A DNA stretch of 64,000 nt from Epilithonimonas xixisoli (GTDB taxonomy: Bacteria > Bacteroidota > Bacteroidia > Flavobacteriales > Weeksellaceae), in the NCBI RefSeq assembly GCF_004365655.1, contig NZ_SOEO01000002.1, positions 682,001-746,000 on the forward strand. Direction: 5' to 3'. Under the pieces are notes generated by a model. That model worked only from the letters and a program-made list of their open reading frames with translations, was not told where the DNA came from and made no database searches. A program made the position numbers and the translations under genes. Of the stretch, positions 1 to 64,000 are shown piece after piece. The stretch's first letter is position 1; the number at the start of each line of letters is the position of its first letter.

Positions 1-551
1 GATATTTTGAAAAAGAAGAATTACAAAGGCACAATGGCGTTTCGTATAAATTTGAATCCATCTTTTTAAATGATTTTAAAAATAATATTACGATAATTTT
101 AGTATCAAACAATCTGAATAGAGTTTGGGATTTAGGACATCTGATTCATAATTTGATGTTAGGAAAAGATTACGAAGTTCCTAAAAAATCTGTCTATCAA
201 GCAATAAGAAAGGAATCTCTAAATGATGTAAATAAAGCTGTTGAACATTATTATTCACTGAAAGAAAATTATAAAAATGAATATAGCTTTGAGAATCCCG
301 GAGAACTGAATAAATTAGGATATGAACTACTAAGGAATGGAAAAAATATTGAGTCCATCATGATATTCAAATTGGCTACAAACGAGTTCCCGAAAGATGC
401 TAATCTTTTCGATAGTTTAGGAGAAGCCTATTTTACAAATAAGCAATATGATTTAGCATTAGAAAGTTACAAAAAAGCGATCAGTCTTGGTGGAACCAAT
501 GGAAATGCTGAAAAAATGATAGAAAAAATTGAGAAAGAGATGGGCAAATAA
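1..551 (+). CDS. C-terminal part of a beta-lactamase-family serine hydrolase with TPR tail (5' truncated)
   Basis: The reading frame is open from base 3, so the gene begins before the window; the first in-window ATG (153) is internal. The translated start (YFEKEELQRHNGVSYKFES...) and the segment ending NNITIILVSNN look like the end of a class C beta-lactamase/serine-hydrolase domain. The residues after VPKKSVY form a helical tail with a TPR-like unit (NLFDSLGEAY, then YDLALESYKKAISLG), a layout I know from flavobacterial penicillin-binding-protein-like hydrolases. The catalytic SxxK and YxN motifs are outside the window, so activity cannot be judged. The family call is an inference from the tail only. 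Confidence 0.6.
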   Translation, partial: YFEKEELQRHNGVSYKFESIFLNDFKNNITIILVSNNLNRVWDLGHLIHNLMLGKDYEVPKKSVYQAIRKESLNDVNKAVEHYYSLKENYKNEYSFENPGELNKLGYELLRNGKNIESIMIFKLATNEFPKDANLFDSLGEAYFTNKQYDLALESYKKAISLGGTNGNAEKMIEKIEKEMGK

Positions 552-573
552 AACTGTCAAAATCTATTAAGTA

Positions 574-607
574 AAAAGCTTCTGAATCTCAGAAGCTTTT
601 CTATTTT
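574..607 (+). terminator. Rho-independent terminator after the serine hydrolase
   Basis: A perfect 12-bp stem (AAAAGCTTCTGA, 574-585, pairing with 589-600) closes a 3-nt loop and is followed by a T-rich run. It sits 23 bp after the stop codon and between convergent genes, so it may serve both. Confidence 0.8.
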
Positions 608-618
608 TTAATCAATAT

Positions 619-1041
619 TTAGAAAGAATAAGAAACCCCGAAACTTCCATTATTCCCAGCTTCTACAAACGCGCCCCAATTTTCTGTGAAGAAATATCTG
701 GCACCAATGTAAACGCCCAAACCAAAGTTTCTGCCAGCAACGCCAACGTTAGCACCTGGATAGATGTCCAATTCTGGTGGCAACGCCAAAGTCTCTTGCA
801 AGTGAAAGCCTACTCTGGCAAACACAAATGGATTGTCGTCCTTTTCATTAAAGTAAACATTGGCGCCTGCACCTACGGAAATCAAACTGTTGAGTCCATA
901 GTCATAGGTCGCAGCAATTCCGGTTCCCAATCCCCAAACATTGATTCCAGCTTGTGCTTTTTGATCACCAGCGCCCGTCCAGGCTTGTGAAAATCCAAAT
1001 ACACTCAAATTAATTGCAACAATGGCAAGTATCTTTTTCAT
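619..1041 (-). CDS. small secreted envelope protein, beta-barrel-like (possibly DUF6646)
   Basis: About 140 residues from the chosen ATG at 1041, where a normal signal peptide begins (MKKILAIVAI...GFSQA); a start further upstream would add ten residues before it. The mature part is rich in glycine and in alternating aromatic and hydrophobic strands (GTGIAATYDYGL, GLGVYIGARYFF) and ends in an aromatic residue (SFGVSYSF), as outer-membrane strands often do. It resembles small Chryseobacterium proteins that I recall under DUF6646, but that name is from memory. No enzymatic motif is visible. It lies alone on the - strand downstream of cydB. Confidence 0.6.
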   Translation of the reverse strand: MKKILAIVAINLSVFGFSQAWTGAGDQKAQAGINVWGLGTGIAATYDYGLNSLISVGAGANVYFNEKDDNPFVFARVGFHLQETLALPPELDIYPGANVGVAGRNFGLGVYIGARYFFTENWGAFVEAGNNGSFGVSYSF

Positions 1042-1164
1042 ATGCAAAATTATTATTGTTTTTAAAGTCAAATGGAATCTTCTTAATTTCTGTTTTTAGA
1101 AATTTTTGAAAAGACGATTTCATCAGTATTCAAATTAAAAATATAGATTCAGAAACGGAGATTT

Positions 1165-2175
1165 TTAATTTTTATTTCTTTTCGCACCGAATGAAAAAAG
1201 CAGATAAAACAAAAACGGAAGAATGAAAATACTTCCCAAAAGTAGTGCCCAGCCGAGAGCTTCAATTGTTTTTGGCGCCGCACTTTCATCAAAAAGAGAA
1301 AGCGAAGTTCCGTTGGCAAAAAGAATAATGTCGGGATTATGCTGATAGGTTGCCGCTACAAGAATCATTACAATTTGAAATCCACCCAAAACTCTTGCAA
1401 TTAGGAAGTTACTTTTTTTGATAGACTCGTTGGTAAAGAGTAAACTCACGGTTGCCAGTGTGATCGCAATGATTCCCAATGCTTTGGAGAAAATCCAATG
1501 CAACAGAGGAATGTCGGAATAATGAGCGCTTAGGAAAACCAAAATTCCTGTCACCACAACGTACAAAGCAGTTTGTCTGGTTTTGCGAATCATAATGGGC
1601 AAAGCATCGCTGTATCTCGCCTCGTGGAGAGAAAACAACGACGCCAGATATGCACAAAGTGAAACGGTAAAAAACCCGACACAAGCTCCAAAAAGATTGA
1701 ACCAACTGAAGATATAAAGACTCAGAAAATCTTTAGCTTCCGTATCTATCGAGCCGGAAATGGTTGCAGCAGCGATGATTCCTAGGAAAAAAGGCGTCAG
1801 CAAACTGGAGTAATAAAAAATCTGAGTGTACAGTTTTTGCCAGCTGTCTTCTACCGCGTCGTAATTTCGAAAGGTAAAAGCCGTTCCTCGAGCTATGATT
1901 CCAACCAGCATCAAAACCAAAGGAATGTGCAGATAGGTAGAAACCGTCGTGTAAATCGTAGGGAAACCCACAAATAAAATCACCACCGCAATGATGAGCC
2001 ACATATGATTCGCTTCCCAAATGGGTGCGATGGATTTGGACATTATTTTTTTCGTTTTGTCCCGGTAGGATTTTCTCGAAAACAATTCGATGATGCCAGC
2101 GCCAAAATCCGCACCGCCCGTTATCAAGTACAGGCAAATCGAAACCCACAGAAATGCAATTACAACGTAGATCAT
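1165..2175 (-). CDS. cydB: cytochrome bd-type quinol oxidase subunit II
   Basis: 336 residues with about eight or nine membrane segments. The N-terminal half carries the family pattern GGADFGAGIIE (about residues 20-30) and IWEANHMWLI (about 52-61), both typical of CydB. It partners CydA in the inner membrane to oxidise quinol and reduce oxygen to water at high affinity. The gene starts 10 bp after the cydA stop, so the pair is one transcript. The length matches the shorter CydB/CioB type. No CydX-like small subunit gene is visible in the 90 bp downstream. Confidence 0.95.
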   Translation of the reverse strand: MIYVVIAFLWVSICLYLITGGADFGAGIIELFSRKSYRDKTKKIMSKSIAPIWEANHMWLIIAVVILFVGFPTIYTTVSTYLHIPLVLMLVGIIARGTAFTFRNYDAVEDSWQKLYTQIFYYSSLLTPFFLGIIAAATISGSIDTEAKDFLSLYIFSWFNLFGACVGFFTVSLCAYLASLFSLHEARYSDALPIMIRKTRQTALYVVVTGILVFLSAHYSDIPLLHWIFSKALGIIAITLATVSLLFTNESIKKSNFLIARVLGGFQIVMILVAATYQHNPDIILFANGTSLSLFDESAAPKTIEALGWALLLGSIFILPFLFYLLFSFGAKRNKN

Positions 2176-2185
2176 TTTTTAAGTT

Positions 2186-3529
2186 TTAATGTTTATCGCC
2201 TTTAGGATCATAGTTAGGATCGGTAGGATCATATAGTTTCGGCACCATTTTGATTTGTCTTAAAAGCAAAAATGTGATAATTAATGACAAAGACATAAAA
2301 ATCAATGTGAAAAAATAAAACGAATACTGGATTCCCGGCATCGGTGTCACCGCATCAATGGTTCGCATTATTCCGTAGATGATCCACGGTTGTCTTCCCA
2401 CTTCGGTCACGGTCCAACCGGCTTCCAAAGCAATATATCCGAATGGAATTGCCACGACAAACATTTTCAAAAACCAAGATTTTGTGAGCCAATGTTTCTT
2501 CCAAAAACTGGCAATCAGATACAAAATTCCAATGCCCATCATCACCATTCCAAAAAATATCATAATCTGAAAAGCGTAATGAACTACCGCAACCGGAGGC
2601 CATTCGTCTCTTGGAAAATCTTTCAGACCCTTCACTTCAGAATTAAAATCACCGTCCGCCAGAAAGCTTAGAACTTTCGGGATTTTTATCGCATATTTTA
2701 CTTCAGCGGTTTCTTCATCCGGAATACCGCCGATGACGAAGCTTGCGCCTTTTTCGGTTTCAAAGTGCGCTTCCATTGCCGCTAATTTTATGGGTTGTCT
2801 TTTCGAAACAGATTTCGCCGCAACATCACCACTGATAGGCGCCAACAATGCTCCGATAATTGCAAATCCTGCCGCAATCCTAAATGCTTTGGTATGGAAA
2901 ACCACATTCTTCTTTTTCAAAATCATCAAAGCGTGAATTCCTGCAACCGCAAATCCAGTCGCTGCAAATGCGGCCACTGTCATATGAAAAGCCTGCGGAA
3001 ACCAAGCCTCGTTGAACATCGCTTTGATAGGATCGATGTTCAGATATTCACCATTAATATAATCAAAACCTGCTGGACTGTTCATCCACGCATTCGCGGC
3101 AACCACGAGAATTCCGGAAGCTAATCCGCTCACGCCGACCACAACGCCACAAAACCAATGAAACCATTTGTTGAATTTTTCCCAGCCATAAAGAAAGAAA
3201 CCAATCGCAATTGCTTCAATGAAAAAAGCTGTTCCTTCCAATGAGAACGGCATTCCGAAAATAGGTCCTGCGTGTTCCATAAACTTTGGCCAAAGCAAAC
3301 CGAGTTCGAAAGACAACATCGTCCCAGAAACTGCGCCAGTTGCAAATAGAATCGCCACGCCTTTGCTCCATGCTTTGGTAAGTCCTTTGTAAACTTCGTC
3401 TTTGGTCGTGAGATATTTGTAGTGAGAAAACGCCATCAGAAACGGCATCACCATCCCGACGCAGGCAAAAATGATGTGGAATCCCAGAGAAACTGCCATC
3501 TGCGAACGGGCAGCCATAAAATCATCCAT
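2186..3529 (-). CDS. cydA: cytochrome bd-type quinol oxidase subunit I
   Basis: 447 residues, the catalytic haem-bearing subunit of the bd oxidase. Visible are the likely haem ligands His18 and His182, a Met near 323, Glu98 and Glu105 in the MPFSLEGTAFFIEA segment, and the invariant GRQPW motif (about 378-382). The loop between His182 and GRQPW is short, so this is the short-Q-loop form seen in many bacteria and in cyanide-insensitive oxidases. It is first gene of cydAB, with a Bacteroidota-type promoter and an FNR/CRP-like dyad just upstream, which suggests control by oxygen or redox state. Confidence 0.96.
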   Translation of the reverse strand: MDDFMAARSQMAVSLGFHIIFACVGMVMPFLMAFSHYKYLTTKDEVYKGLTKAWSKGVAILFATGAVSGTMLSFELGLLWPKFMEHAGPIFGMPFSLEGTAFFIEAIAIGFFLYGWEKFNKWFHWFCGVVVGVSGLASGILVVAANAWMNSPAGFDYINGEYLNIDPIKAMFNEAWFPQAFHMTVAAFAATGFAVAGIHALMILKKKNVVFHTKAFRIAAGFAIIGALLAPISGDVAAKSVSKRQPIKLAAMEAHFETEKGASFVIGGIPDEETAEVKYAIKIPKVLSFLADGDFNSEVKGLKDFPRDEWPPVAVVHYAFQIMIFFGMVMMGIGILYLIASFWKKHWLTKSWFLKMFVVAIPFGYIALEAGWTVTEVGRQPWIIYGIMRTIDAVTPMPGIQYSFYFFTLIFMSLSLIITFLLLRQIKMVPKLYDPTDPNYDPKGDKH

Positions 3530-3545
3530 AATCTTTATTTGATGG

Positions 3546-3574
3546 TAAAGTTAGTTTTAATTTCAAAGTTTCAA
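3546..3574 (-). promoter_or_regulatory. putative cydAB promoter
   Basis: Read on the - strand: TTG, 18 nt, then TAACTTTA, one base off the Bacteroidota -7 consensus TAnnTTTG. The element ends 16 bp before the cydA ATG. Confidence 0.45.
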
Positions 3575-3588
3575 TTGTGATTTGTCAA
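3575..3588 (-). promoter_or_regulatory. FNR/CRP-like dyad upstream of cydA
   Basis: The 14-mer TTGTGATTTGTCAA is an imperfect dyad (TTG, 8 nt, CAA). It abuts the putative -33 TTG and is centred about 40-41 bp before the predicted transcription start, the usual place for a class II activator site. A perfect palindrome GACAATTGTC follows at 3589-3598. Confidence 0.35.
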
Positions 3589-3643
3589 GACAATTGTCAT
3601 ATTTTGAGCAAAAGAAATTAAAAAAGAAGTTATTGATTTTTCT

Positions 3644-3651
3644 TAAATTTG
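3644..3651 (+). promoter_or_regulatory. -7 promoter element (TAAATTTG)
   Basis: Exact match to TAnnTTTG, 35 bp before the chosen ATG of the lipoprotein gene at 3687. No well-spaced -33 TTG is seen. Confidence 0.45.
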
Positions 3652-3686
3652 AGAAGTTAGCTATTTTAAATTTACAGACTTATATT

Positions 3687-4616
3687 ATGAAAATAGTAAT
3701 TCTTTTTTTAGGCCTTTTCTTTATATTCTCTTGTGAGAAAAAAAATCTAAATGAGAAGGAGGTTTTAGAAATCATCCATTCAAAAAAGGGCTTTGAATCA
3801 ATGGAATTAAAAACAGAATTTTTATATGGGGAAAATTTTATTGATTCTATACAATCTTTTAGAAAAATTATAAAGAGAGAAAATCTTAAACCAATTTATG
3901 AGACTGACTTAAACAACGACGGAAAACAAGATTATCTTGTGAATTTAAAACATAAAAAAATTGTGGATGACGGAATAGTTGTGAAGATTTTATATGAAGA
4001 TGATTCAAAAAATTGTATTCTTTTATTAAGTAATTCTAAAGGATATAAATTATTGAATCCTGGAAAAAAACGAGTTTATAATATTTTTTCTGCCAAAATC
4101 ATATCTGATAAAAATCAAAACCTTATTAAGTTGATAAATTTCAAAAAGAACATTGACGATAGAAATGACATTCTAGAATTTGACACTTTAATGCTAAAGA
4201 ATAATCAAATAACTGAGTTTTCAAAATCAGATCAAATACACAATATTGAAGTGATAACTTTAACAAAATTTGGAGGTTATGCACCAAGAAAAGAATTTAA
4301 ACTGAATTTAAAAAAAGATTCAATTATACTGGATTCTAAATTTTATAAAAAATTGGAAGGAAAGTATTTGGGCAGCAAATCAGAAAATTTTAAAACATTT
4401 TCAAAACATCTTAATGATATTGATTTTACTAATTTAAAAAATGTCTATTCAATTGGATGTTGTGACCATTCTTCTATAGAAACTACAATTACTTATGATA
4501 AAGGAAAGAAAAAAACAATCTATGATAATGGTGAAATGGGAACATTGGGTCTTGTGAAGTTCTATGATGATATTGAAAAATTAATGGAAACGGAAAAATG
4601 GCAGAAAATTAATTGA
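3687..4616 (+). CDS. predicted lipoprotein of unknown function
   Basis: 309 residues from the ATG at 3687, chosen because it opens a lipoprotein signal (MKIVILFLGLFFIFSC, lipid-bearing Cys at 16); an in-frame extension to 3582 would bury that signal behind 35 residues. A short Ca-binding-like loop, DLNNDGKQD (about 86-94), is visible. The C-terminal part, with a GCCD pair and a NGEMGTLGL segment before a final EKW, recalls DUF6438-like lipoprotein domains, but this is a weak resemblance. The gene stands alone and is more AT- and lysine-rich than its neighbours. Confidence 0.6.
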   Translation: MKIVILFLGLFFIFSCEKKNLNEKEVLEIIHSKKGFESMELKTEFLYGENFIDSIQSFRKIIKRENLKPIYETDLNNDGKQDYLVNLKHKKIVDDGIVVKILYEDDSKNCILLLSNSKGYKLLNPGKKRVYNIFSAKIISDKNQNLIKLINFKKNIDDRNDILEFDTLMLKNNQITEFSKSDQIHNIEVITLTKFGGYAPRKEFKLNLKKDSIILDSKFYKKLEGKYLGSKSENFKTFSKHLNDIDFTNLKNVYSIGCCDHSSIETTITYDKGKKKTIYDNGEMGTLGLVKFYDDIEKLMETEKWQKIN

Positions 4617-4712
4617 TGATTTGAAAACTAATCTTGATTTTATAGTCTTGCGGATAAGTTTTCAGACGTAGTTTATTCTATTGGTTATTAAAATGAAATG
4701 GCTTATTTTTCT

Positions 4713-4747
4713 TAAATTTGCAAATCTTACAGCATTCACTGTAAGAT
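4713..4747 (+). promoter_or_regulatory. pgi promoter element and 5' stem-loop
   Basis: TAAATTTG (4713-4720) is an exact -7 element. It is followed at 4724-4747 by a perfect 9-bp stem (ATCTTACAG, loop CATTCA, CTGTAAGAT), which begins at the predicted transcription start. The pgi mRNA would therefore carry a hairpin at its very 5' end. Confidence 0.5.
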
Positions 4748-4775
4748 CTATTTTAAATTTAAAGCCTTAAAAAGA

Positions 4776-6419
4776 ATGTTACCAAAAATAAATCCAATCC
4801 AAACTTCCGCCTGGAAAGCGCTTAATCAACAATTTGCCAACAACGATTTCGAATTGAGAACTTTGTTCCAGTATAATCCCAATCGTTTCAAAGAATTTTC
4901 ATTAGAAACAGAAAACTATCTTTTTGATTATTCTAAAAATTTGGTTGATGCAAAAACGCTGGATTTATTACTAAAATTAGCGGAAGAAACTCAGCTGAAA
5001 GAAGCCATCGAAAAAATGTGTTCCGGCGACAAAATCAATGAGACTGAAGGTAGAGCAGTGCTTCATACAGCATTGAGAGATTTTTCTGATAAAGAGATTT
5101 TGGTGGACGGCGAAAACATCAAACCGGGCATCAAAAAGGTTTTGGATCATATGAAAGCTTTTTCAGAATCGGTAATTTCTGGTTCTCACAAAGGTTTTAC
5201 AGGAAAAGAAATCACAGATGTGGTGAATGTTGGAATCGGAGGTTCAGACCTTGGACCAGTGATGGTTTGCTCTGCATTGAAACATTTCAAAACAAGATTG
5301 AACGTACATTTTGTTTCCAATGTGGACGGCAATCATATGGCAGAAGTTGTGAAAGACCTTAATCCGGAAACGACTTTGTTCATTGTGGCATCTAAGACAT
5401 TTACAACGCAGGAAACAATGACCAATGCCAATTCTGCAAAAGAATGGTTCTTGAAATCTGGCGCAAAAAATGAAGATGTTGCCAAACATTTCGTTGCATT
5501 ATCTACAAATATCGAAGCGGTTAAAAAATTCGGAATTGCAGAAGAAAATATCTTCGAATTCTGGGATTGGGTGGGCGGTCGCTACTCACTTTGGAGTGCG
5601 ATTGGATTGAGCATTGTTTTGTCCGTTGGTTATGAAAATTTCGAACAATTATTAAGAGGCGCTCACGATACAGATGTTCATTTCCAAACTGCAGAATTAG
5701 ATAAAAACGTTCCCGTTTTGATGGGACTTTTAGGAATTTGGTACCGTAACTTTTATGCCGCTGGAACTCATGCGATTTTGCCATATTCTCAATATTTGGA
5801 TCGTTTTTCAGCTTACCTGCAACAAGGTGATATGGAAAGCAACGGAAAATCGGTGGACAGAAATGGGGAATTTGTAGAGTACGAAACAGGTCCAATCATT
5901 TGGGGAGAACCAGGAACCAACGGTCAGCACGCATTTTACCAATTGATTCACCAAGGAACAGAATTGATTCCTGCAGATTTCATTGCTTATGCAAAGTCGC
6001 CGAATGAAGTTGGAGAACATCAGGATATTTTATTGGCAAATTATTTTGCACAGACAGAAGCTTTGGCTTTTGGGAAAACTGAAGATGAGGTTTTCAATGA
6101 ATTAAAATCATCAGGAAAAACTGAAGAAGAAACAGAATTTCTTTTACCATACAAAGTTTTTGCAGGAAACACGCCAACCAATTCTTTCTTGTTTAAAGAA
6201 TTGACGCCATTTACATTAGGACAATTGATTGCTTTGTACGAGCACAAGATTTTTGTTCAAGGTGTGATTTGGAATGTGTTTAGTTTTGACCAATTTGGTG
6301 TGGAATTAGGAAAAGTATTGGCTGGGAAAATCCTTCCAGAATTGGAAGCAGAAGGAAATGTGGAAACACACGATAGCTCTACAAATGGCTTGATCAATTA
6401 TTACAAAGGAAATAAATAA
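4776..6419 (+). CDS. pgi: glucose-6-phosphate isomerase
   Basis: 547 residues, full length for the long bacterial form. It interconverts glucose-6-phosphate and fructose-6-phosphate in glycolysis and gluconeogenesis in the cytoplasm. Visible family motifs are GIGGSDLGP (153-161), the first PGI signature [13 protein letters not shown] (about 265-277), the catalytic glutamate in GDMESNGKS (Glu354), the active-site His385 in TNGQHAF, and the second signature around [18 protein letters not shown] near the C terminus. A methyltransferase gene begins three bases after the stop codon. Confidence 0.98.
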
Positions 6420-6422
6420 TTG

Positions 6423-7151
6423 ATGCTGAGTCGGGAATTCAAAGATAAAATCAAGAGGAAGATTAATTATTTTAAATTGATTTTCAGCGGAGAAACCAAG
6501 CATTTGAAAAAGGAAATCAGCATTTCCAAAAAATGGTTTGGCAATGACTATGGCGGCTTCTTCGTGGCTACAGATTTTGTGGATGAAAACTCGGTGGTTT
6601 ATTCATTCGGAATTGGAGAAGATGTTTCTTTTGATACAGAAATCATCAAAAAATATAATGCCAACGTTTATGGATTTGACCCGACACCAAAATCTGTGAA
6701 ATGGATTTCTGAGCAGACTCTTCCCGAGAAGTTCAGATTTTATGATTTTGGAATGAGTGATAAAACAGGAATGGCGACATTCTATTTTCCAAAAAATCCG
6801 GATTTTGTTTCTGGAAGTGTTGTAGAACAGAGCAATATCGATCTCGAAAACGGAATCGATGTTCAGTTGAAAACATTGGACGATACAGCTCATTTTCTGG
6901 GACATCAAAAAATTGATATTCTGAAAATGGACATAGAAGGTTCGGAATATGATGTTTTGGAAAATATTGTAAAATCGGAGATATTCATCGGTCAGATTTT
7001 GATAGAATTTCACGACCGGTTTTTTGAAAATGGTAAAGAAAAAACATTAAGGGTTCTAAAAATATTGAAAGAGAAAGGTTTCATTATTTTTGGAATTTCA
7101 GAAACCTTTGATGAAGTTTCTTTTATTAATAAAAATCTAATCAATAAGTAA
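6423..7151 (+). CDS. FkbM-family methyltransferase
   Basis: 242 residues from the ATG at 6423; a TTG directly before it is less likely. A Rossmann-type SAM domain is visible: VYSFGIGEDVSFD (motif I), VYGFDPTPKSV (motif II, acidic residue then PTP), and DILKMDIEGSEYDVL, the DIEGxE signature of FkbM methyltransferases. Family members usually O-methylate sugars or small molecules; the substrate here is unknown. The gene starts three bases after pgi and ends 13 bp before folD, so it is probably cotranscribed. Its role next to pgi is unexplained; polysaccharide modification is one guess given the sugar transferase downstream. Confidence 0.85.
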   Translation: MLSREFKDKIKRKINYFKLIFSGETKHLKKEISISKKWFGNDYGGFFVATDFVDENSVVYSFGIGEDVSFDTEIIKKYNANVYGFDPTPKSVKWISEQTLPEKFRFYDFGMSDKTGMATFYFPKNPDFVSGSVVEQSNIDLENGIDVQLKTLDDTAHFLGHQKIDILKMDIEGSEYDVLENIVKSEIFIGQILIEFHDRFFENGKEKTLRVLKILKEKGFIIFGISETFDEVSFINKNLINK

Positions 7152-7164
7152 AAAGAAAGTAAAA

Positions 7165-8049
7165 ATGGCACAAATTCTAGACGGACTTAAGGTCTCAAAA
7201 GAGGTAAAAGCTGAAATCAAAGAGGAAGTTGAAAGAATCCTCGCCAACAAAAGAAGAGCGCCACATTTGGTCGCAATCCTAGTTGGAAACAATGGCGCAA
7301 GCAAAGCTTATGTCAACAGCAAAGTGAAAGATTGTGAGGAAGTTGGATTCAGTTCTTCGTTGATCAAATTTCCAAGCACCGTTTCAGAATCGGAACTATT
7401 GGAAAAAATCGATGAGCTGAACAAGTCGAAAGATATAGATGGCTTCATCGTCCAATTGCCTTTGCCAAAACAAATCGATCAGGAAAAGATCATTATGGCA
7501 ATCGATCCGAGAAAAGATGTGGACGGGTTTCATCCGGAAAATTTCGGAAAAATGGCCTTGGAAATGGATACGTTTTTACCAGCGACACCATTTGGAATAT
7601 TGACATTATTGGAACGATATAACATCGAAACCAAAGGTAAGAATTGTGTGATTATCGGTAGAAGTAGAATCGTTGGGAAACCAATGAGCATCCTGATGGG
7701 AAGAAAAGACTTCCCAGGAAATTCTACAGTGACGCTAACGCACTCTTACACAGAACATATAGAAGAATATACAAAACAAGCCGACATCGTCATAACTGCT
7801 TTGGGCGATCCCAATTTCTTGAAAAAAGAAATGATCAAAGAAGGCGCAGTGATTGTAGATGTTGGGATTACAAGAGTAGATGATGACTCAGAAAAAGGTT
7901 ATCATCTTGCAGGCGATGTAGATTTTGAAAGCTGCGCAGAAAAAGCAAGTTGGATCACGCCAGTTCCGGGTGGCGTAGGACCAATGACGCGTGCAATGCT
8001 GATGAAAAATACCATCATTGCCTATAAAACTTCGGTTTATAATGACTAA
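7165..8049 (+). CDS. folD: bifunctional methylenetetrahydrofolate dehydrogenase / methenyltetrahydrofolate cyclohydrolase
   Basis: 294 residues, normal length. The enzyme oxidises 5,10-methylene-THF with NADP and hydrolyses methenyl-THF to 10-formyl-THF for purine and formyl-Met synthesis. Visible are the catalytic Tyr49/Lys53 pair (YVNSKVKDCEEVGF), the DVDGFHP motif (118-124), the dinucleotide-binding GRSRIVGKPM (165-174) and the C-terminal signature PVPGGVGPMTRAML. The next gene, queE, starts inside its last codons (8-bp overlap), suggesting translational coupling. Confidence 0.98.
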   Translation: MAQILDGLKVSKEVKAEIKEEVERILANKRRAPHLVAILVGNNGASKAYVNSKVKDCEEVGFSSSLIKFPSTVSESELLEKIDELNKSKDIDGFIVQLPLPKQIDQEKIIMAIDPRKDVDGFHPENFGKMALEMDTFLPATPFGILTLLERYNIETKGKNCVIIGRSRIVGKPMSILMGRKDFPGNSTVTLTHSYTEHIEEYTKQADIVITALGDPNFLKKEMIKEGAVIVDVGITRVDDDSEKGYHLAGDVDFESCAEKASWITPVPGGVGPMTRAMLMKNTIIAYKTSVYND

Positions 8050-8674
8050 GGAAGAAGAAGATATTTTATTAAAAGAAGGTAAAATGCTCCCAGTGATGGA
8101 GCATTTTTACACTATTCAGGGTGAAGGATTTCACGCTGGGAAAGCCGCATATTTCATTCGTCTTGGCGGTTGCGATGTCGGTTGCCATTGGTGCGATGTG
8201 AAGGAAAGTTGGGATCCAACCCTTCATCCATTGATGAATACAGAAGAAATTGCAGAAACAGCCGCAAAATATTGCAAAACCATTGTTCTCACAGGAGGTG
8301 AACCATTGATGTGGAATCTTGAGATCTTAACTTCGAAACTGAAAGAATTGGGTTGCACCATTCATATTGAAACTTCTGGCGCTTATCCAATGAGTGGACA
8401 TTTGGATTGGATCACATTGTCTCCAAAGAAAACAGGACTTCCTTTGGCGGATATTTACAATGAAGCAAGTGAGTTGAAGATGATTATTTTCAATCAAAAT
8501 GATTTTAAATTTGCCCAAGAGCAAGGCGAAAAGGTGAATGAGAACTGTGAACTTTATCTTCAAAGCGAGTGGAGCAAGCGTGATGCAATGTACCCGAAAA
8601 TCACAGATTTCATTCTGGAAAATCCAAAATGGAGATCTTCCATCCAAACGCATAAGTATCTGAATATTCCTTAA
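8042..8674 (+). CDS. queE: 7-carboxy-7-deazaguanine synthase
   Basis: 210 residues from the ATG at 8042, which overlaps the folD stop. This radical-SAM enzyme turns carboxy-tetrahydropterin into 7-carboxy-7-deazaguanine, a step towards preQ0 and queuosine. The [4Fe-4S] motif CDVGCHWC (Cys44, Cys48, Cys51) has the CxxxCxxC spacing. The N-terminal HFYTIQGEGFHAGKAA and the GGEP motif (VLTGGEPLMW) are typical of QueE. tgt, which inserts the final base precursor into tRNA, lies at 36.2 kb on the same strand. Confidence 0.95.
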   Translation: MTKEEEDILLKEGKMLPVMEHFYTIQGEGFHAGKAAYFIRLGGCDVGCHWCDVKESWDPTLHPLMNTEEIAETAAKYCKTIVLTGGEPLMWNLEILTSKLKELGCTIHIETSGAYPMSGHLDWITLSPKKTGLPLADIYNEASELKMIIFNQNDFKFAQEQGEKVNENCELYLQSEWSKRDAMYPKITDFILENPKWRSSIQTHKYLNIP

Positions 8675-8683
8675 ATTTGATTT

Positions 8684-10054
8684 ATGCAAAGACTTCGATA
8701 TTCTCGATATTTCAAAACATTTGTGATTTTACTGGATATGATTCTGGTATCATCTGTATTTGTGATTTATTATTGGAGAAACTTTGAAGTCAAATATGAT
8801 TCCGAAACGATGGAGCAAAATCTTTTGTCCATCATACTTCTGTGCTTTTTTTGGCTGTTGCTGAGTGGGAGGACAAGACTGTATCACATCCCGAGAAACG
8901 TAACGTACACCATTTTTCTGGAGCGGATTTTAATCCACGTTTTTTTCTTCTTTCTGGGCGTCGTGATGCTGGGTAAAGTCAGCATGAACGATTTTCTAAA
9001 AACCGAAAGATTCTATCTTGCAGGCATTCTTTTGCTGGTGGTAATTCCTATCAAAAGTTTTATATTTTTTCTTCTGAAATATCTTAGAAGTAAAGGTATT
9101 AATCACAGAAATATAATGTTCATAGGGGAAAGTGCATCTTCTGATATTTTGAGAGACATCATCCGACAAAGAAAAGATTATGGATTCAAAATCTATGATT
9201 ATAATGACAATCCGTCGCAGATTGAGCATTTGATTAAATTTTGGAAAGACCACGGGATTCACACAATTTTTCTACCATCGGAGCATTGTTTGGAGAAGTC
9301 TTTTGAGAATATGCTTTTCAAACAGGCAGAACTTAATAAAGTGAAAATTTCGCTCGTCCCAAACATCATTCAGAATGATTTTTTTGAATATGAGTTCAAT
9401 TATATAGAAACCGTCCCGATTTTGTCTCAGGCGAAGTATCCGCTGGACTTTTTTACGAATCTTACGATTAAGAGATTATTTGATTTGATATTTTCCATCA
9501 TCGTTTTGATTGGGATTTGCTCTTGGCTTTTCCCGATTATTATTTTATTAATCAAACTCAATGATTCCAAAGGTTCCGTTTTCTTTGTTCAGAAAAGATA
9601 TGGCTACCACGATGAGGTTTTTGATTGTCTCAAATTCCGAACGATGAAGTCTGAGAATAACAAATCGGACAAAACTACTTCCGTAGATGATGACAGGATT
9701 ACGTCTATCGGAAAATTCCTTAGAAAAACCAGTCTGGATGAGTTGCCGCAATTCATCAATGTTTTGATTGGCAATATGTCCATCGTAGGGCCAAGACCGC
9801 ATATGCTTTTGGTGGATGATTTCTACAAGCCGAAAATCAGCCGGTACAGTCTCAGAAGTATGGTGAAACCAGGAATTACTGGTTTGGCACAAGTGAGTGG
9901 ACTGCGCGGCGATGAAGGTGATATGAATATCGGAATGAAAAAAAGAATACTCGCCGACTCCTTTTATGTGAAAAACTGGAGTTTTAGCATGGATATTGTA
10001 ATCATTCTGAAAACCGTACTTTTACTCATCATTGGAGATAAAAATGCACGCTGA
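8684..10054 (+). CDS. polyprenyl-phosphate sugar-1-phosphate transferase (exopolysaccharide initiating type)
   Basis: 456 residues. Four or five membrane helices occupy the first 140 residues, a soluble CoA-binding-like central region follows, and the C-terminal third is a bacterial sugar transferase domain: IKRLFDLIFSIIVL (membrane anchor), CLKFRTM, LRKTSLDELPQ, VGPRPH and VKPGITGLAQVSG. Enzymes of this WbaP/WcaJ-like layout load the first sugar phosphate onto undecaprenyl phosphate for capsule or O-polysaccharide synthesis. The sugar cannot be read from sequence. It starts 9 bp after queE and no other polysaccharide genes flank it. Confidence 0.9.
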   Translation: MQRLRYSRYFKTFVILLDMILVSSVFVIYYWRNFEVKYDSETMEQNLLSIILLCFFWLLLSGRTRLYHIPRNVTYTIFLERILIHVFFFFLGVVMLGKVSMNDFLKTERFYLAGILLLVVIPIKSFIFFLLKYLRSKGINHRNIMFIGESASSDILRDIIRQRKDYGFKIYDYNDNPSQIEHLIKFWKDHGIHTIFLPSEHCLEKSFENMLFKQAELNKVKISLVPNIIQNDFFEYEFNYIETVPILSQAKYPLDFFTNLTIKRLFDLIFSIIVLIGICSWLFPIIILLIKLNDSKGSVFFVQKRYGYHDEVFDCLKFRTMKSENNKSDKTTSVDDDRITSIGKFLRKTSLDELPQFINVLIGNMSIVGPRPHMLLVDDFYKPKISRYSLRSMVKPGITGLAQVSGLRGDEGDMNIGMKKRILADSFYVKNWSFSMDIVIILKTVLLLIIGDKNAR

Positions 10055-10086
10055 TATTTTATCAGAAAAAGAACTAATTTTGCTGT

Positions 10087-10839
10087 ATGTTAAAACAATT
10101 TTTTGAAGCTATTGGTGAATATTTTTTGCTGTTGGGAAAAGCAATCAGCAAACCGCAAAAAAGAAATGTATATCTGAAACTCCTAGTAAGAGAGTTTTAC
10201 GATTTGGGAGTCAACTCTTTTGGATTGGTACTTTTTACCTCATTTTTTGTAGGCGCCGTTGTTGCGATTCAGATGTTCAATAATTTTGATGCTTCATCTT
10301 TTCCTATTCCTAATAGTTTTGTCGGATATGCTACAAAAACAGTATTGATTTTAGAGTTTTCTCCTACCATTATTTCAGTAATTCTTGCAGGAAAAGTAGG
10401 TTCTTACATTGCATCCAGCATCGGAACTATGCGTGTGACAGAACAGATAGACGCTCTTGACATTATGGGTGTTAATTCACCTAATTTTTTAATATTGCCT
10501 AAAATTGTAGCTAGTGTTGTTTTCAACCCGATTTTGATTGCAATTAGTATTGTTGTTGGAATTTGGGGCGGATATGTTGCTGGATGGGCTACAGGGAGCT
10601 GGACTACTGGAGATTATATCACGGGAATCCAAATGTATATGCCATCATATTTTATTTGGTACGCTTTTCTGAAAACAGCAGTTTTTGCCTTTCTTATTGC
10701 AACCATCCCCGCCTATTTTGGTTACAACGTAAAAGGAGGATCCTTAGAAGTAGGGCGTGCAAGCACACAAGCTGTGGTTTGGACTATGATTGCAGTGATT
10801 ATTATGAATTTATTATTAACCCAGATGTTCCTAAGCTAA
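10087..10839 (+). CDS. mlaE: MlaE-family ABC transporter permease (lipid transport)
   Basis: 250 residues with about six membrane helices and the MlaE/YrbE pattern: FFVGAVVAIQMF, a long stretch containing EFSPTIISVILAGKVGSYIASSIGTMRVTEQIDAL (read in pieces: GKVGSYIASSIG and MRVTEQIDALD), and the C-terminal VGRASTQAVV. It is the inner-membrane permease of a phospholipid carrier that maintains outer-membrane asymmetry. Its stop codon overlaps the start of the ATPase gene in a TAATG junction, so the two are coupled. No MlaD (MCE) gene is adjacent. Confidence 0.93.
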   Translation: MLKQFFEAIGEYFLLLGKAISKPQKRNVYLKLLVREFYDLGVNSFGLVLFTSFFVGAVVAIQMFNNFDASSFPIPNSFVGYATKTVLILEFSPTIISVILAGKVGSYIASSIGTMRVTEQIDALDIMGVNSPNFLILPKIVASVVFNPILIAISIVVGIWGGYVAGWATGSWTTGDYITGIQMYMPSYFIWYAFLKTAVFAFLIATIPAYFGYNVKGGSLEVGRASTQAVVWTMIAVIIMNLLLTQMFLS

Positions 10840-11654
10840 TGATAGAAGTTAAAGAATTAAGAAAAAGCTTCAATGGAGATGTTGAAGTTTTGAAAGGCAT
10901 TACAACGACATTCGAAACCGGAAAAGTGAATCTAATCATCGGGCAAAGTGGATCTGGAAAAACCGTTTTTCTGAAATCGCTTCTCAACGTTTATGAGCCT
11001 TCCAGCGGAGGAATTTTGTTTGATGGCAGAGATATTATGAATATGTCGAGAGAGGAGAAGCAAGGTCTGCGTGCAGAGATAGGAACAGTTTTCCAAGGAA
11101 GTGCATTATTCGATTCTATGACTGTGGAGGAGAATATCAGTTTTCCTCTGGATATGTTTACCAATTTGACTTATCGCGAGAAAAAGAGAAAAGTTCTTGA
11201 GGTAATTGGTAGAGTAAACCTTGATAAGGCCAACAAAAAATTCCCATCCGAGATTTCCGGAGGAATGCAAAAAAGGGTGGCCATTGCAAGAGCAATCGTC
11301 AACAACCCAAAATACCTCTTCTGTGATGAGCCCAACTCCGGACTGGATCCTTACACTTCCAATGTCATAGATGATCTACTACTGGAAATTACAAAAGAAT
11401 ATAACACAACCACCATTATCAATACACACGATATGAACTCTGTGATGACCATTGGTGAGAAAATCCTTTACCTTCGTTTGGGAATCAAAGAATGGGAAGG
11501 GAATAAAGATATCCTAGCGACTGCGAAAAACAAAAATCTTTTGGATTTCGTCTATTCATCAGAACTGTTCAAGCAGCTGAGAGAATTTATGCTAGAAAAC
11601 GATCAAACAAGTTTAACAAATAATAAAACAGAAGACAATGAAAAAACTGATTAG
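10839..11654 (+). CDS. mlaF: MlaF-like ABC transporter ATP-binding protein
   Basis: 271 residues from the ATG in the TAATG overlap with mlaE; a longer in-frame reading back to 10563 only shadows mlaE. Walker A GQSGSGKT (35-42), Q-loop TVFQGSALFD, signature SGGMQKR (140-146), Walker B YLFCDEP with the D-loop SGLDP, and switch His197 (NTHDMN) are all visible. The TVFQGSALFDSM region and the C-terminal IGEKILYLRLG are typical of MlaF. It powers the MlaE permease. The following gene overlaps its end by 17 bp. Confidence 0.93.
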   Translation: MIEVKELRKSFNGDVEVLKGITTTFETGKVNLIIGQSGSGKTVFLKSLLNVYEPSSGGILFDGRDIMNMSREEKQGLRAEIGTVFQGSALFDSMTVEENISFPLDMFTNLTYREKKRKVLEVIGRVNLDKANKKFPSEISGGMQKRVAIARAIVNNPKYLFCDEPNSGLDPYTSNVIDDLLLEITKEYNTTTIINTHDMNSVMTIGEKILYLRLGIKEWEGNKDILATAKNKNLLDFVYSSELFKQLREFMLENDQTSLTNNKTEDNEKTD

Positions 11655-12258
11655 TACCATTGGAGTATTGGCAAGTGTTTTTGCTTATTCGCAAGTAACA
11701 TTTGGATTGAGAACAAATGCCCTTTTTAACACTTCATCTGCAAAGTGGAAAGACATTGAAAGTACTGCTGTGGGTGCTTGGGAAAACAAAGGAGAAAACA
11801 AAGCTGGCTTCAATGTTGGATTGGCTGCAAAAATCGGATCTCCGGTTGGTGGCTGGTTTGTAATGCCGGAAATCTATTACACAACTTTTAAAAACAGTTT
11901 GACTGTAGATGATGTGACTGTGGAAGCAAAGAGCAATCGTATTGATGTGCCTGTATTGGTAGGTCACAATTTCCTTCTTGGAAAATTGGCTGCATTTGCA
12001 GGTCCAGTTGCATCTTACAATCTATCTGGAGAGAAAACTTACAATGAATTAAGAGTAAATGCTGAAAACGAATTTACCGTAGGTTACCAGTTTGGAGCTC
12101 AAGCAACACTTTCAAAGTTTGTTATCAATGCAAGATATGAAGGCGCTTTCTCTAAGGATTCAAGAAAAGTGATTGACATTGCAAGTGGCGATACAGTTGT
12201 TCGTTATGACAACCGTCCAAGTATGTTTATCGTTGGTATTGGATACAACTTTAACTAA
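11638..12258 (+). CDS. outer-membrane beta-barrel protein (PorT-like) coupled to mlaEF
   Basis: 206 residues with a signal peptide (MKKLISTIGVLASVFAYSQ) and a mature part of alternating strands typical of the eight-strand PorT/OmpA-like barrels of Bacteroidota: TFGLRTNALF, GWFVMPEIYYTTF, NRIDVPVLVGHNFL, FVINARYEGAF and a terminal aromatic strand FIVGIGYNFN. It starts inside the last codons of mlaF, so it is translated with the transporter. An outer-membrane partner for the lipid transporter is a reasonable inference but not proven. A strong terminator ends the operon. Confidence 0.8.
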   Translation: MKKLISTIGVLASVFAYSQVTFGLRTNALFNTSSAKWKDIESTAVGAWENKGENKAGFNVGLAAKIGSPVGGWFVMPEIYYTTFKNSLTVDDVTVEAKSNRIDVPVLVGHNFLLGKLAAFAGPVASYNLSGEKTYNELRVNAENEFTVGYQFGAQATLSKFVINARYEGAFSKDSRKVIDIASGDTVVRYDNRPSMFIVGIGYNFN

Positions 12259-12276
12259 GACATCAATATAAAATGT

Positions 12277-12311
12277 AAAAAGGCTGGAAAAATTAATTTC
12301 CAGCCTTTTTC
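12277..12311 (+). terminator. Rho-independent terminator of the mlaEF operon
   Basis: A 14-bp stem (AAAAAGGCTGGAAA, 12277-12290, pairing with 12297-12310) has a short loop and ends in TTTTT, 18 bp after the barrel-protein stop. Confidence 0.85.
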
Positions 12312-12445
12312 ATATATAGACCTTAAAAATTCACAAACTCAATTCTTTGTGAGAAATTGATTTTGTTTTACAAAAGTAAAGGCTATCACTCAATTTTCTT
12401 TTAACAGAATAAATAAAAAACAGAACAATATTAATATGTTTTGTT

Positions 12446-12453
12446 TATTTTTG
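12446..12453 (+). promoter_or_regulatory. -7 promoter element (TATTTTTG) of the AraC gene
   Basis: Exact TAnnTTTG match, 22 bp before the ATG at 12476. No clear -33 TTG is seen. Confidence 0.45.
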
Positions 12454-12475
12454 CTCCACAATAACATTAACTGGA

Positions 12476-13321
12476 ATGAAAGTTATTCTTGAACATATTT
12501 CTCCGGATGAAAATAGCTCTTTTCGAGTACTTCACATTAAGGATGTTCCCATCTCGGAACTCAACTGGAAGTATCACTATCATTCTGAGATTGAGATTGT
12601 TTGTGTTCTACACGGCAAGGGAACCCGCCACGTGGGCTATCACAAAAGCCACTTCGAGGACGGTGCGCTTGCTTTGATTGGTTCCAATATTCCGCATTCT
12701 GGGTTTGGACTCAATGCTACAGATCCGCACGAGGAAATCGTAATCCTATTCAAAGAGGAGATTCTATCTTTGCCCGATAGCGAGCCGGACAGCCATTCCA
12801 TCAAAAAACTTTTAGAAATTGCCAGATACGGCGTTCTTTTCTCATCCAAAGTGAAAAAAGAGATGATTCCTAAACTGAAAAAAATCGCAGAAACAGAAGG
12901 CTACGCAAGATATCTGTTACTTTTAGAGATTCTATTTGATCTTTCAAAAACGGAAGATTTTGAATTGATGAATACAGAAGTGATGCCTTACACCATTGTA
13001 TCCCGAAACAGAACTAGACTAGAAGCTGTTTTTACTTACGTGGAAAATGGCTATCAAAATGAAATCGATATTATGCAAGCAGCAGATCTAGCAAACCTAA
13101 CGAAGCCAGCATTCTGTAATTTCTTCAAAAAAGCCACTTCGCTTACTTTTGTAGAGTTTGTCAACAGATACCGTATCGATAAGGCCTGCATTCTTCTTTC
13201 TCAAGAAAAAAGCATAGCAGAAAGCTGCTATGCTACAGGTTTTAATAATATTACTTATTTCAACAAAATCTTCAAAAAATACACCAGTACAACGCCTGGC
13301 CAATTTATCAGAAATCTATAA
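12476..13321 (+). CDS. AraC-family transcriptional regulator with cupin sensor domain
   Basis: 281 residues. The N-terminal half looks like a small cupin: WKYHYHSEIEIVCVLHG with closely spaced histidines (about 32-34), followed by GTRHVGYHKSHF and GSNIPHSGF. The C-terminal 100 residues are a double helix-turn-helix of the AraC type, with DIMQAADLANLTKPAFCNFF and FVEFVNRYRIDKACILL. Such proteins usually control sugar or stress genes in response to a small ligand. No target gene is adjacent: the gene has its own promoter element and faces a convergent small gene two bases away. Confidence 0.92.
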   Translation: MKVILEHISPDENSSFRVLHIKDVPISELNWKYHYHSEIEIVCVLHGKGTRHVGYHKSHFEDGALALIGSNIPHSGFGLNATDPHEEIVILFKEEILSLPDSEPDSHSIKKLLEIARYGVLFSSKVKKEMIPKLKKIAETEGYARYLLLLEILFDLSKTEDFELMNTEVMPYTIVSRNRTRLEAVFTYVENGYQNEIDIMQAADLANLTKPAFCNFFKKATSLTFVEFVNRYRIDKACILLSQEKSIAESCYATGFNNITYFNKIFKKYTSTTPGQFIRNL

Positions 13322-13322
13322 A

Positions 13323-13610
13323 TTAGAAATTTCCGCTGTTTAGATTATTGTCAATTTTCTGTTTTTCAAATTCCGCTTTTTCTTTCTGAAGTTGCTTAAG
13401 TTCTTGCTTTATTTTGGCTTCTTTTATTGCATTTCCCTTACTAACATATCCCACAGAACCTCCAATGATTAATCCGATTCCTATACCGAATAAAATAGCC
13501 ATCAATGGAACAGGTTCAAAAAGTCTGATTACAGTAAAATTTTCATTAAAGTAAAAAAGAACAAACGCTAATAGTAATAATACGATTCCAGTAAATGTTA
13601 AACTTTTCAT
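13323..13610 (-). CDS. small two-helix membrane protein, unknown function
   Basis: 95 residues: a first membrane helix (about 5-20), a second glycine-rich helix (about 36-58, MAILFGIGIGLIIGGSVGY), then a charged coiled-coil-like tail (about 60-90) rich in Lys and Glu. No named family is recognised. It lies between convergent araC and upstream M48 protease genes on the same strand as the latter, 33 bp downstream of its stop, so it could share the transcript. Confidence 0.6.
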   Translation of the reverse strand: MKSLTFTGIVLLLLAFVLFYFNENFTVIRLFEPVPLMAILFGIGIGLIIGGSVGYVSKGNAIKEAKIKQELKQLQKEKAEFEKQKIDNNLNSGNF

Positions 13611-13643
13611 CTCTATATTTTTTTAAAATACTAATATAAAGAA

Positions 13644-14450
13644 TTAAAGCTTACCTCCAGCTGCTTTGTAATATTCCAACGCTTTTGGCATATTGGCATT
13701 CAAATCCGAGATTCTATTTTGCGGATTGGGGTGCGTCGATAGAAATTCTGGTGCTCTGTTACCAGTAGAAGCCGCTTCCATTCTTTGCCAGAATGAAGTA
13801 GACGTTCTAGGATCATATCCTGCCATTGCCATCAGATAAAGTCCCATTTGATCTGCTTCCAACTCTTGACTTCTGCCATATTTTAGCAAAACACCTTGTG
13901 AGGCGTAAGGATAAACTTGTTTTACGATATTAATTAACTGAGAATTACTCGTTCCACTTCCAAGTGCTGAGCTTCCGTATTGTGCAATCATTGCTTGAGA
14001 AACTCTCTCGTTGCCATGGCCAGCAAGCGCATGAGAAACCTCGTGTCCCATCACAACAGCAACGCCGTTTTCGTCTTTGCAAATTGGCATTATTCCTGTG
14101 TAGAAAGCTACTTTACCGCCAGGCATACACCATGCATTGAGCTGAGCATCTTGGATTAGGTTAAATTCCCAGCTGTAATTTGCCAAGTCAGATTCTCTAC
14201 CAATCGATTTGTAATAAGCATAAGCCGCATTTTTTATTTTCGCGCCAACATTTTTTACTCTATTGGCATCTGCAGTTCCCGTCACCACTTTGGCTCCAGA
14301 AAGTGTAGTTCTGTATTCTGCTGCAGCTGCCGTTGCAATCTGAGAATTGTTAGCAATTTGAATAGAGGATCTTCCTGTAACAGGATTTGTCACACAAGCC
14401 GTGATTCCAAATGCTGTAATAGCTAGAGCAGAAATTTTTATAATTTTCAT
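13644..14450 (-). CDS. M48-family metalloprotease, lipoprotein
   Basis: 268 residues with a lipoprotein signal ending GITAC (Cys19). The zinc motif HEVSH (136-140, in VVMGHEVSHALAGHG) gives two ligands and the catalytic glutamate; the third ligand is the Glu of QELEADQMGLYL (about 195). The layout matches LoiP/YggG-like periplasmic M48 proteases, which handle misfolded or outer-membrane proteins. The protein is shorter than BepA and lacks its TPR domain. The upstream gene, thiL, is 51 bp away. Confidence 0.9.
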   Translation of the reverse strand: MKIIKISALAITAFGITACVTNPVTGRSSIQIANNSQIATAAAAEYRTTLSGAKVVTGTADANRVKNVGAKIKNAAYAYYKSIGRESDLANYSWEFNLIQDAQLNAWCMPGGKVAFYTGIMPICKDENGVAVVMGHEVSHALAGHGNERVSQAMIAQYGSSALGSGTSNSQLINIVKQVYPYASQGVLLKYGRSQELEADQMGLYLMAMAGYDPRTSTSFWQRMEAASTGNRAPEFLSTHPNPQNRISDLNANMPKALEYYKAAGGKL

Positions 14451-14501
14451 CGTTTTTATATTTTAAATATTATTTGTGTTTTACAAGTTCTATTCCAAAA
14501 A

Positions 14502-15557
14502 TTATTCTTTGTTTAGGAATGCATCCCAACCTTGTGCTGTCAAAGGAATCAATTGATTGGAACCTCTCGCAATCAGGAAGTTTCCGGCATTGGTTTCAGT
14601 TGCGTGACCTATGATGGTAAAGTCTGGATGATTCTTGATCTTATCAAAATCCGACGATGAAATGGTAAACAATAATTCATAGTCTTCGCCACCGTTTAAG
14701 GCCGCCATTGCAGGATTAAGGTTCAATTCATCTGCTGTGTGAATCATAGTTTCGTCCATTGGTAATTTCTCTTCATACACATTGAAACCAACTTTCGATT
14801 GATCTGACAAATGAAGAATCTCCGAAGCCAAACCGTCAGAAACGTCGATCATAGATGTTGGCAAAATATCTAATTCCTCTAATTTTTTCTTGATGTCCGT
14901 TCTTGCCTCAGGCTTCAGTTGTCTTTCAAGGATGTAGTCATAGCCTTCCATTTCCGGCTGCATATTTGGATTTGCAAGATAGACCGAATGTTCTCTTTCA
15001 AGAATTTGTAATCCAAGATAAGCGCCTCCCAAATCGCCGGTCACGACCAAAAGATCATTCGGTTTTGCGCCATTTCTTTTGACAATATTTTCTTCTTTTT
15101 CAAGACCAATCGCGGTTACGCTTATCACCAAGCCAGCGTTGGAACTTGTTGTATCTCCGCCAATTAAGTCAGCTTTATATCGATTACAAGCCAATGCAAT
15201 TCCATCATAGATTTCTTCCAAAGCTTCCACCGGAAAGCGGTTTGAAACAGCAACGGAAACCAAGATTTGTGTAGGCGTTGCGTTCATTGCGGCAATATCG
15301 CTGAGGTTGACAACAACAGATTTGTAGCCCAAATGTTTCAATGGAACATAGCCCAAATTGAAATGAACACCTTCCGCCAACATATCCGTTGAAATTACAA
15401 CTTTTTGACCTTCCGCATCAATAATCGCCGCATCGTCGCCGATGGAAAGTTTCGTTGAATTCTGAACAATCGGGAAATTTTCCGTCAAATGTTTTATCAA
15501 ACCAAATTCTCCCAATTTGGAAATAGGCGTGAGTTCTTGTGATTTATCTTCGAGCAT
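14502..15557 (-). CDS. thiL: thiamine-monophosphate kinase
   Basis: 351 residues, normal length. ThiL phosphorylates thiamine monophosphate to the cofactor thiamine diphosphate. Motifs seen: IGDDAAIID near the N terminus, VVISTDMLAEGVHF (metal-binding aspartates), LVVTGDLGGAYLGL, MIDVSDGLASEILHL and the late ALNGGEDYELLF. The start codon is preceded by a 7-bp-periodic AT-rich array. No other thiamine gene lies nearby. Confidence 0.96.
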   Translation of the reverse strand: MLEDKSQELTPISKLGEFGLIKHLTENFPIVQNSTKLSIGDDAAIIDAEGQKVVISTDMLAEGVHFNLGYVPLKHLGYKSVVVNLSDIAAMNATPTQILVSVAVSNRFPVEALEEIYDGIALACNRYKADLIGGDTTSSNAGLVISVTAIGLEKEENIVKRNGAKPNDLLVVTGDLGGAYLGLQILEREHSVYLANPNMQPEMEGYDYILERQLKPEARTDIKKKLEELDILPTSMIDVSDGLASEILHLSDQSKVGFNVYEEKLPMDETMIHTADELNLNPAMAALNGGEDYELLFTISSSDFDKIKNHPDFTIIGHATETNAGNFLIARGSNQLIPLTAQGWDAFLNKE

Positions 15558-15645
15558 TTTTTATAAATGATAATTGATTAGTGATGATTGATTAATGACA
15601 AGCGAAAAAAATCTTTTATCGATTATCATCAATCATTTATTTGAA
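15558..15645. repeat. inverted pair of 7-bp-periodic arrays (ATC family) upstream of thiL
   Basis: On the - strand, just before the thiL ATG, heptads GTCATTA, ATCAATC, ATCACTA, ATCAATT, ATCATTT and ATAAAAA follow in exact 7-bp phase (15558-15599). After an 11-nt spacer, heptads of the same family run on the + strand: ATCTTTT, ATCGATT, ATCATCA, ATCATTT, ATTTGAA (15611-15645). The arms can pair into a long imperfect hairpin. Confidence 0.7.
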
Positions 15646-16131
15646 TATGTCCGGGCTGATATTCTCCGGTCGGAAAGGTAACGTTTTCAAAAAATCTCTT
15701 GTGATGATATTCACATTTTCAGATTTGAATTCATTCATTACCAAGATGATGTCTTCTGGTGGCGTAGTGATTTTCCTTAGCATGATATCAATCCAAACTC
15801 CGGTCGCTTCTGCCGTTGCACAATGCGTTCCGTCTGGAAGATAAAACTTGTGAACAAACTGATAGATAGAACCGTCTTCCGAAATCGAAGCGACTTCCAA
15901 ACCGACATAAACCGTCTGATCTGCATATATTTCTCTAAAAAAAGAATATTTCTCGTGCATCATCACGGGACCAACGCCCCAACGGTTGAGTTGCGTCAAA
16001 CCGATTTTGTTTTTGTTGAGAAAAGCCATTCTCGTTTGCGAGCAATAGTCAACATAAGTGGAATTCCCCAAATGACGGTTGGCGTCGATATCGCTCCATC
16101 TTACTTCAAATTTATGATAATATACAGACAT
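15637..16131 (-). CDS. acyl-CoA thioesterase, hotdog fold (4HBT family)
   Basis: 164 residues from the ATG at 16131; a longer reading to 16227 adds an unconserved, hydrophobic leader. The N-terminal FEVRWSDIDANRHLGNSTY carries the 4HBT catalytic pattern (Asp, then His, then N-S-T-Y). Such YbgC/FadM-like enzymes hydrolyse acyl-CoA or acyl-ACP thioesters in the cytoplasm. The exact substrate is not predictable. Its stop lies within the outer arm of the heptad repeat upstream of thiL. Confidence 0.88.
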   Translation of the reverse strand: MSVYYHKFEVRWSDIDANRHLGNSTYVDYCSQTRMAFLNKNKIGLTQLNRWGVGPVMMHEKYSFFREIYADQTVYVGLEVASISEDGSIYQFVHKFYLPDGTHCATAEATGVWIDIMLRKITTPPEDIILVMNEFKSENVNIITRDFLKTLPFRPENISPDIFK

Positions 16132-16186
16132 TTTTAGATTTTTAAGATTCTTCAAAATTAACCATTTGAGGTGGATTTTAAAAATG

Positions 16187-16194
16187 TAATTTTG
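16187..16194 (+). promoter_or_regulatory. -7 promoter element (TAATTTTG)
   Basis: Exact TAnnTTTG match, 59 bp before the ATG of the flavoprotein gene and divergent from the thioesterase gene. Confidence 0.4.
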
Positions 16195-16253
16195 TGCATC
16201 GAATACAAAGTAACAAAGGCGAGACATATTTGTTACTGCAGAAAATTAGATTA

Positions 16254-17465
16254 ATGTCAAAAAAGAAAAGAATAATCATCATAGGTGGAGGAGCAGCTGG
16301 TTTTTTCACAGCGGCAAATCTTGATGAGAACAAATATTACGTCACGATTCTTGAACAAAACGGCGATGTTTTGCAGAAGGTGAAAATCTCTGGTGGCGGA
16401 CGATGCAATGTGACGCACGCTTGTTTTGACCCAAGAGATTTGGTTCAGTTTTATCCAAGAGGAAACCGAGAATTACTTAGTGTTTTCACAAAGTTTCAGC
16501 CAGGCGACACGATGGATTGGTTCGAAACCAGAAATGTTCCTTTGAAGATTGAAAAAGACAATCGGGTTTTCCCGACCACAGATTCTTCGCAAAGCATCAT
16601 CAATGCAATGATAGATGAAGTTCGGAATAAAAAATTCGAGGTCAAAACTCAGGTTTCGGTTTCGGAAATCATTAAACAAGACGATGAATATTTAATCAAA
16701 ACAAAACAAGGTGATTTTGTTGCTGACATTGTGATTTATACGACAGGAAGTTCTCCAAAGTCACTGAAAATTATTGAAAATCTTGGACATAAAATAATTG
16801 AGCCTGTTCCGTCGTTGTTTACTTTTAATATCAAAGATGATTTGTTGAAAGATATTCCGGGAACTAGTTTTGCCAATGCAGAAATCCAAATTCCAAGTTT
16901 GAAGACCGAAGAATCAGGTCCACTTCTCATCACACATTGGGGACTTTCCGGACCTGCAGTTTTGAAAATTTCAGCTTGGGAAGCGAGAAAATTGGCGCAA
17001 TTGAAATATCAATTTGAGATTGAAGTTAATTTTATCTCAACACCAATTTCGGAAGTTGAAAAGCAGTTCAAAGATTTCAAAAACAGCAATCCGAAAAGAA
17101 CCGTTGGACAATCGAAAATATTTGATGTGACCAATCGTTTTTGGAACAAGATTTTGGAAGTTTGCAAAATAGACCCGGAAAAACAGATCGCAAATCTTTC
17201 TGGCAAAGAAATGAATCATATCTTTGAGTATCTTTGTCAAAAAAAATTGAGAGTGTCGGGAAAATCGACTTTCAAGGATGAGTTTGTGACAGCTGGAGGT
17301 GTAGATTTGAAAGAAATTAATTTTAAAAATATGACTTCCAAGATTCTTCCGAATTTTTACCTTGCTGGCGAAGTTCTTGATATAGATGCAGTTACCGGCG
17401 GATTTAATTTTCAGGCTTGCTGGAGTGAAGCTTGGCTTATCTCTCAAGATATTAATACAAAATAA
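16254..17465 (+). CDS. HI0933/YhiN-family NAD(P)/FAD-dependent oxidoreductase
   Basis: 403 residues from the ATG at 16254, chosen because the FAD-binding Rossmann motif IIIIGGGAAGFFTA follows directly; a GTG at 16194 would add 20 unconserved residues. The family hallmark KISGGGRCNVTH is present near residue 45, as are HWGLSGPAVLKIS and the C-terminal LAGEVLDIDAVTGGFNFQ that closes the FAD site. The physiological substrate of YhiN/BaiN flavoproteins is largely unknown; BaiN members in gut bacteria act on bile-acid intermediates. Confidence 0.93.
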   Translation: MSKKKRIIIIGGGAAGFFTAANLDENKYYVTILEQNGDVLQKVKISGGGRCNVTHACFDPRDLVQFYPRGNRELLSVFTKFQPGDTMDWFETRNVPLKIEKDNRVFPTTDSSQSIINAMIDEVRNKKFEVKTQVSVSEIIKQDDEYLIKTKQGDFVADIVIYTTGSSPKSLKIIENLGHKIIEPVPSLFTFNIKDDLLKDIPGTSFANAEIQIPSLKTEESGPLLITHWGLSGPAVLKISAWEARKLAQLKYQFEIEVNFISTPISEVEKQFKDFKNSNPKRTVGQSKIFDVTNRFWNKILEVCKIDPEKQIANLSGKEMNHIFEYLCQKKLRVSGKSTFKDEFVTAGGVDLKEINFKNMTSKILPNFYLAGEVLDIDAVTGGFNFQACWSEAWLISQDINTK

Positions 17466-17478
17466 GGGTTTATTTTAA

Positions 17479-17486
17479 TAACTTTG
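17479..17486 (+). promoter_or_regulatory. -7 promoter element (TAACTTTG)
   Basis: Exact TAnnTTTG match, 28 bp before the ATG of the lipoprotein gene at 17515. Confidence 0.45.
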
Positions 17487-17514
17487 AATCAATAATTAAT
17501 TATTTTAAAATATA

Positions 17515-17841
17515 ATGAAATTTTCTAAAAAAATTATTTGGGTATTTGCAATTTTGATGTTGGCGGTGTCTTGCCAAACTAGAGTTGTCTCTCCTACAAA
17601 ACCACTTTACGACAACAAGTTGGATCTTTATAAAAAATATACAGTTCAAACCAATGATGCGAAAGTTTACAAAGTAGAAATTGTAAAAATAGACGCTACA
17701 AAAATCTACGGAAAATCGAAAACCGGTGAAATGGTAGAAATTGAAAAAAGCAATGTGCGGGAAATCAAAAAACCAGATATTTTATCATCTATAATCATTG
17801 GTTTGGCTGCGGTTGCTGCGGTTGTTTTTATTCCGATTTAA
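17515..17841 (+). CDS. small lipoprotein, unknown function
   Basis: 108 residues. The signal ends LAVSC (lipid-bearing Cys20). The mature part holds a short beta-rich segment (KVYKVEIVKIDATKIYGKS, then EMVEIEKSNVREIKK) and a C-terminal hydrophobic helix (SSIIIGLAAVAAVVFIPI). The same order of lipobox, KxYKxE strands, isoleucine/lysine-rich strands and terminal helix is seen in the lipoprotein at 22.8 kb. It has its own promoter element and overlaps the convergent DUF2809 gene by 14 bp. Confidence 0.65.
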   Translation: MKFSKKIIWVFAILMLAVSCQTRVVSPTKPLYDNKLDLYKKYTVQTNDAKVYKVEIVKIDATKIYGKSKTGEMVEIEKSNVREIKKPDILSSIIIGLAAVAAVVFIPI

Positions 17842-18208
17842 TTTTTGTGAGTAAAAATAAAATCACACATCCAGCAAAGTAACACAGAATATCAATCCAG
17901 CTGAATGAGTTGCCGAGGACAATCATCATCAATCGGTTGTCTTTGAAACCAAGCAGTTCTGCAAAATGGAAATATTGTGCAAACTCAATAAGGCAGGAGA
18001 AAATAAAGATTCCAACAATCAATTTTGTTGAATTGATTTCAATGAATGCTTTGATGAAGTAATACATCAGCATAACCACGAAAACATCGCCCAGATAAGC
18101 TCTCACGAAAAACCAATCTTTGAGTTTCGTAGCGATGAGAACTTCTACCAAGAAAATGGCGACAGCAATGAGAAAGTTTTTCAGATTGAATTTAAAATTA
18201 ATTTTCAC
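17828..18208 (-). CDS. DUF2809 family membrane protein
   Basis: 126 residues with four predicted membrane helices. Conserved DUF2809 features are visible: WFFVRAYLGDVFVV (RAYLGD), CLIEFAQYF, LLGFKDNRLMMIVLGNSFSWIDILCYFAG read in parts as NRLMMIVLGNSFSW and DILCYFAG. The function of the family is unknown. The gene overlaps the convergent lipoprotein gene at its 3' end and lies 55 bp downstream of the thioredoxin-family gene, behind a terminator. Confidence 0.85.
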   Translation of the reverse strand: MKINFKFNLKNFLIAVAIFLVEVLIATKLKDWFFVRAYLGDVFVVMLMYYFIKAFIEINSTKLIVGIFIFSCLIEFAQYFHFAELLGFKDNRLMMIVLGNSFSWIDILCYFAGCVILFLLTKIKSE

Positions 18209-18231
18209 AGCAATAGTTTATAAAACATAAC

Positions 18232-18265
18232 AAAAAATCGAGGCAATTATTACCTCGATTTTTTT
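18232..18265 (-). terminator. Rho-independent terminator after the thioredoxin-family gene
   Basis: A 12-bp stem (AAAAAATCGAGG / CCTCGATTTTTT) with a 9-nt loop starts at the stop codon of the gene at 18264 and ends in a T run on the - strand. Confidence 0.8.
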
Positions 18266-18887
18266 ATTTTTTCACTTTGATCGTACACCCAATGGCGACG
18301 GTTTTCTCCGTTTTTACCGCTTCATTTTTCAATAATTGATTTACCGCATCTTGCACGTAAAATTCGGAAACGTCTTTTGGATTTTCGTAATTATTGTCGA
18401 TAGCGCCAATGTATTTCACGATGTTTTTTCCATTTTCTTTTTTCAGAATGTAAACGTGAGGCGTTTTCGTAGCACCATAAATTGGGTAGATTTTCTGACC
18501 TTCGTCCACCAAATAGGGGAAGGTAAAACTTTTTTCCTTCGCTCTCGTCTGCATTTCTGCAAATCCATCTTGAGGTTGTACAGTTGCGTCGTTCGGGTTG
18601 ATGGCAATCACCGGATAGCCTTTGCTTTTGAACATTTTGTCGAGCGCAACGATTCTGTCCTCGTACTTTTTCGCATACGGACAATGGTTGCAAGTGAAAA
18701 TCACAATAAAGCCTTTTGCAGATTTGTAATCGCTGAGAGAAACCATTTTTCCGTCGATGTTTTTCAGTTTGAAATCTGTCGCTTCGTCGCCAACTTGATA
18801 TCCGGAATTGATGTTTTTAATGGATGAAAAGCTTAATAATCCGAGGATTAATATTAATCCAAACGAAAGCCATTTTATTTTTTTCAT
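18264..18887 (-). CDS. secreted redoxin / thioredoxin-fold protein
   Basis: 207 residues with an N-terminal membrane anchor or signal (first 25 residues). The redoxin core begins GDEATDFKLKNIDGK and contains FTCNHCPYAKKYEDRI, where the CNHC pair is the redox motif of a distinct AhpC/TSA-like group with CxxC-P-Y-A. TPHVYILKK provides the cis-proline. It probably acts in the periplasm in thiol redox reactions. The C terminus carries one further Cys (AIGCTIKVKK). It follows a TlpA-like gene on the same strand. Confidence 0.85.
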   Translation of the reverse strand: MKKIKWLSFGLILILGLLSFSSIKNINSGYQVGDEATDFKLKNIDGKMVSLSDYKSAKGFIVIFTCNHCPYAKKYEDRIVALDKMFKSKGYPVIAINPNDATVQPQDGFAEMQTRAKEKSFTFPYLVDEGQKIYPIYGATKTPHVYILKKENGKNIVKYIGAIDNNYENPKDVSEFYVQDAVNQLLKNEAVKTEKTVAIGCTIKVKK

Positions 18888-18918
18888 AATATTTTATTTT
18901 GATGATTTAATTAATTTT

Positions 18919-18953
18919 AAAAGCCAATAACTAAAAGCCATTAGCCATAAGCT
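18919..18953 (-). repeat. 7-bp-periodic array (GGCTnnT family)
   Basis: On the - strand the heptads AGCTTAT, GGCTAAT, GGCTTTT, AGTTATT and GGCTTTT follow in exact phase. The array starts at the stop codon of the TlpA-like gene and ends 31 nt before the ATG of the redoxin gene. Confidence 0.65.
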
Positions 18954-19440
18954 ATTTATAATTTTTTTCGATAGCAGTTTTCAATTCTTGAAGTGACATT
19001 TCTCCATTTTTGAAGAACACTTTTTCTCCATTTTTATAGAATAATGTGACTGGAATCTCGCCTTCCCAATCTTTTTGAAATCTCGGAATCCAAGTGTTCA
19101 TCCGCTTGACATCATCCAAAATCACAACTTCTGCGTTCAGATTTTTTGTTTTGATAAAATTAAGAACTTTCTGTTTGTCTCTCGCCATATCAAGTGAAAC
19201 CAACAGCATTTTGAAATCCGGATTTTGGGAATATTCTTTGTTGACTTCGATGAAATGAGGTAGTTCCTTCACACAAGGCGCACAAGTGGTCGCCCAAAAA
19301 TTGACTACAACAAACTTGTCTTTTGATTGTTGGAGATGTTTTTCGAGATCTTCATATTTGATTAATGAAACCTCGCTTTGAACTTGCGCATTCATTGTCA
19401 AAGGAAAAACGAGCAAAAGGAATTTTATTAAAATCTTCAT
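18952..19440 (-). CDS. TlpA-like thiol-disulfide oxidoreductase
   Basis: 162 residues from the ATG at 19440; a TTG two codons upstream is less likely. A signal peptide (MKILIKFLLLVFPLTMNAQ) precedes a thioredoxin fold with VVVNFWATTCAPCVKELPHF, the CAPC redox motif, and a later EIPVTLFYKNGEKVFF with the cis-proline. Such proteins reduce periplasmic disulfides, for example in cytochrome maturation. The -7 element lies only three bases before the ATG, so the message may be leaderless. Confidence 0.88.
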   Translation of the reverse strand: MKILIKFLLLVFPLTMNAQVQSEVSLIKYEDLEKHLQQSKDKFVVVNFWATTCAPCVKELPHFIEVNKEYSQNPDFKMLLVSLDMARDKQKVLNFIKTKNLNAEVVILDDVKRMNTWIPRFQKDWEGEIPVTLFYKNGEKVFFKNGEMSLQELKTAIEKNYK

Positions 19441-19443
19441 ATT

Positions 19444-19464
19444 CAAATTTAAAAAATAACTTTG
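19444..19464. promoter_or_regulatory. two divergent -7 elements back to back
   Basis: TAAATTTG on the - strand (19451-19444) ends three bases before the TlpA-like ATG. TAACTTTG on the + strand (19457-19464) serves the TonB-C-like gene. The two elements are separated by only 5 bp, so the promoters must overlap. Confidence 0.5.
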
Positions 19465-19510
19465 ACACTTGAATTAATTTCTGTTAATGAATATCTTTGA
19501 AAAAATAACT

Positions 19511-19885
19511 ATGAAAAATTTAATCTTATTTTGTTTTCTATTATTAGGAGGTTTTGTTTTCTCTCAAACAAAAGATTCAATAATTTCGACCGAAGCCCGA
19601 GCAGAATATCAAGGAGGGGACGAGCAGTTCAAAAAAGATATTATGAAAAAGTTTAGAATTAGAAAAGTTCACGGAAAGGGTACTTTTGTCACAAATGTGA
19701 GGTTCATAGTTGAGAGAGACGGTATGGTTTCCAATATCAAAGCAAAAGGTGAGAATGAGAGTTTCAATAAAGAAGCAATGCGCGCTGTTTCAAAAATGAA
19801 ACCCAAATGGAAAGCGGGAATGATAAATGGTGAAAACGTTAGATGTTACTTCACAGTTCCGCTGACAGCAAATTTTAGCGATTAA
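19511..19885 (+). CDS. secreted TonB-C-terminal-like protein
   Basis: 124 residues from the ATG at 19511, which opens a signal peptide (MKNLILFCFLLLGGFVFSQ); an ATG eight codons earlier is possible. The rest resembles the TonB C-terminal fold found in Bacteroidota: ARAEYQGGDEQFKKDIMKKF, then VRFIVERDGMVSNIKAKG and AMRAVSKMKPKWKAGMING. It lacks the membrane anchor and proline-rich spacer of true energy transducers, so it is probably a periplasmic protein of related fold with unknown partner. Confidence 0.75.
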   Translation: MKNLILFCFLLLGGFVFSQTKDSIISTEARAEYQGGDEQFKKDIMKKFRIRKVHGKGTFVTNVRFIVERDGMVSNIKAKGENESFNKEAMRAVSKMKPKWKAGMINGENVRCYFTVPLTANFSD

Positions 19886-19937
19886 TAAAATTTCGGTTCA
19901 ATTTTTGAAAATAAAATCACAACCAAATCTTATTATT

Positions 19938-20123
19938 ATGAAAAAGTTATTATTAATCAGTTCAATAGCATTATTAGCAACCAGTTGTATTCCCGATAAA
20001 GACAAGCGTGAACAACGCAAAGATGATCACAGCGCAGAACATATGAGAAATCAAGGTGTAGATTCCAGCGCACTTTCTTCAGATAAAAAAGTGGATACGG
20101 TCGCGGTGGAAAAAATTAAATAG
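19938..20123 (+). CDS. very small lipoprotein
   Basis: 61 residues from the ATG at 19938. The first 20 residues are a lipoprotein signal (MKKLLLISSIALLATSC). The remainder is short, charged and probably unstructured (PDKDKREQRKDDHSAEH, then SSDKKVDTVAVEKIK). No family recognised. It follows the TonB-C-like gene by 52 bp and may share its transcript. Its stop is two bases from the convergent mutS stop. Confidence 0.6.
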   Translation: MKKLLLISSIALLATSCIPDKDKREQRKDDHSAEHMRNQGVDSSALSSDKKVDTVAVEKIK

Positions 20124-20125
20124 AA

Positions 20126-22705
20126 TTACTTCCCAATCATCTTTTTAATGGAGTTCAGCTTCATCAAAGCTTCAATTGGCGTCAAAGTATTGATGTCAAT
20201 TTTTGTGAGTTCTTCGCGGATATTTTCCAAAACAGGATCATCCAATTGGAAAAACGAAAGTTGAAGATTTTCTTCGGTTACACGTTTTATCTTGTCGCCA
20301 GAATCTTGAGTTGACCGGCTGGATTCCAAAGTTTTCAAGATCTCATTCGCACGATTCACCACTTTCGAAGGCATTCCAGCCAACTTCGCCACGTGGATTC
20401 CGAAACTGTGTTCGCTTCCGCCAGAAATTAATTTTCTCAAGAAAATAATTGTTCCTTTTGCTTCTTGGATGGAAACGTGGAAATTTTTGATTCTCTCAAA
20501 ATTGATGGACATTTCGTTCAGCTCGTGATAATGCGTCGCAAATAAAGTTTTCGGTTGCGTTGGATGTTGATGGAGATATTCCGCAATTGCCCAAGCGATG
20601 GAAACACCGTCGTAAGTGGACGTTCCACGCCCGATTTCATCAAGCAAAATCAAACTTCTGTCCGAGATATTATTAAGGATATTTGCCGCTTCATTCATTT
20701 CCACCATAAACGTAGATTCGCCGGCAGAAAGATTATCCGAAGCACCAACTCTCGTAAATATTTTGTCTAAAGTTCCAATCTCAGCGTGTTTTGCCGGAAC
20801 AAAACTTCCTATTTGAGCGAGCAAAGAAATAATCGCAGTTTGTCTCAGAATAGCAGATTTACCAGCCATATTCGGTCCGGTTACCATAATAATTTGTTGA
20901 GAATCTCTGTCAAGAAAAACATCGTTTGGAATGTAAGATTCACCTAATGGTAAAGACTTTTCGATGATTGGATGTCGTCCTTCTTGAATGTTGATGGAGA
21001 AAGAATCGTTCAGAATCGGTTTGGTGTAATTATCCTCAACCGACAATTCTGACAATCCAACTGCGCAATCCAATTCACCAATCAACTTTGAATTCTCCTG
21101 CAACTGATCGATGTAGATCATCACATTGTCGCAGACATTTCTGTAAAGTTTGAATTCAAGCGCGCTAATTTTATCTGTTGCGCCAAGAATCTGAGTTTCG
21201 TATTCTTTTAGTTCTTCCGTGATGTAACGTTCAGCATTTACCAATGTCTGTTTGCGGATCCACTCCGCCGGAACTTTATCTTTATGCGTATTTCGAACTT
21301 CGATGTAATATCCGAAAACGCCATTGAAATCAATTTTCAGACTCGTGATTCCGGTTCTCTCAATTTCGCGTTGGCACATTTCGTCCAAGAAACCACGTCC
21401 TTTATTTTGAATATTTCTAAGATGGTCTAGCTCTTCAGAAATTTTTTCTCGGATGACATTTCCTTTGTTGATGTTGACCGGAAGCTCATCATTCAAATGA
21501 TTCGTAATAAAATCAATCAATTCATCAAGGTTGATAATTGGATCCAACCAAGCCAAAACGTCTGGAAATTTCAACAGTTTTGTTCTGATTTCCTGAATGT
21601 TGACAACCGATTGACGGAGATAACCTAATTCTTTCGGTGAAATCTTTTCGGCAGCTAATTTACCTATTAATCTATCCAAATCAGAAATGCCTTTCAACAA
21701 TTCCTTAATCTCATATTTCAATGAATCTTCTTTGTTAAGAAATTCAATGAGATTCAATCTTCTGTTGATGTCACCAATATTTTTCAAAGGAAGAATGATT
21801 CGTCTTCTCAACAATCTTCCGCCCATTGGCGTAGAGGTTTTATCGATAATATCCAAAAGCGACTTCCCTTGCTGACTCGCAGAATAAACGATTTCCAGAT
21901 TTCTCAAAGTAAAACCATCCATCATCAGATAATCATCTTGCGGAATGAGATTGATTCTTGTAATGTGTTGTAAAAGTGCGTGATGCGTATCCTCAACGAG
22001 ATAAGCGAAAATTGCTCCCGCTGCAGTTACACCTAATTTATGTTCCTCAATCCCGAAACCTTTCAAAGATTGCGTTTTGAAATGAGCAGTCAGTTTTTCG
22101 TACGCGTAAGGATATCGAAACGCCCAATCTTCTAATTTGAAAGCACTTTTATTTTTTAATTGAGTTGGAAGTTCAGTGGTTCTTTGATAGATAATTTCGC
22201 TCGGGTCAAAAGTATGGACAATGTGAAGCAATTTCTCAAGATTTCCTTCACTCACGAGAAATTCGCCTGTGGAAACATCCACCAAAGCCAATCCATATTT
22301 TTCTTTTTCTTTGTGAAGAGAAAGCAGGAAATTATTTTTCTTGGAACTCAAAACCTGATCGTTAAACGTAACGCCTGGCGTTACCAATTCCGTCACGCCA
22401 CGTTTTACAATCCCTTTTACAGTTTTTGGATCTTCCAACTGGTCGCAAATCGCAACACGCAATCCAGCTCTCACAAGTTTTGGCAAATAGGAATCCACGG
22501 AATGATGCGGAAATCCAGCCAGCTCGATATGACCTTCGCCATTGGCTCTTTTAGTCAAAACAATTCCCAAAATCTGAGAAGTTCTGATGGCATCTTGCCC
22601 AAAAGTTTCGTAGAAATCTCCCACGCGGAACAGCAAAAGTGCATCAGGATATCTTGCCTTGATGGTGTTGTATTGCGTCATTAACGGAGTTTCTTTCTTA
22701 GCCAA
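20126..22705 (-). CDS. mutS: DNA mismatch recognition protein MutS
   Basis: 859 residues if translation starts at the TTG at 22705, which I chose because it yields the conserved opening AKKETPLMTQY; the first ATG (22681) would cut into it. Domain I is intact with the mismatch-probing GDFYETF. The ATPase has GPNMAGKSAILRQ (Walker A), FMVEMNEA, LILLDEIGRGTSTYDG (Walker B) and FATHYHEL. A helix-turn-helix and a short linker (SSRSTQDSGDK) follow. It starts mismatch repair together with MutL, encoded at 52.7 kb. Confidence 0.97.
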   Translation of the reverse strand: MAKKETPLMTQYNTIKARYPDALLLFRVGDFYETFGQDAIRTSQILGIVLTKRANGEGHIELAGFPHHSVDSYLPKLVRAGLRVAICDQLEDPKTVKGIVKRGVTELVTPGVTFNDQVLSSKKNNFLLSLHKEKEKYGLALVDVSTGEFLVSEGNLEKLLHIVHTFDPSEIIYQRTTELPTQLKNKSAFKLEDWAFRYPYAYEKLTAHFKTQSLKGFGIEEHKLGVTAAGAIFAYLVEDTHHALLQHITRINLIPQDDYLMMDGFTLRNLEIVYSASQQGKSLLDIIDKTSTPMGGRLLRRRIILPLKNIGDINRRLNLIEFLNKEDSLKYEIKELLKGISDLDRLIGKLAAEKISPKELGYLRQSVVNIQEIRTKLLKFPDVLAWLDPIINLDELIDFITNHLNDELPVNINKGNVIREKISEELDHLRNIQNKGRGFLDEMCQREIERTGITSLKIDFNGVFGYYIEVRNTHKDKVPAEWIRKQTLVNAERYITEELKEYETQILGATDKISALEFKLYRNVCDNVMIYIDQLQENSKLIGELDCAVGLSELSVEDNYTKPILNDSFSINIQEGRHPIIEKSLPLGESYIPNDVFLDRDSQQIIMVTGPNMAGKSAILRQTAIISLLAQIGSFVPAKHAEIGTLDKIFTRVGASDNLSAGESTFMVEMNEAANILNNISDRSLILLDEIGRGTSTYDGVSIAWAIAEYLHQHPTQPKTLFATHYHELNEMSINFERIKNFHVSIQEAKGTIIFLRKLISGGSEHSFGIHVAKLAGMPSKVVNRANEILKTLESSRSTQDSGDKIKRVTEENLQLSFFQLDDPVLENIREELTKIDINTLTPIEALMKLNSIKKMIGK

Positions 22706-22828
22706 AGTTCTGATTTTAGAAGCGCTAAAATACAAATTAATTCAGAGAAAATCTGCTGATAAAAATTGTCAAATGTGGAACTTTCCACCCTTAATTAAAA
22801 GAAAATTAGAAATAATCCGTTTAATTCT

Positions 22829-22836
22829 TAAATTTG
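22829..22836 (+). promoter_or_regulatory. -7 promoter element (TAAATTTG) four bases before an ATG
   Basis: Exact TAnnTTTG match. The ATG of the lipoprotein gene follows after CTAA, so transcription would start at or next to the start codon. Confidence 0.5.
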
Positions 22837-22840
22837 GCTA

Positions 22841-23350
22841 ATGAAAAAATATTTTTACCTATTTATATTATCGTTTTCACTGATAAGTTGCTACACTTAC
22901 AGGGTAAAGGCAGAAAGTGATGAGAAAACCAAGGAAGCTCCTGCTCCAGCAAAACCTGTGAAATCTAATGAAGTAGCATCAAAAGAAGTCGCTTCTGCAA
23001 ACTTCGGTATTTCTGATGTTGAATCTGCGATTCCAAAAAAATCAAAAGTGACCAGTAAAAGTAAGATAACAAATCCTCGCCCAACGACCATTGAAGGAAA
23101 GCTGGAACCAACTAAGTTTTATAAAATCGAAGCAGCGGGAAGATACCATAAAATACAGGTAGACAAATGGGAAAGCGACACACTCGTGGCACACGTAATC
23201 CATAAACCAAAGAAGATTCTGAAATTCCATAAGAACCAAATCAATCAATCTACCATTGCGGAAAGACGATTTTCTCAACCCGTGGCAGACATTATAACAG
23301 TTGCCGCTTACACCGCAATTGGGGTTGGAATATGGACATTGGTGAGATAA
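22841..23350 (+). CDS. lipoprotein with Pro/Lys/Ala-rich linker, unknown function
   Basis: 169 residues. The signal ends SLISC (Cys17). Residues 25-85 are low-complexity and rich in Lys, Ala, Pro and Ser, like a spacer. The C-terminal half has beta-like segments (KFYKIEAAGRYHKIQVDKW, TLVAHVIHKPKKILKFHKN) and a last hydrophobic helix (DIITVAAYTAIGVGIWTLV). The order of parts mirrors the smaller lipoprotein at 17.5 kb, so the two may be related. The message is probably leaderless. Confidence 0.65.
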   Translation: MKKYFYLFILSFSLISCYTYRVKAESDEKTKEAPAPAKPVKSNEVASKEVASANFGISDVESAIPKKSKVTSKSKITNPRPTTIEGKLEPTKFYKIEAAGRYHKIQVDKWESDTLVAHVIHKPKKILKFHKNQINQSTIAERRFSQPVADIITVAAYTAIGVGIWTLVR

Positions 23351-23528
23351 AAATTATTTTTCAATTAATATTTAACAAGTCAAGCATTTGTTTAATTTTA
23401 AATCGGAATCATAAATAATATCATTCGAAATTTATTTATAATTATTTTAAATAATCTCATATTTGTAATCACAAAAGCTCAAACTAATTTGATGATTTGT
23501 CTTTTGAAATATAACCTATTGATTCACA

Positions 23529-24938
23529 ATGAAAATTGAGCAAATATACACAGGTTGTCTAGCACAAGGAGCATATTATATTGTTTCTGAAAACGAAGCG
23601 GCAATCATTGATCCACTGAGAGAAATCAAACCTTACCTCGATCGTTTGGAAAAAGATCAGGTAAAACTCAAATATATTTTTGAGACACATTTTCACGCTG
23701 ATTTTGTTTCCGGGCATTTGGATTTATCTAAAAAAACTGATGCACCGATTGTTTACGGACCAACCGCAAAACCTGAGTTTGAAGCAATTATTGCAGAAGA
23801 CAATCAGATTTTCGAAATCGGAAAAATCAAAATCAAAGTCCTTCACACGCCAGGTCACACATTAGAAAGTTCCACTTATCTTTTGATTGACGAAAATGGA
23901 CAGGAAACCGCAATTTTCTCTGGTGATACTTTGTTTTTAGGTGATGTTGGAAGACCAGATTTGGCTCAAAAAGTGGGCGAAATCACGGAAGAAGATTTAG
24001 CTGGAATGTTGTACGAAAGTCTGCACAGCAAGATTTTGCCTTTAGATGATTCTATCACAGTTTATCCGGCTCACGGCGCGGGTTCTGCTTGTGGGAAAAA
24101 TATGCAGAAAGAAACGGTGGACACTTTGGGAAATCAAAAAAGAACCAATTATGCTCTGAATCAGCCAACTAAAGAAAGCTTTATTGCTGAGGTTTTAGAC
24201 GGTTTGACGGCGCCACCAAAATATTTCGGGATGAACGTTGCCTTGAACAAAGGTGGCTACGAAAGTTTTGAAAAAGTCCTTAAAAAAGGAAATAATCCCA
24301 TCTCAGTAGAAGATTTTGAAACAGCGGTTGAAGAAACCGGCGCTTTGATTTTGGATACAAGAAGTGCGGCAGATTTTCATAAAGGTTTTGTTCCAAATTC
24401 AATAAACATAGGCATCAAAGGGGATTTTGCACCTTGGGTCGGCGCGATGATTGTGGATGTGCAACAGCCGATTATTCTGGTTTCAGATTTGGGTTCGGAA
24501 GAAGAAGTGATCACAAGATTGAGCCGAGTTGGTTTTGATAACGTGGTTGGATTTTTGGAAGGCGGTTTTGAAAGTTGGAAAAATTCCGGAAAAGAAATTG
24601 ATGAAATCAAAAGAATCTCTGCAGACCAATTTGCTTCTGAATATTCTCAAAATCAAAAAGTTATCGACGTCAGAAAAGAGACAGAATACGAAGCGGAACA
24701 CATCGACGAAGCGTACAGCAAACCTTTGGCTTATATCAATGATTGGGTGAATTCCATTGATAATTCTGAGCATTTTCATTTGCATTGCGCAGGTGGTTAC
24801 AGAAGTATGATTGCTGCCAGTATTTTGCAGTCAAGAGGTTACAGGAATTTTACCGAAGTGGAAGGAGGTTTCAATGCCATCAAGAAATTCGATAATGTTC
24901 CGACGAGTAATTTTGTTTGTCAAACGAAGACTTTGTAG
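23529..24938 (+). CDS. metallo-beta-lactamase / rhodanese fusion (persulfide dioxygenase-like, CstB/BLH type)
   Basis: 469 residues in three parts. Residues 1-250 are an MBL-fold domain with ETHFHADFVSGH (His54, His56, Asp58, His63), HTPGHT and FSGDTLFLGDVGRPDL, the pattern of persulfide dioxygenases. Residues about 265-355 are a rhodanese fold without a catalytic cysteine (ILVSDLGSEEE). Residues about 370-460 are a second rhodanese with Cys420 in HLHCAGGYRS. The order MBL, inactive rhodanese, active rhodanese is that of CstB, which oxidises low-molecular-weight persulfides. Thioredoxin is encoded directly downstream. Confidence 0.9.
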   Translation: MKIEQIYTGCLAQGAYYIVSENEAAIIDPLREIKPYLDRLEKDQVKLKYIFETHFHADFVSGHLDLSKKTDAPIVYGPTAKPEFEAIIAEDNQIFEIGKIKIKVLHTPGHTLESSTYLLIDENGQETAIFSGDTLFLGDVGRPDLAQKVGEITEEDLAGMLYESLHSKILPLDDSITVYPAHGAGSACGKNMQKETVDTLGNQKRTNYALNQPTKESFIAEVLDGLTAPPKYFGMNVALNKGGYESFEKVLKKGNNPISVEDFETAVEETGALILDTRSAADFHKGFVPNSINIGIKGDFAPWVGAMIVDVQQPIILVSDLGSEEEVITRLSRVGFDNVVGFLEGGFESWKNSGKEIDEIKRISADQFASEYSQNQKVIDVRKETEYEAEHIDEAYSKPLAYINDWVNSIDNSEHFHLHCAGGYRSMIAASILQSRGYRNFTEVEGGFNAIKKFDNVPTSNFVCQTKTL

Positions 24939-24960
24939 AATAATATCGAATTGATTTTAA

Positions 24961-24993
24961 TCTAATATCTAAAGTCTAACTTCTAATCTCTCC
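24961..24993 (+). repeat. 7-bp-periodic array (TCTAAnn family) before thioredoxin
   Basis: TCTAATA, TCTAAAG, TCTAACT, TCTAATC follow in exact 7-bp phase, then TCTCC; the thioredoxin ATG is at 24999. The same word in the same sense orientation precedes sufS. Confidence 0.7.
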
Positions 24994-24998
24994 AAAAA

Positions 24999-25301
24999 AT
25001 GTCACAAAAATTTCAAGAACTCATCCAATCCGAACGTCCAGTTCTCATTGATTTTTTTGCAACTTGGTGTCAGCCGTGCAAAGTGCAATCTTCTGTTTTG
25101 AATACGGTAAAAGAAAAAGTTGGCGAAAAAGCCAGAATCGTAAAAATTGACATCGACCAATGTCCGTCAATCGCTAATCAATATAATGTGCGAGGTGTTC
25201 CGACTTTAGCAGTTTTCAAAAATGGTGAAATGCTTTGGAAAGAAAGCGGTGTTCATGATGTGAATTCTTTGGTGGGTTTGCTGGAGCAGTATTCTAATTA
25301 A
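24999..25301 (+). CDS. thioredoxin
   Basis: 100 residues, a minimal cytoplasmic thioredoxin without signal peptide. The active site ATWCQPCKVQ has Cys24 and Cys27 with Gln in place of the usual Gly of WCGPC. The buried-acid/Asp region LIDFF and the cis-proline in RGVPTLAVF are present. It follows the MBL-rhodanese fusion by 60 bp on the same strand and could reduce the persulfide or disulfide products of that enzyme. Confidence 0.93.
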   Translation: MSQKFQELIQSERPVLIDFFATWCQPCKVQSSVLNTVKEKVGEKARIVKIDIDQCPSIANQYNVRGVPTLAVFKNGEMLWKESGVHDVNSLVGLLEQYSN

Positions 25302-25328
25302 GGATTAATATAATAAAAAAGCACACAC

Positions 25329-25384
25329 TTTGTCATTCTGAAAGAATCTCATCTCAACAGTTTGGATTCTTTCAGAATGACAAA
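25329..25384. repeat. palindromic repeat element, possible bidirectional terminator
   Basis: Perfect 20-bp inverted arms (TTTGTCATTCTGAAAGAATC at 25329-25348 and its complement at 25365-25384) enclose a 16-nt loop. It sits between the convergent thioredoxin and omega-amidase-like genes. The core GTCATTCTGA resembles GTCAGTCTGA of the repeats at 26323 and 56976. Confidence 0.75.
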
Positions 25385-25389
25385 AATTA

Positions 25390-26148
25390 TTATTTCAATT
25401 CAAACCCATCTCTCTCCGCCAAAAACGGAAACTTAGTCCGAAACTCCTTTAATTCCTCCAAGCTCCATTCAGAAAGAACAACATTATTTTCTCGTTCAGA
25501 AATTTCCTTCCCATCTGGGAAATAAACCAATGAACTTTCCTCATAATCATTTTTATAACCATCTGTTCCAATTCTGTTCAATCCAAAAAGAAAAGCTTGA
25601 TTCTCGATGGAACGTGCTTTTAACAGAGATTTCCACGCTTCAACTCTTGAACTTGGCCAATTCGCAACATAAAGAATTGCATCATAATCATCTTGATTTC
25701 TTGAGAAAACAGGAAAACGCAAATCAAAACAAACCTGCAAAAGAATCCTGAAACCTTTGTATTCAACAGCTTTCCGTTCGATTCCAGCCGTATAAACTTT
25801 ATCTTCGCCTGAATAGGAAAACAAATGTCTTTTATCATAATATTCAAAATTGCCGTCAGGAAAAACGAAATAAAATCGGTTGTAGAATTTCCCATTTTCT
25901 GCCACAGAAACACTTCCTGCAACAGCTGAGTTTTTTGATGTGGCAAAGGATTTCATCCAAGTCAAAGTTTCTAGATTTCTGTCCGCAACTTCCTCCGCTT
26001 CCATACAAAATCCTGTGGAAAACATCTCTGGCAACAGAAACAAATCTGCATCTACCGAAGTCAATTCTTTTTCGATTTGTTTGAAATTTTCTTCTTTATT
26101 TTTCCAGGAAATATCGAGGTTCAGTCCTGCAATTTTAAGTGTTGCCAT
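25390..26148 (-). CDS. carbon-nitrogen hydrolase, omega-amidase-like
   Basis: 252 residues. The nitrilase triad is Glu41 (LFLLPEMFSTGF), Lys106 (YDKRHLFSYSGE) and Cys140 (LLQVCFDLRFP). The sequence around each residue fits the YafV/NIT2 branch that removes the amide of alpha-ketoglutaramate and related omega-amides in the cytoplasm, a metabolite-repair function. Length is typical. It stands alone, converging with thioredoxin and divergent from the L,D-transpeptidase gene. Confidence 0.9.
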   Translation of the reverse strand: MATLKIAGLNLDISWKNKEENFKQIEKELTSVDADLFLLPEMFSTGFCMEAEEVADRNLETLTWMKSFATSKNSAVAGSVSVAENGKFYNRFYFVFPDGNFEYYDKRHLFSYSGEDKVYTAGIERKAVEYKGFRILLQVCFDLRFPVFSRNQDDYDAILYVANWPSSRVEAWKSLLKARSIENQAFLFGLNRIGTDGYKNDYEESSLVYFPDGKEISERENNVVLSEWSLEELKEFRTKFPFLAERDGFELK

Positions 26149-26471
26149 ACGGAAAAAGTTTACTGCAATTTATGATTTTAAAGTTATTATTTAAATAAAT
26201 TGTAAAAAACATTTAGCTACGCTGAACCACTTGGTTAGGTTTCAGAGCTTCGCTCCTTAGTTTCTTTGGAGAAATTCTCTACCAACATTTCAAGACTTCG
26301 TCTCTTTTTATAAACTAATTTTGTCAGTCTGAGGTTCTCGAAGACTATTTAATAAAATCTAATCATAATAAAGTCTTAATAAAAACCGTTCAAAATCTGA
26401 ACTTTTGAGTTAAAGTTTCCCAATTATTCGTTAAAAAAAATCATTATAAGAGTCTGGAAATGTTTTATATA
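26149..26471. other. intergenic region with small hairpins and a dispersed repeat
   Basis: No gene is seen in this stretch. It holds short inverted repeats (AACC-acttGGTT near 26226; GAGC-ttc-GCTC at 26245-26255) and, at 26323-26347, a 25-bp sequence (starting GTCAGTCTGAGG) that recurs exactly at 56976-57000. It looks like decayed repeat material. Confidence 0.55.
26323..26347 (+). repeat. 25-bp dispersed repeat, copy 1
   Basis: Identical over 25 bases to 56976-57000, which lies about 30.6 kb away. It contains GTCAGTCTGAGG and TCGAAGACTA. Confidence 0.85.
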
Positions 26472-26479
26472 TAATTTTG
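26472..26479 (+). promoter_or_regulatory. -7 promoter element (TAATTTTG)
   Basis: Exact TAnnTTTG match, 34 bp before the ATG of the L,D-transpeptidase gene. Confidence 0.45.
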
Positions 26480-26513
26480 CACCACTAAAATAAAAATTAA
26501 ATATTTATAATTA

Positions 26514-27308
26514 ATGAAGAGATTCCCATTATTGTTATGCTTGGTTTATTTGATTACAACTTCGTTTTATCCCGTGAGTTCTGAGAGTTTTTCCCAACCT
26601 AAAACTGTTGTAAAAGAAATAAAAACAAGCCCAAAAATGAATGTCTCGCCCAAAAATCCTGCCGAAGAAATCTACAAAGACCTTCAGTTTACGGATGAAA
26701 AATTGAATTTTGAAGTCTTCGAAAAAGCCTATTTAGGATTCCAAAATTTGAAAAAATCTGGTAAACTGCAACCGACTGCAAATTTGCTTTCGGTGTGTGA
26801 TTTTAGTTTGTCTTCCAACAGGAAACGCCTTTGGGTGATAGATTTGGACGAGAAAAAAATACTGTTCAATTCCCTAGTAGCGCACGGAAAAGGAACAGGA
26901 GAAGAGTTCGCAATGAGCTTTTCCAACACGATGGATTCGCATCAGTCGAGTCTTGGTTTCTACATCACAGAGCAGACGTACAATGGCGACAATGGCTATT
27001 CTATGAGACTATTTGGGATGGACAAAGGCTACAATGACGCGGCGCTGGAACGTTGCATCGTGATGCACGGCGCAAATTATGTGAGCGAAGATTTCATCAA
27101 AGCTGAAAAGCGATTGGGAAGAAGTTGGGGTTGTCCTGCTGTTCCGAGAGAATTGGCACAACCAATCATCAACACGATAAAAGATGGAACTTGTCTGTTT
27201 GTTTATTATCCGGACCAGAATTATCTTGCGGGTTCAGAATGGTTGAAAAATAACGAAAAAACAGATTCAATTCTGAATTCTACAGAGCAGAAAATGGCAA
27301 CGAATTAA
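26514..27308 (+). CDS. murein L,D-transpeptidase-like protein (YkuD_2 type)
   Basis: 264 residues with an N-terminal signal peptide. The catalytic region has VAHGKGTGEEFAMSFSN, the histidine motif CIVMHGANYV (His185) and the nucleophile in GRSWGCPAVPRE (Cys207), the SxGCPA form of the YkuD_2 domain. These secreted enzymes are thought to cross-link or edit peptidoglycan, though the biochemistry of this branch is less studied than that of classic YkuD. It has its own promoter element and a strong shared terminator. Confidence 0.88.
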   Translation: MKRFPLLLCLVYLITTSFYPVSSESFSQPKTVVKEIKTSPKMNVSPKNPAEEIYKDLQFTDEKLNFEVFEKAYLGFQNLKKSGKLQPTANLLSVCDFSLSSNRKRLWVIDLDEKKILFNSLVAHGKGTGEEFAMSFSNTMDSHQSSLGFYITEQTYNGDNGYSMRLFGMDKGYNDAALERCIVMHGANYVSEDFIKAEKRLGRSWGCPAVPRELAQPIINTIKDGTCLFVYYPDQNYLAGSEWLKNNEKTDSILNSTEQKMATN

Positions 27309-27315
27309 TTTTATT

Positions 27316-27343
27316 GTACAATGTAAAAAGTACAATGTAATAT
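27316..27343 (+). repeat. 7-bp-periodic array (GTAnAAn family)
   Basis: GTACAAT, GTAAAAA, GTACAAT, GTAATAT follow in exact phase between the L,D-transpeptidase stop and the terminator. Confidence 0.6.
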
Positions 27344-27352
27344 GAGAAACAA

Positions 27353-27393
27353 AAACCCCTTCAGAGTTTCAAACTCTGAAGGGGTTTATTTTT
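27353..27393. terminator. bidirectional terminator between the L,D-transpeptidase and response-regulator genes
   Basis: A perfect 17-bp stem (AAACCCCTTCAGAGTTT and its complement) with a single-base loop at 27370 is flanked by A and T runs. It lies between convergent genes. Confidence 0.88.
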
Positions 27394-27405
27394 GTCTAAA
27401 CTTAA

Positions 27406-28095
27406 TTAAGGATTTTTCACCAACAAACGGAAACCTTCTCCGTGTACGTTGATGATTTCCAAACCTTCGTCATCTTTCAAGAGTTTTCTCAATTTTGCGA
27501 TGTAAACGTCCATACTTCTTGCAGTGAAATAATTCTCTTTTTTCCAGATTTTTCTAAGCGCCAAATCTCTCGGCATAAAGTCGTTTCTGTGAATGCAAAG
27601 CAATTTAAGAAGTTCGTTTTCTTTTGGAGACAATTTGTATTCGTTATCACCAACTCTCAGTTGTCTCAACATAGAATCGAAGAAAATATTACTGATTTTG
27701 AACTGCTCTTGGTCTTCGTTTTCCAACACAGCACTTCTTTGTAGGATTGCTTTGATTTTGTATAAAAGTAACTCAGTATCAAATGGTTTTGTGATATAAT
27801 CATCTGCACCCAATTGATAACCTTTCAAGATGTCTTCACGCATATTTCTTGCGGTCAAAAAGATGATTGGGGTATTTTTATCAATTTTCTTTACATCTTC
27901 TGCTAATGAAAATCCGTCTTTTTTCGGCATCATTACATCGAAAATGCAGATGTCAAATTCTTTTTCTGTAAACTCTTTCAGTCCCATTTCTCCGTCGGTT
28001 GCCAAAGTAACCTCGAAGTTGTTTATTGTCAAATAATCTTTGAGAACTGCACCAAAACTTTGGTCGTCTTCTACTAATAATATTCTGTTGCTCAT
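27406..28095 (-). CDS. OmpR/PhoB-type response regulator (RprY-like)
   Basis: 229 residues. The receiver domain has the acidic pocket VEDD, phospho-acceptor Asp53 (ICIFDVMMPKKDG), Thr82 and Lys103 (DDYITKPFD). The C-terminal winged helix shows LSPKENELLKLLC and RSMDVYIAKLRKLL. It forms a two-component system with the kinase encoded upstream, an arrangement like Bacteroides RprXY, which responds to envelope or oxidative stress; equivalence is inferred. The 94-bp gap to the kinase gene holds a 70-bp heptad hairpin. Confidence 0.93.
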   Translation of the reverse strand: MSNRILLVEDDQSFGAVLKDYLTINNFEVTLATDGEMGLKEFTEKEFDICIFDVMMPKKDGFSLAEDVKKIDKNTPIIFLTARNMREDILKGYQLGADDYITKPFDTELLLYKIKAILQRSAVLENEDQEQFKISNIFFDSMLRQLRVGDNEYKLSPKENELLKLLCIHRNDFMPRDLALRKIWKKENYFTARSMDVYIAKLRKLLKDDEGLEIINVHGEGFRLLVKNP

Positions 28096-28114
28096 AACTT
28101 TATGATTGATGTTT

Positions 28115-28184
28115 AATTAATAATTGATTAGAGATAAATGGTAATTGATTTTCGGAATCGTTTATCAACCATCATTTATCATTT
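28115..28184. repeat. 70-bp inverted heptad array between kinase and regulator genes
   Basis: Five heptads on the - strand (ATCAATT, ACCATTT, ATCTCTA, ATCAATT, ATTAATT; 28115-28149), a 7-nt spacer, and four heptads on the + strand (ATCGTTT, ATCAACC, ATCATTT, ATCATTT; 28157-28184) stay in one 7-bp phase. The arms are complementary enough to form a hairpin inside the two-gene transcript. Confidence 0.7.
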
Positions 28185-28189
28185 ATATT

Positions 28190-29731
28190 TTAAGCCATAG
28201 GTAATTTTATCGTAAACGTACTTCCCTTTCCTTTATGAGAATCTACGGAAATTTGACCTTTATGGATTTCAATAATTTTCTTCACATAAGACAATCCAAG
28301 ACCTTGCCCTTTTACATTGTGGATATTTCCCGTTTCCTCTCGGAAGAATTTTTCAAAAATTTTGGTTTTATTTGTAGCATCCATTCCCATTCCTTTGTCG
28401 GAAATTTCGATGACGTAGAAATTCGCTTCATTTCTTGTGCTCACTTTTATTTCCGGTGTTTCCGGCGAATATTTGTTGGCATTATCAAGAAGATTGATTA
28501 ATGCATTCGAGATGTGAAATTCATCAACCAAGAAATTATATTTTGTAGCGTTGAAATCTGTAATCAAGGTTCCATTTCGCTCATCCACAATCAGTCGGAA
28601 AGATTCTGCAACATTCTTTATCAATTGTCTTACGTTCGTTTCTTTCAAATGAAGTGGCATTTCGTTTCGTTCCAGTTTGGACATATTCAGAACGGTTTCC
28701 ACCTGTTTTTTCATTCGGATGTTTTCCTGTTTTATCAATCCAGAGTAATATTTTACCTTGTCCGGATTTGTAGCAATCAGGTCGTTTGCCAAAGAATCTG
28801 TAGCAACGGAAATGGTTGCCAAAGGCGTTTTGAATTCGTGCGACATATTATTGATGAAATCCGTTTTGATTTCCGCAATTTTCTTCTGACGCATCATATA
28901 ATTAATGGAAATAATATAAATTCCAAGAATCGTCAATAATGAAATGAAAGTTCCCAAAAGCATCGGCAAATTGTGCTTCACCAACGAGTAATCTTTCCTC
29001 GGGAAGACGATGGCGAGCGTGTAAAGCGTTCTGTCTTTGCTGTCTGTAAAAAGCGGATAAGTATAATTCGTTTTGTCTTTTTGATCCAGATAAATATTGT
29101 TGGCAACCGAGGTTAAATTATTGGTTTTATTAATAACGCCAAAGCCGAATTTTGTATCAATGCCTTTCAACCTCAATTCTTTAGCAATCACAGAATCAAT
29201 GATTTTGCTGTCCACTCTCTTTTCGATGGGAAGATTCGTTGCGCTCAGTCTCGCAAATTCTTTCATCTGATAAGAATTATTATCGATGTCTCGGCTGATG
29301 TTGGTGGTCAAAGGTTCCGGCGAACTTCTTTTCAGTTTCAGTTGACCTTCATCTTTGTAAAGTTTAGTCGTGTACAAAGTGTCTCCTTTTGCCGAAACCG
29401 GAATATTCTGTTTCTCCACAATGCTGGTTTGAAACAAAATATTGGAGCGGTTTGCAGAATCCGAACTTTGTTGGATATAAGTTTTAACAGGCTGATTTGC
29501 AGATGCTAAAACTTCTTTTCCTACACCGCCATAAGTTTCGTTCCAATATTTATTAACTTCAATTTGGTTGACTTTCTGAGTAGATGTTTCCAAGGCAGAA
29601 TAGACTTTGTTAGAAAAATCCTGCTCCAGCGAAGTGTATAATTCTTTAATCCAATACAACTGCAAAGAAACGAAGACAACCAATGAGATTGTCATAAAGA
29701 CAGAGATAATTGGAATGAATTTGTTGTTCAT
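28190..29731 (-). CDS. sensor histidine kinase (RprX-like)
   Basis: 513 residues. A first membrane helix (about 6-27), a roughly 230-residue periplasmic sensor region without a recognised domain, and a second helix (about 257-278) precede the HisKA domain with phospho-acceptor His298 (INNMSHEFKTPLATIS). The ATPase domain follows with NLLDNANKYSPE (N box), ISDKGMGMD (G1), FEKFFR (F box) and GQGLGLSYVKKI (G2). There is no HAMP linker between TM2 and HisKA. It is first gene of the operon and phosphorylates the downstream regulator. Confidence 0.93.
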   Translation of the reverse strand: MNNKFIPIISVFMTISLVVFVSLQLYWIKELYTSLEQDFSNKVYSALETSTQKVNQIEVNKYWNETYGGVGKEVLASANQPVKTYIQQSSDSANRSNILFQTSIVEKQNIPVSAKGDTLYTTKLYKDEGQLKLKRSSPEPLTTNISRDIDNNSYQMKEFARLSATNLPIEKRVDSKIIDSVIAKELRLKGIDTKFGFGVINKTNNLTSVANNIYLDQKDKTNYTYPLFTDSKDRTLYTLAIVFPRKDYSLVKHNLPMLLGTFISLLTILGIYIISINYMMRQKKIAEIKTDFINNMSHEFKTPLATISVATDSLANDLIATNPDKVKYYSGLIKQENIRMKKQVETVLNMSKLERNEMPLHLKETNVRQLIKNVAESFRLIVDERNGTLITDFNATKYNFLVDEFHISNALINLLDNANKYSPETPEIKVSTRNEANFYVIEISDKGMGMDATNKTKIFEKFFREETGNIHNVKGQGLGLSYVKKIIEIHKGQISVDSHKGKGSTFTIKLPMA

Positions 29732-29876
29732 ATAAATTTTTAAGTTTGAAAAGTTAAAATTACTGATTTTAAGATTATCTCAATAAAAAAATTGCCTTAC
29801 AATTATTAAATTTTTCTTAAAAACGACAGTTTTAACATTTTATTGTGAATAATCAAATATGTTGCCATAAGAAAAG

Positions 29877-29905
29877 TTTGGTGCGATTTTTTATAATTAA
29901 GTTTG
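29877..29905 (+). promoter_or_regulatory. promoter of the SRPBCC gene
   Basis: TTTG (29877-29880), 17 nt, then TAAGTTTG (29898-29905): the best-spaced -33/-7 pair in the window. The ATG follows 17 bp later. Confidence 0.6.
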
Positions 29906-29922
29906 TAAAAACCTAGAACGTT

Positions 29923-30411
29923 ATGAATTCAGAAATTATTTTTAATACAGATTTAGATTCTGCAACTGCTTATATTTCTAAGATTTATGATGCAGACGTT
30001 ACAGAACTTTGGGATTATTTTACAAAATCCGAATTGATAGACCAATGGTGGGCGCCAAAACCCTGGAAATGCGAAACCGAAAAAATGGATTTCCGTGAAG
30101 GTGGAAATTGGCTGTACGCAATGGTTGGTCCAGAAGGTGAAAAGGAATATGCAATCGCAAACTTTGGAGAAATAATGCCTCACAGAAGTATTTCTTGGAC
30201 AGATGCTTTTGCCGATAACAAAGGAAAAGTGAAAACAGATTTACCGCAAACCACTTGGCTGATTGGCTTTACTGGAATCGATGAAGGTACAAGAATGACT
30301 TTCAATCTGCATTTCAAATCCAAAGAAGAACTGACTCAAATTGTAGAAATGGGTTTTGAAGAAGGTTTCAAAATGGGATTGAATCAGTTGGAGGATCTGT
30401 TAAATCGGTAA
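29923..30411 (+). CDS. SRPBCC / AHSA1-domain protein
   Basis: 162 residues of an AHSA1-type START-like fold: YISKIYDADVTELWDYFTK, then LIDQWWAPKPWKCE (the WW-AP signature), MDFREGGNWLYAMVGPEGE and GFKMGLNQLEDLL at the end. Such proteins form a deep cavity for a hydrophobic ligand; many are stress-related or act with ArsR regulators. The ligand is unknown. The gene is monocistronic with a good promoter. Confidence 0.88.
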   Translation: MNSEIIFNTDLDSATAYISKIYDADVTELWDYFTKSELIDQWWAPKPWKCETEKMDFREGGNWLYAMVGPEGEKEYAIANFGEIMPHRSISWTDAFADNKGKVKTDLPQTTWLIGFTGIDEGTRMTFNLHFKSKEELTQIVEMGFEEGFKMGLNQLEDLLNR

Positions 30412-30472
30412 TTTGATGAATCGAGGATGAAATCAGTTTAACGATTTTACAAATTAACGATTCAACAATTCA

Positions 30473-30817
30473 TTATTCCAAATCAATTTCCTCATCCTGA
30501 AAATACTGAATAATCGCTTTTTTCATTAGAAGCGATTGTTCGTTTGGTTTCAATTCTGGCAAATCATCCAATTTGTCATAATGAGGCCAGCCGTCTTCAT
30601 AATGCGTGAATTTGTAGTAGCCAAAAGGCTCCAGCAATCTGCAAACCGCAATGTGCAAAAGATTGAGCTTGTCATCTTTCGTAAATTTCTGTTGTCCGCT
30701 TCCCAATTCCTGAACGCCAATGATGAACAATAAAGTATCAATTGGTGGATTTTTTTCGGTTTGAAAATTAACTTCGAAAAAGTGTTCTACTTTTTTCCAG
30801 ATTTCTGCTTCGCTCAT
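30473..30817 (-). CDS. conserved hypothetical protein downstream of oligopeptidase B
   Basis: 114 residues, soluble, acidic, mostly helical by composition, without signal peptide. Distinct segments are FIIGVQELGSGQQKFTKDDK, LLEPFGYYKF and HYEDGWPHYDKLDDLP. I believe close homologues are common in Flavobacteriia but know no function. It starts two bases after the stop of the oligopeptidase gene, so the two are cotranscribed and probably translationally coupled. Confidence 0.75.
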   Translation of the reverse strand: MSEAEIWKKVEHFFEVNFQTEKNPPIDTLLFIIGVQELGSGQQKFTKDDKLNLLHIAVCRLLEPFGYYKFTHYEDGWPHYDKLDDLPELKPNEQSLLMKKAIIQYFQDEEIDLE

Positions 30818-30819
30818 AA

Positions 30820-32865
30820 TTAATTTTTTAAACCTTCAATTTTAAACAAAAATGCATATTCCAAAGCAATTTCCTTCAAACTTTCAAATCGTCCGCTTGC
30901 ACCGCCGTGACCGGAACTCATATCGGTTTTGAAAATCAGAATGTTGTTATCCGTTTTCAAATCTCTCAATTTTGCTGTCCATTTTGCGGGTTCCCAATAT
31001 TGAACTTGAGAATCGTGGAATCCTGTGGTAATTAAGATATTAGGATAATTTTTCGCTTCGATATTATCATATGGCGAATAGGATTTCATATAATTGTAAT
31101 ATTCCTTCTCATTCGGATTTCCCCATTCGTCGTATTCTCCTGTGGTCAAAGGAATCGTATCGTCCAACATCGTAGAAACCACGTCCACAAAAGGAACTTG
31201 CGCCACAATTCCGTTGAATAATTCCGGATTGTAATTCATCACGGCGCCAACCAAAAGTCCGCCGGCACTTCCGCCCATTGCATATAGATGTTTTGGCGAA
31301 GTGTAATTTTCTGCGATTAAATGTTTTGCAGCATCAATGAAATCAAAAAACGTGTTCTTTTTCTGAAGCATTTTTCCGTCTTCGTACCATTCTCTGCCAA
31401 GATATTCGCCACCTCGGATGTGTGCGATGGCAAAAATATAACCTCGGTCAAGTAATGATAATCTGGTACTGGAAAAGCTCGCATCAACCGTGTGTCCGTA
31501 GCTTCCATAGCCATAAAGTAGAAGTGGCGTGTTTGCTGATTTTGGAGTGTCTTTGTGATAAACCAAAGAAATTGGAACTTGTTTTCCGTCTCTTGCGGTT
31601 GCCCAGATTCTTTCTGAAATATAATTTTCTTTGTGGAATTTTCCGCCCAAAACTTCTTGTTCTTTCAGAAGTGTGGTGGTTTTTTCCTTCATATCGTATT
31701 CAAAAGTGGAAGCTGGTTTTGTCAAAGATGTGTATCCAAAACGCAATTTTTCGGTGTCAAATTCCAAATTCGTTCCGATGAACGCTGTATAAGTCGGGTC
31801 GGAAAATGGTAGATAGTGAGAGTCTCCGGTTTTGCTTTCGATGATTTTGATTTGAAGAAGACCTGTTTCTCTTTCTTCAATCACAAAATAATCATTGAAA
31901 ATCTCAAAGCCCTCCAACAGTACATTTTCTCTGTGCGGAATGAAATCTTCCCAGTTTTCAATCGATGGATTCTCAACCTTAGTCTTTACAATTTTAAAAT
32001 TCGTAGAATCATCCGCATTTGTAATGATGTAAAAATCATCTTGATAATGTTCCACAGAATATTCCAAATCCTCCGTTCTTTCCTGAATGATTTTCCAATC
32101 CGCAAAAACATCATTGGAAGGGATGAATCGCATTTCATCTTCATTGGTAGAAGAAGTAGCAATGAAAATATACTCTAAAGATTTAGTTTTAAAAATCCCC
32201 ACATCAAAAGTCTCGTCTTCCTCGTGAAAAATCAACACATCGTCGGTTGAATCTGTTCCCAACTTATGACGATAGATTTGGAATGCTCTCAGGCTTTCAT
32301 CTTTTCTGATGTAGAAAACGTGTTCATTGTCATTTGCCCAAACTGCTTTTCCGGTTGCATTTTCTATGATGTCTGGATAGATTTCGCCGGTTTTCAGATT
32401 TTTGAAATAGATTTTATAAATTCTTCTTCCAACATTATCCGTAGAATAAGCCATAATATCGTTGTTCACACTGACCGACATACTTCCAGTTTCGAAAAAC
32501 GCTTCGCCTTCCGCCAAAATATTCACATCGAGAAGTATTTCCTCTGCACTTTCCAAAGTTTGGAATTTTCTGGCGAATATCGGATATTCCTTTCCCGCTT
32601 CATATTTCACAATGTACCAATAGCCATTGAAAAAATAAGGTAAAGACTCGTCATCCTTTTTGTAGCGGGCTTTCATTTCTTCGTACAAATCGTTTTGAAG
32701 GTCTTCCGTTTCTTTCATTACAAAATCTGTGTAAGCATTTTCCGCTTCCAGATATTGGATGACTTCGGGATTTTCTCTTTCATTCATCCAGAAATAAGGA
32801 TCGTTCCTTTGATCGTTGTGAATTTCGAGAAGTTGATCTATTTTTTTTGCTTTTGGAGCGTTCAT
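30820..32865 (-). CDS. ptrB: oligopeptidase B (S9 family serine peptidase)
   Basis: 681 residues, full length. An N-terminal beta-propeller region precedes the alpha/beta-hydrolase domain with Ser533 in AMGGSAGGLL, Asp618 in TTGFHDSQVQYWEP and His653 in MSSGHGGASGR. The N-terminal DPYFWMNERENPEV and the IRGGEYLGREWYEDGK segment are characteristic of oligopeptidase B rather than prolyl oligopeptidase. It would cleave short peptides after basic residues. No signal peptide, so cytoplasmic. Confidence 0.93.
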   Translation of the reverse strand: MNAPKAKKIDQLLEIHNDQRNDPYFWMNERENPEVIQYLEAENAYTDFVMKETEDLQNDLYEEMKARYKKDDESLPYFFNGYWYIVKYEAGKEYPIFARKFQTLESAEEILLDVNILAEGEAFFETGSMSVSVNNDIMAYSTDNVGRRIYKIYFKNLKTGEIYPDIIENATGKAVWANDNEHVFYIRKDESLRAFQIYRHKLGTDSTDDVLIFHEEDETFDVGIFKTKSLEYIFIATSSTNEDEMRFIPSNDVFADWKIIQERTEDLEYSVEHYQDDFYIITNADDSTNFKIVKTKVENPSIENWEDFIPHRENVLLEGFEIFNDYFVIEERETGLLQIKIIESKTGDSHYLPFSDPTYTAFIGTNLEFDTEKLRFGYTSLTKPASTFEYDMKEKTTTLLKEQEVLGGKFHKENYISERIWATARDGKQVPISLVYHKDTPKSANTPLLLYGYGSYGHTVDASFSSTRLSLLDRGYIFAIAHIRGGEYLGREWYEDGKMLQKKNTFFDFIDAAKHLIAENYTSPKHLYAMGGSAGGLLVGAVMNYNPELFNGIVAQVPFVDVVSTMLDDTIPLTTGEYDEWGNPNEKEYYNYMKSYSPYDNIEAKNYPNILITTGFHDSQVQYWEPAKWTAKLRDLKTDNNILIFKTDMSSGHGGASGRFESLKEIALEYAFLFKIEGLKN

Positions 32866-32912
32866 TCTTTGGAAATTTTTGGTCTGAAATGATTTTCAGA
32901 GGTAGCAAAATT

Positions 32913-32949
32913 AAACAAAAAACCATCCCGAAATTTTCGGGACGGTTTC
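32913..32949 (-). terminator. Rho-independent terminator after hemD
   Basis: A stem of about 14 bp with one mismatch (AAACCGTCCCGAAA / TTTCGGGATGGTTT on the - strand) is followed by TTTTTTGTTT, 19 bp after the hemD stop. Confidence 0.75.
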
Positions 32950-32967
32950 AATTTATGAATTCAATAA

Positions 32968-33708
32968 TTACTTATTGATGCTTTTGATATATTTTTCTAT
33001 CGCCATTGTCATAGAAGGGGTTTCTTTGGTTGGCGCCATTACGTTTACCGTTAGTCCCGCTTCCTCCGCGGCTGCTTGAGTTGTGGTTCCGAAAACAGCA
33101 ATTTTTGTTTCTTCTTGCTTGAACTCCGGGAAATTGATTCCCAAAGATTTGATTCCTTGATGGCTGAAGAAAACCAACATATCGTAATCTTTGATCGTAA
33201 TATCCGTCAAATCGCTTGCAACGGTTTTGTACATCACGGCTTTTGTCCAGTCCACATTGGCAGCATCCAAAACTTTCGGAATCTCTGGGCCAAGAACGTC
33301 AGAAGAAGGCAAAAGATATTTCTCAGAAGGGTATTTTTTGAACAATGCTGTCAAATCTGAAAAGTTTTTCTCGCCGAAGCTGATTTTTCTTTTTCTGTAA
33401 ACAATATGTTTTTGCAAATAGTTGGCAATCGCTTCTGATTGGCAGATGTAACGCATAGAATCTGGCACCGTAAACCTCATTTCTTCCGCAAGTCGGAAAT
33501 AATGATCGATTGCGTTTTTGCTTGTGAAAATGATTCCCGTGTATTGGGTAAGATCTATTTTCTGCGTTCTGAGATCTTTTGCATCCACACCCTGAACGTG
33601 GATGAAAGGACGAAAATCGATTTTGATTTTCTCTTTTTTCGCTATTTCCAAATAAGGTGAAGATTCATTCGGAGCGGGTTGTGAAACTAAAATAGATTTG
33701 ATTTTCAT
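32968..33708 (-). CDS. hemD: uroporphyrinogen-III synthase
   Basis: 246 residues. HemD is poorly conserved, but the flavobacterial form is recognisable: MKIKSILVSQPAPNESSPY, IIFTSKNAIDHYF (first domain), LLPSSDVLGPEIP, then the second-domain VFFSHQGIKSLGINF and a final AVFGTTTQAAAEEAGL. It closes and rearranges hydroxymethylbilane to uroporphyrinogen III for haem synthesis. The DUF4271 gene lies 10 bp upstream on the same strand, an arrangement I know from other Bacteroidota. Confidence 0.9.
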   Translation of the reverse strand: MKIKSILVSQPAPNESSPYLEIAKKEKIKIDFRPFIHVQGVDAKDLRTQKIDLTQYTGIIFTSKNAIDHYFRLAEEMRFTVPDSMRYICQSEAIANYLQKHIVYRKRKISFGEKNFSDLTALFKKYPSEKYLLPSSDVLGPEIPKVLDAANVDWTKAVMYKTVASDLTDITIKDYDMLVFFSHQGIKSLGINFPEFKQEETKIAVFGTTTQAAAEEAGLTVNVMAPTKETPSMTMAIEKYIKSINK

Positions 33709-33718
33709 CTTAATATGT

Positions 33719-34378
33719 TTAATAAAACAAGAACTTCCAAAGTACCAAAACCGGCACTATTTGAAGCGTGCAAATATACAAAAATTTATAATACCAGTTT
33801 TCGGGCAAAATAGACTGTTTATGAAAAAAATATATGAGATTTTTCAGCAGGAAAGAACCAATAAACAGACCAATTATAAAATAGAAATAACGCGTAAGAT
33901 CTATCGGAAAATAAAAAAGAGCAAATCCTGCCGTCATAAAAGCGATAGATTCTAAAAAATAGAATTTGCTGGCGACCAATGTCAGGCCTTTGATGTTTTT
34001 ACCATTGCCGATGCTGGAGTAGAAAAAGAACGTCAGCAGGCTTCTCATTAGATCAAATGAAAACAATGTTAGCAAAGTGAATCCGATTTTATTAACCTGA
34101 AAGCCAAACAATTGCATATCAGAAATAGTTTTTGGAACCACTGGGACAAACTGAGATAGAAGTAAAGAAAGCATCACACATCTCACGATAGAAATGATGA
34201 TCCAAGATGGCGTCAGATTGCTGGAGTCATCCATCTTTTGCAAAAGAAAATCCTTGATATTTGCATTTCTTTGGAAAACGGAGAGGAGGATAATGTATAT
34301 AAAAATACTCCCGAGAATACAATATACCACCCAATCATTATGTTCCGTAATTCTTACCAAGCTCCAAATTTTTTGCAA
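33719..34378 (-). CDS. DUF4271 membrane protein
   Basis: 219 residues with five or six membrane helices and a short periplasmic or cytoplasmic segment near the middle. WVVYCILGSIFIYIILLSVF, FSFDLMRSLLTFFFYS and NLIYFFHKQSILPENWYYKF, with a last helix TLQIVPVLVLWKFLF, fit DUF4271. The function is unknown. It is probably cotranscribed with hemD, which follows by 10 bp. Confidence 0.82.
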   Translation of the reverse strand: MQKIWSLVRITEHNDWVVYCILGSIFIYIILLSVFQRNANIKDFLLQKMDDSSNLTPSWIIISIVRCVMLSLLLSQFVPVVPKTISDMQLFGFQVNKIGFTLLTLFSFDLMRSLLTFFFYSSIGNGKNIKGLTLVASKFYFLESIAFMTAGFALFYFPIDLTRYFYFIIGLFIGSFLLKNLIYFFHKQSILPENWYYKFLYICTLQIVPVLVLWKFLFY

Positions 34379-34530
34379 AAATAAGAATTAGAAATTGTTA
34401 TAGGTTTATTTGTTGGTTAAATATTTTTTGAAAAAGTAATTATATATTTGAAAGACAATCCATCATCAATAAAAATTAGAGATTGCACAATTAGTAATTT
34501 TAGGTATGTATCATTAATGATAAAAAAGAA

Positions 34531-34959
34531 ATGAAAAATCGATTTTTATTAATATTCCTAGTATTATTTCTATGTTATTCTTGTGAGAAAAAGCAGGAAT
34601 ATCAAGCTCCTGATGAAGACTTGACAACTTTAGTAGAGTTAGCTTTAAATTTATGTGATGGTAATAAAGAGCGTGGTTTCTTAAAAGATAAAAAGAGTTT
34701 CTATATTCAATTTTATAATTTCAAAAATCCATTAAAAAGAGAAATAAGATTCCGTAAACGAATAGTGGATTTGGATGCTGAGAAGTATAAGGGAAAGAAT
34801 TATGAATGTTTAATAACATTAATCAAATACAAAAAAATTTCCCCAACTAAATTTTATATATATTATAAATTTGAAGGTTCACATATTGACAGAGAATCTT
34901 TTATAGAATATAAAAACAATAAATGGGTGAGCGAAAAGTGTATTAGCATTATGTATTAA
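34531..34959 (+). CDS. predicted lipoprotein of unknown function
   Basis: 142 residues. The signal ends FLCYSC (Cys18). The mature protein is lysine- and tyrosine-rich with beta-like segments (YECLITLIKYKKI, KFYIYYKFEGS). No family recognised. Like the lipoprotein at 3.7 kb it stands alone and is markedly AT-rich in codon choice compared with neighbouring housekeeping genes, which may point to relaxed selection or recent acquisition. Confidence 0.6.
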   Translation: MKNRFLLIFLVLFLCYSCEKKQEYQAPDEDLTTLVELALNLCDGNKERGFLKDKKSFYIQFYNFKNPLKREIRFRKRIVDLDAEKYKGKNYECLITLIKYKKISPTKFYIYYKFEGSHIDRESFIEYKNNKWVSEKCISIMY

Positions 34960-35043
34960 GGTTTTGTGTCTTAAAAAGCTACAATCATTTTATTAAAAAA
35001 AGTTAATTTCCACGCCATCAAAAAATCATTAACGATTAAAGAT

Positions 35044-35051
35044 TATCTTTG
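35044..35051 (+). promoter_or_regulatory. -7 promoter element (TATCTTTG)
   Basis: Exact TAnnTTTG match, 15 bp before the glycosyltransferase ATG. Three 7-bp words (ATCATTA, ACGATTA, AAGATTA) precede it at 35025-35045. Confidence 0.45.
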
Positions 35052-35066
35052 CGGATTATTTGCCGG

Positions 35067-35783
35067 ATGAAGAAACTTGTCATTATTCCCACCTACAACG
35101 AAAAAGAGAACATCGAAAAAATTATTTCGGCTGTTTTTGCTTTGGAACAAGATTTCCACATTTTGGTGGTGGACGATTCTTCGCCAGACGGAACTGCGGA
35201 GATTGTCAAAAGTTTGCGCGAAAAATTTCCGCTTCAATTGCATTTGACCGTCCGAAAGATAAAAGACGGACTCGGCAAAGCGTACATCCACGGTTTCCAA
35301 TGGGCAATTCACAACGAATATGATTATATTTTCGAGATGGATGCCGATTTTTCCCACAATCCGAAAGACCTTATCCGACTTTTTGAAGCCTGTAAATCGG
35401 CAGATATGGCCGTTGGTTCCAGATATTCTCAAGGCGTGAATGTGGTGAATTGGCCTATGGGAAGGGTTTTGCTTTCTTATTTCGCATCAAAATATGTGAG
35501 ATTCGTTTTGGGAATTCCGGTTCACGATACGACGGCGGGATTTGTTTGTTTTAAAAAAGAAACATTAATCTCCATCGGACTTGATAAAATCAGATTGAAA
35601 GGTTACGGTTTCCAAGTCGAAATGAAATACCGCGTTTTCAAGAAAAATCTGAAGATTGTAGAAGTTCCAATTATTTTCACAGACAGAACAGAAGGCGCGA
35701 GCAAAATGAACGGCGGAATCATCCAAGAAGCCATCTTCGGCGTTTTGAATTTGAAATGGAAAAACCTGATCGGAAAATTGTAA
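35067..35783 (+). CDS. polyprenol monophosphomannose synthase-like glycosyltransferase (GT2)
   Basis: 238 residues from the ATG at 35067; a TTG six codons upstream adds nothing conserved. The GT2 fold shows VIIPTYNEKENIEKII, ILVVDDSSPDGTAEIV (nucleotide-binding DDxSxDGT), IFEMDADFSHNPKDL (the DxD-type metal site) and VGSRYSQGV, then a KGYGFQVEMKYRVF segment. This matches DPM1-like enzymes that make polyprenyl-phosphate-mannose. The sugar is inferred by family only. It is followed after one base by a DUF4296 lipoprotein gene. Confidence 0.9.
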   Translation: MKKLVIIPTYNEKENIEKIISAVFALEQDFHILVVDDSSPDGTAEIVKSLREKFPLQLHLTVRKIKDGLGKAYIHGFQWAIHNEYDYIFEMDADFSHNPKDLIRLFEACKSADMAVGSRYSQGVNVVNWPMGRVLLSYFASKYVRFVLGIPVHDTTAGFVCFKKETLISIGLDKIRLKGYGFQVEMKYRVFKKNLKIVEVPIIFTDRTEGASKMNGGIIQEAIFGVLNLKWKNLIGKL

Positions 35784-35784
35784 T

Positions 35785-36174
35785 ATGAAGCATTTTGTTT
35801 TTTCTTTAATGATGATTTTCTGTGTTTTGTCTTGTCAAGAGGCGATACAAAAACCCGACAACCTTTTGTCTGAGGAAAAAATGTCGGAAATCATTGCGGA
35901 TTTTGCGATTAATGAACAGAATTATACGATTGGAAATAACATCAATACTGAAAATGCCACGAGATTTATCCTTAAAAAATATAAAATCAAAGGGGAGCTT
36001 TTCACAAAAAGTTACGAATATTATATGACCAAACCTGAAACAATGAAAGAAATTTTGGACGAGGCACAAGTCATCATCAAAACAAAAGACCCGAAAGCAG
36101 AAGCCTTCATCAATAAAAAATTAAAAGGAGTTAGCACCAATGCAAATGGAACCGCCCCTGCAATGGCGCAATAA
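35785..36174 (+). CDS. DUF4296 lipoprotein
   Basis: 129 residues. A lipoprotein signal ends CVLSC (Cys17). The core PDNLLSEEKMSEIIADFAI and FTKSYEYYMTKPETMKEILDEA is the helical DUF4296 domain found in Bacteroidota. The C-terminal tail is short, Ala/Asn/Thr-rich. The function is unknown. It begins one base after the glycosyltransferase stop and 61 bp before tgt, so it likely belongs to the same transcript. Confidence 0.85.
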   Translation: MKHFVFSLMMIFCVLSCQEAIQKPDNLLSEEKMSEIIADFAINEQNYTIGNNINTENATRFILKKYKIKGELFTKSYEYYMTKPETMKEILDEAQVIIKTKDPKAEAFINKKLKGVSTNANGTAPAMAQ

Positions 36175-36235
36175 ATTTGAAAATAAATTCAGTTCCGCAA
36201 AAAACAATTGCGGAAAGTGAAAATAAGATATACGA

Positions 36236-37366
36236 ATGAAATTTTTTGAAATCGAAAAAACTTCAGAATCCAAAGCAAGAGCTGGAGTTATCAATACAGA
36301 CCACGGACAAATCCAAACCCCGATTTTTATGCCGGTTGGAACTGTTGCATCTGTGAAAACTGTGCACCAGAGAGAACTTAAAGAAGATATCAAAGCGCAA
36401 ATCATCTTAGGAAATACCTACCATTTGATGCTTCGTCCGACGATGGACATTATGGAAAAAGCGGGCGGACTTCACCAGTTTATGAATTGGGATCTTCCAA
36501 TCTTGACAGATTCCGGCGGTTATCAGGTTTTTTCGTTAGCAAAAAGCAGAAAGATTACTGAAGAAGGTGTGAAATTCAAATCACATATCGACGGAAGTTT
36601 GCATTTTATGTCGCCTGAAGTTTCTATGCAAATCCAGAGACAAATTGGCGCTGATATTTTTATGGCTTTTGATGAGTGTATTGCTTATCCGAGCGACTAT
36701 AATGCCGTGAAAACATCAATGGAGCTCACGCATCGTTGGTTGAAAAGATGCATCACTTGGACTGAGGAAAATAAAGAATTGTACGGTCACAAACAGAGAT
36801 TGTTCCCAATTGTTCAAGGTTCTTGTTTTTCAGATTTAAGAAAAATTTCCGCTGAGGTGATTTCTGAAGCTGGAGCCGAAGGAAACGCAATCGGTGGACT
36901 TTCCGTTGGTGAGCCAGAACCGGAAATGTACAGAATCACAAATGAAGTGACGGACATTCTCCCAAAAGACAAACCAAGATATCTGATGGGCGTTGGAACA
37001 CCTTGGAATATTCTGGAAAGCATTGGTTTCGGTGTAGATATGATGGATTGCGTAATGCCGACCAGAAACGCGAGAAATGCAATGCTCTTCACGTGGCAAG
37101 GTGTGATGAATATGAAAAACGAACGTTGGAAAGAAGATTTTTCTCCACTCGACGAGTTTGGAACAAGTTATGTTGACAGCGCTTACAGCAAGGCTTACGT
37201 GCGTCACCTTTTCGTTTCGAAGGAATATTTGGCAAAACAAATTGCATCGATTCATAACTTGGCATTTTACCTTGATTTAGTGAAAGTTGCGAGAGAACAT
37301 ATTGTTGCAGGCGACTTCTATCAATGGAAAGATTCTATCATTCCGCAGTTGAAGACAAGGCTGTAA
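36236..37366 (+). CDS. tgt: queuine tRNA-ribosyltransferase (zinc-site cysteines absent)
   Basis: 376 residues. The enzyme swaps G34 of Asp, Asn, His and Tyr tRNAs for preQ1. Substrate-binding ILTDSGGYQVFSL (Asp92), VQGSCFSDLR, GGLSVGE and the nucleophile motif GVDMMDCVMPTRNARN (Asp268) are all there. The usual zinc ligands CxCxxC would fall near 309-315, but the sequence reads DEFGTSYVDSAYSK with no cysteine; the fourth ligand His340 (ASIHNLAFY) is kept. I recall the same loss in other Bacteroidota Tgt proteins. queE lies at 8.0 kb. Confidence 0.96.
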   Translation: MKFFEIEKTSESKARAGVINTDHGQIQTPIFMPVGTVASVKTVHQRELKEDIKAQIILGNTYHLMLRPTMDIMEKAGGLHQFMNWDLPILTDSGGYQVFSLAKSRKITEEGVKFKSHIDGSLHFMSPEVSMQIQRQIGADIFMAFDECIAYPSDYNAVKTSMELTHRWLKRCITWTEENKELYGHKQRLFPIVQGSCFSDLRKISAEVISEAGAEGNAIGGLSVGEPEPEMYRITNEVTDILPKDKPRYLMGVGTPWNILESIGFGVDMMDCVMPTRNARNAMLFTWQGVMNMKNERWKEDFSPLDEFGTSYVDSAYSKAYVRHLFVSKEYLAKQIASIHNLAFYLDLVKVAREHIVAGDFYQWKDSIIPQLKTRL

Positions 37367-37402
37367 AAGATACAAGAGAAAAGTAAAAAGAATCAAGAGA
37401 AA

Positions 37403-37437
37403 ATCAATTATCAATCATCATTTATCAATTATAACTC
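37403..37437 (+). repeat. 7-bp-periodic array (ATCA family) before the LptF/G gene
   Basis: ATCAATT, ATCAATC, ATCATTT, ATCAATT, ATAACTC follow in exact phase and end one base before the ATG at 37439. Further upstream, AAAGATACAAGAGAA and AAAGAATCAAGAGAA recur 21 bp apart. Confidence 0.65.
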
Positions 37438-37438
37438 G

Positions 37439-38533
37439 ATGAAAATCATAGACCTTTACGTCATCAAAAAATATTTGGGAACCCTCATTTTTATGTTGGC
37501 ACTTTTGTCTATCATCATTATGGTTGTGGATGTTCAGGCAAAAACGCCGAGGATTGAGAGCAACGGATTTACAGTTGGCTATTTCCTGCTTAATTTTTAT
37601 CCGTTTTGGATTCTGAATCTGATTCTGACCTTTATGTCGATTCTGGTTTTCATCACAGTGATTTTCTTCACTTCGAGAATGGCGAATAACACAGAGATTG
37701 TTGCAATCATCAGCAGTGGTGCGAGTTTTCACAGGTTTGCGAGGCCCTATTTAGTCACATCGGTTTTGATATTTATAATGACTTTGGCGGTGAATCACTT
37801 CATTTTGCCTTGGTCCAACATCAAGAAAAACATCCTCGAACCTTACACTTACAACAGTATGAATCGGGAGAAACTTCTTGGAAATATGAGCATCGCTTCG
37901 AATATCAGCCCGACGGATTATATTTTTGTCAACAGCTACAACAAGAAAGAAAACCGCGGAACTGGCTATATGTATCAGAAATTTGATAAAAACAAAAAGC
38001 TTATTTATCAAATCTCGGCGATGGACATCCAATGGGAAGCGAAGAAAAAACATTTCGTCATTAATAATTATACAGAACGGACGGCGAGTAAAAATGATAC
38101 CGAAATTCTTGGAAGCGGAACAACGAAGATTCAAGATTTCAAGTTGCCACCTTCAGAATTATTTCCTGATAAATTGGTGGCTCAAAACAAAACTACACCC
38201 GAACTTCTGACGATGATAGAACGGGAAAAAATGAAAGGAAACAACAACGTAACTTCCTTTTACAATGAGCTTTATCAAAGAACCTCAATGCCTGTTTCTA
38301 TTATTATTTTGACATTTCTCGGACTGTCATTATCATCACAGAAAAAACGTGGTGGATTGGGACTTAACCTCGCATTAGGAATTGCTTTGGCGTTCTTATT
38401 CGTATTTTCTTTCCAAGTTTTGAATGTGGTTTCCGAAAACAAAACCTTGACACCACTTTTGGCAATGTGGCTTCCGAACATCGTTTTTGCTCCAATTGCA
38501 GCTTATCTTTATATCAAAAGAGCGAATCAGTAA
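37439..38533 (+). CDS. LptF/LptG-family lipopolysaccharide export permease
   Basis: 364 residues: an N-terminal membrane block (IIDLYVIKKYLGTLIFML and two more helices), a periplasmic beta-rich domain (about 100-260) and three C-terminal helices. The YjgP/YjgQ pattern is clear in NNTEIVAIISSGASFHRF and PVSIIILTFLGLSLS. As part of the LptBFG ABC transporter it would pull LPS from the inner membrane. Whether it is F or G cannot be settled, and its partner is not in the window. The start follows a heptad array. Confidence 0.92.
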   Translation: MKIIDLYVIKKYLGTLIFMLALLSIIIMVVDVQAKTPRIESNGFTVGYFLLNFYPFWILNLILTFMSILVFITVIFFTSRMANNTEIVAIISSGASFHRFARPYLVTSVLIFIMTLAVNHFILPWSNIKKNILEPYTYNSMNREKLLGNMSIASNISPTDYIFVNSYNKKENRGTGYMYQKFDKNKKLIYQISAMDIQWEAKKKHFVINNYTERTASKNDTEILGSGTTKIQDFKLPPSELFPDKLVAQNKTTPELLTMIEREKMKGNNNVTSFYNELYQRTSMPVSIIILTFLGLSLSSQKKRGGLGLNLALGIALAFLFVFSFQVLNVVSENKTLTPLLAMWLPNIVFAPIAAYLYIKRANQ

Positions 38534-38587
38534 ATTTTTGGTTTAATCGCAAAATCGTTAAATTGTTTCATCAATGCGTTTCAGAGT

Positions 38588-39298
38588 TCAGTAGAGAAGT
38601 TCAATCTCCTTGTGGAAGAATTTTTGCAAGCCTTCATTTTCCAGATCAATCCAAAGAAAACCATTTTTGTCAGCATTTTTGATAATGCCATTTTGGCGCA
38701 AATCATTTTTTTGAAAAACTGAGATTTCGTCTTTTCGGAAGAGCGATTGATTATAGATATTCAAGATTTCTTCTTCTGGACTAATGTACTGTATTCTTGA
38801 AATCAAATATTGATGAAATTGATGCGTAAATCTTGTCAAATCAAAATTTAAATCTGTGGCAGTCAATACAGAACCAGCTTTTGGAAGATTCGAAAAATCG
38901 GTCTGAAGCACATTAATCCCAATTCCAAGAATGTAATATTCCACATTCTCAACTTTTTTCTTTTCGATGAGGATGCCACAAACTTTTTTTCCGTTCAGGA
39001 TGATGTCGTTTGGCCATTTTATTTTACAGCCCGCATTGGTCAGATTGGCAAGAAAATCCCGGACAATGATAGCGGTATAATAATTGAGGAATGTATCGGA
39101 AATACGGATGTTTGAAGTTTTGACAGCGATAGAATAAGCCAGATTCTGATTGCGAATTACCTTCCAAATATTCCCATATTGTCCACGACCTTTTGTTTGA
39201 TTAAAAGTAAAAACAGCAGTTGGTTCGTCTTCATTTAAAAGCGATAAAATTTCGTCGTTAGTAGAAAAACAATTTTCAAAGTGGAAAATTTGGCTCAT
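38588..39298 (-). CDS. birA: biotin--[acetyl-CoA-carboxylase] ligase
   Basis: 236 residues, the short form without an N-terminal DNA-binding domain, so it is not a repressor. Motifs seen: FTFNQTKGRGQYGNIW (GRGRxG-like biotin/ATP loop), KIKWPNDIILNGKKVCGILIE and YILGIGINV. It activates biotin and attaches it to carboxyl carrier proteins. It is transcribed away from rsfS, with 88 bp between them. Confidence 0.94.
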   Translation of the reverse strand: MSQIFHFENCFSTNDEILSLLNEDEPTAVFTFNQTKGRGQYGNIWKVIRNQNLAYSIAVKTSNIRISDTFLNYYTAIIVRDFLANLTNAGCKIKWPNDIILNGKKVCGILIEKKKVENVEYYILGIGINVLQTDFSNLPKAGSVLTATDLNFDLTRFTHQFHQYLISRIQYISPEEEILNIYNQSLFRKDEISVFQKNDLRQNGIIKNADKNGFLWIDLENEGLQKFFHKEIELLY

Positions 39299-39358
39299 TT
39301 ATGAAAACTTTAAGAGATAATAAAAGTCAGAAACAAAAGATAAATAGATTAAAATCAA

Positions 39359-39366
39359 TAAATTTG
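39359..39366 (+). promoter_or_regulatory. -7 promoter element (TAAATTTG) of rsfS
   Basis: Exact TAnnTTTG match, 20 bp before the rsfS ATG. It probably drives rsfS and ftsH. Confidence 0.5.
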
Positions 39367-39386
39367 CAAATTAGACAATTTTTTTA

Positions 39387-39749
39387 ATGAGTAAAATTAC
39401 AGAAAAACAATTACTAATCGATAAGATAGTAGATTCGATTCAAGATACAAAAGGAGAAGACATCTTGGTCTTCGATTTATCAGGCATAGAAAACGCAGCA
39501 GCAGAAACTTTTATCATCTGCAGTGGAAACTCAAACACGCAGGTTTCCGCAATCGCTGGGAACATCCAAAAAAATGTAAGAAACGACCTCAACGACAGAC
39601 CTTGGCACGTAGAAGGGACTGAAAACTCCATGTGGGTTTTGGTAGATTACGTTTCTGTGGTGGTGCATATTTTCCAAAAAGAAATCCGTGAATATTACGA
39701 TATCGAGGAGCTTTGGGGCGATGCCAAAATCACGAAAATAGAAAGCTAA
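39387..39749 (+). CDS. rsfS: ribosomal silencing factor RsfS
   Basis: 120 residues of the RsfS/Iojap family: DILVFDLSGIENAAAETFII, CSGNSNTQVSAIAGNI, RPWHVEGTENSMWVLVDY and VVHIFQKEIREYYDIEELWGDA. It binds uL14 and blocks joining of the ribosomal subunits during starvation. It is the first gene of the conserved flavobacterial series rsfS-ftsH-LUD-cdsA-psd, 40 bp before ftsH. Confidence 0.96.
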   Translation: MSKITEKQLLIDKIVDSIQDTKGEDILVFDLSGIENAAAETFIICSGNSNTQVSAIAGNIQKNVRNDLNDRPWHVEGTENSMWVLVDYVSVVVHIFQKEIREYYDIEELWGDAKITKIES

Positions 39750-39789
39750 AAAAGATGCATTTTGCATCCACAATTTTTAAAAAATAAGA

Positions 39790-41751
39790 ATGAATAACAA
39801 AGGATTCAATTGGTTTATACCCGTTATACTGGGACTTATTTTACTGATATTTCTTCCAGGACTTCTTGGAGATTCTATGGTAAAAAACATTGATGAAAAA
39901 GAATTTTACAATCTTGTAGAAAAAGGAAAAGTTGGTGAAGTGATGGTCTATAGAGACAACTTCAAAGCCGATGTTTACCTTACGAAAACTGCAAAAGCAG
40001 AATTGCAGAAAGGACAAAAAAAGGAAGACCCTCTTTCTGTAATCAACATAAAACCTAGCCCGGACTATGTACTTACTTATGGGGATTTGAGATATTTCCA
40101 AGAACGTTTTGAAGGTATTAATTCAAAATTGCCAACCAAAGCTAGAATGGAATTTGGAAAAAGCCAAAGTGGTTTCTCTGAGTTGTTATTCACTTTAGCA
40201 CTTTGGGGCGGGCTTTTCGCATTGCTTTACTTCTTCATTTTCAGAAAAATGGGCGGTGGCGCAGGCGGACCTGGTGGACAAATCTTCAGCATTGGGAAAT
40301 CGAAAGCGAAGTTGTTTGACGAGAAAGACAAGATGCAAATTACTTTCAAAGATGTTGCAGGTTTAGAAGGCGCAAAAGAGGAAGTTCAGGAAGTTGTAGA
40401 TTTCTTGAAGAACTCGGAAAAATATACAAAACTTGGAGGTAAAATTCCAAAAGGTGTTCTATTGGTTGGTCCTCCGGGAACTGGTAAAACTTTGCTGGCG
40501 AAAGCTGTTGCGGGTGAAGCTAAAGTTCCGTTTTTCTCACTTTCTGGTTCAGATTTCGTGGAGATGTTTGTAGGAGTTGGAGCTTCCAGAGTAAGAGATC
40601 TTTTCGCTCAGGCGAGAGCAAAATCTCCGGCGATTATTTTCATCGATGAGATAGATGCCATCGGTAGAGCTAGAGGAAAAGGCGGCATGCAAGGTGGAAA
40701 CGATGAGCGTGAAAACACTTTAAATCAATTGCTTACAGAAATGGACGGTTTTGGAACAGATGTCAACGTCATCGTAATGGCAGCTACAAACCGTGCTGAT
40801 ATTTTAGATAAGGCCTTGATGAGAGCGGGACGTTTTGACCGTTCCATCTATGTAGATCTTCCAGAATTGCACGAGAGAAAACAAATTTTCGAGGTTCATT
40901 TGGCTAAAATCAAAATGGATGACTCGATTGATAGAGAATTTTTAGCAAAGCAAACGCCAGGATTCAGCGGTGCTGATATTGCGAATGTGTGTAACGAAGC
41001 AGCGTTGATTGCAGCAAGAAACTCTCACGAGTCGGTTAACAAACAAGATTTCTTGGACGCGGTTGATAGAATCATCGGAGGTCTTGAAAAGAAAAATAAA
41101 GCCATCAAACCTTCTGAAAAAAGAAGAGTTGCCTTCCACGAGGCTGGTCACGCAACTATTTCTTGGTTGGTAGAGCACGCAGCACCACTTTTAAAAGTGA
41201 CAATCGTTCCGAGAGGACGTTCGCTTGGTGCGGCTTGGTATCTTCCGGAAGAAAGACAATTGACAACAACGCAACAAATGTTGGATGAGATTTGCGCTAC
41301 ACTTGGAGGTAGAGCGGCAGAACAGACGGTTTTGGGCAATATTTCTACCGGAGCGTTGTCCGATCTTGAAAGAGTGACAAAACAAGCCCAGGCAATGGTT
41401 ACAATCTATGGTCTGAATGATAAAGTAGGAAACATTTCTTACTATGACAGTTCTGGACAATCTGAGTTCAGTTTTGGGAAACCGTATTCTGAGGAAACGG
41501 CTAAATTAATTGACGAGGAAATCTCAAAATTAATTGAAACACAATACCAAAGAGCAATCACAATCTTGACAGAAAACAGAGATAAATTGGATGCTTTGGC
41601 CAACAAGCTTTTGGAAAAAGAAGTGATTTTCCGTGAGGATCTTGAGGAAATTTTCGGAAAACGTGCTTGGGATCCAGAATTGACAGAAAATCCAGTCTCT
41701 AGTGTTGACAATCCTGCGGAAGCTGGAAATGTTTTAAACACAGAGAGTTAA
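39790..41751 (+). CDS. ftsH: ATP-dependent zinc metalloprotease FtsH
   Basis: 653 residues. Two N-terminal membrane helices (about 8-27 and 131-151) flank a periplasmic domain; a glycine-rich linker ([11 protein letters not shown]) leads to the AAA domain with Walker A GPPGTGKT (227-234), Walker [12 protein letters not shown] and the second region of homology ([20 protein letters not shown]). The protease site HEAGH is at 450-454. It degrades unassembled membrane proteins and regulatory substrates. The C-terminal tail is short and charged. Confidence 0.98.
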
Positions 41752-41848
41752 GATAATTAAAATGAATAATTAATATGAAAATCCTAATTTTTTTAGGATT
41801 TTTGTATTAAAAGAAAGTTTTGGTTTTTAGAGTATTATATAATTTTTT

Positions 41849-41856
41849 TACATTTG
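41849..41856 (+). promoter_or_regulatory. -7 promoter element (TACATTTG)
   Basis: Exact TAnnTTTG match between ftsH and the LUD gene, 21 bp before the TTG start. It would uncouple LUD-cdsA-psd from ftsH. Confidence 0.45.
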
Positions 41857-41877
41857 TATTAATTAAAAGCAAAAAAA

Positions 41878-42456
41878 TTGAGTCTGTTTAAAAAATTCGT
41901 TAATAAAATAATGAATCAGCCTGAGGAGGAAGAGCCGGATGTTACGAAATTGGCAGACCAACTTCGCGATGCTGATTTGGACTACAAGTTTGCGCAACTT
42001 TTTACGCATTCTGGTGGATTCTTCAATTATTGCGCGGATGAATCTGAGGCTTTGCAAACACTGAATCAGATTGTAAAAATAGAACAGATCAACAATGTTT
42101 TCTGTTGGGATCAGGATTTGAAAAACTTTTTGGATGTTATCAAAACATCTAATTCTCCGGAATTGACAGAAGAAAACGACGCTGCTTTCATCACTTGCGA
42201 ATATCTGATTGCTTTTGATGGCAGAATTATGCTTTCTCACAACAATATTCTACATTACCATTCCTCCAGATTGCCAAGTAAAATCATCATTATGGCAAAT
42301 GTTTCGCAGATTGCAAGCAATCTGAACGAAGCTATGATGAAGGTAAAACGTGCAGGAAACCTCAAGAATTTGACTTCTATCAGCGGAAGTCAGTCCAAAT
42401 TGGATACTCCGAATAAGGATAATACCAAACTTTTCTTACTTTTGCTGGAAGATTAA
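41878..42456 (+). CDS. LUD-domain protein (LutC/YkgG-like)
   Basis: 192 residues from the TTG at 41878, chosen because SLFKKFVNKIM resembles the family's usual opening; the first ATG (41911) would drop 11 residues. The C-terminal half (ENDAAFITCEYLIAFDGRI, ILHYHSSRLPSKIIIMANVSQI) fits the LUD fold, otherwise known from lactate-utilisation proteins. No lutA/lutB partners are near. In Flavobacteriia a LUD protein sits between ftsH and cdsA, so its role may be quite different from lactate oxidation. Confidence 0.78.
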   Translation: MSLFKKFVNKIMNQPEEEEPDVTKLADQLRDADLDYKFAQLFTHSGGFFNYCADESEALQTLNQIVKIEQINNVFCWDQDLKNFLDVIKTSNSPELTEENDAAFITCEYLIAFDGRIMLSHNNILHYHSSRLPSKIIIMANVSQIASNLNEAMMKVKRAGNLKNLTSISGSQSKLDTPNKDNTKLFLLLLED

Positions 42457-42465
42457 ATTTCAGTT

Positions 42466-43341
42466 TTGGATAAAAATTTCATTCAGCGTACCATTTCGGG
42501 ACTTGTTTACGTTCTCGTCATCGCGATTTGCACCACACCTTTAGGAGAATATCTGTTCAGCAGTTTTCTGCCAGAAGTAAAACAGCAATATCTTTTCTAT
42601 GGATTGATTACATTCTTCCTTGTCGTAGGGCTTTATGAATGTATGAAGATTATGAAATTTGATAACAGCATTTATAAATGGCTGGTCTTCCCGATTGCGG
42701 CGTTTATCTATTATAAATTTACAAAACGATTTTTCTACCACGGTTTCTTCTTTGATGTCAACTTCAGCGAGATGTTGTCTTTGGCATTAATTCCCATAGC
42801 TGCAATTACACTTTTCAAGTATTCTCGTGAACTTTATTTCGAAAATGGCAAATTGATTTTTACTGTGGTTTACTTGGCTTTGCCTTTCGGTTTTGCATTA
42901 GGATTACCAAAATTCAGTACACTTGACCCGGAAAAATCTTTTACTTTAGAAGTTTTTATGCTGTTCGTTTTGATTTGGAGCAGTGATACTTTTGCTTATC
43001 TCACAGGAAAATTCTTCGGAAAACATAAGATGGCACCAAGGATTTCTCCTAAAAAAACTTGGGAAGGATTTGCTGGAGGCGTGGTTCTGACATTGATTTT
43101 AGGATTCTTCGTAGAGCAGTATTTCCCTGAGTTGAGAGGCAATTGGATGATTGTCGGACTGTTGATTTCTATCTTTGCACCTTTGGGAGATTTGGTAGAA
43201 AGTCAGCTAAAGCGTAGTTTTGCGGTTAAAGATAGTGGAAACATTATTCCTGGTCACGGCGGTGTTTTGGATAGGCTGGATAGTTTTATCATTTGTGCGC
43301 CAGTGATTTACTTATATTTTATTTTAGAAAAATTAGTTTAA
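42466..43341 (+). CDS. cdsA: phosphatidate cytidylyltransferase
   Basis: 291 residues from a TTG at 42466; no ATG lies near the 5' end, and DKNFIQRTISGLVYV matches the family opening. Several membrane helices are followed by the signature region SPKKTWEGFAGG, then APLGDLVESQLKRSFAVKD and PGHGGVLDRLDSF. The enzyme makes CDP-diacylglycerol from phosphatidate and CTP in the inner membrane. psd, which acts later in the same pathway, starts 9 bp downstream. Confidence 0.96.
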   Translation: MDKNFIQRTISGLVYVLVIAICTTPLGEYLFSSFLPEVKQQYLFYGLITFFLVVGLYECMKIMKFDNSIYKWLVFPIAAFIYYKFTKRFFYHGFFFDVNFSEMLSLALIPIAAITLFKYSRELYFENGKLIFTVVYLALPFGFALGLPKFSTLDPEKSFTLEVFMLFVLIWSSDTFAYLTGKFFGKHKMAPRISPKKTWEGFAGGVVLTLILGFFVEQYFPELRGNWMIVGLLISIFAPLGDLVESQLKRSFAVKDSGNIIPGHGGVLDRLDSFIICAPVIYLYFILEKLV

Positions 43342-43350
43342 AAACGACTT

Positions 43351-44004
43351 ATGAAACTACATAAAGAATCAAAAGGAACCCTGATTGTTGCAATTTTGTT
43401 CATTGCATTTGTCGGAACCATATCCATTTATTATTTACATTTATGGTCATTGGTAATTTTAATTCCACTTTTAGTAATGTTGGGATTGATTTTCTGGTTT
43501 TTCCGAGTTCCGACAAGAGCCATTTTGGACCACACAGAAAATGTGATTGCACCCGTTGATGGAAAAGTGGTAATGATAAAAGAAGTTTTCGAAGATGAAG
43601 TTTTGAAAGCTAATTGCATTCAGGTTTCTATTTTTATGTCACCTTTGAACGTTCATATTTGCCGTTATCCGGTGAGTGGAGAAGTAAATTACAAGAAATA
43701 CCATCCGGGTAAATATCTTGTTGCTTGGCACGAAAAATCTTCTACAGAGAACGAAAGAACAACGGTTGCTGTGCAAAGTTTGACCAATCATCAAGTCGTT
43801 TTCCGCCAGATTGCGGGTTATGTGGCGAGAAGAATTGTTTTCTATTGTAATGTTCAAGATGAGGCAAAAGCTGGACACGAATTTGGATTCATAAAATTCG
43901 GTTCTAGAATGGATGTTTTTCTTCCTTTGGATACAGAAATCCTTTGTAAAATCGGAGACAAAACAAAAGGCGGTCTAGACGTTATCGCAAGAATGAGAGA
44001 TTGA
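43351..44004 (+). CDS. psd: phosphatidylserine decarboxylase (short, proenzyme type)
   Basis: 217 residues, the short archaeal/Bacteroidota type. Two N-terminal membrane helices precede VIAPVDGKVVMIKE, IFMSPLNVHICRYPVSGEV and the self-cleavage region GFIKFGSRMDVFLP, where Gly-Ser is cut to make the pyruvoyl group from Ser. It converts phosphatidylserine to phosphatidylethanolamine. No phosphatidylserine synthase gene is in the window. A strong terminator ends the block. Confidence 0.95.
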   Translation: MKLHKESKGTLIVAILFIAFVGTISIYYLHLWSLVILIPLLVMLGLIFWFFRVPTRAILDHTENVIAPVDGKVVMIKEVFEDEVLKANCIQVSIFMSPLNVHICRYPVSGEVNYKKYHPGKYLVAWHEKSSTENERTTVAVQSLTNHQVVFRQIAGYVARRIVFYCNVQDEAKAGHEFGFIKFGSRMDVFLPLDTEILCKIGDKTKGGLDVIARMRD

Positions 44005-44025
44005 TTTTTCATTAATATAAAATTC

Positions 44026-44058
44026 AAAACGAGACTTAATAATTAAGTCTCGTTTTTT
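44026..44058 (+). terminator. Rho-independent terminator after psd
   Basis: A perfect 15-bp palindrome (AAAACGAGACTTAAT with a one-base loop) ends in TTTTTT, 21 bp after the psd stop. Confidence 0.88.
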
Positions 44059-44139
44059 GTTTAATCCCGAGAATTGACGGTTTGGTCGGGATTATTTACC
44101 ATTCGGTCTATTGTTTTTCGTAATGAGAATTTGGCGTTC

Positions 44140-44147
44140 TAAATTTG
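44140..44147 (+). promoter_or_regulatory. -7 promoter element (TAAATTTG)
   Basis: Exact TAnnTTTG match, 23 bp before the alpha/beta-hydrolase ATG. Confidence 0.45.
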
Positions 44148-44170
44148 AATCATAATTAACAATCAAACTT

Positions 44171-44965
44171 ATGAAAACATCATTATTCTTCTCATTGTTC
44201 CTCATCTTACTATCATTTTTTTCCAAAGCTCAAATGGATGACAAATTCTACCAGCCGAAGAAAGAAATGAAAACTTTGGAATTCAAAAACATCGAAAATA
44301 TAAGTCTGCCAGTGGAAAACGACACCATCACAGCAGTCATTTTGAAGCCAGAATCAAAATCAATCAAGAAAACAATTATATTCTTTCACGGCGCAGGAGG
44401 AAATATCTCAACTTATCAATACATCACAAAACCGTTGGTGGAAAATGGGTTCCAAGTCGTGATGGTAGATGTGAGAGGTTACGGAAAATCAACTGGGAAA
44501 CCAACGCACCTGAACGTCGCAGAAGATGGTCAAAAAATGTTCGATTATCTATTGACTAGAAAAGACATTCAGAATACAAAAATCTACATTTATGGCGCGT
44601 CTTTGGGTTCGCAGGTTTCAACACATTTGGCTAAAGATAATCAAGCAAAAATTTCAGGTTTGATTTTGGACGGCGGAATGTCATCTTTCACAGATATTGC
44701 CATTCGTTTCAAGCCAGAAATGAAAGAAATCATCGAAAAATATGTGACATCACCCTACTCCGCAAAAGAAGATGTGAAATCTTTGAAAGGTCTTCCAAAA
44801 TTGTTCATCTACAGCAAAGGCGACTCCACAGTTCCTTTTGAACACGGACAAACTATTTATAACAATGCGCCTGAGCCAAAACAATTCATCGAATTTTCCG
44901 GAGAACATCTTCAGGCGATGGTTGTGGATCAGGAAAAAATCGTAAAAGCCATCGAGCAATTGTAA
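44171..44965 (+). CDS. secreted alpha/beta hydrolase
   Basis: 264 residues with a signal peptide (about 1-20, ending SKAQ). The oxyanion region IFFHGAGGNISTY, the nucleophile elbow IYGASLGSQVST (Ser in GASLG), the acid in YSKGDSTVPFEHG and His in GEHLQAM complete a serine-hydrolase triad. It belongs to the broad BAAT/dienelactone-like group used on esters, and the substrate is unknown. Monocistronic with its own promoter and terminator. Confidence 0.88.
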   Translation: MKTSLFFSLFLILLSFFSKAQMDDKFYQPKKEMKTLEFKNIENISLPVENDTITAVILKPESKSIKKTIIFFHGAGGNISTYQYITKPLVENGFQVVMVDVRGYGKSTGKPTHLNVAEDGQKMFDYLLTRKDIQNTKIYIYGASLGSQVSTHLAKDNQAKISGLILDGGMSSFTDIAIRFKPEMKEIIEKYVTSPYSAKEDVKSLKGLPKLFIYSKGDSTVPFEHGQTIYNNAPEPKQFIEFSGEHLQAMVVDQEKIVKAIEQL

Positions 44966-44970
44966 TAGAA

Positions 44971-45008
44971 AAGGGAAGATATAATCAATCTTCCCATTTT
45001 ATTTTTTT
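44971..45008. terminator. terminator between the alpha/beta-hydrolase and DoxX genes
   Basis: An 8-bp stem GGGAAGAT / ATCTTCCC with a 7-nt loop is followed by a T-rich run. The two genes converge here. Confidence 0.7.
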
Positions 45009-45384
45009 AGCCTAATAAAGCTTTGTATTTTTCTCGATTATCTATCAAAACCCAGATGTTAATCAATAGAAGAACGACTGCGATGATTCTGCCTTCTACT
45101 GTTGGAAATAGGGTGAAATTGTGAAGTACAATCCCAACCATTACAGGTAAGATTACAATTGCGCCAAGAGCTCTTGTTTTCGGAATGATGAATAGCAGGC
45201 CTCCAATAATTTCCACAGCACCAATTAATGGCATCAGCCAAACGATTTCTCCAAAGGCAGAAAACAATTTCATTTGTTCAGGTTCCATTTCCGGCATTGG
45301 CATATAATGCAGGAACTTGTCCAATCCGGCGTTGATGAACATTAAACCGAAAAGGAGACAGAGGATAAATTTAATGTATTTCAT
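45007..45384 (-). CDS. DoxX-family membrane protein
   Basis: 125 residues with four membrane helices. The pattern LCLLFGLMFINAGLDKFLHY at the start, IVWLMPLIGAVEIIGGLLFI in the middle and GAIVILPVMVGIVLHNF near the end is that of DoxX-like proteins. The family's role is unclear; it has been linked to thiol redox stress and terminal oxidases in other groups. A second small membrane-protein gene precedes it by 18 bp on the same strand. Confidence 0.85.
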   Translation of the reverse strand: MKYIKFILCLLFGLMFINAGLDKFLHYMPMPEMEPEQMKLFSAFGEIVWLMPLIGAVEIIGGLLFIIPKTRALGAIVILPVMVGIVLHNFTLFPTVEGRIIAVVLLLINIWVLIDNREKYKALLG

Positions 45385-45402
45385 AGTTTGTAAATTTTAT
45401 AG

Positions 45403-45612
45403 TTATTGTTTTATTTCTACAGAGTCACTTTCTTGGATTGGTTCTCTTCCTCCGCCAAACTGTGTTGCAAAAAGGATAGCCAAAACGGCGAAACAGACCA
45501 ACAAAGTAGCAATCACAATGAAAATCTTTTTACGCAATGTAAGATTTGGAATGTATGAAACCAAAAATATCAAGATGACCAATAAAATTACAAATAATGC
45601 GGTGATTCCCAT
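45403..45612 (-). CDS. small two-helix membrane protein
   Basis: 69 residues: helix one at about 3-20 (ALFVILLVILIFLVSYI), a short basic link (LTLRKK), helix two at about 30-50 (VIATLLVCFAVLAILFA), then an acidic tail. No family recognised. It precedes the DoxX gene by 18 bp and may be cotranscribed with it. Confidence 0.6.
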   Translation of the reverse strand: MGITALFVILLVILIFLVSYIPNLTLRKKIFIVIATLLVCFAVLAILFATQFGGGREPIQESDSVEIKQ

Positions 45613-45684
45613 AGGATGTTTTAAAATTCTAATCTAAACGAATTTGTAAATACGAATTTAATAAAAATATGAATCCAATATTAA

Positions 45685-45722
45685 AATAAAAAATCCGTCC
45701 GAGAAAATTTCCCGAACGGATT
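45685..45722 (-). terminator. terminator after lon
   Basis: On the - strand AATCCGT pairs with ACGGATT around an inner imperfect stem, followed by TTTTTTATTTT, 30 bp after the lon stop. Confidence 0.65.
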
Positions 45723-45751
45723 GATATTTTGAATATTATCTTAATTATATT

Positions 45752-48154
45752 CTACTTCAAAGCAATCTCGACAACTTCGCTCATATTGGTCACATAATTG
45801 ACTTTCAAATGTTTCAGGTAATCTTTTTTAATTTCCTCAACATCTTTTCTGTTCGCTTCACAAAGAATCACTTCTTTGATTCCGGCTCTTGTAGCGGCAA
45901 GTAATTTTTCTTTGATTCCTCCAACTGGAAGCACTTTTCCGCGAAGTGTAATCTCGCCTGTCATTGCCAAATGAGGTTTCACTTTTTTGTTTTTATAGCT
46001 TGAAACCATAGATGTCAACATTGCGATTCCCGCAGATGGACCATCTTTTGGCGTCGCACCTTCTGGAACGTGGACGTGGATATTTTTCTTCTCGATATCT
46101 TCTTCAGAAATTCCCAATTGCTCGTGATGCGCTTTGATGAATTCCAAGGCGATTGTCGCAGATTCTTTCATCACGTTTCCAAGATTTCCGGTCATCGTAA
46201 GAGCACCTTTTCCTTTTGATAAAATACTTTCTATAAAGAGAATATCACCACCAACACTTGTCCAAGCTAAGCCTGTTACAACACCTGGAACATCTGTAAT
46301 CTCAGCTAAAGTTTTTGGTCTTGGAACGCCAAGAATCTCATCCACTTTATCAACAGAAATTTTCGGATCAAATTCTTTCTCCATTGCGATTTGAAGTGCT
46401 ACCCAACGTGCAACGCCTGCAATTTTCTTCTCCAATGTTCTCACGCCACTTTCGGAAGTGTGAGCATCAATGATATGTTTCAATTCTGCGTTTCCGAGTT
46501 TTAGATTTTTAGAATCCAAACCATTTTCACGCAATTGTTTTTTCACCAAATGTCTTTTTGCGATTTCAATCTTTTCTTCCAAAGTGTAACCCGCAATGCT
46601 GATGATTTCCATTCTGTCCAAAAGCGGACGCTGAACGGAAGAAAGCGAATTGGCTGTTGCAATGAACATCACTTTCGAAAGATCATAACCAAGTTCTAAG
46701 AAATTATCATAGAAATTATTATTCTGCTCAGGGTCAAGAACTTCCAACAAAGCTGAACTTGGATCACCGTGGATTCCTTGTCCAATTTTATCAATCTCAT
46801 CCAAAACAATCACAGGATTTGAAGTTCCTGATTTTTTGATAGATTGAAGAATTCTTCCCGCCATCGCACCGATGTAGGTTTTTCTGTGTCCGCGGATTTC
46901 ACTTTCGTCGTGCAATCCACCAAGGGAAACTCGAACATATTTTCTGCCCAATGCATCAGCCACAGATTTTCCAAGCGAAGTTTTCCCAACACCTGGAGGA
47001 CCAACCAAACAAAGAATCGGTGATTTCATATCATTTTTCAATTTCAGAACGGCGATGTGTTCCAAAATCCTTTTCTTGATGTCTTCTAATCCGAAATGTT
47101 CTTTATCCAAAAGCTTTTCCGCCTTGTTCAAATCAAATGCATCTTTGGAATAATGTTCCCAAGGAAGATCGGTGAAAAAGTCAAGATAATTACGCTGAAC
47201 GTTATAATCCGGCGAGCTGGAATGTTGTCTGGAAAGTCTTTGTAATTCTTTTTCGAAGTGTTTTTCTACCTCGTCATTCCATTTTAGTTTGGATGCTTTT
47301 TTTCTAAATTCATCTGCGTCAGATTCTGCGCCACCGCCTAATTCTTCTTGGATTGTTCGGATTTGTTGATTCAGAAAATATTCTCTTTGCTGTTTGTCTA
47401 AGTCTTTGCTGGTTTTCTGATGAATTTGGCTTTTCAATTCCAAATGACGGAAATCGTCGTGCATCAATTCGTACAAGTTTTTTGCACGTCCAATCAATGT
47501 TTTCTCGTCCAGCAATCTTTGTTTTTTGTCTGAAGAAAAATTTCCATTTGCGGAAACAAAATTCAAAAGATCTTCGTATCCATCAATGTTTTTCAGGGCA
47601 AATTGCGCCGCATTCGGAATATTTGGGTCAATGTTGATGATTTTTTCTGCCAAATCTTTGATGTTGTCCATCAATGCAGAAAATTCTTCTTTATCTTTTG
47701 GTTGCGTGTCTCTTTGTTTTGTAATTTCTGCCAAGAAGTAAGGCTCATTGGAAACAAATTTTTTCACTTTGAATCGCTGAACACCTCTCGTAATCGCAGT
47801 GATGTTGCCTTCTGGGAGCGTGATTATTTTAAGAATTTTTGCCAAAGTTCCAACCGTGTAAAGATCTTGCTCAGTCGGGTTTTCTTCATTTGGATTTTTT
47901 TGGCTAATGATTCCCACGAGTTTGTTTTCTCTTTGGGCATCTTCCAAGAGTTTTTTGGATTTTTCCCTGCCCGCTGTAATTGGCGTGATGACTTTTGGGA
48001 ACATTACCATATTTCTCACGGGGAGAATTGGGAAAACGGTTTGGGTTTTGTCGGCTTCCTGATTTCCAAAGTCGTCCAGATTGATTTCTTCTGCCACGAT
48101 TCCGAAACCTTCGTCTAGGATTTCCTCAAAACTGATATTTTCAAATTCTGTCAT
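45752..48154 (-). CDS. lon: ATP-dependent protease Lon
   Basis: 800 residues with the full domain order: N-terminal substrate-binding domain ([16 protein letters not shown] at the start), a coiled-coil region around [19 protein letters not shown], the AAA module ([24 protein letters not shown]) and the C-terminal protease with Ser707 in [11 protein letters not shown] and Lys750 in GGIKEKLL. It removes damaged and regulatory proteins. A 17-bp dyad (AATGACA, 3 nt, TGTCATT) lies 10 bp before the start codon and could be an operator. Confidence 0.98.
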
Positions 48155-48163
48155 AGTATGTTG

Positions 48164-48180
48164 AATGACAAATTGTCATT
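48164..48180. promoter_or_regulatory. dyad immediately upstream of lon
   Basis: Perfect 7-bp arms AATGACA and TGTCATT around AAT, 10 bp from the lon ATG. The core GACAAATTGTC is one base longer than the GACAATTGTC palindrome upstream of cydA. Confidence 0.35.
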
Positions 48181-48302
48181 AATCTTAATTAATATAAAAA
48201 TCGTTTCTCCAATTTAATGGAAAAACATTACTGTTACGAATGAATCTATAATTTCGCAAGAGATATGCCAATAGGAAAAGCAATACAATTTGGCAGATAT
48301 TA

Positions 48303-48341
48303 AAAACAAAAACCTCCCGAAATTAATCGAAAGGTTTATTT
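48303..48341 (-). terminator. probable terminator after sufS
   Basis: On the - strand AAACCT and AGGTTT bracket an imperfect CGA/TCG inner stem, followed by TTTTTGTTTTTA. It lies about 90 bp beyond the sufS stop. Confidence 0.5.
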
Positions 48342-48347
48342 TTTTAG

Positions 48348-48419
48348 TTCTCGCTGATTTGGCAGATAGAGCAGATTTTTCTCAATTTAAATCTGCAAAA
48401 TTAGCTTGATCTGCGAGAA
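48348..48419. repeat. nested palindromic repeat between lon and sufS
   Basis: Outer arms TTCTCGCTGAT (48348) and ATCTGCGAGAA (48409-48419) match with one mismatch; inner arms GCAGATTT (48371) and AAATCTGC (48389-48396) are perfect. The words GCAGAT and TCTGC recur inside. It looks like a dispersed palindromic element. Confidence 0.6.
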
Positions 48420-48431
48420 TATATTGTCCAT

Positions 48432-49652
48432 TTAAACCAACATTCTTTGCGCTTTCTTGACGCCTTCCACCAGAATATCAATTTCTTCCAAAGTATTATA
48501 AATTGCAAAACTTGCGCGAACAGTTCCGGCTATGTTGAAGAAGTCCATAATCGGTTGTGTACAATGATGTCCGGTTCTCACAGCGATTCCCAATTTGTCG
48601 AGAATCATTCCTGTGTCAGAAGCAATTCCTGCGCCTTCCAGGTTGAAAGAAACTACGCCAGTTCTATTGGCTTTTTCGCCATAGATTTTGATGCCTTCCA
48701 ATTCCAGAAGTTTTTTCTGAGCGTAATTCAGAAGGTCATTTTCGTGGTTTTGAAGATTTTCGTGACCGATGTTTTCAATGAAATCTACAGCCGAGCCAAT
48801 CGCAATATTTCCGCCAACATTTGGTGTTCCAGCTTCAAATTTGAAAGGTAAACCTGCGTAAGTTGTTTTCTCGAAACTGCAAACGGCAATCATTTCACCA
48901 CCGCCGTGGAAAGGATGAAGATTTTCGAGTACGGATTCTTTCCCGTAAAGAATTCCAGTTCCCATTGGTGCGTACATTTTATGTCCTGAGAAGACAAAGA
49001 AATCACAATCCAGTTTTTGAACATCGATTTTGAAGTGTGGTGCGGATTGTGCGCCGTCAATCAAAACGTAAGCGTTGGAAAGTCTTCTTGTTTTTTCGAT
49101 GATTTCCTCGATGGGATTGATGATTCCCAAAGCGTTAGAAACTTGATTTACGGAAACGATCTTTGTTTTTTCGTTCAGCCATTCGTCCAAAACATCGATT
49201 TGGAGGATTCCGTTTTCGTCCATTGGGATGACGCGGAGTTTTGCGCCGGTTCTTTCGCATAGCATCTGCCAAGGAACGATGTTGGAATGATGCTCCAAGT
49301 AAGAAATGATGATCTCGTCGTTTGGTTTGATCTGATTGGTCAAAGCGTAAGCCACGAGATTGATTCCTTCCGTCGTTCCTTTGGTGAATATGACTTCGTA
49401 GTCGTATTTTGCATTGATGAAACGTTGGATCTTCTGTCTGGAAAGTTCCATTTCTTCTGTTGCTAATTGACTTAAAGTATGGATGCCACGATGAACATTG
49501 GCGTTGATGGTTTCATAATATTGTTCCCAAGTTTTGATAACTGAAATCGGTTTTTGGGAAGTTGCAGCGTTGTCCAGATAAACTAATGGTTTGCCGTTGA
49601 CTTCTTGATTCAGAATTGGGAATTGGGCTCTTATATGATTGATGTCGAACAT
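48432..49652 (-). CDS. sufS: cysteine desulfurase, SufS type
   Basis: 406 residues, group II. The PLP lysine is Lys225 (FVFSGHKMYAPMGTG) and the persulfide-bearing Cys364 lies in VRTGHHCTQPIMDF, the RxGxHC form of SufS. DNAATSQKP near residue 28 and LEHHSNIVPWQ near 120 are typical. It supplies sulfur for iron-sulfur clusters. The other suf genes are not in the window, so the operon ends or is split here. A TCTAAnn heptad array lies just before the ATG. Confidence 0.95.
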   Translation of the reverse strand: MFDINHIRAQFPILNQEVNGKPLVYLDNAATSQKPISVIKTWEQYYETINANVHRGIHTLSQLATEEMELSRQKIQRFINAKYDYEVIFTKGTTEGINLVAYALTNQIKPNDEIIISYLEHHSNIVPWQMLCERTGAKLRVIPMDENGILQIDVLDEWLNEKTKIVSVNQVSNALGIINPIEEIIEKTRRLSNAYVLIDGAQSAPHFKIDVQKLDCDFFVFSGHKMYAPMGTGILYGKESVLENLHPFHGGGEMIAVCSFEKTTYAGLPFKFEAGTPNVGGNIAIGSAVDFIENIGHENLQNHENDLLNYAQKKLLELEGIKIYGEKANRTGVVSFNLEGAGIASDTGMILDKLGIAVRTGHHCTQPIMDFFNIAGTVRASFAIYNTLEEIDILVEGVKKAQRMLV

Positions 49653-49656
49653 TTTA

Positions 49657-49684
49657 AATTAGATGTTAGAATTTAGATGTTAGA
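49657..49684 (-). repeat. 7-bp-periodic array (TCTAAnn family) before sufS
   Basis: On the - strand TCTAACA, TCTAAAT, TCTAACA, TCTAATT run in exact phase and end four bases before the sufS ATG. On the + strand this appears as two exact 14-bp copies (49659-49686). It is the same word and orientation as before thioredoxin. Confidence 0.72.
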
Positions 49685-49735
49685 ATTTAAACCAATTGGA
49701 AAATTCTTAAAAATATGATTAAACGTTGAATCTTT

Positions 49736-49838
49736 GCAGCCCGACTTGAGCGGAAATCCTTTTTTGCGTGAACTCAATTTCTATTTAATTCGAAATCGTC
49801 TGCAAAAAAGATTGGGAGCGGAAGGCGGAAATAGCTGC
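49736..49838. ncRNA. candidate structured RNA or repeat element between sufS and sodA
   Basis: Nested pairing is visible: GCAGC (49736-49740) with GCTGC (49834-49838); AATC plus TTTTTTGC (49755-49767) with GCAAAAAA plus GATT (49802-49813), one bulge; and ATTTC (49777-49781) with GAAAT (49792-49796). The word GAGCGGAA occurs symmetrically in both unpaired flanks. It encodes no protein and is far more GC-rich than the surrounding intergenic DNA. Strand is uncertain: on the - strand it would be the 5' leader of sufS. Comparison with the Flavo-1 motif of Rfam would be informative. Confidence 0.45.
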
Positions 49839-49931
49839 CCAAATAATAATTAATTATTTAGAATGCGTCAAAGTTACGGCAAATTTTATTATATTTTTCG
49901 ATGTTAAATATTTATAAAATAAGTCTAATTC
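49839..49931. other. AT-rich intergenic stretch before the sodA promoter
   Basis: No gene or clear signal is seen here apart from runs of A and T. Confidence 0.5.
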
Positions 49932-49963
49932 TTGCTTCTTGGAATAATAATTGACTATTTTTG
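49932..49963 (+). promoter_or_regulatory. sodA promoter
   Basis: TTG (49932-49934), 21 nt, then TATTTTTG (49956-49963), a good -33/-7 pair 34 bp before the sodA ATG. Confidence 0.55.
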
Positions 49964-49997
49964 AACAATTGATTTATTAACAAATAAATACCAAACT

Positions 49998-50594
49998 ATG
50001 TCATTCGAATTACCAAAACTTAGTTATGCGTACGATGCGTTGGAGCCAACAATCGATGCAAAAACAATGGAAATCCACCACTCAAAACACCATCAGGCGT
50101 ATGTGGACAATCTTAATAACGCCATCGCAGGAACAGAACTTGAAGGGAAATCTCTTGAAGAAATTCAAAAAACAGGAACTGACAAACCAGCCGTAAGAAA
50201 TAACGGCGGTGGACACTATAACCACTCCCTTTTCTGGGAACTTTTGACGCCAGGCGGTAGCAAAGAACCAGTTGGAAATGTGAAAGCTGAAATCGAGAAA
50301 ATCGGTGGTTTTGATAAATTCAAAGAAGATTTTTCTAACGCGGCTAAAACGAGATTCGGTTCTGGTTGGGCTTGGTTGGTAAAAAATTCTGATGGTTCTG
50401 TAGCGGTAACTTCTACGCCAAATCAGGACAATCCACTAATGCCGGTTGCTGATAAACAAGGAACGCCAATTCTTGGATTGGATGTTTGGGAGCACGCTTA
50501 TTACCTTAATTATCAAAACAGAAGACCAGACTATGTGACTGCGTTTTTTGATGTGATCAATTGGGATAAAGTGGAGGAACTTTACAATAAATAA
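49998..50594 (+). CDS. sodA: superoxide dismutase, Fe/Mn family
   Basis: 198 residues without signal peptide. Metal ligands are His27 ([13 protein letters not shown]), a second His in [10 protein letters not shown], and Asp and His in [19 protein letters not shown]. The GSGWAWLV segment is typical. It converts superoxide to peroxide and oxygen in the cytoplasm. The preferred metal cannot be fixed from sequence alone. It has a good promoter and a strong terminator, so it is monocistronic. Confidence 0.95.
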
Positions 50595-50616
50595 TTTTTC
50601 ATAGAATTATATTGAG

Positions 50617-50649
50617 AAACCCATCAGAACTTATCTGATGGGTTTTTTT
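50617..50649 (+). terminator. Rho-independent terminator after sodA
   Basis: A perfect 12-bp stem AAACCCATCAGA / TCTGATGGGTTT with a 5-nt loop and a run of seven T, 22 bp after the stop. It touches the stop of the convergent lipoprotein gene. Confidence 0.88.
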
Positions 50650-50998
50650 ATGGATTTGTTGCTGGTGTTGTTTGTTCTGGTTTGGCTTCGGATTTTGTTT
50701 CTTTCTTGGCTTCCTTGGCTTTTTCAGCGTCCAACTTCGCTTTTTCTTTGTCGAGTTTTTCCTGCTCGGCTTTTGCGATTTTTGCAAGACTGTCTTGTTC
50801 TTTTTTGATGGCAACAGCGTTTATTTTTGCCATCACAGCTTCGGAAGTTGCGCCTGGACCGAAAGAATCTATCACTATTGTATCGTAAGTGATTTTTGGC
50901 GAGGCATCCAATTGGTCAGAATTGTTTAAAATGGGTGTTTCTTTGGAGCAACTTATAATTAATAAAGCAAAACTTGGGATTAATATTTTCTTCATCAT
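50648..50998 (-). CDS. lipoprotein with long charged coiled-coil tail
   Basis: 116 residues. The signal ends LIISC (Cys17). After about 45 residues (DTIVIDSFGPGATSEAVMAKI is the most distinctive part) comes a Lys/Ala/Glu-rich helix of some 45 residues, probably a coiled coil, and a Pro/Thr-rich end. No family recognised. It is the last gene of the - strand series mutL, rhomboid, EEP nuclease, this gene, 11 bp after the EEP stop. Confidence 0.65.
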   Translation of the reverse strand: MMKKILIPSFALLIISCSKETPILNNSDQLDASPKITYDTIVIDSFGPGATSEAVMAKINAVAIKKEQDSLAKIAKAEQEKLDKEKAKLDAEKAKEAKKETKSEAKPEQTTPATNP

Positions 50999-51009
50999 TT
51001 TAATTAATT

Positions 51010-51990
51010 TTAATCTACTAAAAACTCTGCAATCACTGGAAAATGGTCAGAGATTTTCACACTTCTGTCCACCTTGTAACTAATTGGCGTTATTGACTTT
51101 GAAGCAAAAATATGGTCGATTTTGATAGGGAATTTGAAATCGTGGAAACTTGTTCCGCTTCCTTTTCCGACTTTCAGGAAAGTGTCTTCCAAATTTTCGG
51201 ACAAGGTGTAATATTCATAAGAATTCGGGACAGAGTTGAAATCGCCAGCGAGAATAATCGGATAAGGCGAACTGTCCAAAAATCCTTTGATAGGCGCAAT
51301 TTGACTTTGGTGTTTTCGGAAAGTTGGAACTAATTTGTGTAGAATGCTTTTGGCTTTTTCTTCGTTCACATTCATATCACCGCTTGGTTTCACCATAGAT
51401 TTGTCAAGATAAAATGGCTCCATATAAACATTCACGAAACGGATGACCTTTCCATTAACCCTAATATCAGCATAGATGCATCTTCCGTTTTTCGCATCGG
51501 TTTCCACGATTCCACTTTCTACAATTGGAAATCTGGATTGGATTTTCACGACTGGAAAATTGCGTTCAAAATATTCAAAACCTTTCAGATTTTCTGCACT
51601 TTTATATTCTTGAGTCAAGACAACATCGGCTTTCTGGTCATTAAGAAAACTATAAATATTCTCGTCGCCAAATTTTCCTGATTTTCCGTTGAGCGAAATG
51701 ATTTTAAGATTGGGTGTTTCTTTTTTCTTTGGCGTATAATTAATCCATCTTCTTGTCGGAATGATGAAAAATAAAGATAAAACAAGAAAAACAGCCGCTC
51801 TTTTTTTCCAACTGATAATCCAGAAAATCAATAAAGTAATATTAAAAATCATCAAAATTGGAAATCCCAAGGACAACAAATTCAACATTCCGAAAACACT
51901 TGGCGGAATGTAAGCGTTCATTATCGTTCCGAATAAAAGAACAATAATAATGAGGTGGAAAATCGTCAAAAGAAGTCTAATGATTCCCAT
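51010..51990 (-). CDS. endonuclease/exonuclease/phosphatase-family membrane protein
   Basis: 326 residues. Three hydrophobic helices occupy the first 80 residues. The EEP domain follows with KIISLNGKSGKFG, the metal-binding Glu in VLTQEYKSA, ILAGDFNSVPNSY, and the paired KIDHIFAS and ISDHFPVIAEF. The active site probably faces the periplasm. The substrate could be nucleic acid or a phospholipid head group. The start codon directly abuts the stop of the rhomboid gene. Confidence 0.88.
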   Translation of the reverse strand: MGIIRLLLTIFHLIIIVLLFGTIMNAYIPPSVFGMLNLLSLGFPILMIFNITLLIFWIISWKKRAAVFLVLSLFFIIPTRRWINYTPKKKETPNLKIISLNGKSGKFGDENIYSFLNDQKADVVLTQEYKSAENLKGFEYFERNFPVVKIQSRFPIVESGIVETDAKNGRCIYADIRVNGKVIRFVNVYMEPFYLDKSMVKPSGDMNVNEEKAKSILHKLVPTFRKHQSQIAPIKGFLDSSPYPIILAGDFNSVPNSYEYYTLSENLEDTFLKVGKGSGTSFHDFKFPIKIDHIFASKSITPISYKVDRSVKISDHFPVIAEFLVD

Positions 51991-52740
51991 CTATTGGATT
52001 CTGTCTCGGTTCTTTTTGAAATTAAGCACGAACAGATAACCAATCAATGCGCCACCAATGTGAGCGAAATGAGCAATATTATCACCACTTAGTTGCCCAA
52101 ATCCTAAAGCTATGGAAGCAATAATAACAATTGGTGTCAAATACTTTGCTTTGATAGGAAATGGAATGAATAAAAACATCAGCTTAGCATCTGGGAACAA
52201 TGTAGAGAACGCAGCTACAATTCCGAAAATTGCGCCTGATGCGCCAACCATTGGTGTTCTTAGAATATTGAAAAGGCTTTGTGCAGAATCTCTCACTGCT
52301 TCCGAGTTCGACGAAATTGGCATTTCACCAGAATAATTAATATCAGCATATTTATAAATCTCGTGAATGTCAAAACCTTTACTATTCAAGAAACTTGTCA
52401 ATTGACTAACTTCGTAATAATTCCAAATATTATACAACGCAAAACCACCCAAGCCAGCAGCGAAATAAAGAATAATGAATTTCTTCTGTCCTAAAACTTG
52501 TTCCAAAACCGGCCCAAAACTGTAAAGCGTAAACATATTGAAAACAATATGCATCAAGCCACCGTGCATAAACATATGCGTGATGATTTGCCAAGAATTA
52601 AAATTTGGAGACAGCGGAAAATATCCTGCCAGTAAGGGGCCTAAATCAATATTAGCGTATCTAAGTAAAAATGTTGCCACGAAAAAAATCACATTTAGAA
52701 TGATGATATTTCGCGTCACTGGTGTTATTTGAGGAAACAT
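51991..52740 (-). CDS. rhomboid-family intramembrane serine protease
   Basis: 249 residues with six or seven membrane helices. The catalytic serine is in GASGAIFGIVAAF and the histidine in AHFAHIGGALIGYLF; the HMFMHGGLMHIVFNMFTL segment supplies the conserved His-Asn region. It cleaves membrane proteins within the bilayer. A soluble insertion of about 55 residues follows the third helix. It starts three bases after mutL and abuts the EEP gene, so all are coupled. Confidence 0.94.
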   Translation of the reverse strand: MFPQITPVTRNIIILNVIFFVATFLLRYANIDLGPLLAGYFPLSPNFNSWQIITHMFMHGGLMHIVFNMFTLYSFGPVLEQVLGQKKFIILYFAAGLGGFALYNIWNYYEVSQLTSFLNSKGFDIHEIYKYADINYSGEMPISSNSEAVRDSAQSLFNILRTPMVGASGAIFGIVAAFSTLFPDAKLMFLFIPFPIKAKYLTPIVIIASIALGFGQLSGDNIAHFAHIGGALIGYLFVLNFKKNRDRIQ

Positions 52741-52743
52741 AAT

Positions 52744-54504
52744 TTAAAATTTATTTTTAAAATCGTCAAACGGAACTTCCATCCAACATTTTTTACCATT
52801 CACGGTATATTGCGGAAATCCAAGGTCGATAAAATCTTTGACCAATTGCTCGACTTCGGTTTTATAAATGAAATCGAATTTGGATTTTGTTTTTAGCTTA
52901 ATCCATTGGTATTCAAAATATTTTGAGAACTCATCTTCGGTTCGATATTCCAAAACTTCGAATATTTTTTCGAGGAATTTGATGACTTGAGATTCTTTCA
53001 AAGCTTCTGGAACAGTTTCGATTCTGAGAACATTTTCCTGAGCCAAGGTCATTTCAAAACCAAAATCCGGTAGATATTTTTTGATGGATTTGTATTTGTT
53101 TTTCTCGATTTCATTCAGATGATATTCCAAAGAAAATAACAGACTTTGACCCGCTTTTTTCGTTGGCAAATTTTCCTGATGAGAAGACATCAAAACACGG
53201 TGCATTCTGCCCAAATCCAACATATAGGTTTGTCCGTCTTTGTTCAAAAGCCAATATCCGTTTGGTAATCGGAACAGATCTTCGTCCAGATCATCATCTT
53301 CAAAAAGATTTATTTTTGATGGCGCCGCTTCCGTTGCCTGATACAATTCTGCCAAATTAATACGTTCTTCATCCGTCGTTTTCTCCACAGAAAACGGATT
53401 GAAATCTCTATCAACATTAATAGAAGAAGGTGTTGGCGAACTGTAATTACTTTTGCTGGGTGCAAAAAACGCTTCCATTTTCGGATCTCTTTCAAAATCA
53501 AGACTTGGCGCAACGTTGTAAATTCCCAGAGAACGTTTGATTGTAGATCTTACCAAAGCAAAGATCAACGCTTCATCTTCAAACTTAACTTCTGTTTTTT
53601 GAGGATGGATATTAACATCAATTTTCTCAGGATCCATTTCCAGATAAAGAAAAAATGACGGAATATAACCAGGTTGCAAAAGACCTTCAAAAGCTTCTTG
53701 AACGGCTTTGCTGAGATAAGCACTTCGGAAAAATCTTCCATTCACGAAGAAAAATTGTTCGCCTCTGGTTTTCTTTGCGCCTTCCGGCTTCGCCACATAA
53801 CCATTAAGATCTACCCAACCAAGATCTTCTTTGATGGGAATCAAAAGTGGTTGCAGTTTTCTTCCGAAAACATCCACGATTCTTTGCATTTGACCACCTT
53901 TTCTCAGTTTGAAAACAGGTTCGTCGTTATGAAACATTTCGAACTCAATATTCTCGTGAGCCAAAACAACTCTTTGAAATTCATCAATAATATGACGAAA
54001 TTCTACATTGTCATTCTTAAGAAACTTGCGTCTCGCAGGAACATTGTAAAATAAATTTTTGACAGAAAAATTAGAACCTTCAACAGTCTGAATCGGATCC
54101 TGAAATTGGAAAAGTCCACCTTCGATGTAAATATTCGTTCCTACAGGCGAATCTTTCTGTTTGGTTTTCAATTCAACTTGTGCAACCGCCGCAATGGATG
54201 CCAAAGCTTCTCCACGGAAACCTTTGGTCGCAATCTTAAAAATATCTTCTGTCGAACGGATTTTTGAAGTGGCGTGTCGTTCAAAAGCCAATCTGGCGTC
54301 AGTCTCAGACATTCCGATGCCGTTGTCCACCACTTGAAGCAGATTTTTCCCCGCATCACGAATGATAAGCTGAATTTTACTGGAACCTGCATCCACAGAA
54401 TTCTCCAAAAGTTCCTTCACGATGGAAGCTGGCCGTTGCACAACTTCTCCAGCAGCAATCTGATTGGCAACGTGATCCGGTAAAAGCTGAATGATGTCTG
54501 ACAT
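52744..54504 (-). CDS. mutL: DNA mismatch repair protein MutL
   Basis: 586 residues. The GHKL ATPase has IAAGEVVQRPASIVKELLENS, VVDNGIGM, FERHATSKI and the GFRGEALASI loop, then FFFVNGRFFRSAYLSKAV and a DVNIHPQKTEVKF motif. The C-terminal dimerisation domain lacks the DQHAxxE(x)4E endonuclease motif that many MutL proteins outside Gammaproteobacteria carry; I see only LDLGRMHRVLMS at about that place, so it may be nuclease-free. It is first gene of the operon with rhomboid and EEP. Confidence 0.95.
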   Translation of the reverse strand: MSDIIQLLPDHVANQIAAGEVVQRPASIVKELLENSVDAGSSKIQLIIRDAGKNLLQVVDNGIGMSETDARLAFERHATSKIRSTEDIFKIATKGFRGEALASIAAVAQVELKTKQKDSPVGTNIYIEGGLFQFQDPIQTVEGSNFSVKNLFYNVPARRKFLKNDNVEFRHIIDEFQRVVLAHENIEFEMFHNDEPVFKLRKGGQMQRIVDVFGRKLQPLLIPIKEDLGWVDLNGYVAKPEGAKKTRGEQFFFVNGRFFRSAYLSKAVQEAFEGLLQPGYIPSFFLYLEMDPEKIDVNIHPQKTEVKFEDEALIFALVRSTIKRSLGIYNVAPSLDFERDPKMEAFFAPSKSNYSSPTPSSINVDRDFNPFSVEKTTDEERINLAELYQATEAAPSKINLFEDDDLDEDLFRLPNGYWLLNKDGQTYMLDLGRMHRVLMSSHQENLPTKKAGQSLLFSLEYHLNEIEKNKYKSIKKYLPDFGFEMTLAQENVLRIETVPEALKESQVIKFLEKIFEVLEYRTEDEFSKYFEYQWIKLKTKSKFDFIYKTEVEQLVKDFIDLGFPQYTVNGKKCWMEVPFDDFKNKF

Positions 54505-54617
54505 TTCTACGATTGAACTTGTAAAAATAAGGATAACAATCGAGTGGTAAAAGTTAAATAATTATAAAGAACTTGGGAAAATAATGATATTTTTGAATTT
54601 CAGTTTATTAAGTACTC

Positions 54618-54756
54618 AACACAAAGACACAAAGAATTTGGTAATCAATCATTCTGTTTTAAGGCACAAAGATTTAACGTTGTTAAATTTCAAAATCTTT
54701 GATTTTCTTGTGCCTTAAAACATTGTCTATAAAAATAGTTTTTGTGCCTTTGTGTT
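54618..54756. repeat. nested palindromic element with 8-bp words, mutL-acyltransferase intergenic region
   Basis: Outer arms AACACAAAGACACAAA (54618-54633) and TTTGTGCCTTTGTGTT (54741-54756) match but for one base. Inner arms TTTTAAGGCACAA (54657-54669) and TTGTGCCTTAAAA (54708-54720) are perfect and continue into AAAGATTT / AAATCTTT. The outer arms consist of 8-bp words (ACACAAAG twice). Confidence 0.75.
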
Positions 54757-54781
54757 TAATCATATTTTAAAACCATCATCG

Positions 54782-55879
54782 ATGCAAAGAGATCTCTATA
54801 TTGATTTTGCCAAAGGACTGGCGACCATTTCCATTATTTTTATTCACACGGCTTTCTGGAGCGGGCAATTTTACATTCCGACGGAAGCTCGGGTTTTTTC
54901 TTTGGTTTTTGATGTCGCTTTGTTTTATGCGCTCAGCGGAATCACTTCGGGGAATAATATCGAAAAAACACTTTACAGATTGCTGAAGTTGCAAATCACG
55001 TTTATGATTTTTGTGACATTTTTATTTTTCCTCGATTACTTTTTCAAGGTCTATGGGCTCACATTTTTTTCTGTTGAATGGCTGAAGGATTTCTATTCCA
55101 CATTCGGGAGCAAATATGTTCCGAATAGCATTTCATCAGAACCACAATGGCAGGTTTTGGGAAATTGGTACTTGCACGAGTATTCGAATTGTGATACATT
55201 CCCTGTGGTGATGGGAAGTTTCTGGTATTTGAAAGTTTATTATATTTTGACGGTTCTTGGTGTTTTGATTTTAAAATTCTTTCCAAAACATATCAATTGG
55301 TTTATAGGGATTTGTGTTGTTTTAACTTTGATTTTCAATATTTTTCCTCAATATTATCCGAATGGACAAGGTGGTTACGTTGCATTTTATATGGCAGTTT
55401 TTCTGATTGCCAACAGAATGAAAGGTAAAAAAATCACAACTAAAATGATTCCCGTTTTGTACGGATTGGTCGCAGTTGCGCTGGCTTGGATGTTCTGGAA
55501 TTACGGAGGCGACATCTTCTATAAACTTAATAAACAAAAATTCCCACCGAAGATTCCTTATATTATTTGGACATTATTCTCATTGGTAACGCTTTTCGTT
55601 TTCTACAACCGATTGAAAATCACGAAACCAAATTTCATTACAAACGTTGGGCAAAATGCGATCTTCTTTTATTTCGCCCAAGGAATGAGTTCATCATTAA
55701 TATATTTCCTAGTTGTGCCTTTAAAAGATTCGATGAGTTGGTGGTTGTTGGTTTTGATAATTTATCCGCTCAATATTTTCTTGGCTTATTTGATTTCTAT
55801 TGGTTTGAAGAAAGTAGATGATTTAGGTTGGAAAGTTTTGGAGTTTTTGAGAGAGAAAACCGCTGAGAAGAATCCATAA
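54782..55879 (+). CDS. acyltransferase family membrane protein
   Basis: 365 residues from the ATG at 54782; an ATG ten codons upstream lies within the repeat element. About ten membrane helices are seen. The start YIDFAKGLATISIIFIHTAF has the RxxDxxKGxxxxxVxxxH pattern of acyltransferase-3 proteins (DFAKG and His). Such enzymes O-acetylate surface sugars or lipids. The central hydrophilic segment (VEWLKDFYSTFG to NCDTFP) is outside the membrane. The acceptor is unknown, and no polysaccharide genes flank it. Confidence 0.85.
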   Translation: MQRDLYIDFAKGLATISIIFIHTAFWSGQFYIPTEARVFSLVFDVALFYALSGITSGNNIEKTLYRLLKLQITFMIFVTFLFFLDYFFKVYGLTFFSVEWLKDFYSTFGSKYVPNSISSEPQWQVLGNWYLHEYSNCDTFPVVMGSFWYLKVYYILTVLGVLILKFFPKHINWFIGICVVLTLIFNIFPQYYPNGQGGYVAFYMAVFLIANRMKGKKITTKMIPVLYGLVAVALAWMFWNYGGDIFYKLNKQKFPPKIPYIIWTLFSLVTLFVFYNRLKITKPNFITNVGQNAIFFYFAQGMSSSLIYFLVVPLKDSMSWWLLVLIIYPLNIFLAYLISIGLKKVDDLGWKVLEFLREKTAEKNP

Positions 55880-55902
55880 AAAAAGCGCTCCTAAAAGCGC
55901 TC
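55877..55902 (-). terminator. terminator after the small secreted protein gene
   Basis: AGCGCT, six bases, AGCGCT and then TTTTTTT on the - strand, 10 bp after the stop at 55913. It overlaps the end of the convergent acyltransferase gene. Confidence 0.65.
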
Positions 55903-55912
55903 TGTAATTTCT

Positions 55913-56146
55913 CTAATCATTTTTCTTTCTTCCGCTCATCGCAACAATTGCAACGATAATTATTAGAACAACGCCTCCGATAATCCAGTAAGTCGGATTG
56001 GTTTGCCATTCTTCCGTAGAAGTGGTTGTCACGTTGGTGGTTTTAACAATTGTTGAATCTTGCGCAAAAGATAAAGCAGAGGAAAAAACTGACAAAAAGC
56101 TAAACAGAAATAATTTAGCACGATTGATAATGCTTGAAATTTTCAT
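55913..56146 (-). CDS. small secreted protein with C-terminal membrane anchor
   Basis: 77 residues from the ATG at 56146, chosen because a signal peptide (LFLFSFLSVFSSALSFAQ) follows; a longer reading to 56191 adds unlikely residues. The short mature segment (DSTIVKTTNVTTTSTEEWQ) is Thr/Ser-rich, and a C-terminal helix (WIIGGVVLIIIVAIVAM) ends in basic residues SGRKKND. Function unknown. Confidence 0.6.
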   Translation of the reverse strand: MKISSIINRAKLFLFSFLSVFSSALSFAQDSTIVKTTNVTTTSTEEWQTNPTYWIIGGVVLIIIVAIVAMSGRKKND

Positions 56147-56308
56147 AATTTTATGGTTTGGTTGTTGAAAGATTTTCAATATGTGTGCCAATTGTTAATT
56201 TAATTAATTATTTTAATCCTTTCTCTTAATTGATTTCGAAAATTAATTTTAGTCGATAAAATATTTAATAGCAAACAATCAAATCCTTATTTTTACAAAA
56301 AATATAAA

Positions 56309-56890
56309 ATGTTCCGTCTCAAACTTCTTACAGACCCTCGTTGGGCAAACATCGCCGAAGATAATCTTGAAGAAATCCTAACAGATCACGCTTGGTGTGA
56401 GCAAAAAGCAGCAACCAACGCCATCGGATTGATTACAATGGTTCCTGAACATACAGAAATGGTCACCGAACTTTTGGCAATTGCTCAGGAAGAATTGGAT
56501 CATTTCAGCCAAGTTCACGAGATTATCAAGAAAAGAGGTGGTGTTTTAGGAAGAACGCGTAAAGATGATTATGTGAATGACCTCATCAAATTCCTCGTAA
56601 AAGGCGGACATCGTGATGAGCAAATCATCGACAAAATGCTTTTCGCAGCGATGATCGAGGCTAGAAGTTGCGAACGTTTCAAAGTTTTGACAGAGAATAT
56701 CAAAGACGAAGAATTGAAGAAATTCTACCACGACCTGATGGTTTCCGAAGCCAATCATTATACCACATTCATCGGGTTTGCAAGACAATTGGGCGATCCG
56801 GAAAAAGTGAACAAACGTTGGGAAGAATGGCTGGAATATGAAGCTAACATTATGAAATCCTACGGAAACAAAGAAACCATCCACGGATAA
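56309..56890 (+). CDS. miaE: tRNA 2-methylthio-N6-isopentenyladenosine hydroxylase
   Basis: 193 residues of a ferritin-like four-helix fold. The diiron ligands are visible as repeated Glu and ExxH sets: LTDHAWCEQKAATNA, AIAQEELDHFSQVHEI (ExxH), AAMIEARSCERF and MVSEANHYTTF (ExxH). It hydroxylates ms2i6A37 of tRNA with oxygen. The miaA and miaB genes that build its substrate are not in this window. Monocistronic, followed by dispersed repeats. Confidence 0.92.
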   Translation: MFRLKLLTDPRWANIAEDNLEEILTDHAWCEQKAATNAIGLITMVPEHTEMVTELLAIAQEELDHFSQVHEIIKKRGGVLGRTRKDDYVNDLIKFLVKGGHRDEQIIDKMLFAAMIEARSCERFKVLTENIKDEELKKFYHDLMVSEANHYTTFIGFARQLGDPEKVNKRWEEWLEYEANIMKSYGNKETIHG

Positions 56891-56892
56891 AA

Positions 56893-57000
56893 AACACTTC
56901 GACTAAGTTTATATTGAGCGAAGTCGAAATACTCAGCGTGACAAGTATAATTTGAAAAATTTCAATATTAAACGTGTCAGTCTGAGGTTCTCGAAGACTA
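56893..57000. repeat. dispersed repeat pieces including 25-bp repeat copy 2
   Basis: TTCGACT and AGTCGAA (within ACACTTCGACT and GCGAAGTCGAAAT) form an inverted pair near 56900-56930, followed by CAGCGTGACAAG. At 56976-57000 lies the exact 25-bp copy of 26323-26347. These resemble GTCAnnCTGAGCGAAGTCGAAG-type palindromic repeats. Confidence 0.75.
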
Positions 57001-57011
57001 TAAAAATTAAA

Positions 57012-57626
57012 ATGGACAGAAATATCAACGATTATCTACGCCTCTTCATACGATCCTTTATCCAAGGATTGATAATCATTGGGCCTTTTGCCATCACGGT
57101 TTGGGTCATTTGGAGCGTGGTTTTCCGTATCGATAATCTGGTTCCTTCTGTTTCACAAAGATTTCCAGGATTGATGTTCTTCATTGTCATTTTTGGGACT
57201 GCTTTTATCGGTTTTTTTGGCAATAAATTTATCATCGGAAGATTGATTGTTGACGGTGTAGATTACGTTTTGGAACATATTCCCGGAATCAAATTTCTTT
57301 ATACTTCTCTGAAAGACGTTCTCGGATCTTTCGTTGGTGATAAGAAAAAATTCAATGTTCCGGTTTGGGTCAAGACCAATGAAACGCCCGAAATCTGGAG
57401 AATCGGATTTTTGACGCAAACAGATATGTCGGTTGTGGATCTTGACCAAATGATCGCCGTTTATCTGCCGCATTCCTACGCCGTTTCCGGCTGGGTCATC
57501 ATTACTAAATATACGAACGTCAAAGAAGTTACCGGAATGAGTGCTGCCGAAGCAATGAAATTTGCAGTCAGTGGAGGCGTTGCCGGATTCCATTCAGACG
57601 ACAACGTTTTCAAAGCACCGGAGTAG
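57012..57626 (+). CDS. DUF502 membrane protein
   Basis: 204 residues from the ATG at 57012; the in-frame extension to 56952 runs through the repeat and is not credible. Two membrane helices (about 13-38 and 53-75) are followed by the DUF502 core: IPGIKFLYTSLKDVLGSFVGD, IWRIGFLTQTD and VYLPHSYAVSGWVIIT, then AMKFAVSGGVAG. The function is unknown. The next gene, tryptophanase, is 141 bp downstream behind an inverted heptad array. Confidence 0.88.
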   Translation: MDRNINDYLRLFIRSFIQGLIIIGPFAITVWVIWSVVFRIDNLVPSVSQRFPGLMFFIVIFGTAFIGFFGNKFIIGRLIVDGVDYVLEHIPGIKFLYTSLKDVLGSFVGDKKKFNVPVWVKTNETPEIWRIGFLTQTDMSVVDLDQMIAVYLPHSYAVSGWVIITKYTNVKEVTGMSAAEAMKFAVSGGVAGFHSDDNVFKAPE

Positions 57627-57633
57627 TTTTTTG

Positions 57634-57755
57634 TTGGATGTGGGATGTCAGATGATGGAAGTTTTATTTTTCTTTAATCTAGTCCTCACATTAGTGATTA
57701 GTTCAAAAATATTTTAATGATGCGGAACATCCAGCTTCCAGCATCTATCACCCAA
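57634..57755. repeat. inverted heptad arrays in the tnaA leader
   Basis: On the + strand TTGGATG, TGGGATG, TCAGATG, ATGGAAG (57634-57661) run in exact 7-bp phase. After 66 nt the complementary family follows: CATCCAG, CTTCCAG, CATCTAT, CACCCAA (57728-57755), ending 12 bases before the tnaA ATG. The two arrays can pair across the leader. Confidence 0.68.
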
Positions 57756-57767
57756 CAATTTTTTACA

Positions 57768-59144
57768 ATGAAACTACCTTACGCAGAACCATTTAGAATC
57801 AAAATGGTCGAAGAAATATACCAATCCACACAAGAACAACGCGAAGAATGGCTAAAAAAAGCCGATTATAACTTATTCAACCTCAGAAGCTCACACGTCT
57901 TCATCGATTTGCTGACAGACAGCGGAACGGGGGCAATGAGTGACAAACAATGGGGCGCACTGATGATTGGTGACGAAAGTTACGCAGGATCCAGATCTTT
58001 CGAAGCCTTACAAAGTACAGTTGAAAGAATCACGGGATTTCCTTATTTATTGCCAACACATCAAGGTAGAGCAGCAGAAAATGTTCTGTTTTCTGTAATG
58101 GTAAAAGAAGGCGACATTTGTCCCGGAAATTCACACTTCGACACCACAAAAGGTCACATCGAATTCAGAAAAGCACACGCTGTAGATTGTACAATTGATG
58201 AAGCTTTTGATATTAATGATCTTCATCCTTTCAAAGGAAATATTGATTTGGAAAAACTGGAAACCGTTTACAAATCATATCCAAAAGAACAGATTCCATT
58301 TTGTTTAATCACGATTACTTGCAATTCTTCTGGCGGACAACCAGTTTCTCTGGAAAATATCAAAGCTGTAAAAGCATTATCAGACCAATACGGAATTCCG
58401 GTTTTATTTGATTCTGCGAGGTTTGCGGAGAATGCTTATTTCATCAAGAAAAGAGAAAAAGGCCAAGAAAACAGAACGATTAAAGAAATCTGTAAAGAGA
58501 TTTTCTCCTACGGCGACGGAATGACGATGAGTTCCAAGAAAGATGGTTTGGTAAACATCGGCGGATTCATCGCTTTGAAAAATCGAGAAATTTTTGAAAA
58601 AGCTTCCAACTTCACCATTATCTACGAAGGCTTCATCACTTACGGTGGGATGGCAGGAAGAGATATGTCGGCATTAGCAACAGGATTAGACGAAGCGACA
58701 GAATTTCCTTATTTGGAAAGTAGAATTTCGCAAGTGGAATATCTTGGAAACAAGTTAATGCAAGCCGGAATCCCGGTTCAAAAACCAATTGGTGGACACG
58801 CAGTTTTCATAGATGCGCTCAATTTTTTACCAAATATCAAGCGAGAAGAATTTCCTGCACAAACTTTGGCCATCGAGCTTTATAAAGAAGCCGGAATCCG
58901 AGGTGTGGAAATTGGAACTTTACTGGCAGATCGTGATCCTGAAACGAGAGAAAATCGTTATCCAAAATTAGAATTATTGAGACTTGCGATTCCAAGAAGA
59001 ACTTACACAAACAATCATATGGATTATGTCGCTGCAGCAGTAATCAACGTTTTTGAAAGACGAGATGAAATCACAAAAGGCTACAAAATCACAAAGGAAC
59101 CTGCGATTCTGAGACACTTTACATTGCAATTGGATAAAATATAA
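57768..59144 (+). CDS. tnaA: tryptophanase
   Basis: 458 residues from the ATG at 57768 (KLPYAEPFRIKMVE is the family opening). PLP-dependent lyase that splits tryptophan into indole, pyruvate and ammonia. The PLP lysine is Lys258 (MTMSSKKDGLV). Positions that separate tryptophanase from tyrosine phenol-lyase favour tryptophanase: Asp125 (HFDTTKGH; Thr in TPL), Ile382 (VEIGTLL; Arg in TPL) and His450 (LRHFTLQL; Phe in TPL), although TDSGTGAMSDKQW looks TPL-like. No tnaB permease is adjacent. Confidence 0.93.
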   Translation: MKLPYAEPFRIKMVEEIYQSTQEQREEWLKKADYNLFNLRSSHVFIDLLTDSGTGAMSDKQWGALMIGDESYAGSRSFEALQSTVERITGFPYLLPTHQGRAAENVLFSVMVKEGDICPGNSHFDTTKGHIEFRKAHAVDCTIDEAFDINDLHPFKGNIDLEKLETVYKSYPKEQIPFCLITITCNSSGGQPVSLENIKAVKALSDQYGIPVLFDSARFAENAYFIKKREKGQENRTIKEICKEIFSYGDGMTMSSKKDGLVNIGGFIALKNREIFEKASNFTIIYEGFITYGGMAGRDMSALATGLDEATEFPYLESRISQVEYLGNKLMQAGIPVQKPIGGHAVFIDALNFLPNIKREEFPAQTLAIELYKEAGIRGVEIGTLLADRDPETRENRYPKLELLRLAIPRRTYTNNHMDYVAAAVINVFERRDEITKGYKITKEPAILRHFTLQLDKI

Positions 59145-59146
59145 TC

Positions 59147-59185
59147 AAAAAAAAGAGAGCAAATCAAATTGCTCTCTTTTTTTTA
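59147..59185. terminator. bidirectional terminator between tnaA and the T9SS lipoprotein gene
   Basis: A perfect 12-bp stem AAAAGAGAGCAA / TTGCTCTCTTTT with a 6-nt loop is flanked by A and T runs between convergent genes. Confidence 0.88.
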
Positions 59186-61708
59186 TTTTTGTTTCATTAC
59201 TCTTCTTTGCTGAGGTGAAGCTTTTTGAAGAGGAGTTGAATCTGTAGAACCTCCCGGGATTCCAGGTCCGCTTGCTGGTGGAGAAATAGCATTTTCTTTT
59301 TGAATTCTGACCTGTTCCTTTAGCTTTAATTCCTCGTCATTATTTGGCTCGTTTGGCTGAGACATATTTGAAATTGCATTTCCAGCATCGTCCGTCAGTT
59401 CTAGCTTAGCATCGCTTTTCAGATATTTTAAAAGTTCTTTGGCTTTGACGCCTTCTGGTGTTTTCGCATAGTTCAGAACGATTTGTTCCAATTGCAAAAT
59501 CATAATTTCTTTTCCAGCAGTTTTCCCTGCATTGTAAGCGTTCAGTAGATAAAATTTGGGAACCAAAGCATCTTTTGGATGATCTGCTAAGGCTTTGTCT
59601 ATTATTGCAGAAGACTCGGCGAATTTATCCGTTTCGTAGAGTTTGTAGGCGTCTGCATAGAGTTTTTCTACATCCGCAGTGGATTTGTTGAAGTCTTTGC
59701 TTTTTGGATTTTTCACATATTCCGCATAGGATGTGTACGGATATTTTTCCAAGATTAATTGTTTCGCTTTTTCGGCTTCAACAGGATTTTTTTCATAATT
59801 GAAGACAAAAATATTGTACAAAGCCATCAAATCTGTTTCCTCTTCCGGTTTGTTATCTACCAGGTCAAAAAGCGTTTTCGTTGCCAATTTTGTATTAGAG
59901 AAAAAGGTTTCGTACATCCTTCCCATTCCCAGGCTGGCTGTGTCTCTGTCTTTTTTAAGCTTGTCTAATTCTATTTTGGATGTAGGGATTTGCTCAATGT
60001 AAAAGTCCGGCTCCAAACGTCGGGGATCTGGCGCATTGGCAAGTCCGAGTGCTTCGTTTTTCAATTCTTCTACTGTAGAACTTCTGGCTGAGTAACGCCA
60101 GTTATCCATTAGTGTTCTGCTTCCCCAGACTTGTCGGAAAGCGTTTTCTCCTCTGGAAATGTTGTTGGTATTGGCAAAATAAAATGTAGAACCGCCCGTC
60201 ATTCCAAAATTCTGAAAGCTATTCGCATCTGTAGAATTATTTGCGAAAATAGAATTGGCGTTGTAGTCTGCATTATCAAAGCCTTTGCTTCTCTCTGCTC
60301 TTTTCTTTTCCAATTCCTCAGCGGCTTCTTTTGCCTTTATTTTTTCGATGTATTTGGCAAAATAATCACGCTTTTCGTCAGGAGACATTTTCGCAAGATT
60401 CAGAATACTGTCGTTTTTCTTAACGATGTAATAGTTTTTCGAAAGCTTTTTGATATTGGCTGTCAATTCGGTTAATCTATCTTTTTCCGGTTTGTAGCTC
60501 ATTACCGCCAAAGCACTGTCGTAGAAAACGCCTGCCGTAAGGTAATCGTCTTTCGCAAAATATTTTTTCGCAATTTCGGAGTAGGTAAGTCCACGGATTT
60601 GCGGATCTGACTGTTTTTCTTTCAATGCTTTTCTGAAATAAGAATCAGCAAGAGAGTCTTTTGCAGCAGAAGTTGCAATCAATCCACTGGCGTAGTACAA
60701 TTCGTTTTTACGAGAAGCATAAGTTCCTTTTTTAGCAATTTTGGAAATGTATTCTATTGCTTTTTCGTAGCTATCTGTTTTATTATCAAATGTTTTGGCG
60801 ATTTCGATTTGGGATTTTACTTCGAATTCGTAGCTGTTCGCATATTTGTAAGCTGCTGCAAAAGATTCTCGGGCGTCTTCTTTTTTATTAAGACCCGCTA
60901 GGATTTGACCTCTTAAATAAGCAATTCTGCTTTTGGTTTTTCTGTTTTTGTTATAAGTGAAAGCTTCTTCCAAAACTTCAGCAGCCAATTCTTTTTTGCC
61001 CCATTTCAGAAAATTATCCGCTTGATAAACTTTTAAAATGCGAAGATGCTCTTTGGATATTTTAATTTTCGGATCCTCTTCCAAATTTTTAAAAACCTCA
61101 TCTGCACGGTAATATTCTTTTAGTTTGGTGTAGTTTGCCGCTTTGTAGATGTGAGCCAAAGGCAATCTTTTATCCTTATCCATCGTGTTGAAAACGTAGC
61201 TGAGCGCATCCAGAGATTCCAGATATTTACCTTGATACATTCGGGCTCTAGCCAAAAGCATGTAGGCATCAAAAATCTTCTTGTTTTTCTCCACGCCATT
61301 TACCAAAACCGAATATTTTGTAATCGCTTTTATCGCTTTAGCTTCCGAAATTTGAAGCACAGAAACCCCTTTCTTGGATCCAGCAGAACCATCGTTCTCA
61401 TTTCTTGGACCGCCACGCATTGGCATTGGAGCATCAGAATCTGGGGAATTGCCGGAAGTATTGTTTTGCAAATTCGTCAGATCATCTTCTGTCGTGTAAA
61501 CAGAAATGTACGGATCGAAGAAGTTGTCCACGTGGGACTTGTCTCTGCTTTCCATCTCGGCAACCATCGCTTCGTTGCTGTTGAACAAAGTATTATGATA
61601 GGTCATAAATCTGTTCACCGGACCGCTTTTGGTTTTCTTCTTTTTCTTGCGGGGATTACAGGCCAAAACGCTTATGACAGCAAGTATGATTAGTAAATAT
61701 TTTCTCAT
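59183..61708 (-). CDS. sprE: type IX secretion / gliding lipoprotein, PorW/SprE-like
   Basis: 841 residues. The lipoprotein signal ends SVLAC (Cys17), followed by a basic NPRKKKKKTKSG and VNRFMTYHNTLFNSNEAM, which matches the opening of SprE/PorW proteins (a conserved YNxLFN region). The rest is helical with TPR-like units (for example DAYMLLARARMYQGKYLESL, HIYKAANYTKLKEYYRADEV). The C terminus is Pro/Gly/Ser-rich. SprE/PorW links the T9SS motor PorLM ring to the translocon and is needed for secretion and gliding. The family call rests on N-terminal and size similarity. Confidence 0.75.
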   Translation of the reverse strand: MRKYLLIILAVISVLACNPRKKKKKTKSGPVNRFMTYHNTLFNSNEAMVAEMESRDKSHVDNFFDPYISVYTTEDDLTNLQNNTSGNSPDSDAPMPMRGGPRNENDGSAGSKKGVSVLQISEAKAIKAITKYSVLVNGVEKNKKIFDAYMLLARARMYQGKYLESLDALSYVFNTMDKDKRLPLAHIYKAANYTKLKEYYRADEVFKNLEEDPKIKISKEHLRILKVYQADNFLKWGKKELAAEVLEEAFTYNKNRKTKSRIAYLRGQILAGLNKKEDARESFAAAYKYANSYEFEVKSQIEIAKTFDNKTDSYEKAIEYISKIAKKGTYASRKNELYYASGLIATSAAKDSLADSYFRKALKEKQSDPQIRGLTYSEIAKKYFAKDDYLTAGVFYDSALAVMSYKPEKDRLTELTANIKKLSKNYYIVKKNDSILNLAKMSPDEKRDYFAKYIEKIKAKEAAEELEKKRAERSKGFDNADYNANSIFANNSTDANSFQNFGMTGGSTFYFANTNNISRGENAFRQVWGSRTLMDNWRYSARSSTVEELKNEALGLANAPDPRRLEPDFYIEQIPTSKIELDKLKKDRDTASLGMGRMYETFFSNTKLATKTLFDLVDNKPEEETDLMALYNIFVFNYEKNPVEAEKAKQLILEKYPYTSYAEYVKNPKSKDFNKSTADVEKLYADAYKLYETDKFAESSAIIDKALADHPKDALVPKFYLLNAYNAGKTAGKEIMILQLEQIVLNYAKTPEGVKAKELLKYLKSDAKLELTDDAGNAISNMSQPNEPNNDEELKLKEQVRIQKENAISPPASGPGIPGGSTDSTPLQKASPQQRRVMKQK

Positions 61709-61791
61709 TTAATTATTTCAATAAAGAAATTCTGTTTTAATCTGTAAAAATAACGAAATTTTGCAAGGAAAATTATCTAAAGATTTCAGTT

Positions 61792-62364
61792 TTAGAAATT
61801 GCTGGGAAAACAATTGATTTTTTTGAGTTCTTCATAAACCAAATCTACAGGAAAACCCATCACAGCGTAGAAAGATCCGGAGATGTTTTTGATTTTTGCC
61901 ATTCCGAGCCATTCTTGTATTCCGTAGGATCCGGCTTTGTCAAACGGTTTGTAATTTTGGATGTAGAAATTAATTTCATTGTCACTCATTTCACCAAATT
62001 CCACATCTGTGCGACTGGTTTTGCTGATTTCAGAATTTTTTGTTTTAATGGTAAAAGCCGTGTAAACTTGGTGTTTTTGTCCAGATAAAATTTTCAACAT
62101 TTCGAAAGCTTCAGTTTCATCAGTTGGTTTGAGAAGGATTTTTTGGTCTAAGGCCACAATCGTGTCCGAGGTCAGGAGAATTTCATCTGCATCGACATTG
62201 AAAGCTTTGGCTTTTTTATTTGAAACGTATTCCGCAATTTGATTTGGTTGTAAATCGGAAGGATAAGATTCATCAACATCGATTTTTACAATATCGAATT
62301 CATAACCCAATTGTGATAATAACTCTTTTCGTCTAGGTGAATTGGAGGCTAGTAACAGTTTCAT
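61792..62364 (-). CDS. maf: Maf-family nucleotide pyrophosphatase
   Basis: 190 residues from the ATG at 62364. Maf motifs: LLLASNSPRRKELLSQLG at the start, VDESYPSDL, LTSDTIVALDQKIL and FDKAGSYGIQEW, then a final NISGSFYAVMGFPVDLV. The family hydrolyses dTTP/UTP or modified nucleotides and is tied to septum inhibition in Bacillus. It starts 9 bp after kdsC, an order shared with many Bacteroidota. Confidence 0.95.
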   Translation of the reverse strand: MKLLLASNSPRRKELLSQLGYEFDIVKIDVDESYPSDLQPNQIAEYVSNKKAKAFNVDADEILLTSDTIVALDQKILLKPTDETEAFEMLKILSGQKHQVYTAFTIKTKNSEISKTSRTDVEFGEMSDNEINFYIQNYKPFDKAGSYGIQEWLGMAKIKNISGSFYAVMGFPVDLVYEELKKINCFPSNF

Positions 62365-62373
62365 TATCAATTA

Positions 62374-62895
62374 TTAAGCTGATTTTGTTTCTTCGTCCAA
62401 GTTCCATTTTCCCTGCACTTTCATCACTTGTTCTATGACATCGCGAACAGCACCTTTTCCGCCAAATACTGGGGAAATATAATCCGAAATCGCTTTCACT
62501 TCTGGAACCGAGTTTGCAGGACAAGCAGAAATCTCCGCCAGTTTCATAATCCCAATATCCGGAATGTCATCGCCCATCATCAGAATTTCGGAATCTTGCA
62601 AGTTATGTTTTGATTTGAAATCTTCGTAATCGGAAACTTTGTGGGAAGACTTGGCGTAATAATCTTTGATTCCGAGATATTCCATTCTGTTTTTCACCAT
62701 CGGATCGTTACCGCCGGTTATGATTCCTATTTTAAAACCTTTTTTAAGCGATTGTACCACAGCGTAACCATCCAAAACGCTCATCACGCGGGACATATTT
62801 TGATCTGGCAAAAGATAGACACTTCCGTCTGTGAAAACGCCATCAACATCGAAAACAAAGGCTTTTATATTTTTTAATTTTGGTAGATAACTCAT
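62374..62895 (-). CDS. kdsC: HAD phosphatase, KdsC type (KDO-8-phosphate phosphatase)
   Basis: 173 residues, the capless C0 type of HAD phosphatase. Motif I is FVFDVDGVFTDGS (Asp16, Asp18), motif II is IGIITGG, and motif III MMGDDIPDIGIM supplies the metal aspartates. This form dephosphorylates 3-deoxy-D-manno-octulosonate 8-phosphate for lipopolysaccharide inner core. No cap domain, so it should act as a tetramer. It is transcribed with maf. Confidence 0.92.
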   Translation of the reverse strand: MSYLPKLKNIKAFVFDVDGVFTDGSVYLLPDQNMSRVMSVLDGYAVVQSLKKGFKIGIITGGNDPMVKNRMEYLGIKDYYAKSSHKVSDYEDFKSKHNLQDSEILMMGDDIPDIGIMKLAEISACPANSVPEVKAISDYISPVFGGKGAVRDVIEQVMKVQGKWNLDEETKSA

Positions 62896-62919
62896 TTTAA
62901 TTTTATTAGAAATTTTGCA

Positions 62920-62945
62920 TAAAAAAGTCCTCCAAGTAGAGGACT
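62920..62945 (-). terminator. terminator after the GLPGLI gene
   Basis: A 7-bp stem AGTCCTC / GAGGACT with a 6-nt loop is followed by TTTTTT on the - strand, 26 bp after the stop. Confidence 0.7.
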
Positions 62946-62970
62946 ATAAAAATATGGATTATAAATTAAT

Positions 62971-63876
62971 CTAAGGATAAAGCGCAGGTTCTATTTTGTT
63001 ATTATCATTTTTGATGGATTCTTTCTGGTGTTTTTCCATCGCTCTCAGCATCTCTGCACTGTCATTGATTTGTTTTCCATTCATATTGACGGTCATTTTC
63101 ACATTGCCTTGAGAAAGCATCTGGCGCATATTTTTCACCGGATCATTTTTGTAATCTTTCCATTGTTTTTTGAATTGCTCTTCGGAGATTTCGATTTCTT
63201 TTCCGTTGGCAAATCCAAAAGTTCTGATCACGGTTCCGGGTTTGGTTCCTGCTAATTCTTCTTTTTTCTCTATTTTTTCGATGTCATCAAATTTCTTACT
63301 TCCCACAAATTTGTAAGCGTGCGTGCCGGTAGAATCTTCCATTTCCAGGATCAAACCTGGCAATCCGTGGAATTTGTATGGACCATCCTGAAAAGGAAAA
63401 TCTTGTGAAAACCAAGCCGTCCAAGTTCTTCCGCCAAAATCGACTGTCGCTTTTTGGGCTTCGAATTTGTCAATCTTTTTGGTCTCCGGAAGGATTTTCC
63501 ATTCCATTGGTTTTTCATTTTTCACGGAGAATTTGGAATCTCCGATGGATGTGTGCAAAACGGTTGTAAAATCTGGATATTTTTTGTTAATAGAGTAAGC
63601 GACTTTACCTTCTTTTCCGCCCTCATATTTGAAGGAAGTAGATCCCATTGAGATTTGTTTTTGGAAATAAGCTTCTCTGGTCGAGTCGCTCACAAATTTC
63701 TGTCTGCTGTAGAATTTGCTTTCGTCTTTGCGGATGTCAAGATACATCAATTCGGTTTCGAGAGAATCTTTTTTCTCGATGTTTGATGCAAATTTGTATT
63801 CATACATAATCCTTGTTCCTTGAGCAAATGACATTAAACCCAAAGAAATCATTAATAATAAAAGTGTTTTCTTCAT
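62971..63876 (-). CDS. GLPGLI family secreted protein
   Basis: 301 residues with a signal peptide (MKKTLLLLMISLGLMSFAQ). The family-naming motif is present in KFHGLPGLILEMED (about 166-179), preceded by WTAWFSQDFPFQDGP, which is also typical. GLPGLI proteins are nearly confined to Bacteroidota and are often linked to TonB-dependent uptake or T9SS-related genes, but their function is not known. The C terminus is charged and probably flexible. Confidence 0.93.
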   Translation of the reverse strand: MKKTLLLLMISLGLMSFAQGTRIMYEYKFASNIEKKDSLETELMYLDIRKDESKFYSRQKFVSDSTREAYFQKQISMGSTSFKYEGGKEGKVAYSINKKYPDFTTVLHTSIGDSKFSVKNEKPMEWKILPETKKIDKFEAQKATVDFGGRTWTAWFSQDFPFQDGPYKFHGLPGLILEMEDSTGTHAYKFVGSKKFDDIEKIEKKEELAGTKPGTVIRTFGFANGKEIEISEEQFKKQWKDYKNDPVKNMRQMLSQGNVKMTVNMNGKQINDSAEMLRAMEKHQKESIKNDNNKIEPALYP

Positions 63877-64000
63877 ACCTAAGTTTTTAGTGATTTAAAA
63901 TTAAGAAAAATAAAAAGGCAGACAAAAAAATTGTGCTACCTTTCTGTTAATATAAAATAGTGTGTTATTTGAAATTAAATTTGACAGTGAACATAAACTG
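63877..64000. other. intergenic end of the window
   Basis: No gene is seen. A TAAATTTG -7 element at 63976-63983 on the + strand may serve a gene beyond the window. Confidence 0.4.

Follow-up and report, generated by a model that had tools for sequence, protein, structure and literature searches.

Short period-7 repeat arrays are dispersed in the Epilithonimonas xixisoli genome and run with their G-poor strand into gene edges

INTRODUCTION

The STRR sequences of heterocystous cyanobacteria are tandem heptanucleotides that are dispersed in the genome. Their words differ from those of the Epilithonimonas xixisoli arrays described here, and tandem, dispersed heptanucleotides are what the two have in common. 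A preliminary description of the E. xixisoli DNA took STRR as the nearest analogue, but two other systems are closer. The first is the TAACTGA heptamer, whose direct repeats occur in Beggiatoaceae, some Cyanobacteria, and five Bacteroidetes, with Elizabethkingia anophelis among the species that carry them (MacGregor 2015, PMC4679880). According to that report, most main-genome sets are forward-oriented and lie within several nucleotides 5′ of a start codon; F. litoralis has 14 sets, of which 12 stand forward before a start and one lies in reverse just after a stop. The downstream genes are described there as having no functional pattern, and S1, Csp, and Csr are named as candidates for a proposed role in translation.

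The second system comprises the GGGAATC/GGGANTN heptamers of Xanthomonas and the GGGGA(C/T)T heptamers of Nostoc (Rehm 2015, PMC4692102). In the Xanthomonas heptamer, as reported there, positions 1-4 and 6 are conserved, arrays mostly have four units, and inverted pairs occur; one side is close to an ORF, at a mean distance of 28 nt from the 5′ neighbor as against 160 nt from the downstream one. These repeats are capable of forming G-quadruplexes and, in one genome, lie on the same strand as the ORFs in 30% of cases and on the opposite strand in 35% (PMC4692102).

RESULTS

Period 7 is dispersed across the genome

Short period-7 arrays are genuine and spread across the whole E. xixisoli genome. 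At a lag-segment score threshold of 11, a sample of 278 of its own intergenic regions (46 kb) holds 24 lag-7 segments versus a mean of 1.2 in shuffles, and 19 lag-14 segments versus 2.2. The remaining lags from 4 to 13 give 0 to 6 segments versus 1.2 to 3.4, the runner-up being lag 8 (6 versus 2.0). At threshold 9, lag 8 reaches 18 versus 7.2 and lag 7 reaches 40 versus 6.8. Period 7 therefore stands apart from periods 6, 8, and 9, the comparison on which the preliminary description had staked its case. Exact 4-mers with at least 4 copies give 22 word hits at period 7, compared to 1 in the shuffle and 0 to 3 at other periods from 5 to 15; merged, these hits form 13 arrays at period 7 (12 of them intergenic) and 3 at period 8. 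In the 3.39-Mb genome, four ATCA cores at period 7 (at most 2 mismatches) are matched 272 times and their backwards control 15 times, while the count is 8 at spacing 8 and 53 at spacing 6, without an exact match. The core TCTAA shows dispersal as well (77 versus 14), and further words behave in the same way. Tandem 7-nt units and genome-wide dispersal, as in TAACTGA-type repeats, are both present here. Arrays stand in 16 of 260 leaders (~6% of starts), and ~94% of leaders are without one.

Eight array sites in the window

The window is the whole stretch of DNA that was analyzed, 64,000 nt of contig NZ_SOEO01000002.1 (positions 682,001 to 746,000). Period-7 units are visible at all eight coordinate pairs given in the preliminary description, which had counted seven sites. 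Six of the eight pass the lag-7 threshold of 11 (15563-15598, 24960-24991, 27315-27344, 28099-28147, 37367-37432, and 49659-49689); the arrays at 18919-18953 and 57634-57755 are absent from that list, and the latter was judged by eye.

Six sites stand in sense orientation before a start codon. The thiL gene (thiamine-phosphate kinase, 14502..15557, minus strand; TIGR01379, 316.9 bits) is preceded by an ATCANYY array (15563..15598, minus) of 4 exact cores and flanking units, the last exact core lying 10 nt before the start. An inverted partner arm (15607..15645, plus) lies beside the upstream thioesterase stop at 15637-15639 and extends a few bases into that gene, and the spacer has an RNA fold z of −4.1. 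A TCTAANN array (24960..24991, plus) has four exact cores, the last 12 nt before the start of a thioredoxin-like gene, trx (24999..25301, plus; PF00085, 84.1 bits; TIGR01068, 94.9 bits, slightly under the cut-off of 96.8). A degenerate ATCA array (28099..28147, minus) ends 3 nt before the start codon of an RprY-like response regulator (27406..28095, minus; PF00072 and PF00486; NF051850, 297.4 bits, below the cut-off of 370), and its inverted partner arm (28157..28190, plus) lies at a histidine-kinase stop codon. Between tgt and the LptF/LptG permease gene lptF (37439..38533, plus; TIGR04408, 147.6 bits, below the cut-off of 240), the spacer at 37367..37432 (plus) has period 7 throughout: AAGNNNN units follow the tgt stop, then come ATCANYY units (37403-37432). 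The array stops 6 nt short of the lptF start, and 11 nt separate that start from the last exact ATCA. A second TCTAANN array (49659..49689, minus) has four exact cores, the last 6 nt before the start of a class-V aminotransferase gene (48432..49652, minus; PF00266), for which we keep the earlier name sufS. At the last site, a GGATG-type left arm (57634..57661, minus) begins 7 nt past a stop codon ending at 57626, and a CATCCAG-type right arm (57725..57755, plus) ends 12 nt before the likely start of a tnaA-like beta-eliminating lyase gene (57768..59144, plus; PF01212). We place this start downstream of the array, at 57768 (MKLPYAEP...), as likelier than the longest-ORF start at 57717.

The other two sites, for which a sense position before an ATG did not hold, are at stop codons. 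The C-rich strand of a GCC/GCT-type array with AAAAGCC units (18919..18953, plus) enters the stop of the gene at 18952-19446, and the redoxin ATG is 31 nt off. A TACATTN-type array (27315..27344, minus) lies between convergent genes, where its C-rich strand ends about 6-7 nt from the YkuD gene stop codon. Inspection by eye confirmed the three inverted pairs (at 15558, 28115, and 57634); it also found the genes downstream of the arrays to be a mixed, unrelated-looking housekeeping set, among which we saw no regulon.

The G-poor strand reads into gene edges

The words differ between arrays, as first described, and both strand and start-codon distance show a strong bias: the C-rich, G-poor strand leads 5′ to 3′ into the edge of a gene, most often its start codon. 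Of 42 segments drawn from random stretches, 23 have the 3′ end of the C-rich strand at most 12 nt from a start (expected 5.1; 0 of 5000 placements as high), and the opposite orientation occurs at starts in 1 of the 42 (expected 5.1). Among targeted arrays, 32 of 49 ATCA arrays (expected 6.2) and 9 of 16 TCTAA arrays (expected 2.4) lie within 15 nt of a start with the C-rich strand inward. Forward orientation a few nucleotides 5′ of start codons, typical of TAACTGA repeats, is therefore found here as well. The words are not arbitrary: on the strand that points at the gene, taken as the one with more C than G, the 42 segments carry 87 G and 386 C, and 15 of them have no G. Low G is common to leaders as a whole (G 0.104, C 0.131), which already accounts for part of the orientation seen at starts. 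Of 5 segments in 19 Flavobacteriaceae loci, 3 lie at starts and point the opposite way.

About a quarter of the targeted arrays (17 of 65) end at stop codons with the same polarity as at starts. Among the ideas that we weighed, this equality is predicted most directly by Rho entry checkpoints, in which a C-rich, G-poor, unstructured stretch would load Rho in the absence of an initiating ribosome, so that transcripts would be checked on entering a gene, in sense before its start or in antisense at its stop. We consider such checkpoints highly improbable: some words (TACATTN, CAACNRN) lack a pyrimidine-C step per unit, an array of ~30 nt does not reach the length of a rut site, and a literature search, part of it by listing, returned no statement of a 7-nt register.

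Units consist of a fixed core and a variable linker

Each unit combines a fixed core of 4-5 nt (ATCA, TCTAA, and others) with a variable linker of 2-3 nt, an architecture demonstrated for ATCA and TCTAA, and several cores, including the TACATTN and CAACNRN words, follow one geometry in the same genome. Linker positions that touch the core differ between adjacent units beyond chance. Across all arrays compared with shuffles, ATCA neighbors agree at position 5 in 22 of 114 cases (expected 50.3) and at position 7 in 46 of 114 (expected 58.8); TCTAA neighbors agree at position 6 in 5 of 36 cases (expected 11.8) and at position 7 likewise in 5 of 36 (expected 12.3). With perfect arrays included, whole linkers are identical in 9 of 114 ATCA neighbors (expected 18.5), and identity is not lowered in TCTAA (5 of 36, expected 4.4). 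In 18 ATCA arrays of other genomes, avoidance was reproduced at position 7 (8 of 32, expected 14.6) but not at position 5 (13 of 32, expected 14.0). Perfect arrays, such as ATCAACT x6 in L012, make up 1 of 54 ATCA and 2 of 18 TCTAA arrays, and avoidance is stronger without them; given these counts and the disagreement of neighbors at linkers, we rejected simple slippage repeats with near-identical adjacent units. Phase-specific conservation over all words modestly exceeds that under uniform decay (102.1 versus 86.6, sd 5.3; 1 of 150 simulations as high).

A fixed core, strict 7-bp spacing, and direct and inverted arms could also mark operators to which a sequence-specific DNA-binding protein binds in 7-bp steps. 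One such protein is the ribbon-helix-helix omega repressor of plasmid pSM19035, whose heptads likewise contain an ATCA core. Operators of this kind are nevertheless a very unlikely explanation, with several unrelated cores sharing one geometry in one genome and seemingly unrelated housekeeping genes downstream. In addition, same-strand spacers of 29, 35, 38, 47, and 49 nt (L133, L137, L017, L026, L020) are mostly array and therefore leave scant promoter room. The shared geometry of several cores also makes one sequence-specific reader for all arrays unlikely, which narrows the original proposal of a shared generating mechanism or a shared reader.

Array spacers are not unusually structured

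At thiL, the regulator, and tnaA in the window and at L018, L021, and L135 elsewhere, palindromes have one arm close to each gene edge, as would be expected if arrays formed the arms of hairpins between genes (terminators or REP-like palindromes) and single arrays were their one-armed relics. Among spacers of 25-200 nt, those with arrays are no more structured than others, whether co-directional (median z −1.01, n = 46, versus −1.46, n = 135) or convergent (−4.17, n = 7, versus −4.90, n = 38). In some spacers (L163, L148, L154), a separate hairpin precedes the array, which itself stays unpaired, and the two edges of L141 carry different words by eye. We regard hairpin arms as a very improbable reading.

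Arrays are inherited with their locus and change by whole units

At least two copies of the same core at period 7 are kept in orthologous leaders of lptF (10 of 22), thiL (13 of 23), sufS (11 of 22), and trx (12 of 22). Across these four of the five array loci, this amounts to 46 of 89 leaders, compared to 0 of 192 controls; at the regulator, the fifth, two ATCA at period 7 occur in 1 of 23 genomes. Lag-7 segments of any kind that score at least 8 occur in 55 of the 112 leaders from these five loci, compared to 14 of 192 controls. The TCTAA units of trx remain near the ATG in species with a differing upstream spacer, and species differ in their lptF leader, where ATCA, CATC-type, or other sequences are found. 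The claim that the arrays do not descend from one repeat thus holds between words and, judging from the linkers, within a word, but arrays are inherited with their locus, as TCTAA at trx and sufS and ATCA at thiL and lptF are kept in about half of the 22-23 genus genomes. The suggested change of copy number between relatives was borne out: whole-unit length differences, as in simple repeats, are present, and among indels of at least 3 nt, 7-nt indels make up 22 of 95 in array leaders versus 14 of 251 in controls.

Identity at −35..−1 is no higher in the five array leaders (0.68-0.78) than in nine control leaders (0.69-0.92; shuffled baseline 0.59-0.66), so that this comparison gives no sign of selection on the array itself. 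Neutral heptamer arrays could arise if 7-bp duplications occurred everywhere and purifying selection spared harmless copies, namely, those that are intergenic and, before starts, have the G-poor strand in sense; the arrays would then have no function of their own. Among long simple repeats, heptamers were reported to be the commonest class in most genomes, and polymerase slippage was proposed for them (Mrazek 2007, as cited in PMC4679880 and PMC4692102). The enriched 7-nt indels, the existence of perfect arrays, and leaders that evolve no slower than controls agree with a neutral origin, and avoidance of start codons and structure would account for the orientation at starts. Linker disagreement between neighbors is the opposite of recent slippage, and retained cores go with linkers that vary somewhat beyond uniform decay. 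One core also recurs with differing linkers at about 50 sites, arrays take a non-random position within the spacer, and four of the five array loci each keep their own core. We regard a neutral origin as a serious possibility, short of probable.

Array leaders are open and free of G

The G-free run before the start has a median of 40 nt in 42 ATCA/TCTAA leaders versus 7 nt in 261 others. Start-like codons number 0.24 per 45 nt in array leaders versus 1.50 in others, and rise to 4.29 when the array is reverse-complemented in silico. The modeled unpaired probability at −30..−1 is 0.682 in array leaders versus 0.536 in others (P = 2e−8), and the reverse-complemented array is predicted to lower it to 0.437. 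Part of this openness is built in, since the words chosen, ATCA and TCTAA, have no G in their cores.

Bacteroidetes leaders that are independent of Shine-Dalgarno pairing have A at −3, −6, and −12/−13, and in F. johnsoniae the structure of the leader and upstream A modulate initiation, with bS1 as a proposed binder (PMC6847099). The arrays may be likened to these leaders, whose initiation rate depends on their structure and on upstream A; the main text of that report uses the term "repeats" 0 times. RbpB of Bacteroides is reported to favor AU-rich sequences and single-stranded regions (PMC11697453), and the E. xixisoli genome holds two CSD matches and one RRM match.

DISCUSSION

From the sequence comparisons above, we tentatively propose, as a possibility somewhat short of an even chance, that heptamer duplications are kept as open leaders for Shine-Dalgarno-independent initiation; we rank a neutral origin as nearly as likely. 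Units would be gained or lost by 7-bp duplication or loss. At start codons, only arrays in the G-poor orientation would survive, because the other strand puts ATG, GTG, and TTG codons and pairing before the start. A surviving array would form an open leader on which ribosomes could initiate without Shine-Dalgarno pairing. Most speculatively, the 7-nt register and the kept core may reflect stepwise binding by a protein that prefers single-stranded RNA and is only weakly selective for sequence; ribosomal protein bS1, a cold-shock protein, and the RRM protein are examples of candidates. The arrays at stop codons have the same polarity and would not be covered by initiation on open leaders.

Like the TAACTGA repeats as reported, the E. 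xixisoli arrays have period 7 and lie forward before starts. The TAACTGA type consists mainly of one exact word, whereas the E. xixisoli arrays combine a degenerate core with a linker; the cores characterized here are ATCA, TCTAA, and others with variable linkers rather than exact TAACTGA copies. The arrays further differ from that description in their G-poor strand, the linker avoidance between neighbors, and the per-locus retention over the genus. With the GGGANTN type, as far as it is described, they share a fixed core with variable positions, inverted pairs, and one end near an ORF; read on the C-rich strand, the Xanthomonas repeats would have the same polarity. Unlike GGGANTN, the ATCANYY and TCTAANN arrays have no quadruplex-type G runs on inspection, and start codons dominate among their positions. 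New here are the gene-edge polarity, the core and linker architecture, the G-free leaders, the per-locus retention, and the 7-nt length changes.

These likenesses suggest one geometric rule for the scattered Beggiatoaceae, Xanthomonas, and Nostoc reports. It is conceivable, although we think it unlikely, that polar heptamer arrays form an unrecognized general class of leader or gene-edge elements in Bacteroidota, Beggiatoaceae, Xanthomonas, and cyanobacteria, with a common strand rule (C-rich strand inward) and, in each genome, a few cores read at a 7-nt register by a protein that binds single-stranded RNA. If so, a reader of the bS1, cold-shock, or RRM type would recruit ribosomes without Shine-Dalgarno pairing. 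The arrays provide a defined set of leaders with a regular architecture, and the lptF leader offers natural allele swaps across species. They bear on how the ribosomes of Bacteroidota locate start codons without Shine-Dalgarno pairing.

Heptamer arrays exceed chance in the genome

The genome comprises 3,389,369 bases in 11 contigs, and the window corresponds to C2:682001-746000. The preliminary description had proposed degenerate arrays with an exact 7-nt period and differing words, and units of period 7 were found at every coordinate pair that it gave. The units consist of a fixed core of 4 to 5 nt and a linker of 2 to 3 nt. Six of the eight pairs also passed the threshold for a lag-7 segment (a scored period-7 stretch), and the other two did not. 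Period 7 is likewise in excess over shuffled intergenic DNA (lag 7, 24 versus 1.2). Across the 278 intergenic regions of this genome, lag 14, the double of 7, gave 19 versus 2.2 in dinucleotide shuffles, and the remaining lags from 4 to 13 gave 0 to 6 versus 1.2 to 3.4. When four exact copies of a 4-mer were required, period 7 yielded 22 matches, the shuffle 1, and other periods 0 to 3.

Because pattern matches overlap, the following genome-wide counts of matches are not counts of arrays. Four units of ATCANNN, with up to two mismatches, matched 155+117 times (backwards control, 9+6), and four units of TCTAANN matched 48+29 times (control, 6+8). At a spacing of 8, ATCA matched 6+2 times and was exceeded by its control (4+27); at a spacing of 6, it matched 16+37 times (control, 1+0), none with four exact cores, and we read these rows as rich in ATCATC-type runs. 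In the window and at targeted loci, which were those among the pattern-search matches listed, we identified 52 distinct ATCA arrays and 16 distinct TCTAA arrays with at least four exact cores. The words present include ATCANYY, TCTAANN, TACATTN, CTTCYRN, CAACNRN, TCAAAYY, and CCATCNN. A graded periodicity of 7 nt across leaders in general was rejected, as leaders of this genome that have no array show no separate peak at lag 7 (0.341, 0.346, and 0.349 at lags 6, 7, and 8).

Arrays end at gene edges in a preferred orientation

Arrays read on their C-rich strand tend to end at a gene edge. To place them, the first ATG of the longest non-overlapping ORF from a simple ORF script was taken as the gene start, and for this reason some starts are wrong. 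At tnaA, for one, the longest ORF begins 51 nt too early because the array keeps the frame open (window positions 57717-57767). Names of downstream genes were assigned by eye.

In a set of 42 segments from random stretches (19 from this genome, window included, and 23 from 16 other genomes), oriented by C over G and excluding equal G and C, spacers longer than 800 nt, and unclear neighbors, the end falls no more than 12 nt from a start codon in 23 (expected, 5.1). The bias in strand and distance relative to start codons that the preliminary description had claimed was therefore recovered. The opposite orientation, beginning at a start, was found for 1 segment (expected, 5.1); stop codons mark the end of 8 segments (expected, 4.7; P = 0.07) and the beginning of 4 (expected, 4.8), and 10 lie at neither edge (expected, 26.5). 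The targeted arrays behave similarly. Among the 49 ATCA arrays that could be placed (3 of the 52 were left out because their spacer was not clean), the end falls within 15 nt of a start in 32 (expected, 6.2) and at a stop in 10 (expected, 7.6); for the 16 TCTAA arrays, these numbers are 9 (expected, 2.4) and 7 (expected, 3.9). The enrichment at stop codons is weak. Orientation at stops is one-sided: by eye, the seven arrays with their 5′ end at a stop all reach the next start as well. Spacers of 29 to 49 nt between same-strand genes can consist largely of array.

Two candidate explanations were set aside. That every unit carries a stop codon on its other strand holds, by inspection, for ATCA and TCTAA and fails for other words, and hairpins were rejected as a common cause of the arrays.

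Start rule within the family and heptamers beyond it

Among 246 family genomes, 180 contain one or more exact four-core matches to ATCA. In some genomes of the family, the backwards control word is frequent as well, and genome G061 (genus g21) has 50+59 = 109 matches to the backwards word ACTANNN and none to ATCA; thus, other words dominate elsewhere in the family, and in G061 a different core does. ACTAAGA units are found in one stretch, L230.

Nineteen Flavobacteriaceae loci contained five lag-7 segments (three and two at lags 6 and 8), of which three are found at start codons with the opposite orientation and two at stop codons. In 60 other loci, nearly all from Bacteroidota, there were 19 segments at lag 7 versus 2 to 12 at lags 6 and 8 to 13, and just 2 of the 19 lie at starts in the orientation seen here. 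Because so few segments elsewhere are correctly oriented, the start rule is shown for the source family only. Two stretches from outside the family, L087 (two listed segments) and L106 (six listed heptamer segments), carry CTTCGGT/CTTCCGA- and ACCTGNA-type arrays, mostly away from start codons.

Arrays are retained per locus while their letters change

Leaders with the same start codon were compared across 22 to 23 genomes of the genus, including this one. At least two same-word cores at period 7 were found in 10/22 genomes for lptF, 13/23 for thiL, 11/22 for sufS, and 12/22 for trx, counts that are not independent because the genomes are related. The response regulator leader retains such cores in just 1/23 genomes. 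For the regulator itself, the closest named record among the matches listed, from which very near records may be missing, is from Chryseobacterium sediminis (97% protein identity), and the surrounding DNA is 68 to 76% identical to that species where alignable. Leaders of nine control genes that have no array in this genome gave 0/192. Any lag-7 segment was present in 55/112 leaders at array loci versus 14/192 at controls. Array leaders were no more alike in sequence than control leaders. Among indels of at least 3 nt, those of exactly 7 nt make up 22/95 in array leaders and 14/251 in controls (Fisher's test, P = 1e−5, with indel keys that are not fully independent events).

Species-specific words were rejected as the main pattern, as it is the locus that the core goes with from one species to another. 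At lptF, the array word was swapped while the upstream part remained similar in several species; at trx, the array is often still close to the ATG in spacers that otherwise consist of different DNA. What persists is the character of the array, not its letters.

An intergenic element whose parts are CCGTTCAAGTCGGGCTGC and TTTCCGCCTTCCACTCCC/AATCTTTTT is dispersed over 6 to 7 places in 464 kb (L111-L130 and the window), and by eye a similar sequence is found in five array spacers (L001, L010, L028, L131, and L147). Variants of ttcgagagcctcagcctgacaa lie between the upstream stop and the TCTAA units in trx spacers of G087, G119, G144, G123, G037, and G054, and by eye in L007. A hairpin-like CCCCTCC...GGAGGGG sequence 5′ of sufS is common to G132, G141, G008, G054, and G138 and occurs in species that have no sufS TCTAA array.

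Neighboring units avoid identity next to the core

In ATCA arrays (n = 53), position 5 is mainly A/T and positions 6 and 7 are mainly T/C. Neighboring units agree less than expected at the linker positions that touch a core. Over all ATCA arrays, agreement is 22/114 at position 5 (expected, 50.3) and 46/114 at position 7 (expected, 58.8), with 74/114 (expected, 73.5) at position 6; over all TCTAA arrays, it is 5/36 at both positions 6 and 7 (expected, 11.8 and 12.3). The avoidance is stronger when perfect arrays (1/54 ATCA and 2/18 TCTAA) are dropped and weaker, but holding, with them. Because neighbors differ at these positions, contiguous identity between them extends little beyond the core. 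The opposite would be expected from recent slippage. We read the pattern as a loss of identical neighbors through instability, and we infer that some further factor acts to keep the core. When all words are taken together, the phase effect is modest, and uniform decay of perfect arrays is somewhat disfavored.

Possible role of array leaders

ATCA and TCTAA leaders have a median G-free run of 40 nt versus 7 nt in other leaders, are almost devoid of start-like codons, and are less paired (unpaired probability, 0.682 versus 0.536 in other leaders); reversing the array in silico increases both start-like codons and pairing. Because the cores contain no G by definition and leaders in general have little of it, these properties indicate compatibility with initiation rather than function. 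In Flavobacterium johnsoniae, of the same phylum, Shine-Dalgarno sequences are lacking and initiation is governed by leader structure and upstream A (PMC6847099).

A small RNA-binding domain could be the source of the 7-nt register. Seven nucleotides are apparently the minimum site of a Thermotoga cold-shock protein, for which two proteins per heptanucleotide were also found (PMC7704496); RbpB of Bacteroides is described as favoring AU-rich sequences (PMC11697453). In this genome, CSD has two matches and RRM has one. Among 14 control genomes, an RRM match occurs in just Synechococcus and Bacteroides, lineages near those with heptamer reports, which we consider a lead.

Heptamers close to start codons (PMC4679880) and degenerate ones beside one edge of a gene (PMC4692102) have already been published. 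The accessible portions of these two papers do not contain the degenerate multi-core form in this bacterial group, a strand rule that spans different words, avoidance between neighbors at linker positions, or retention locus by locus. A literature search for a described repeat of the source lineage found no account of these arrays among the papers listed, a result that does not prove absence.

The best reading is that heptamer duplications would build an open leader for initiation; nearly as likely, the arrays are a neutral heptamer product filtered by the same constraints. As at tnaA, automatic start calling may be misled by such arrays.
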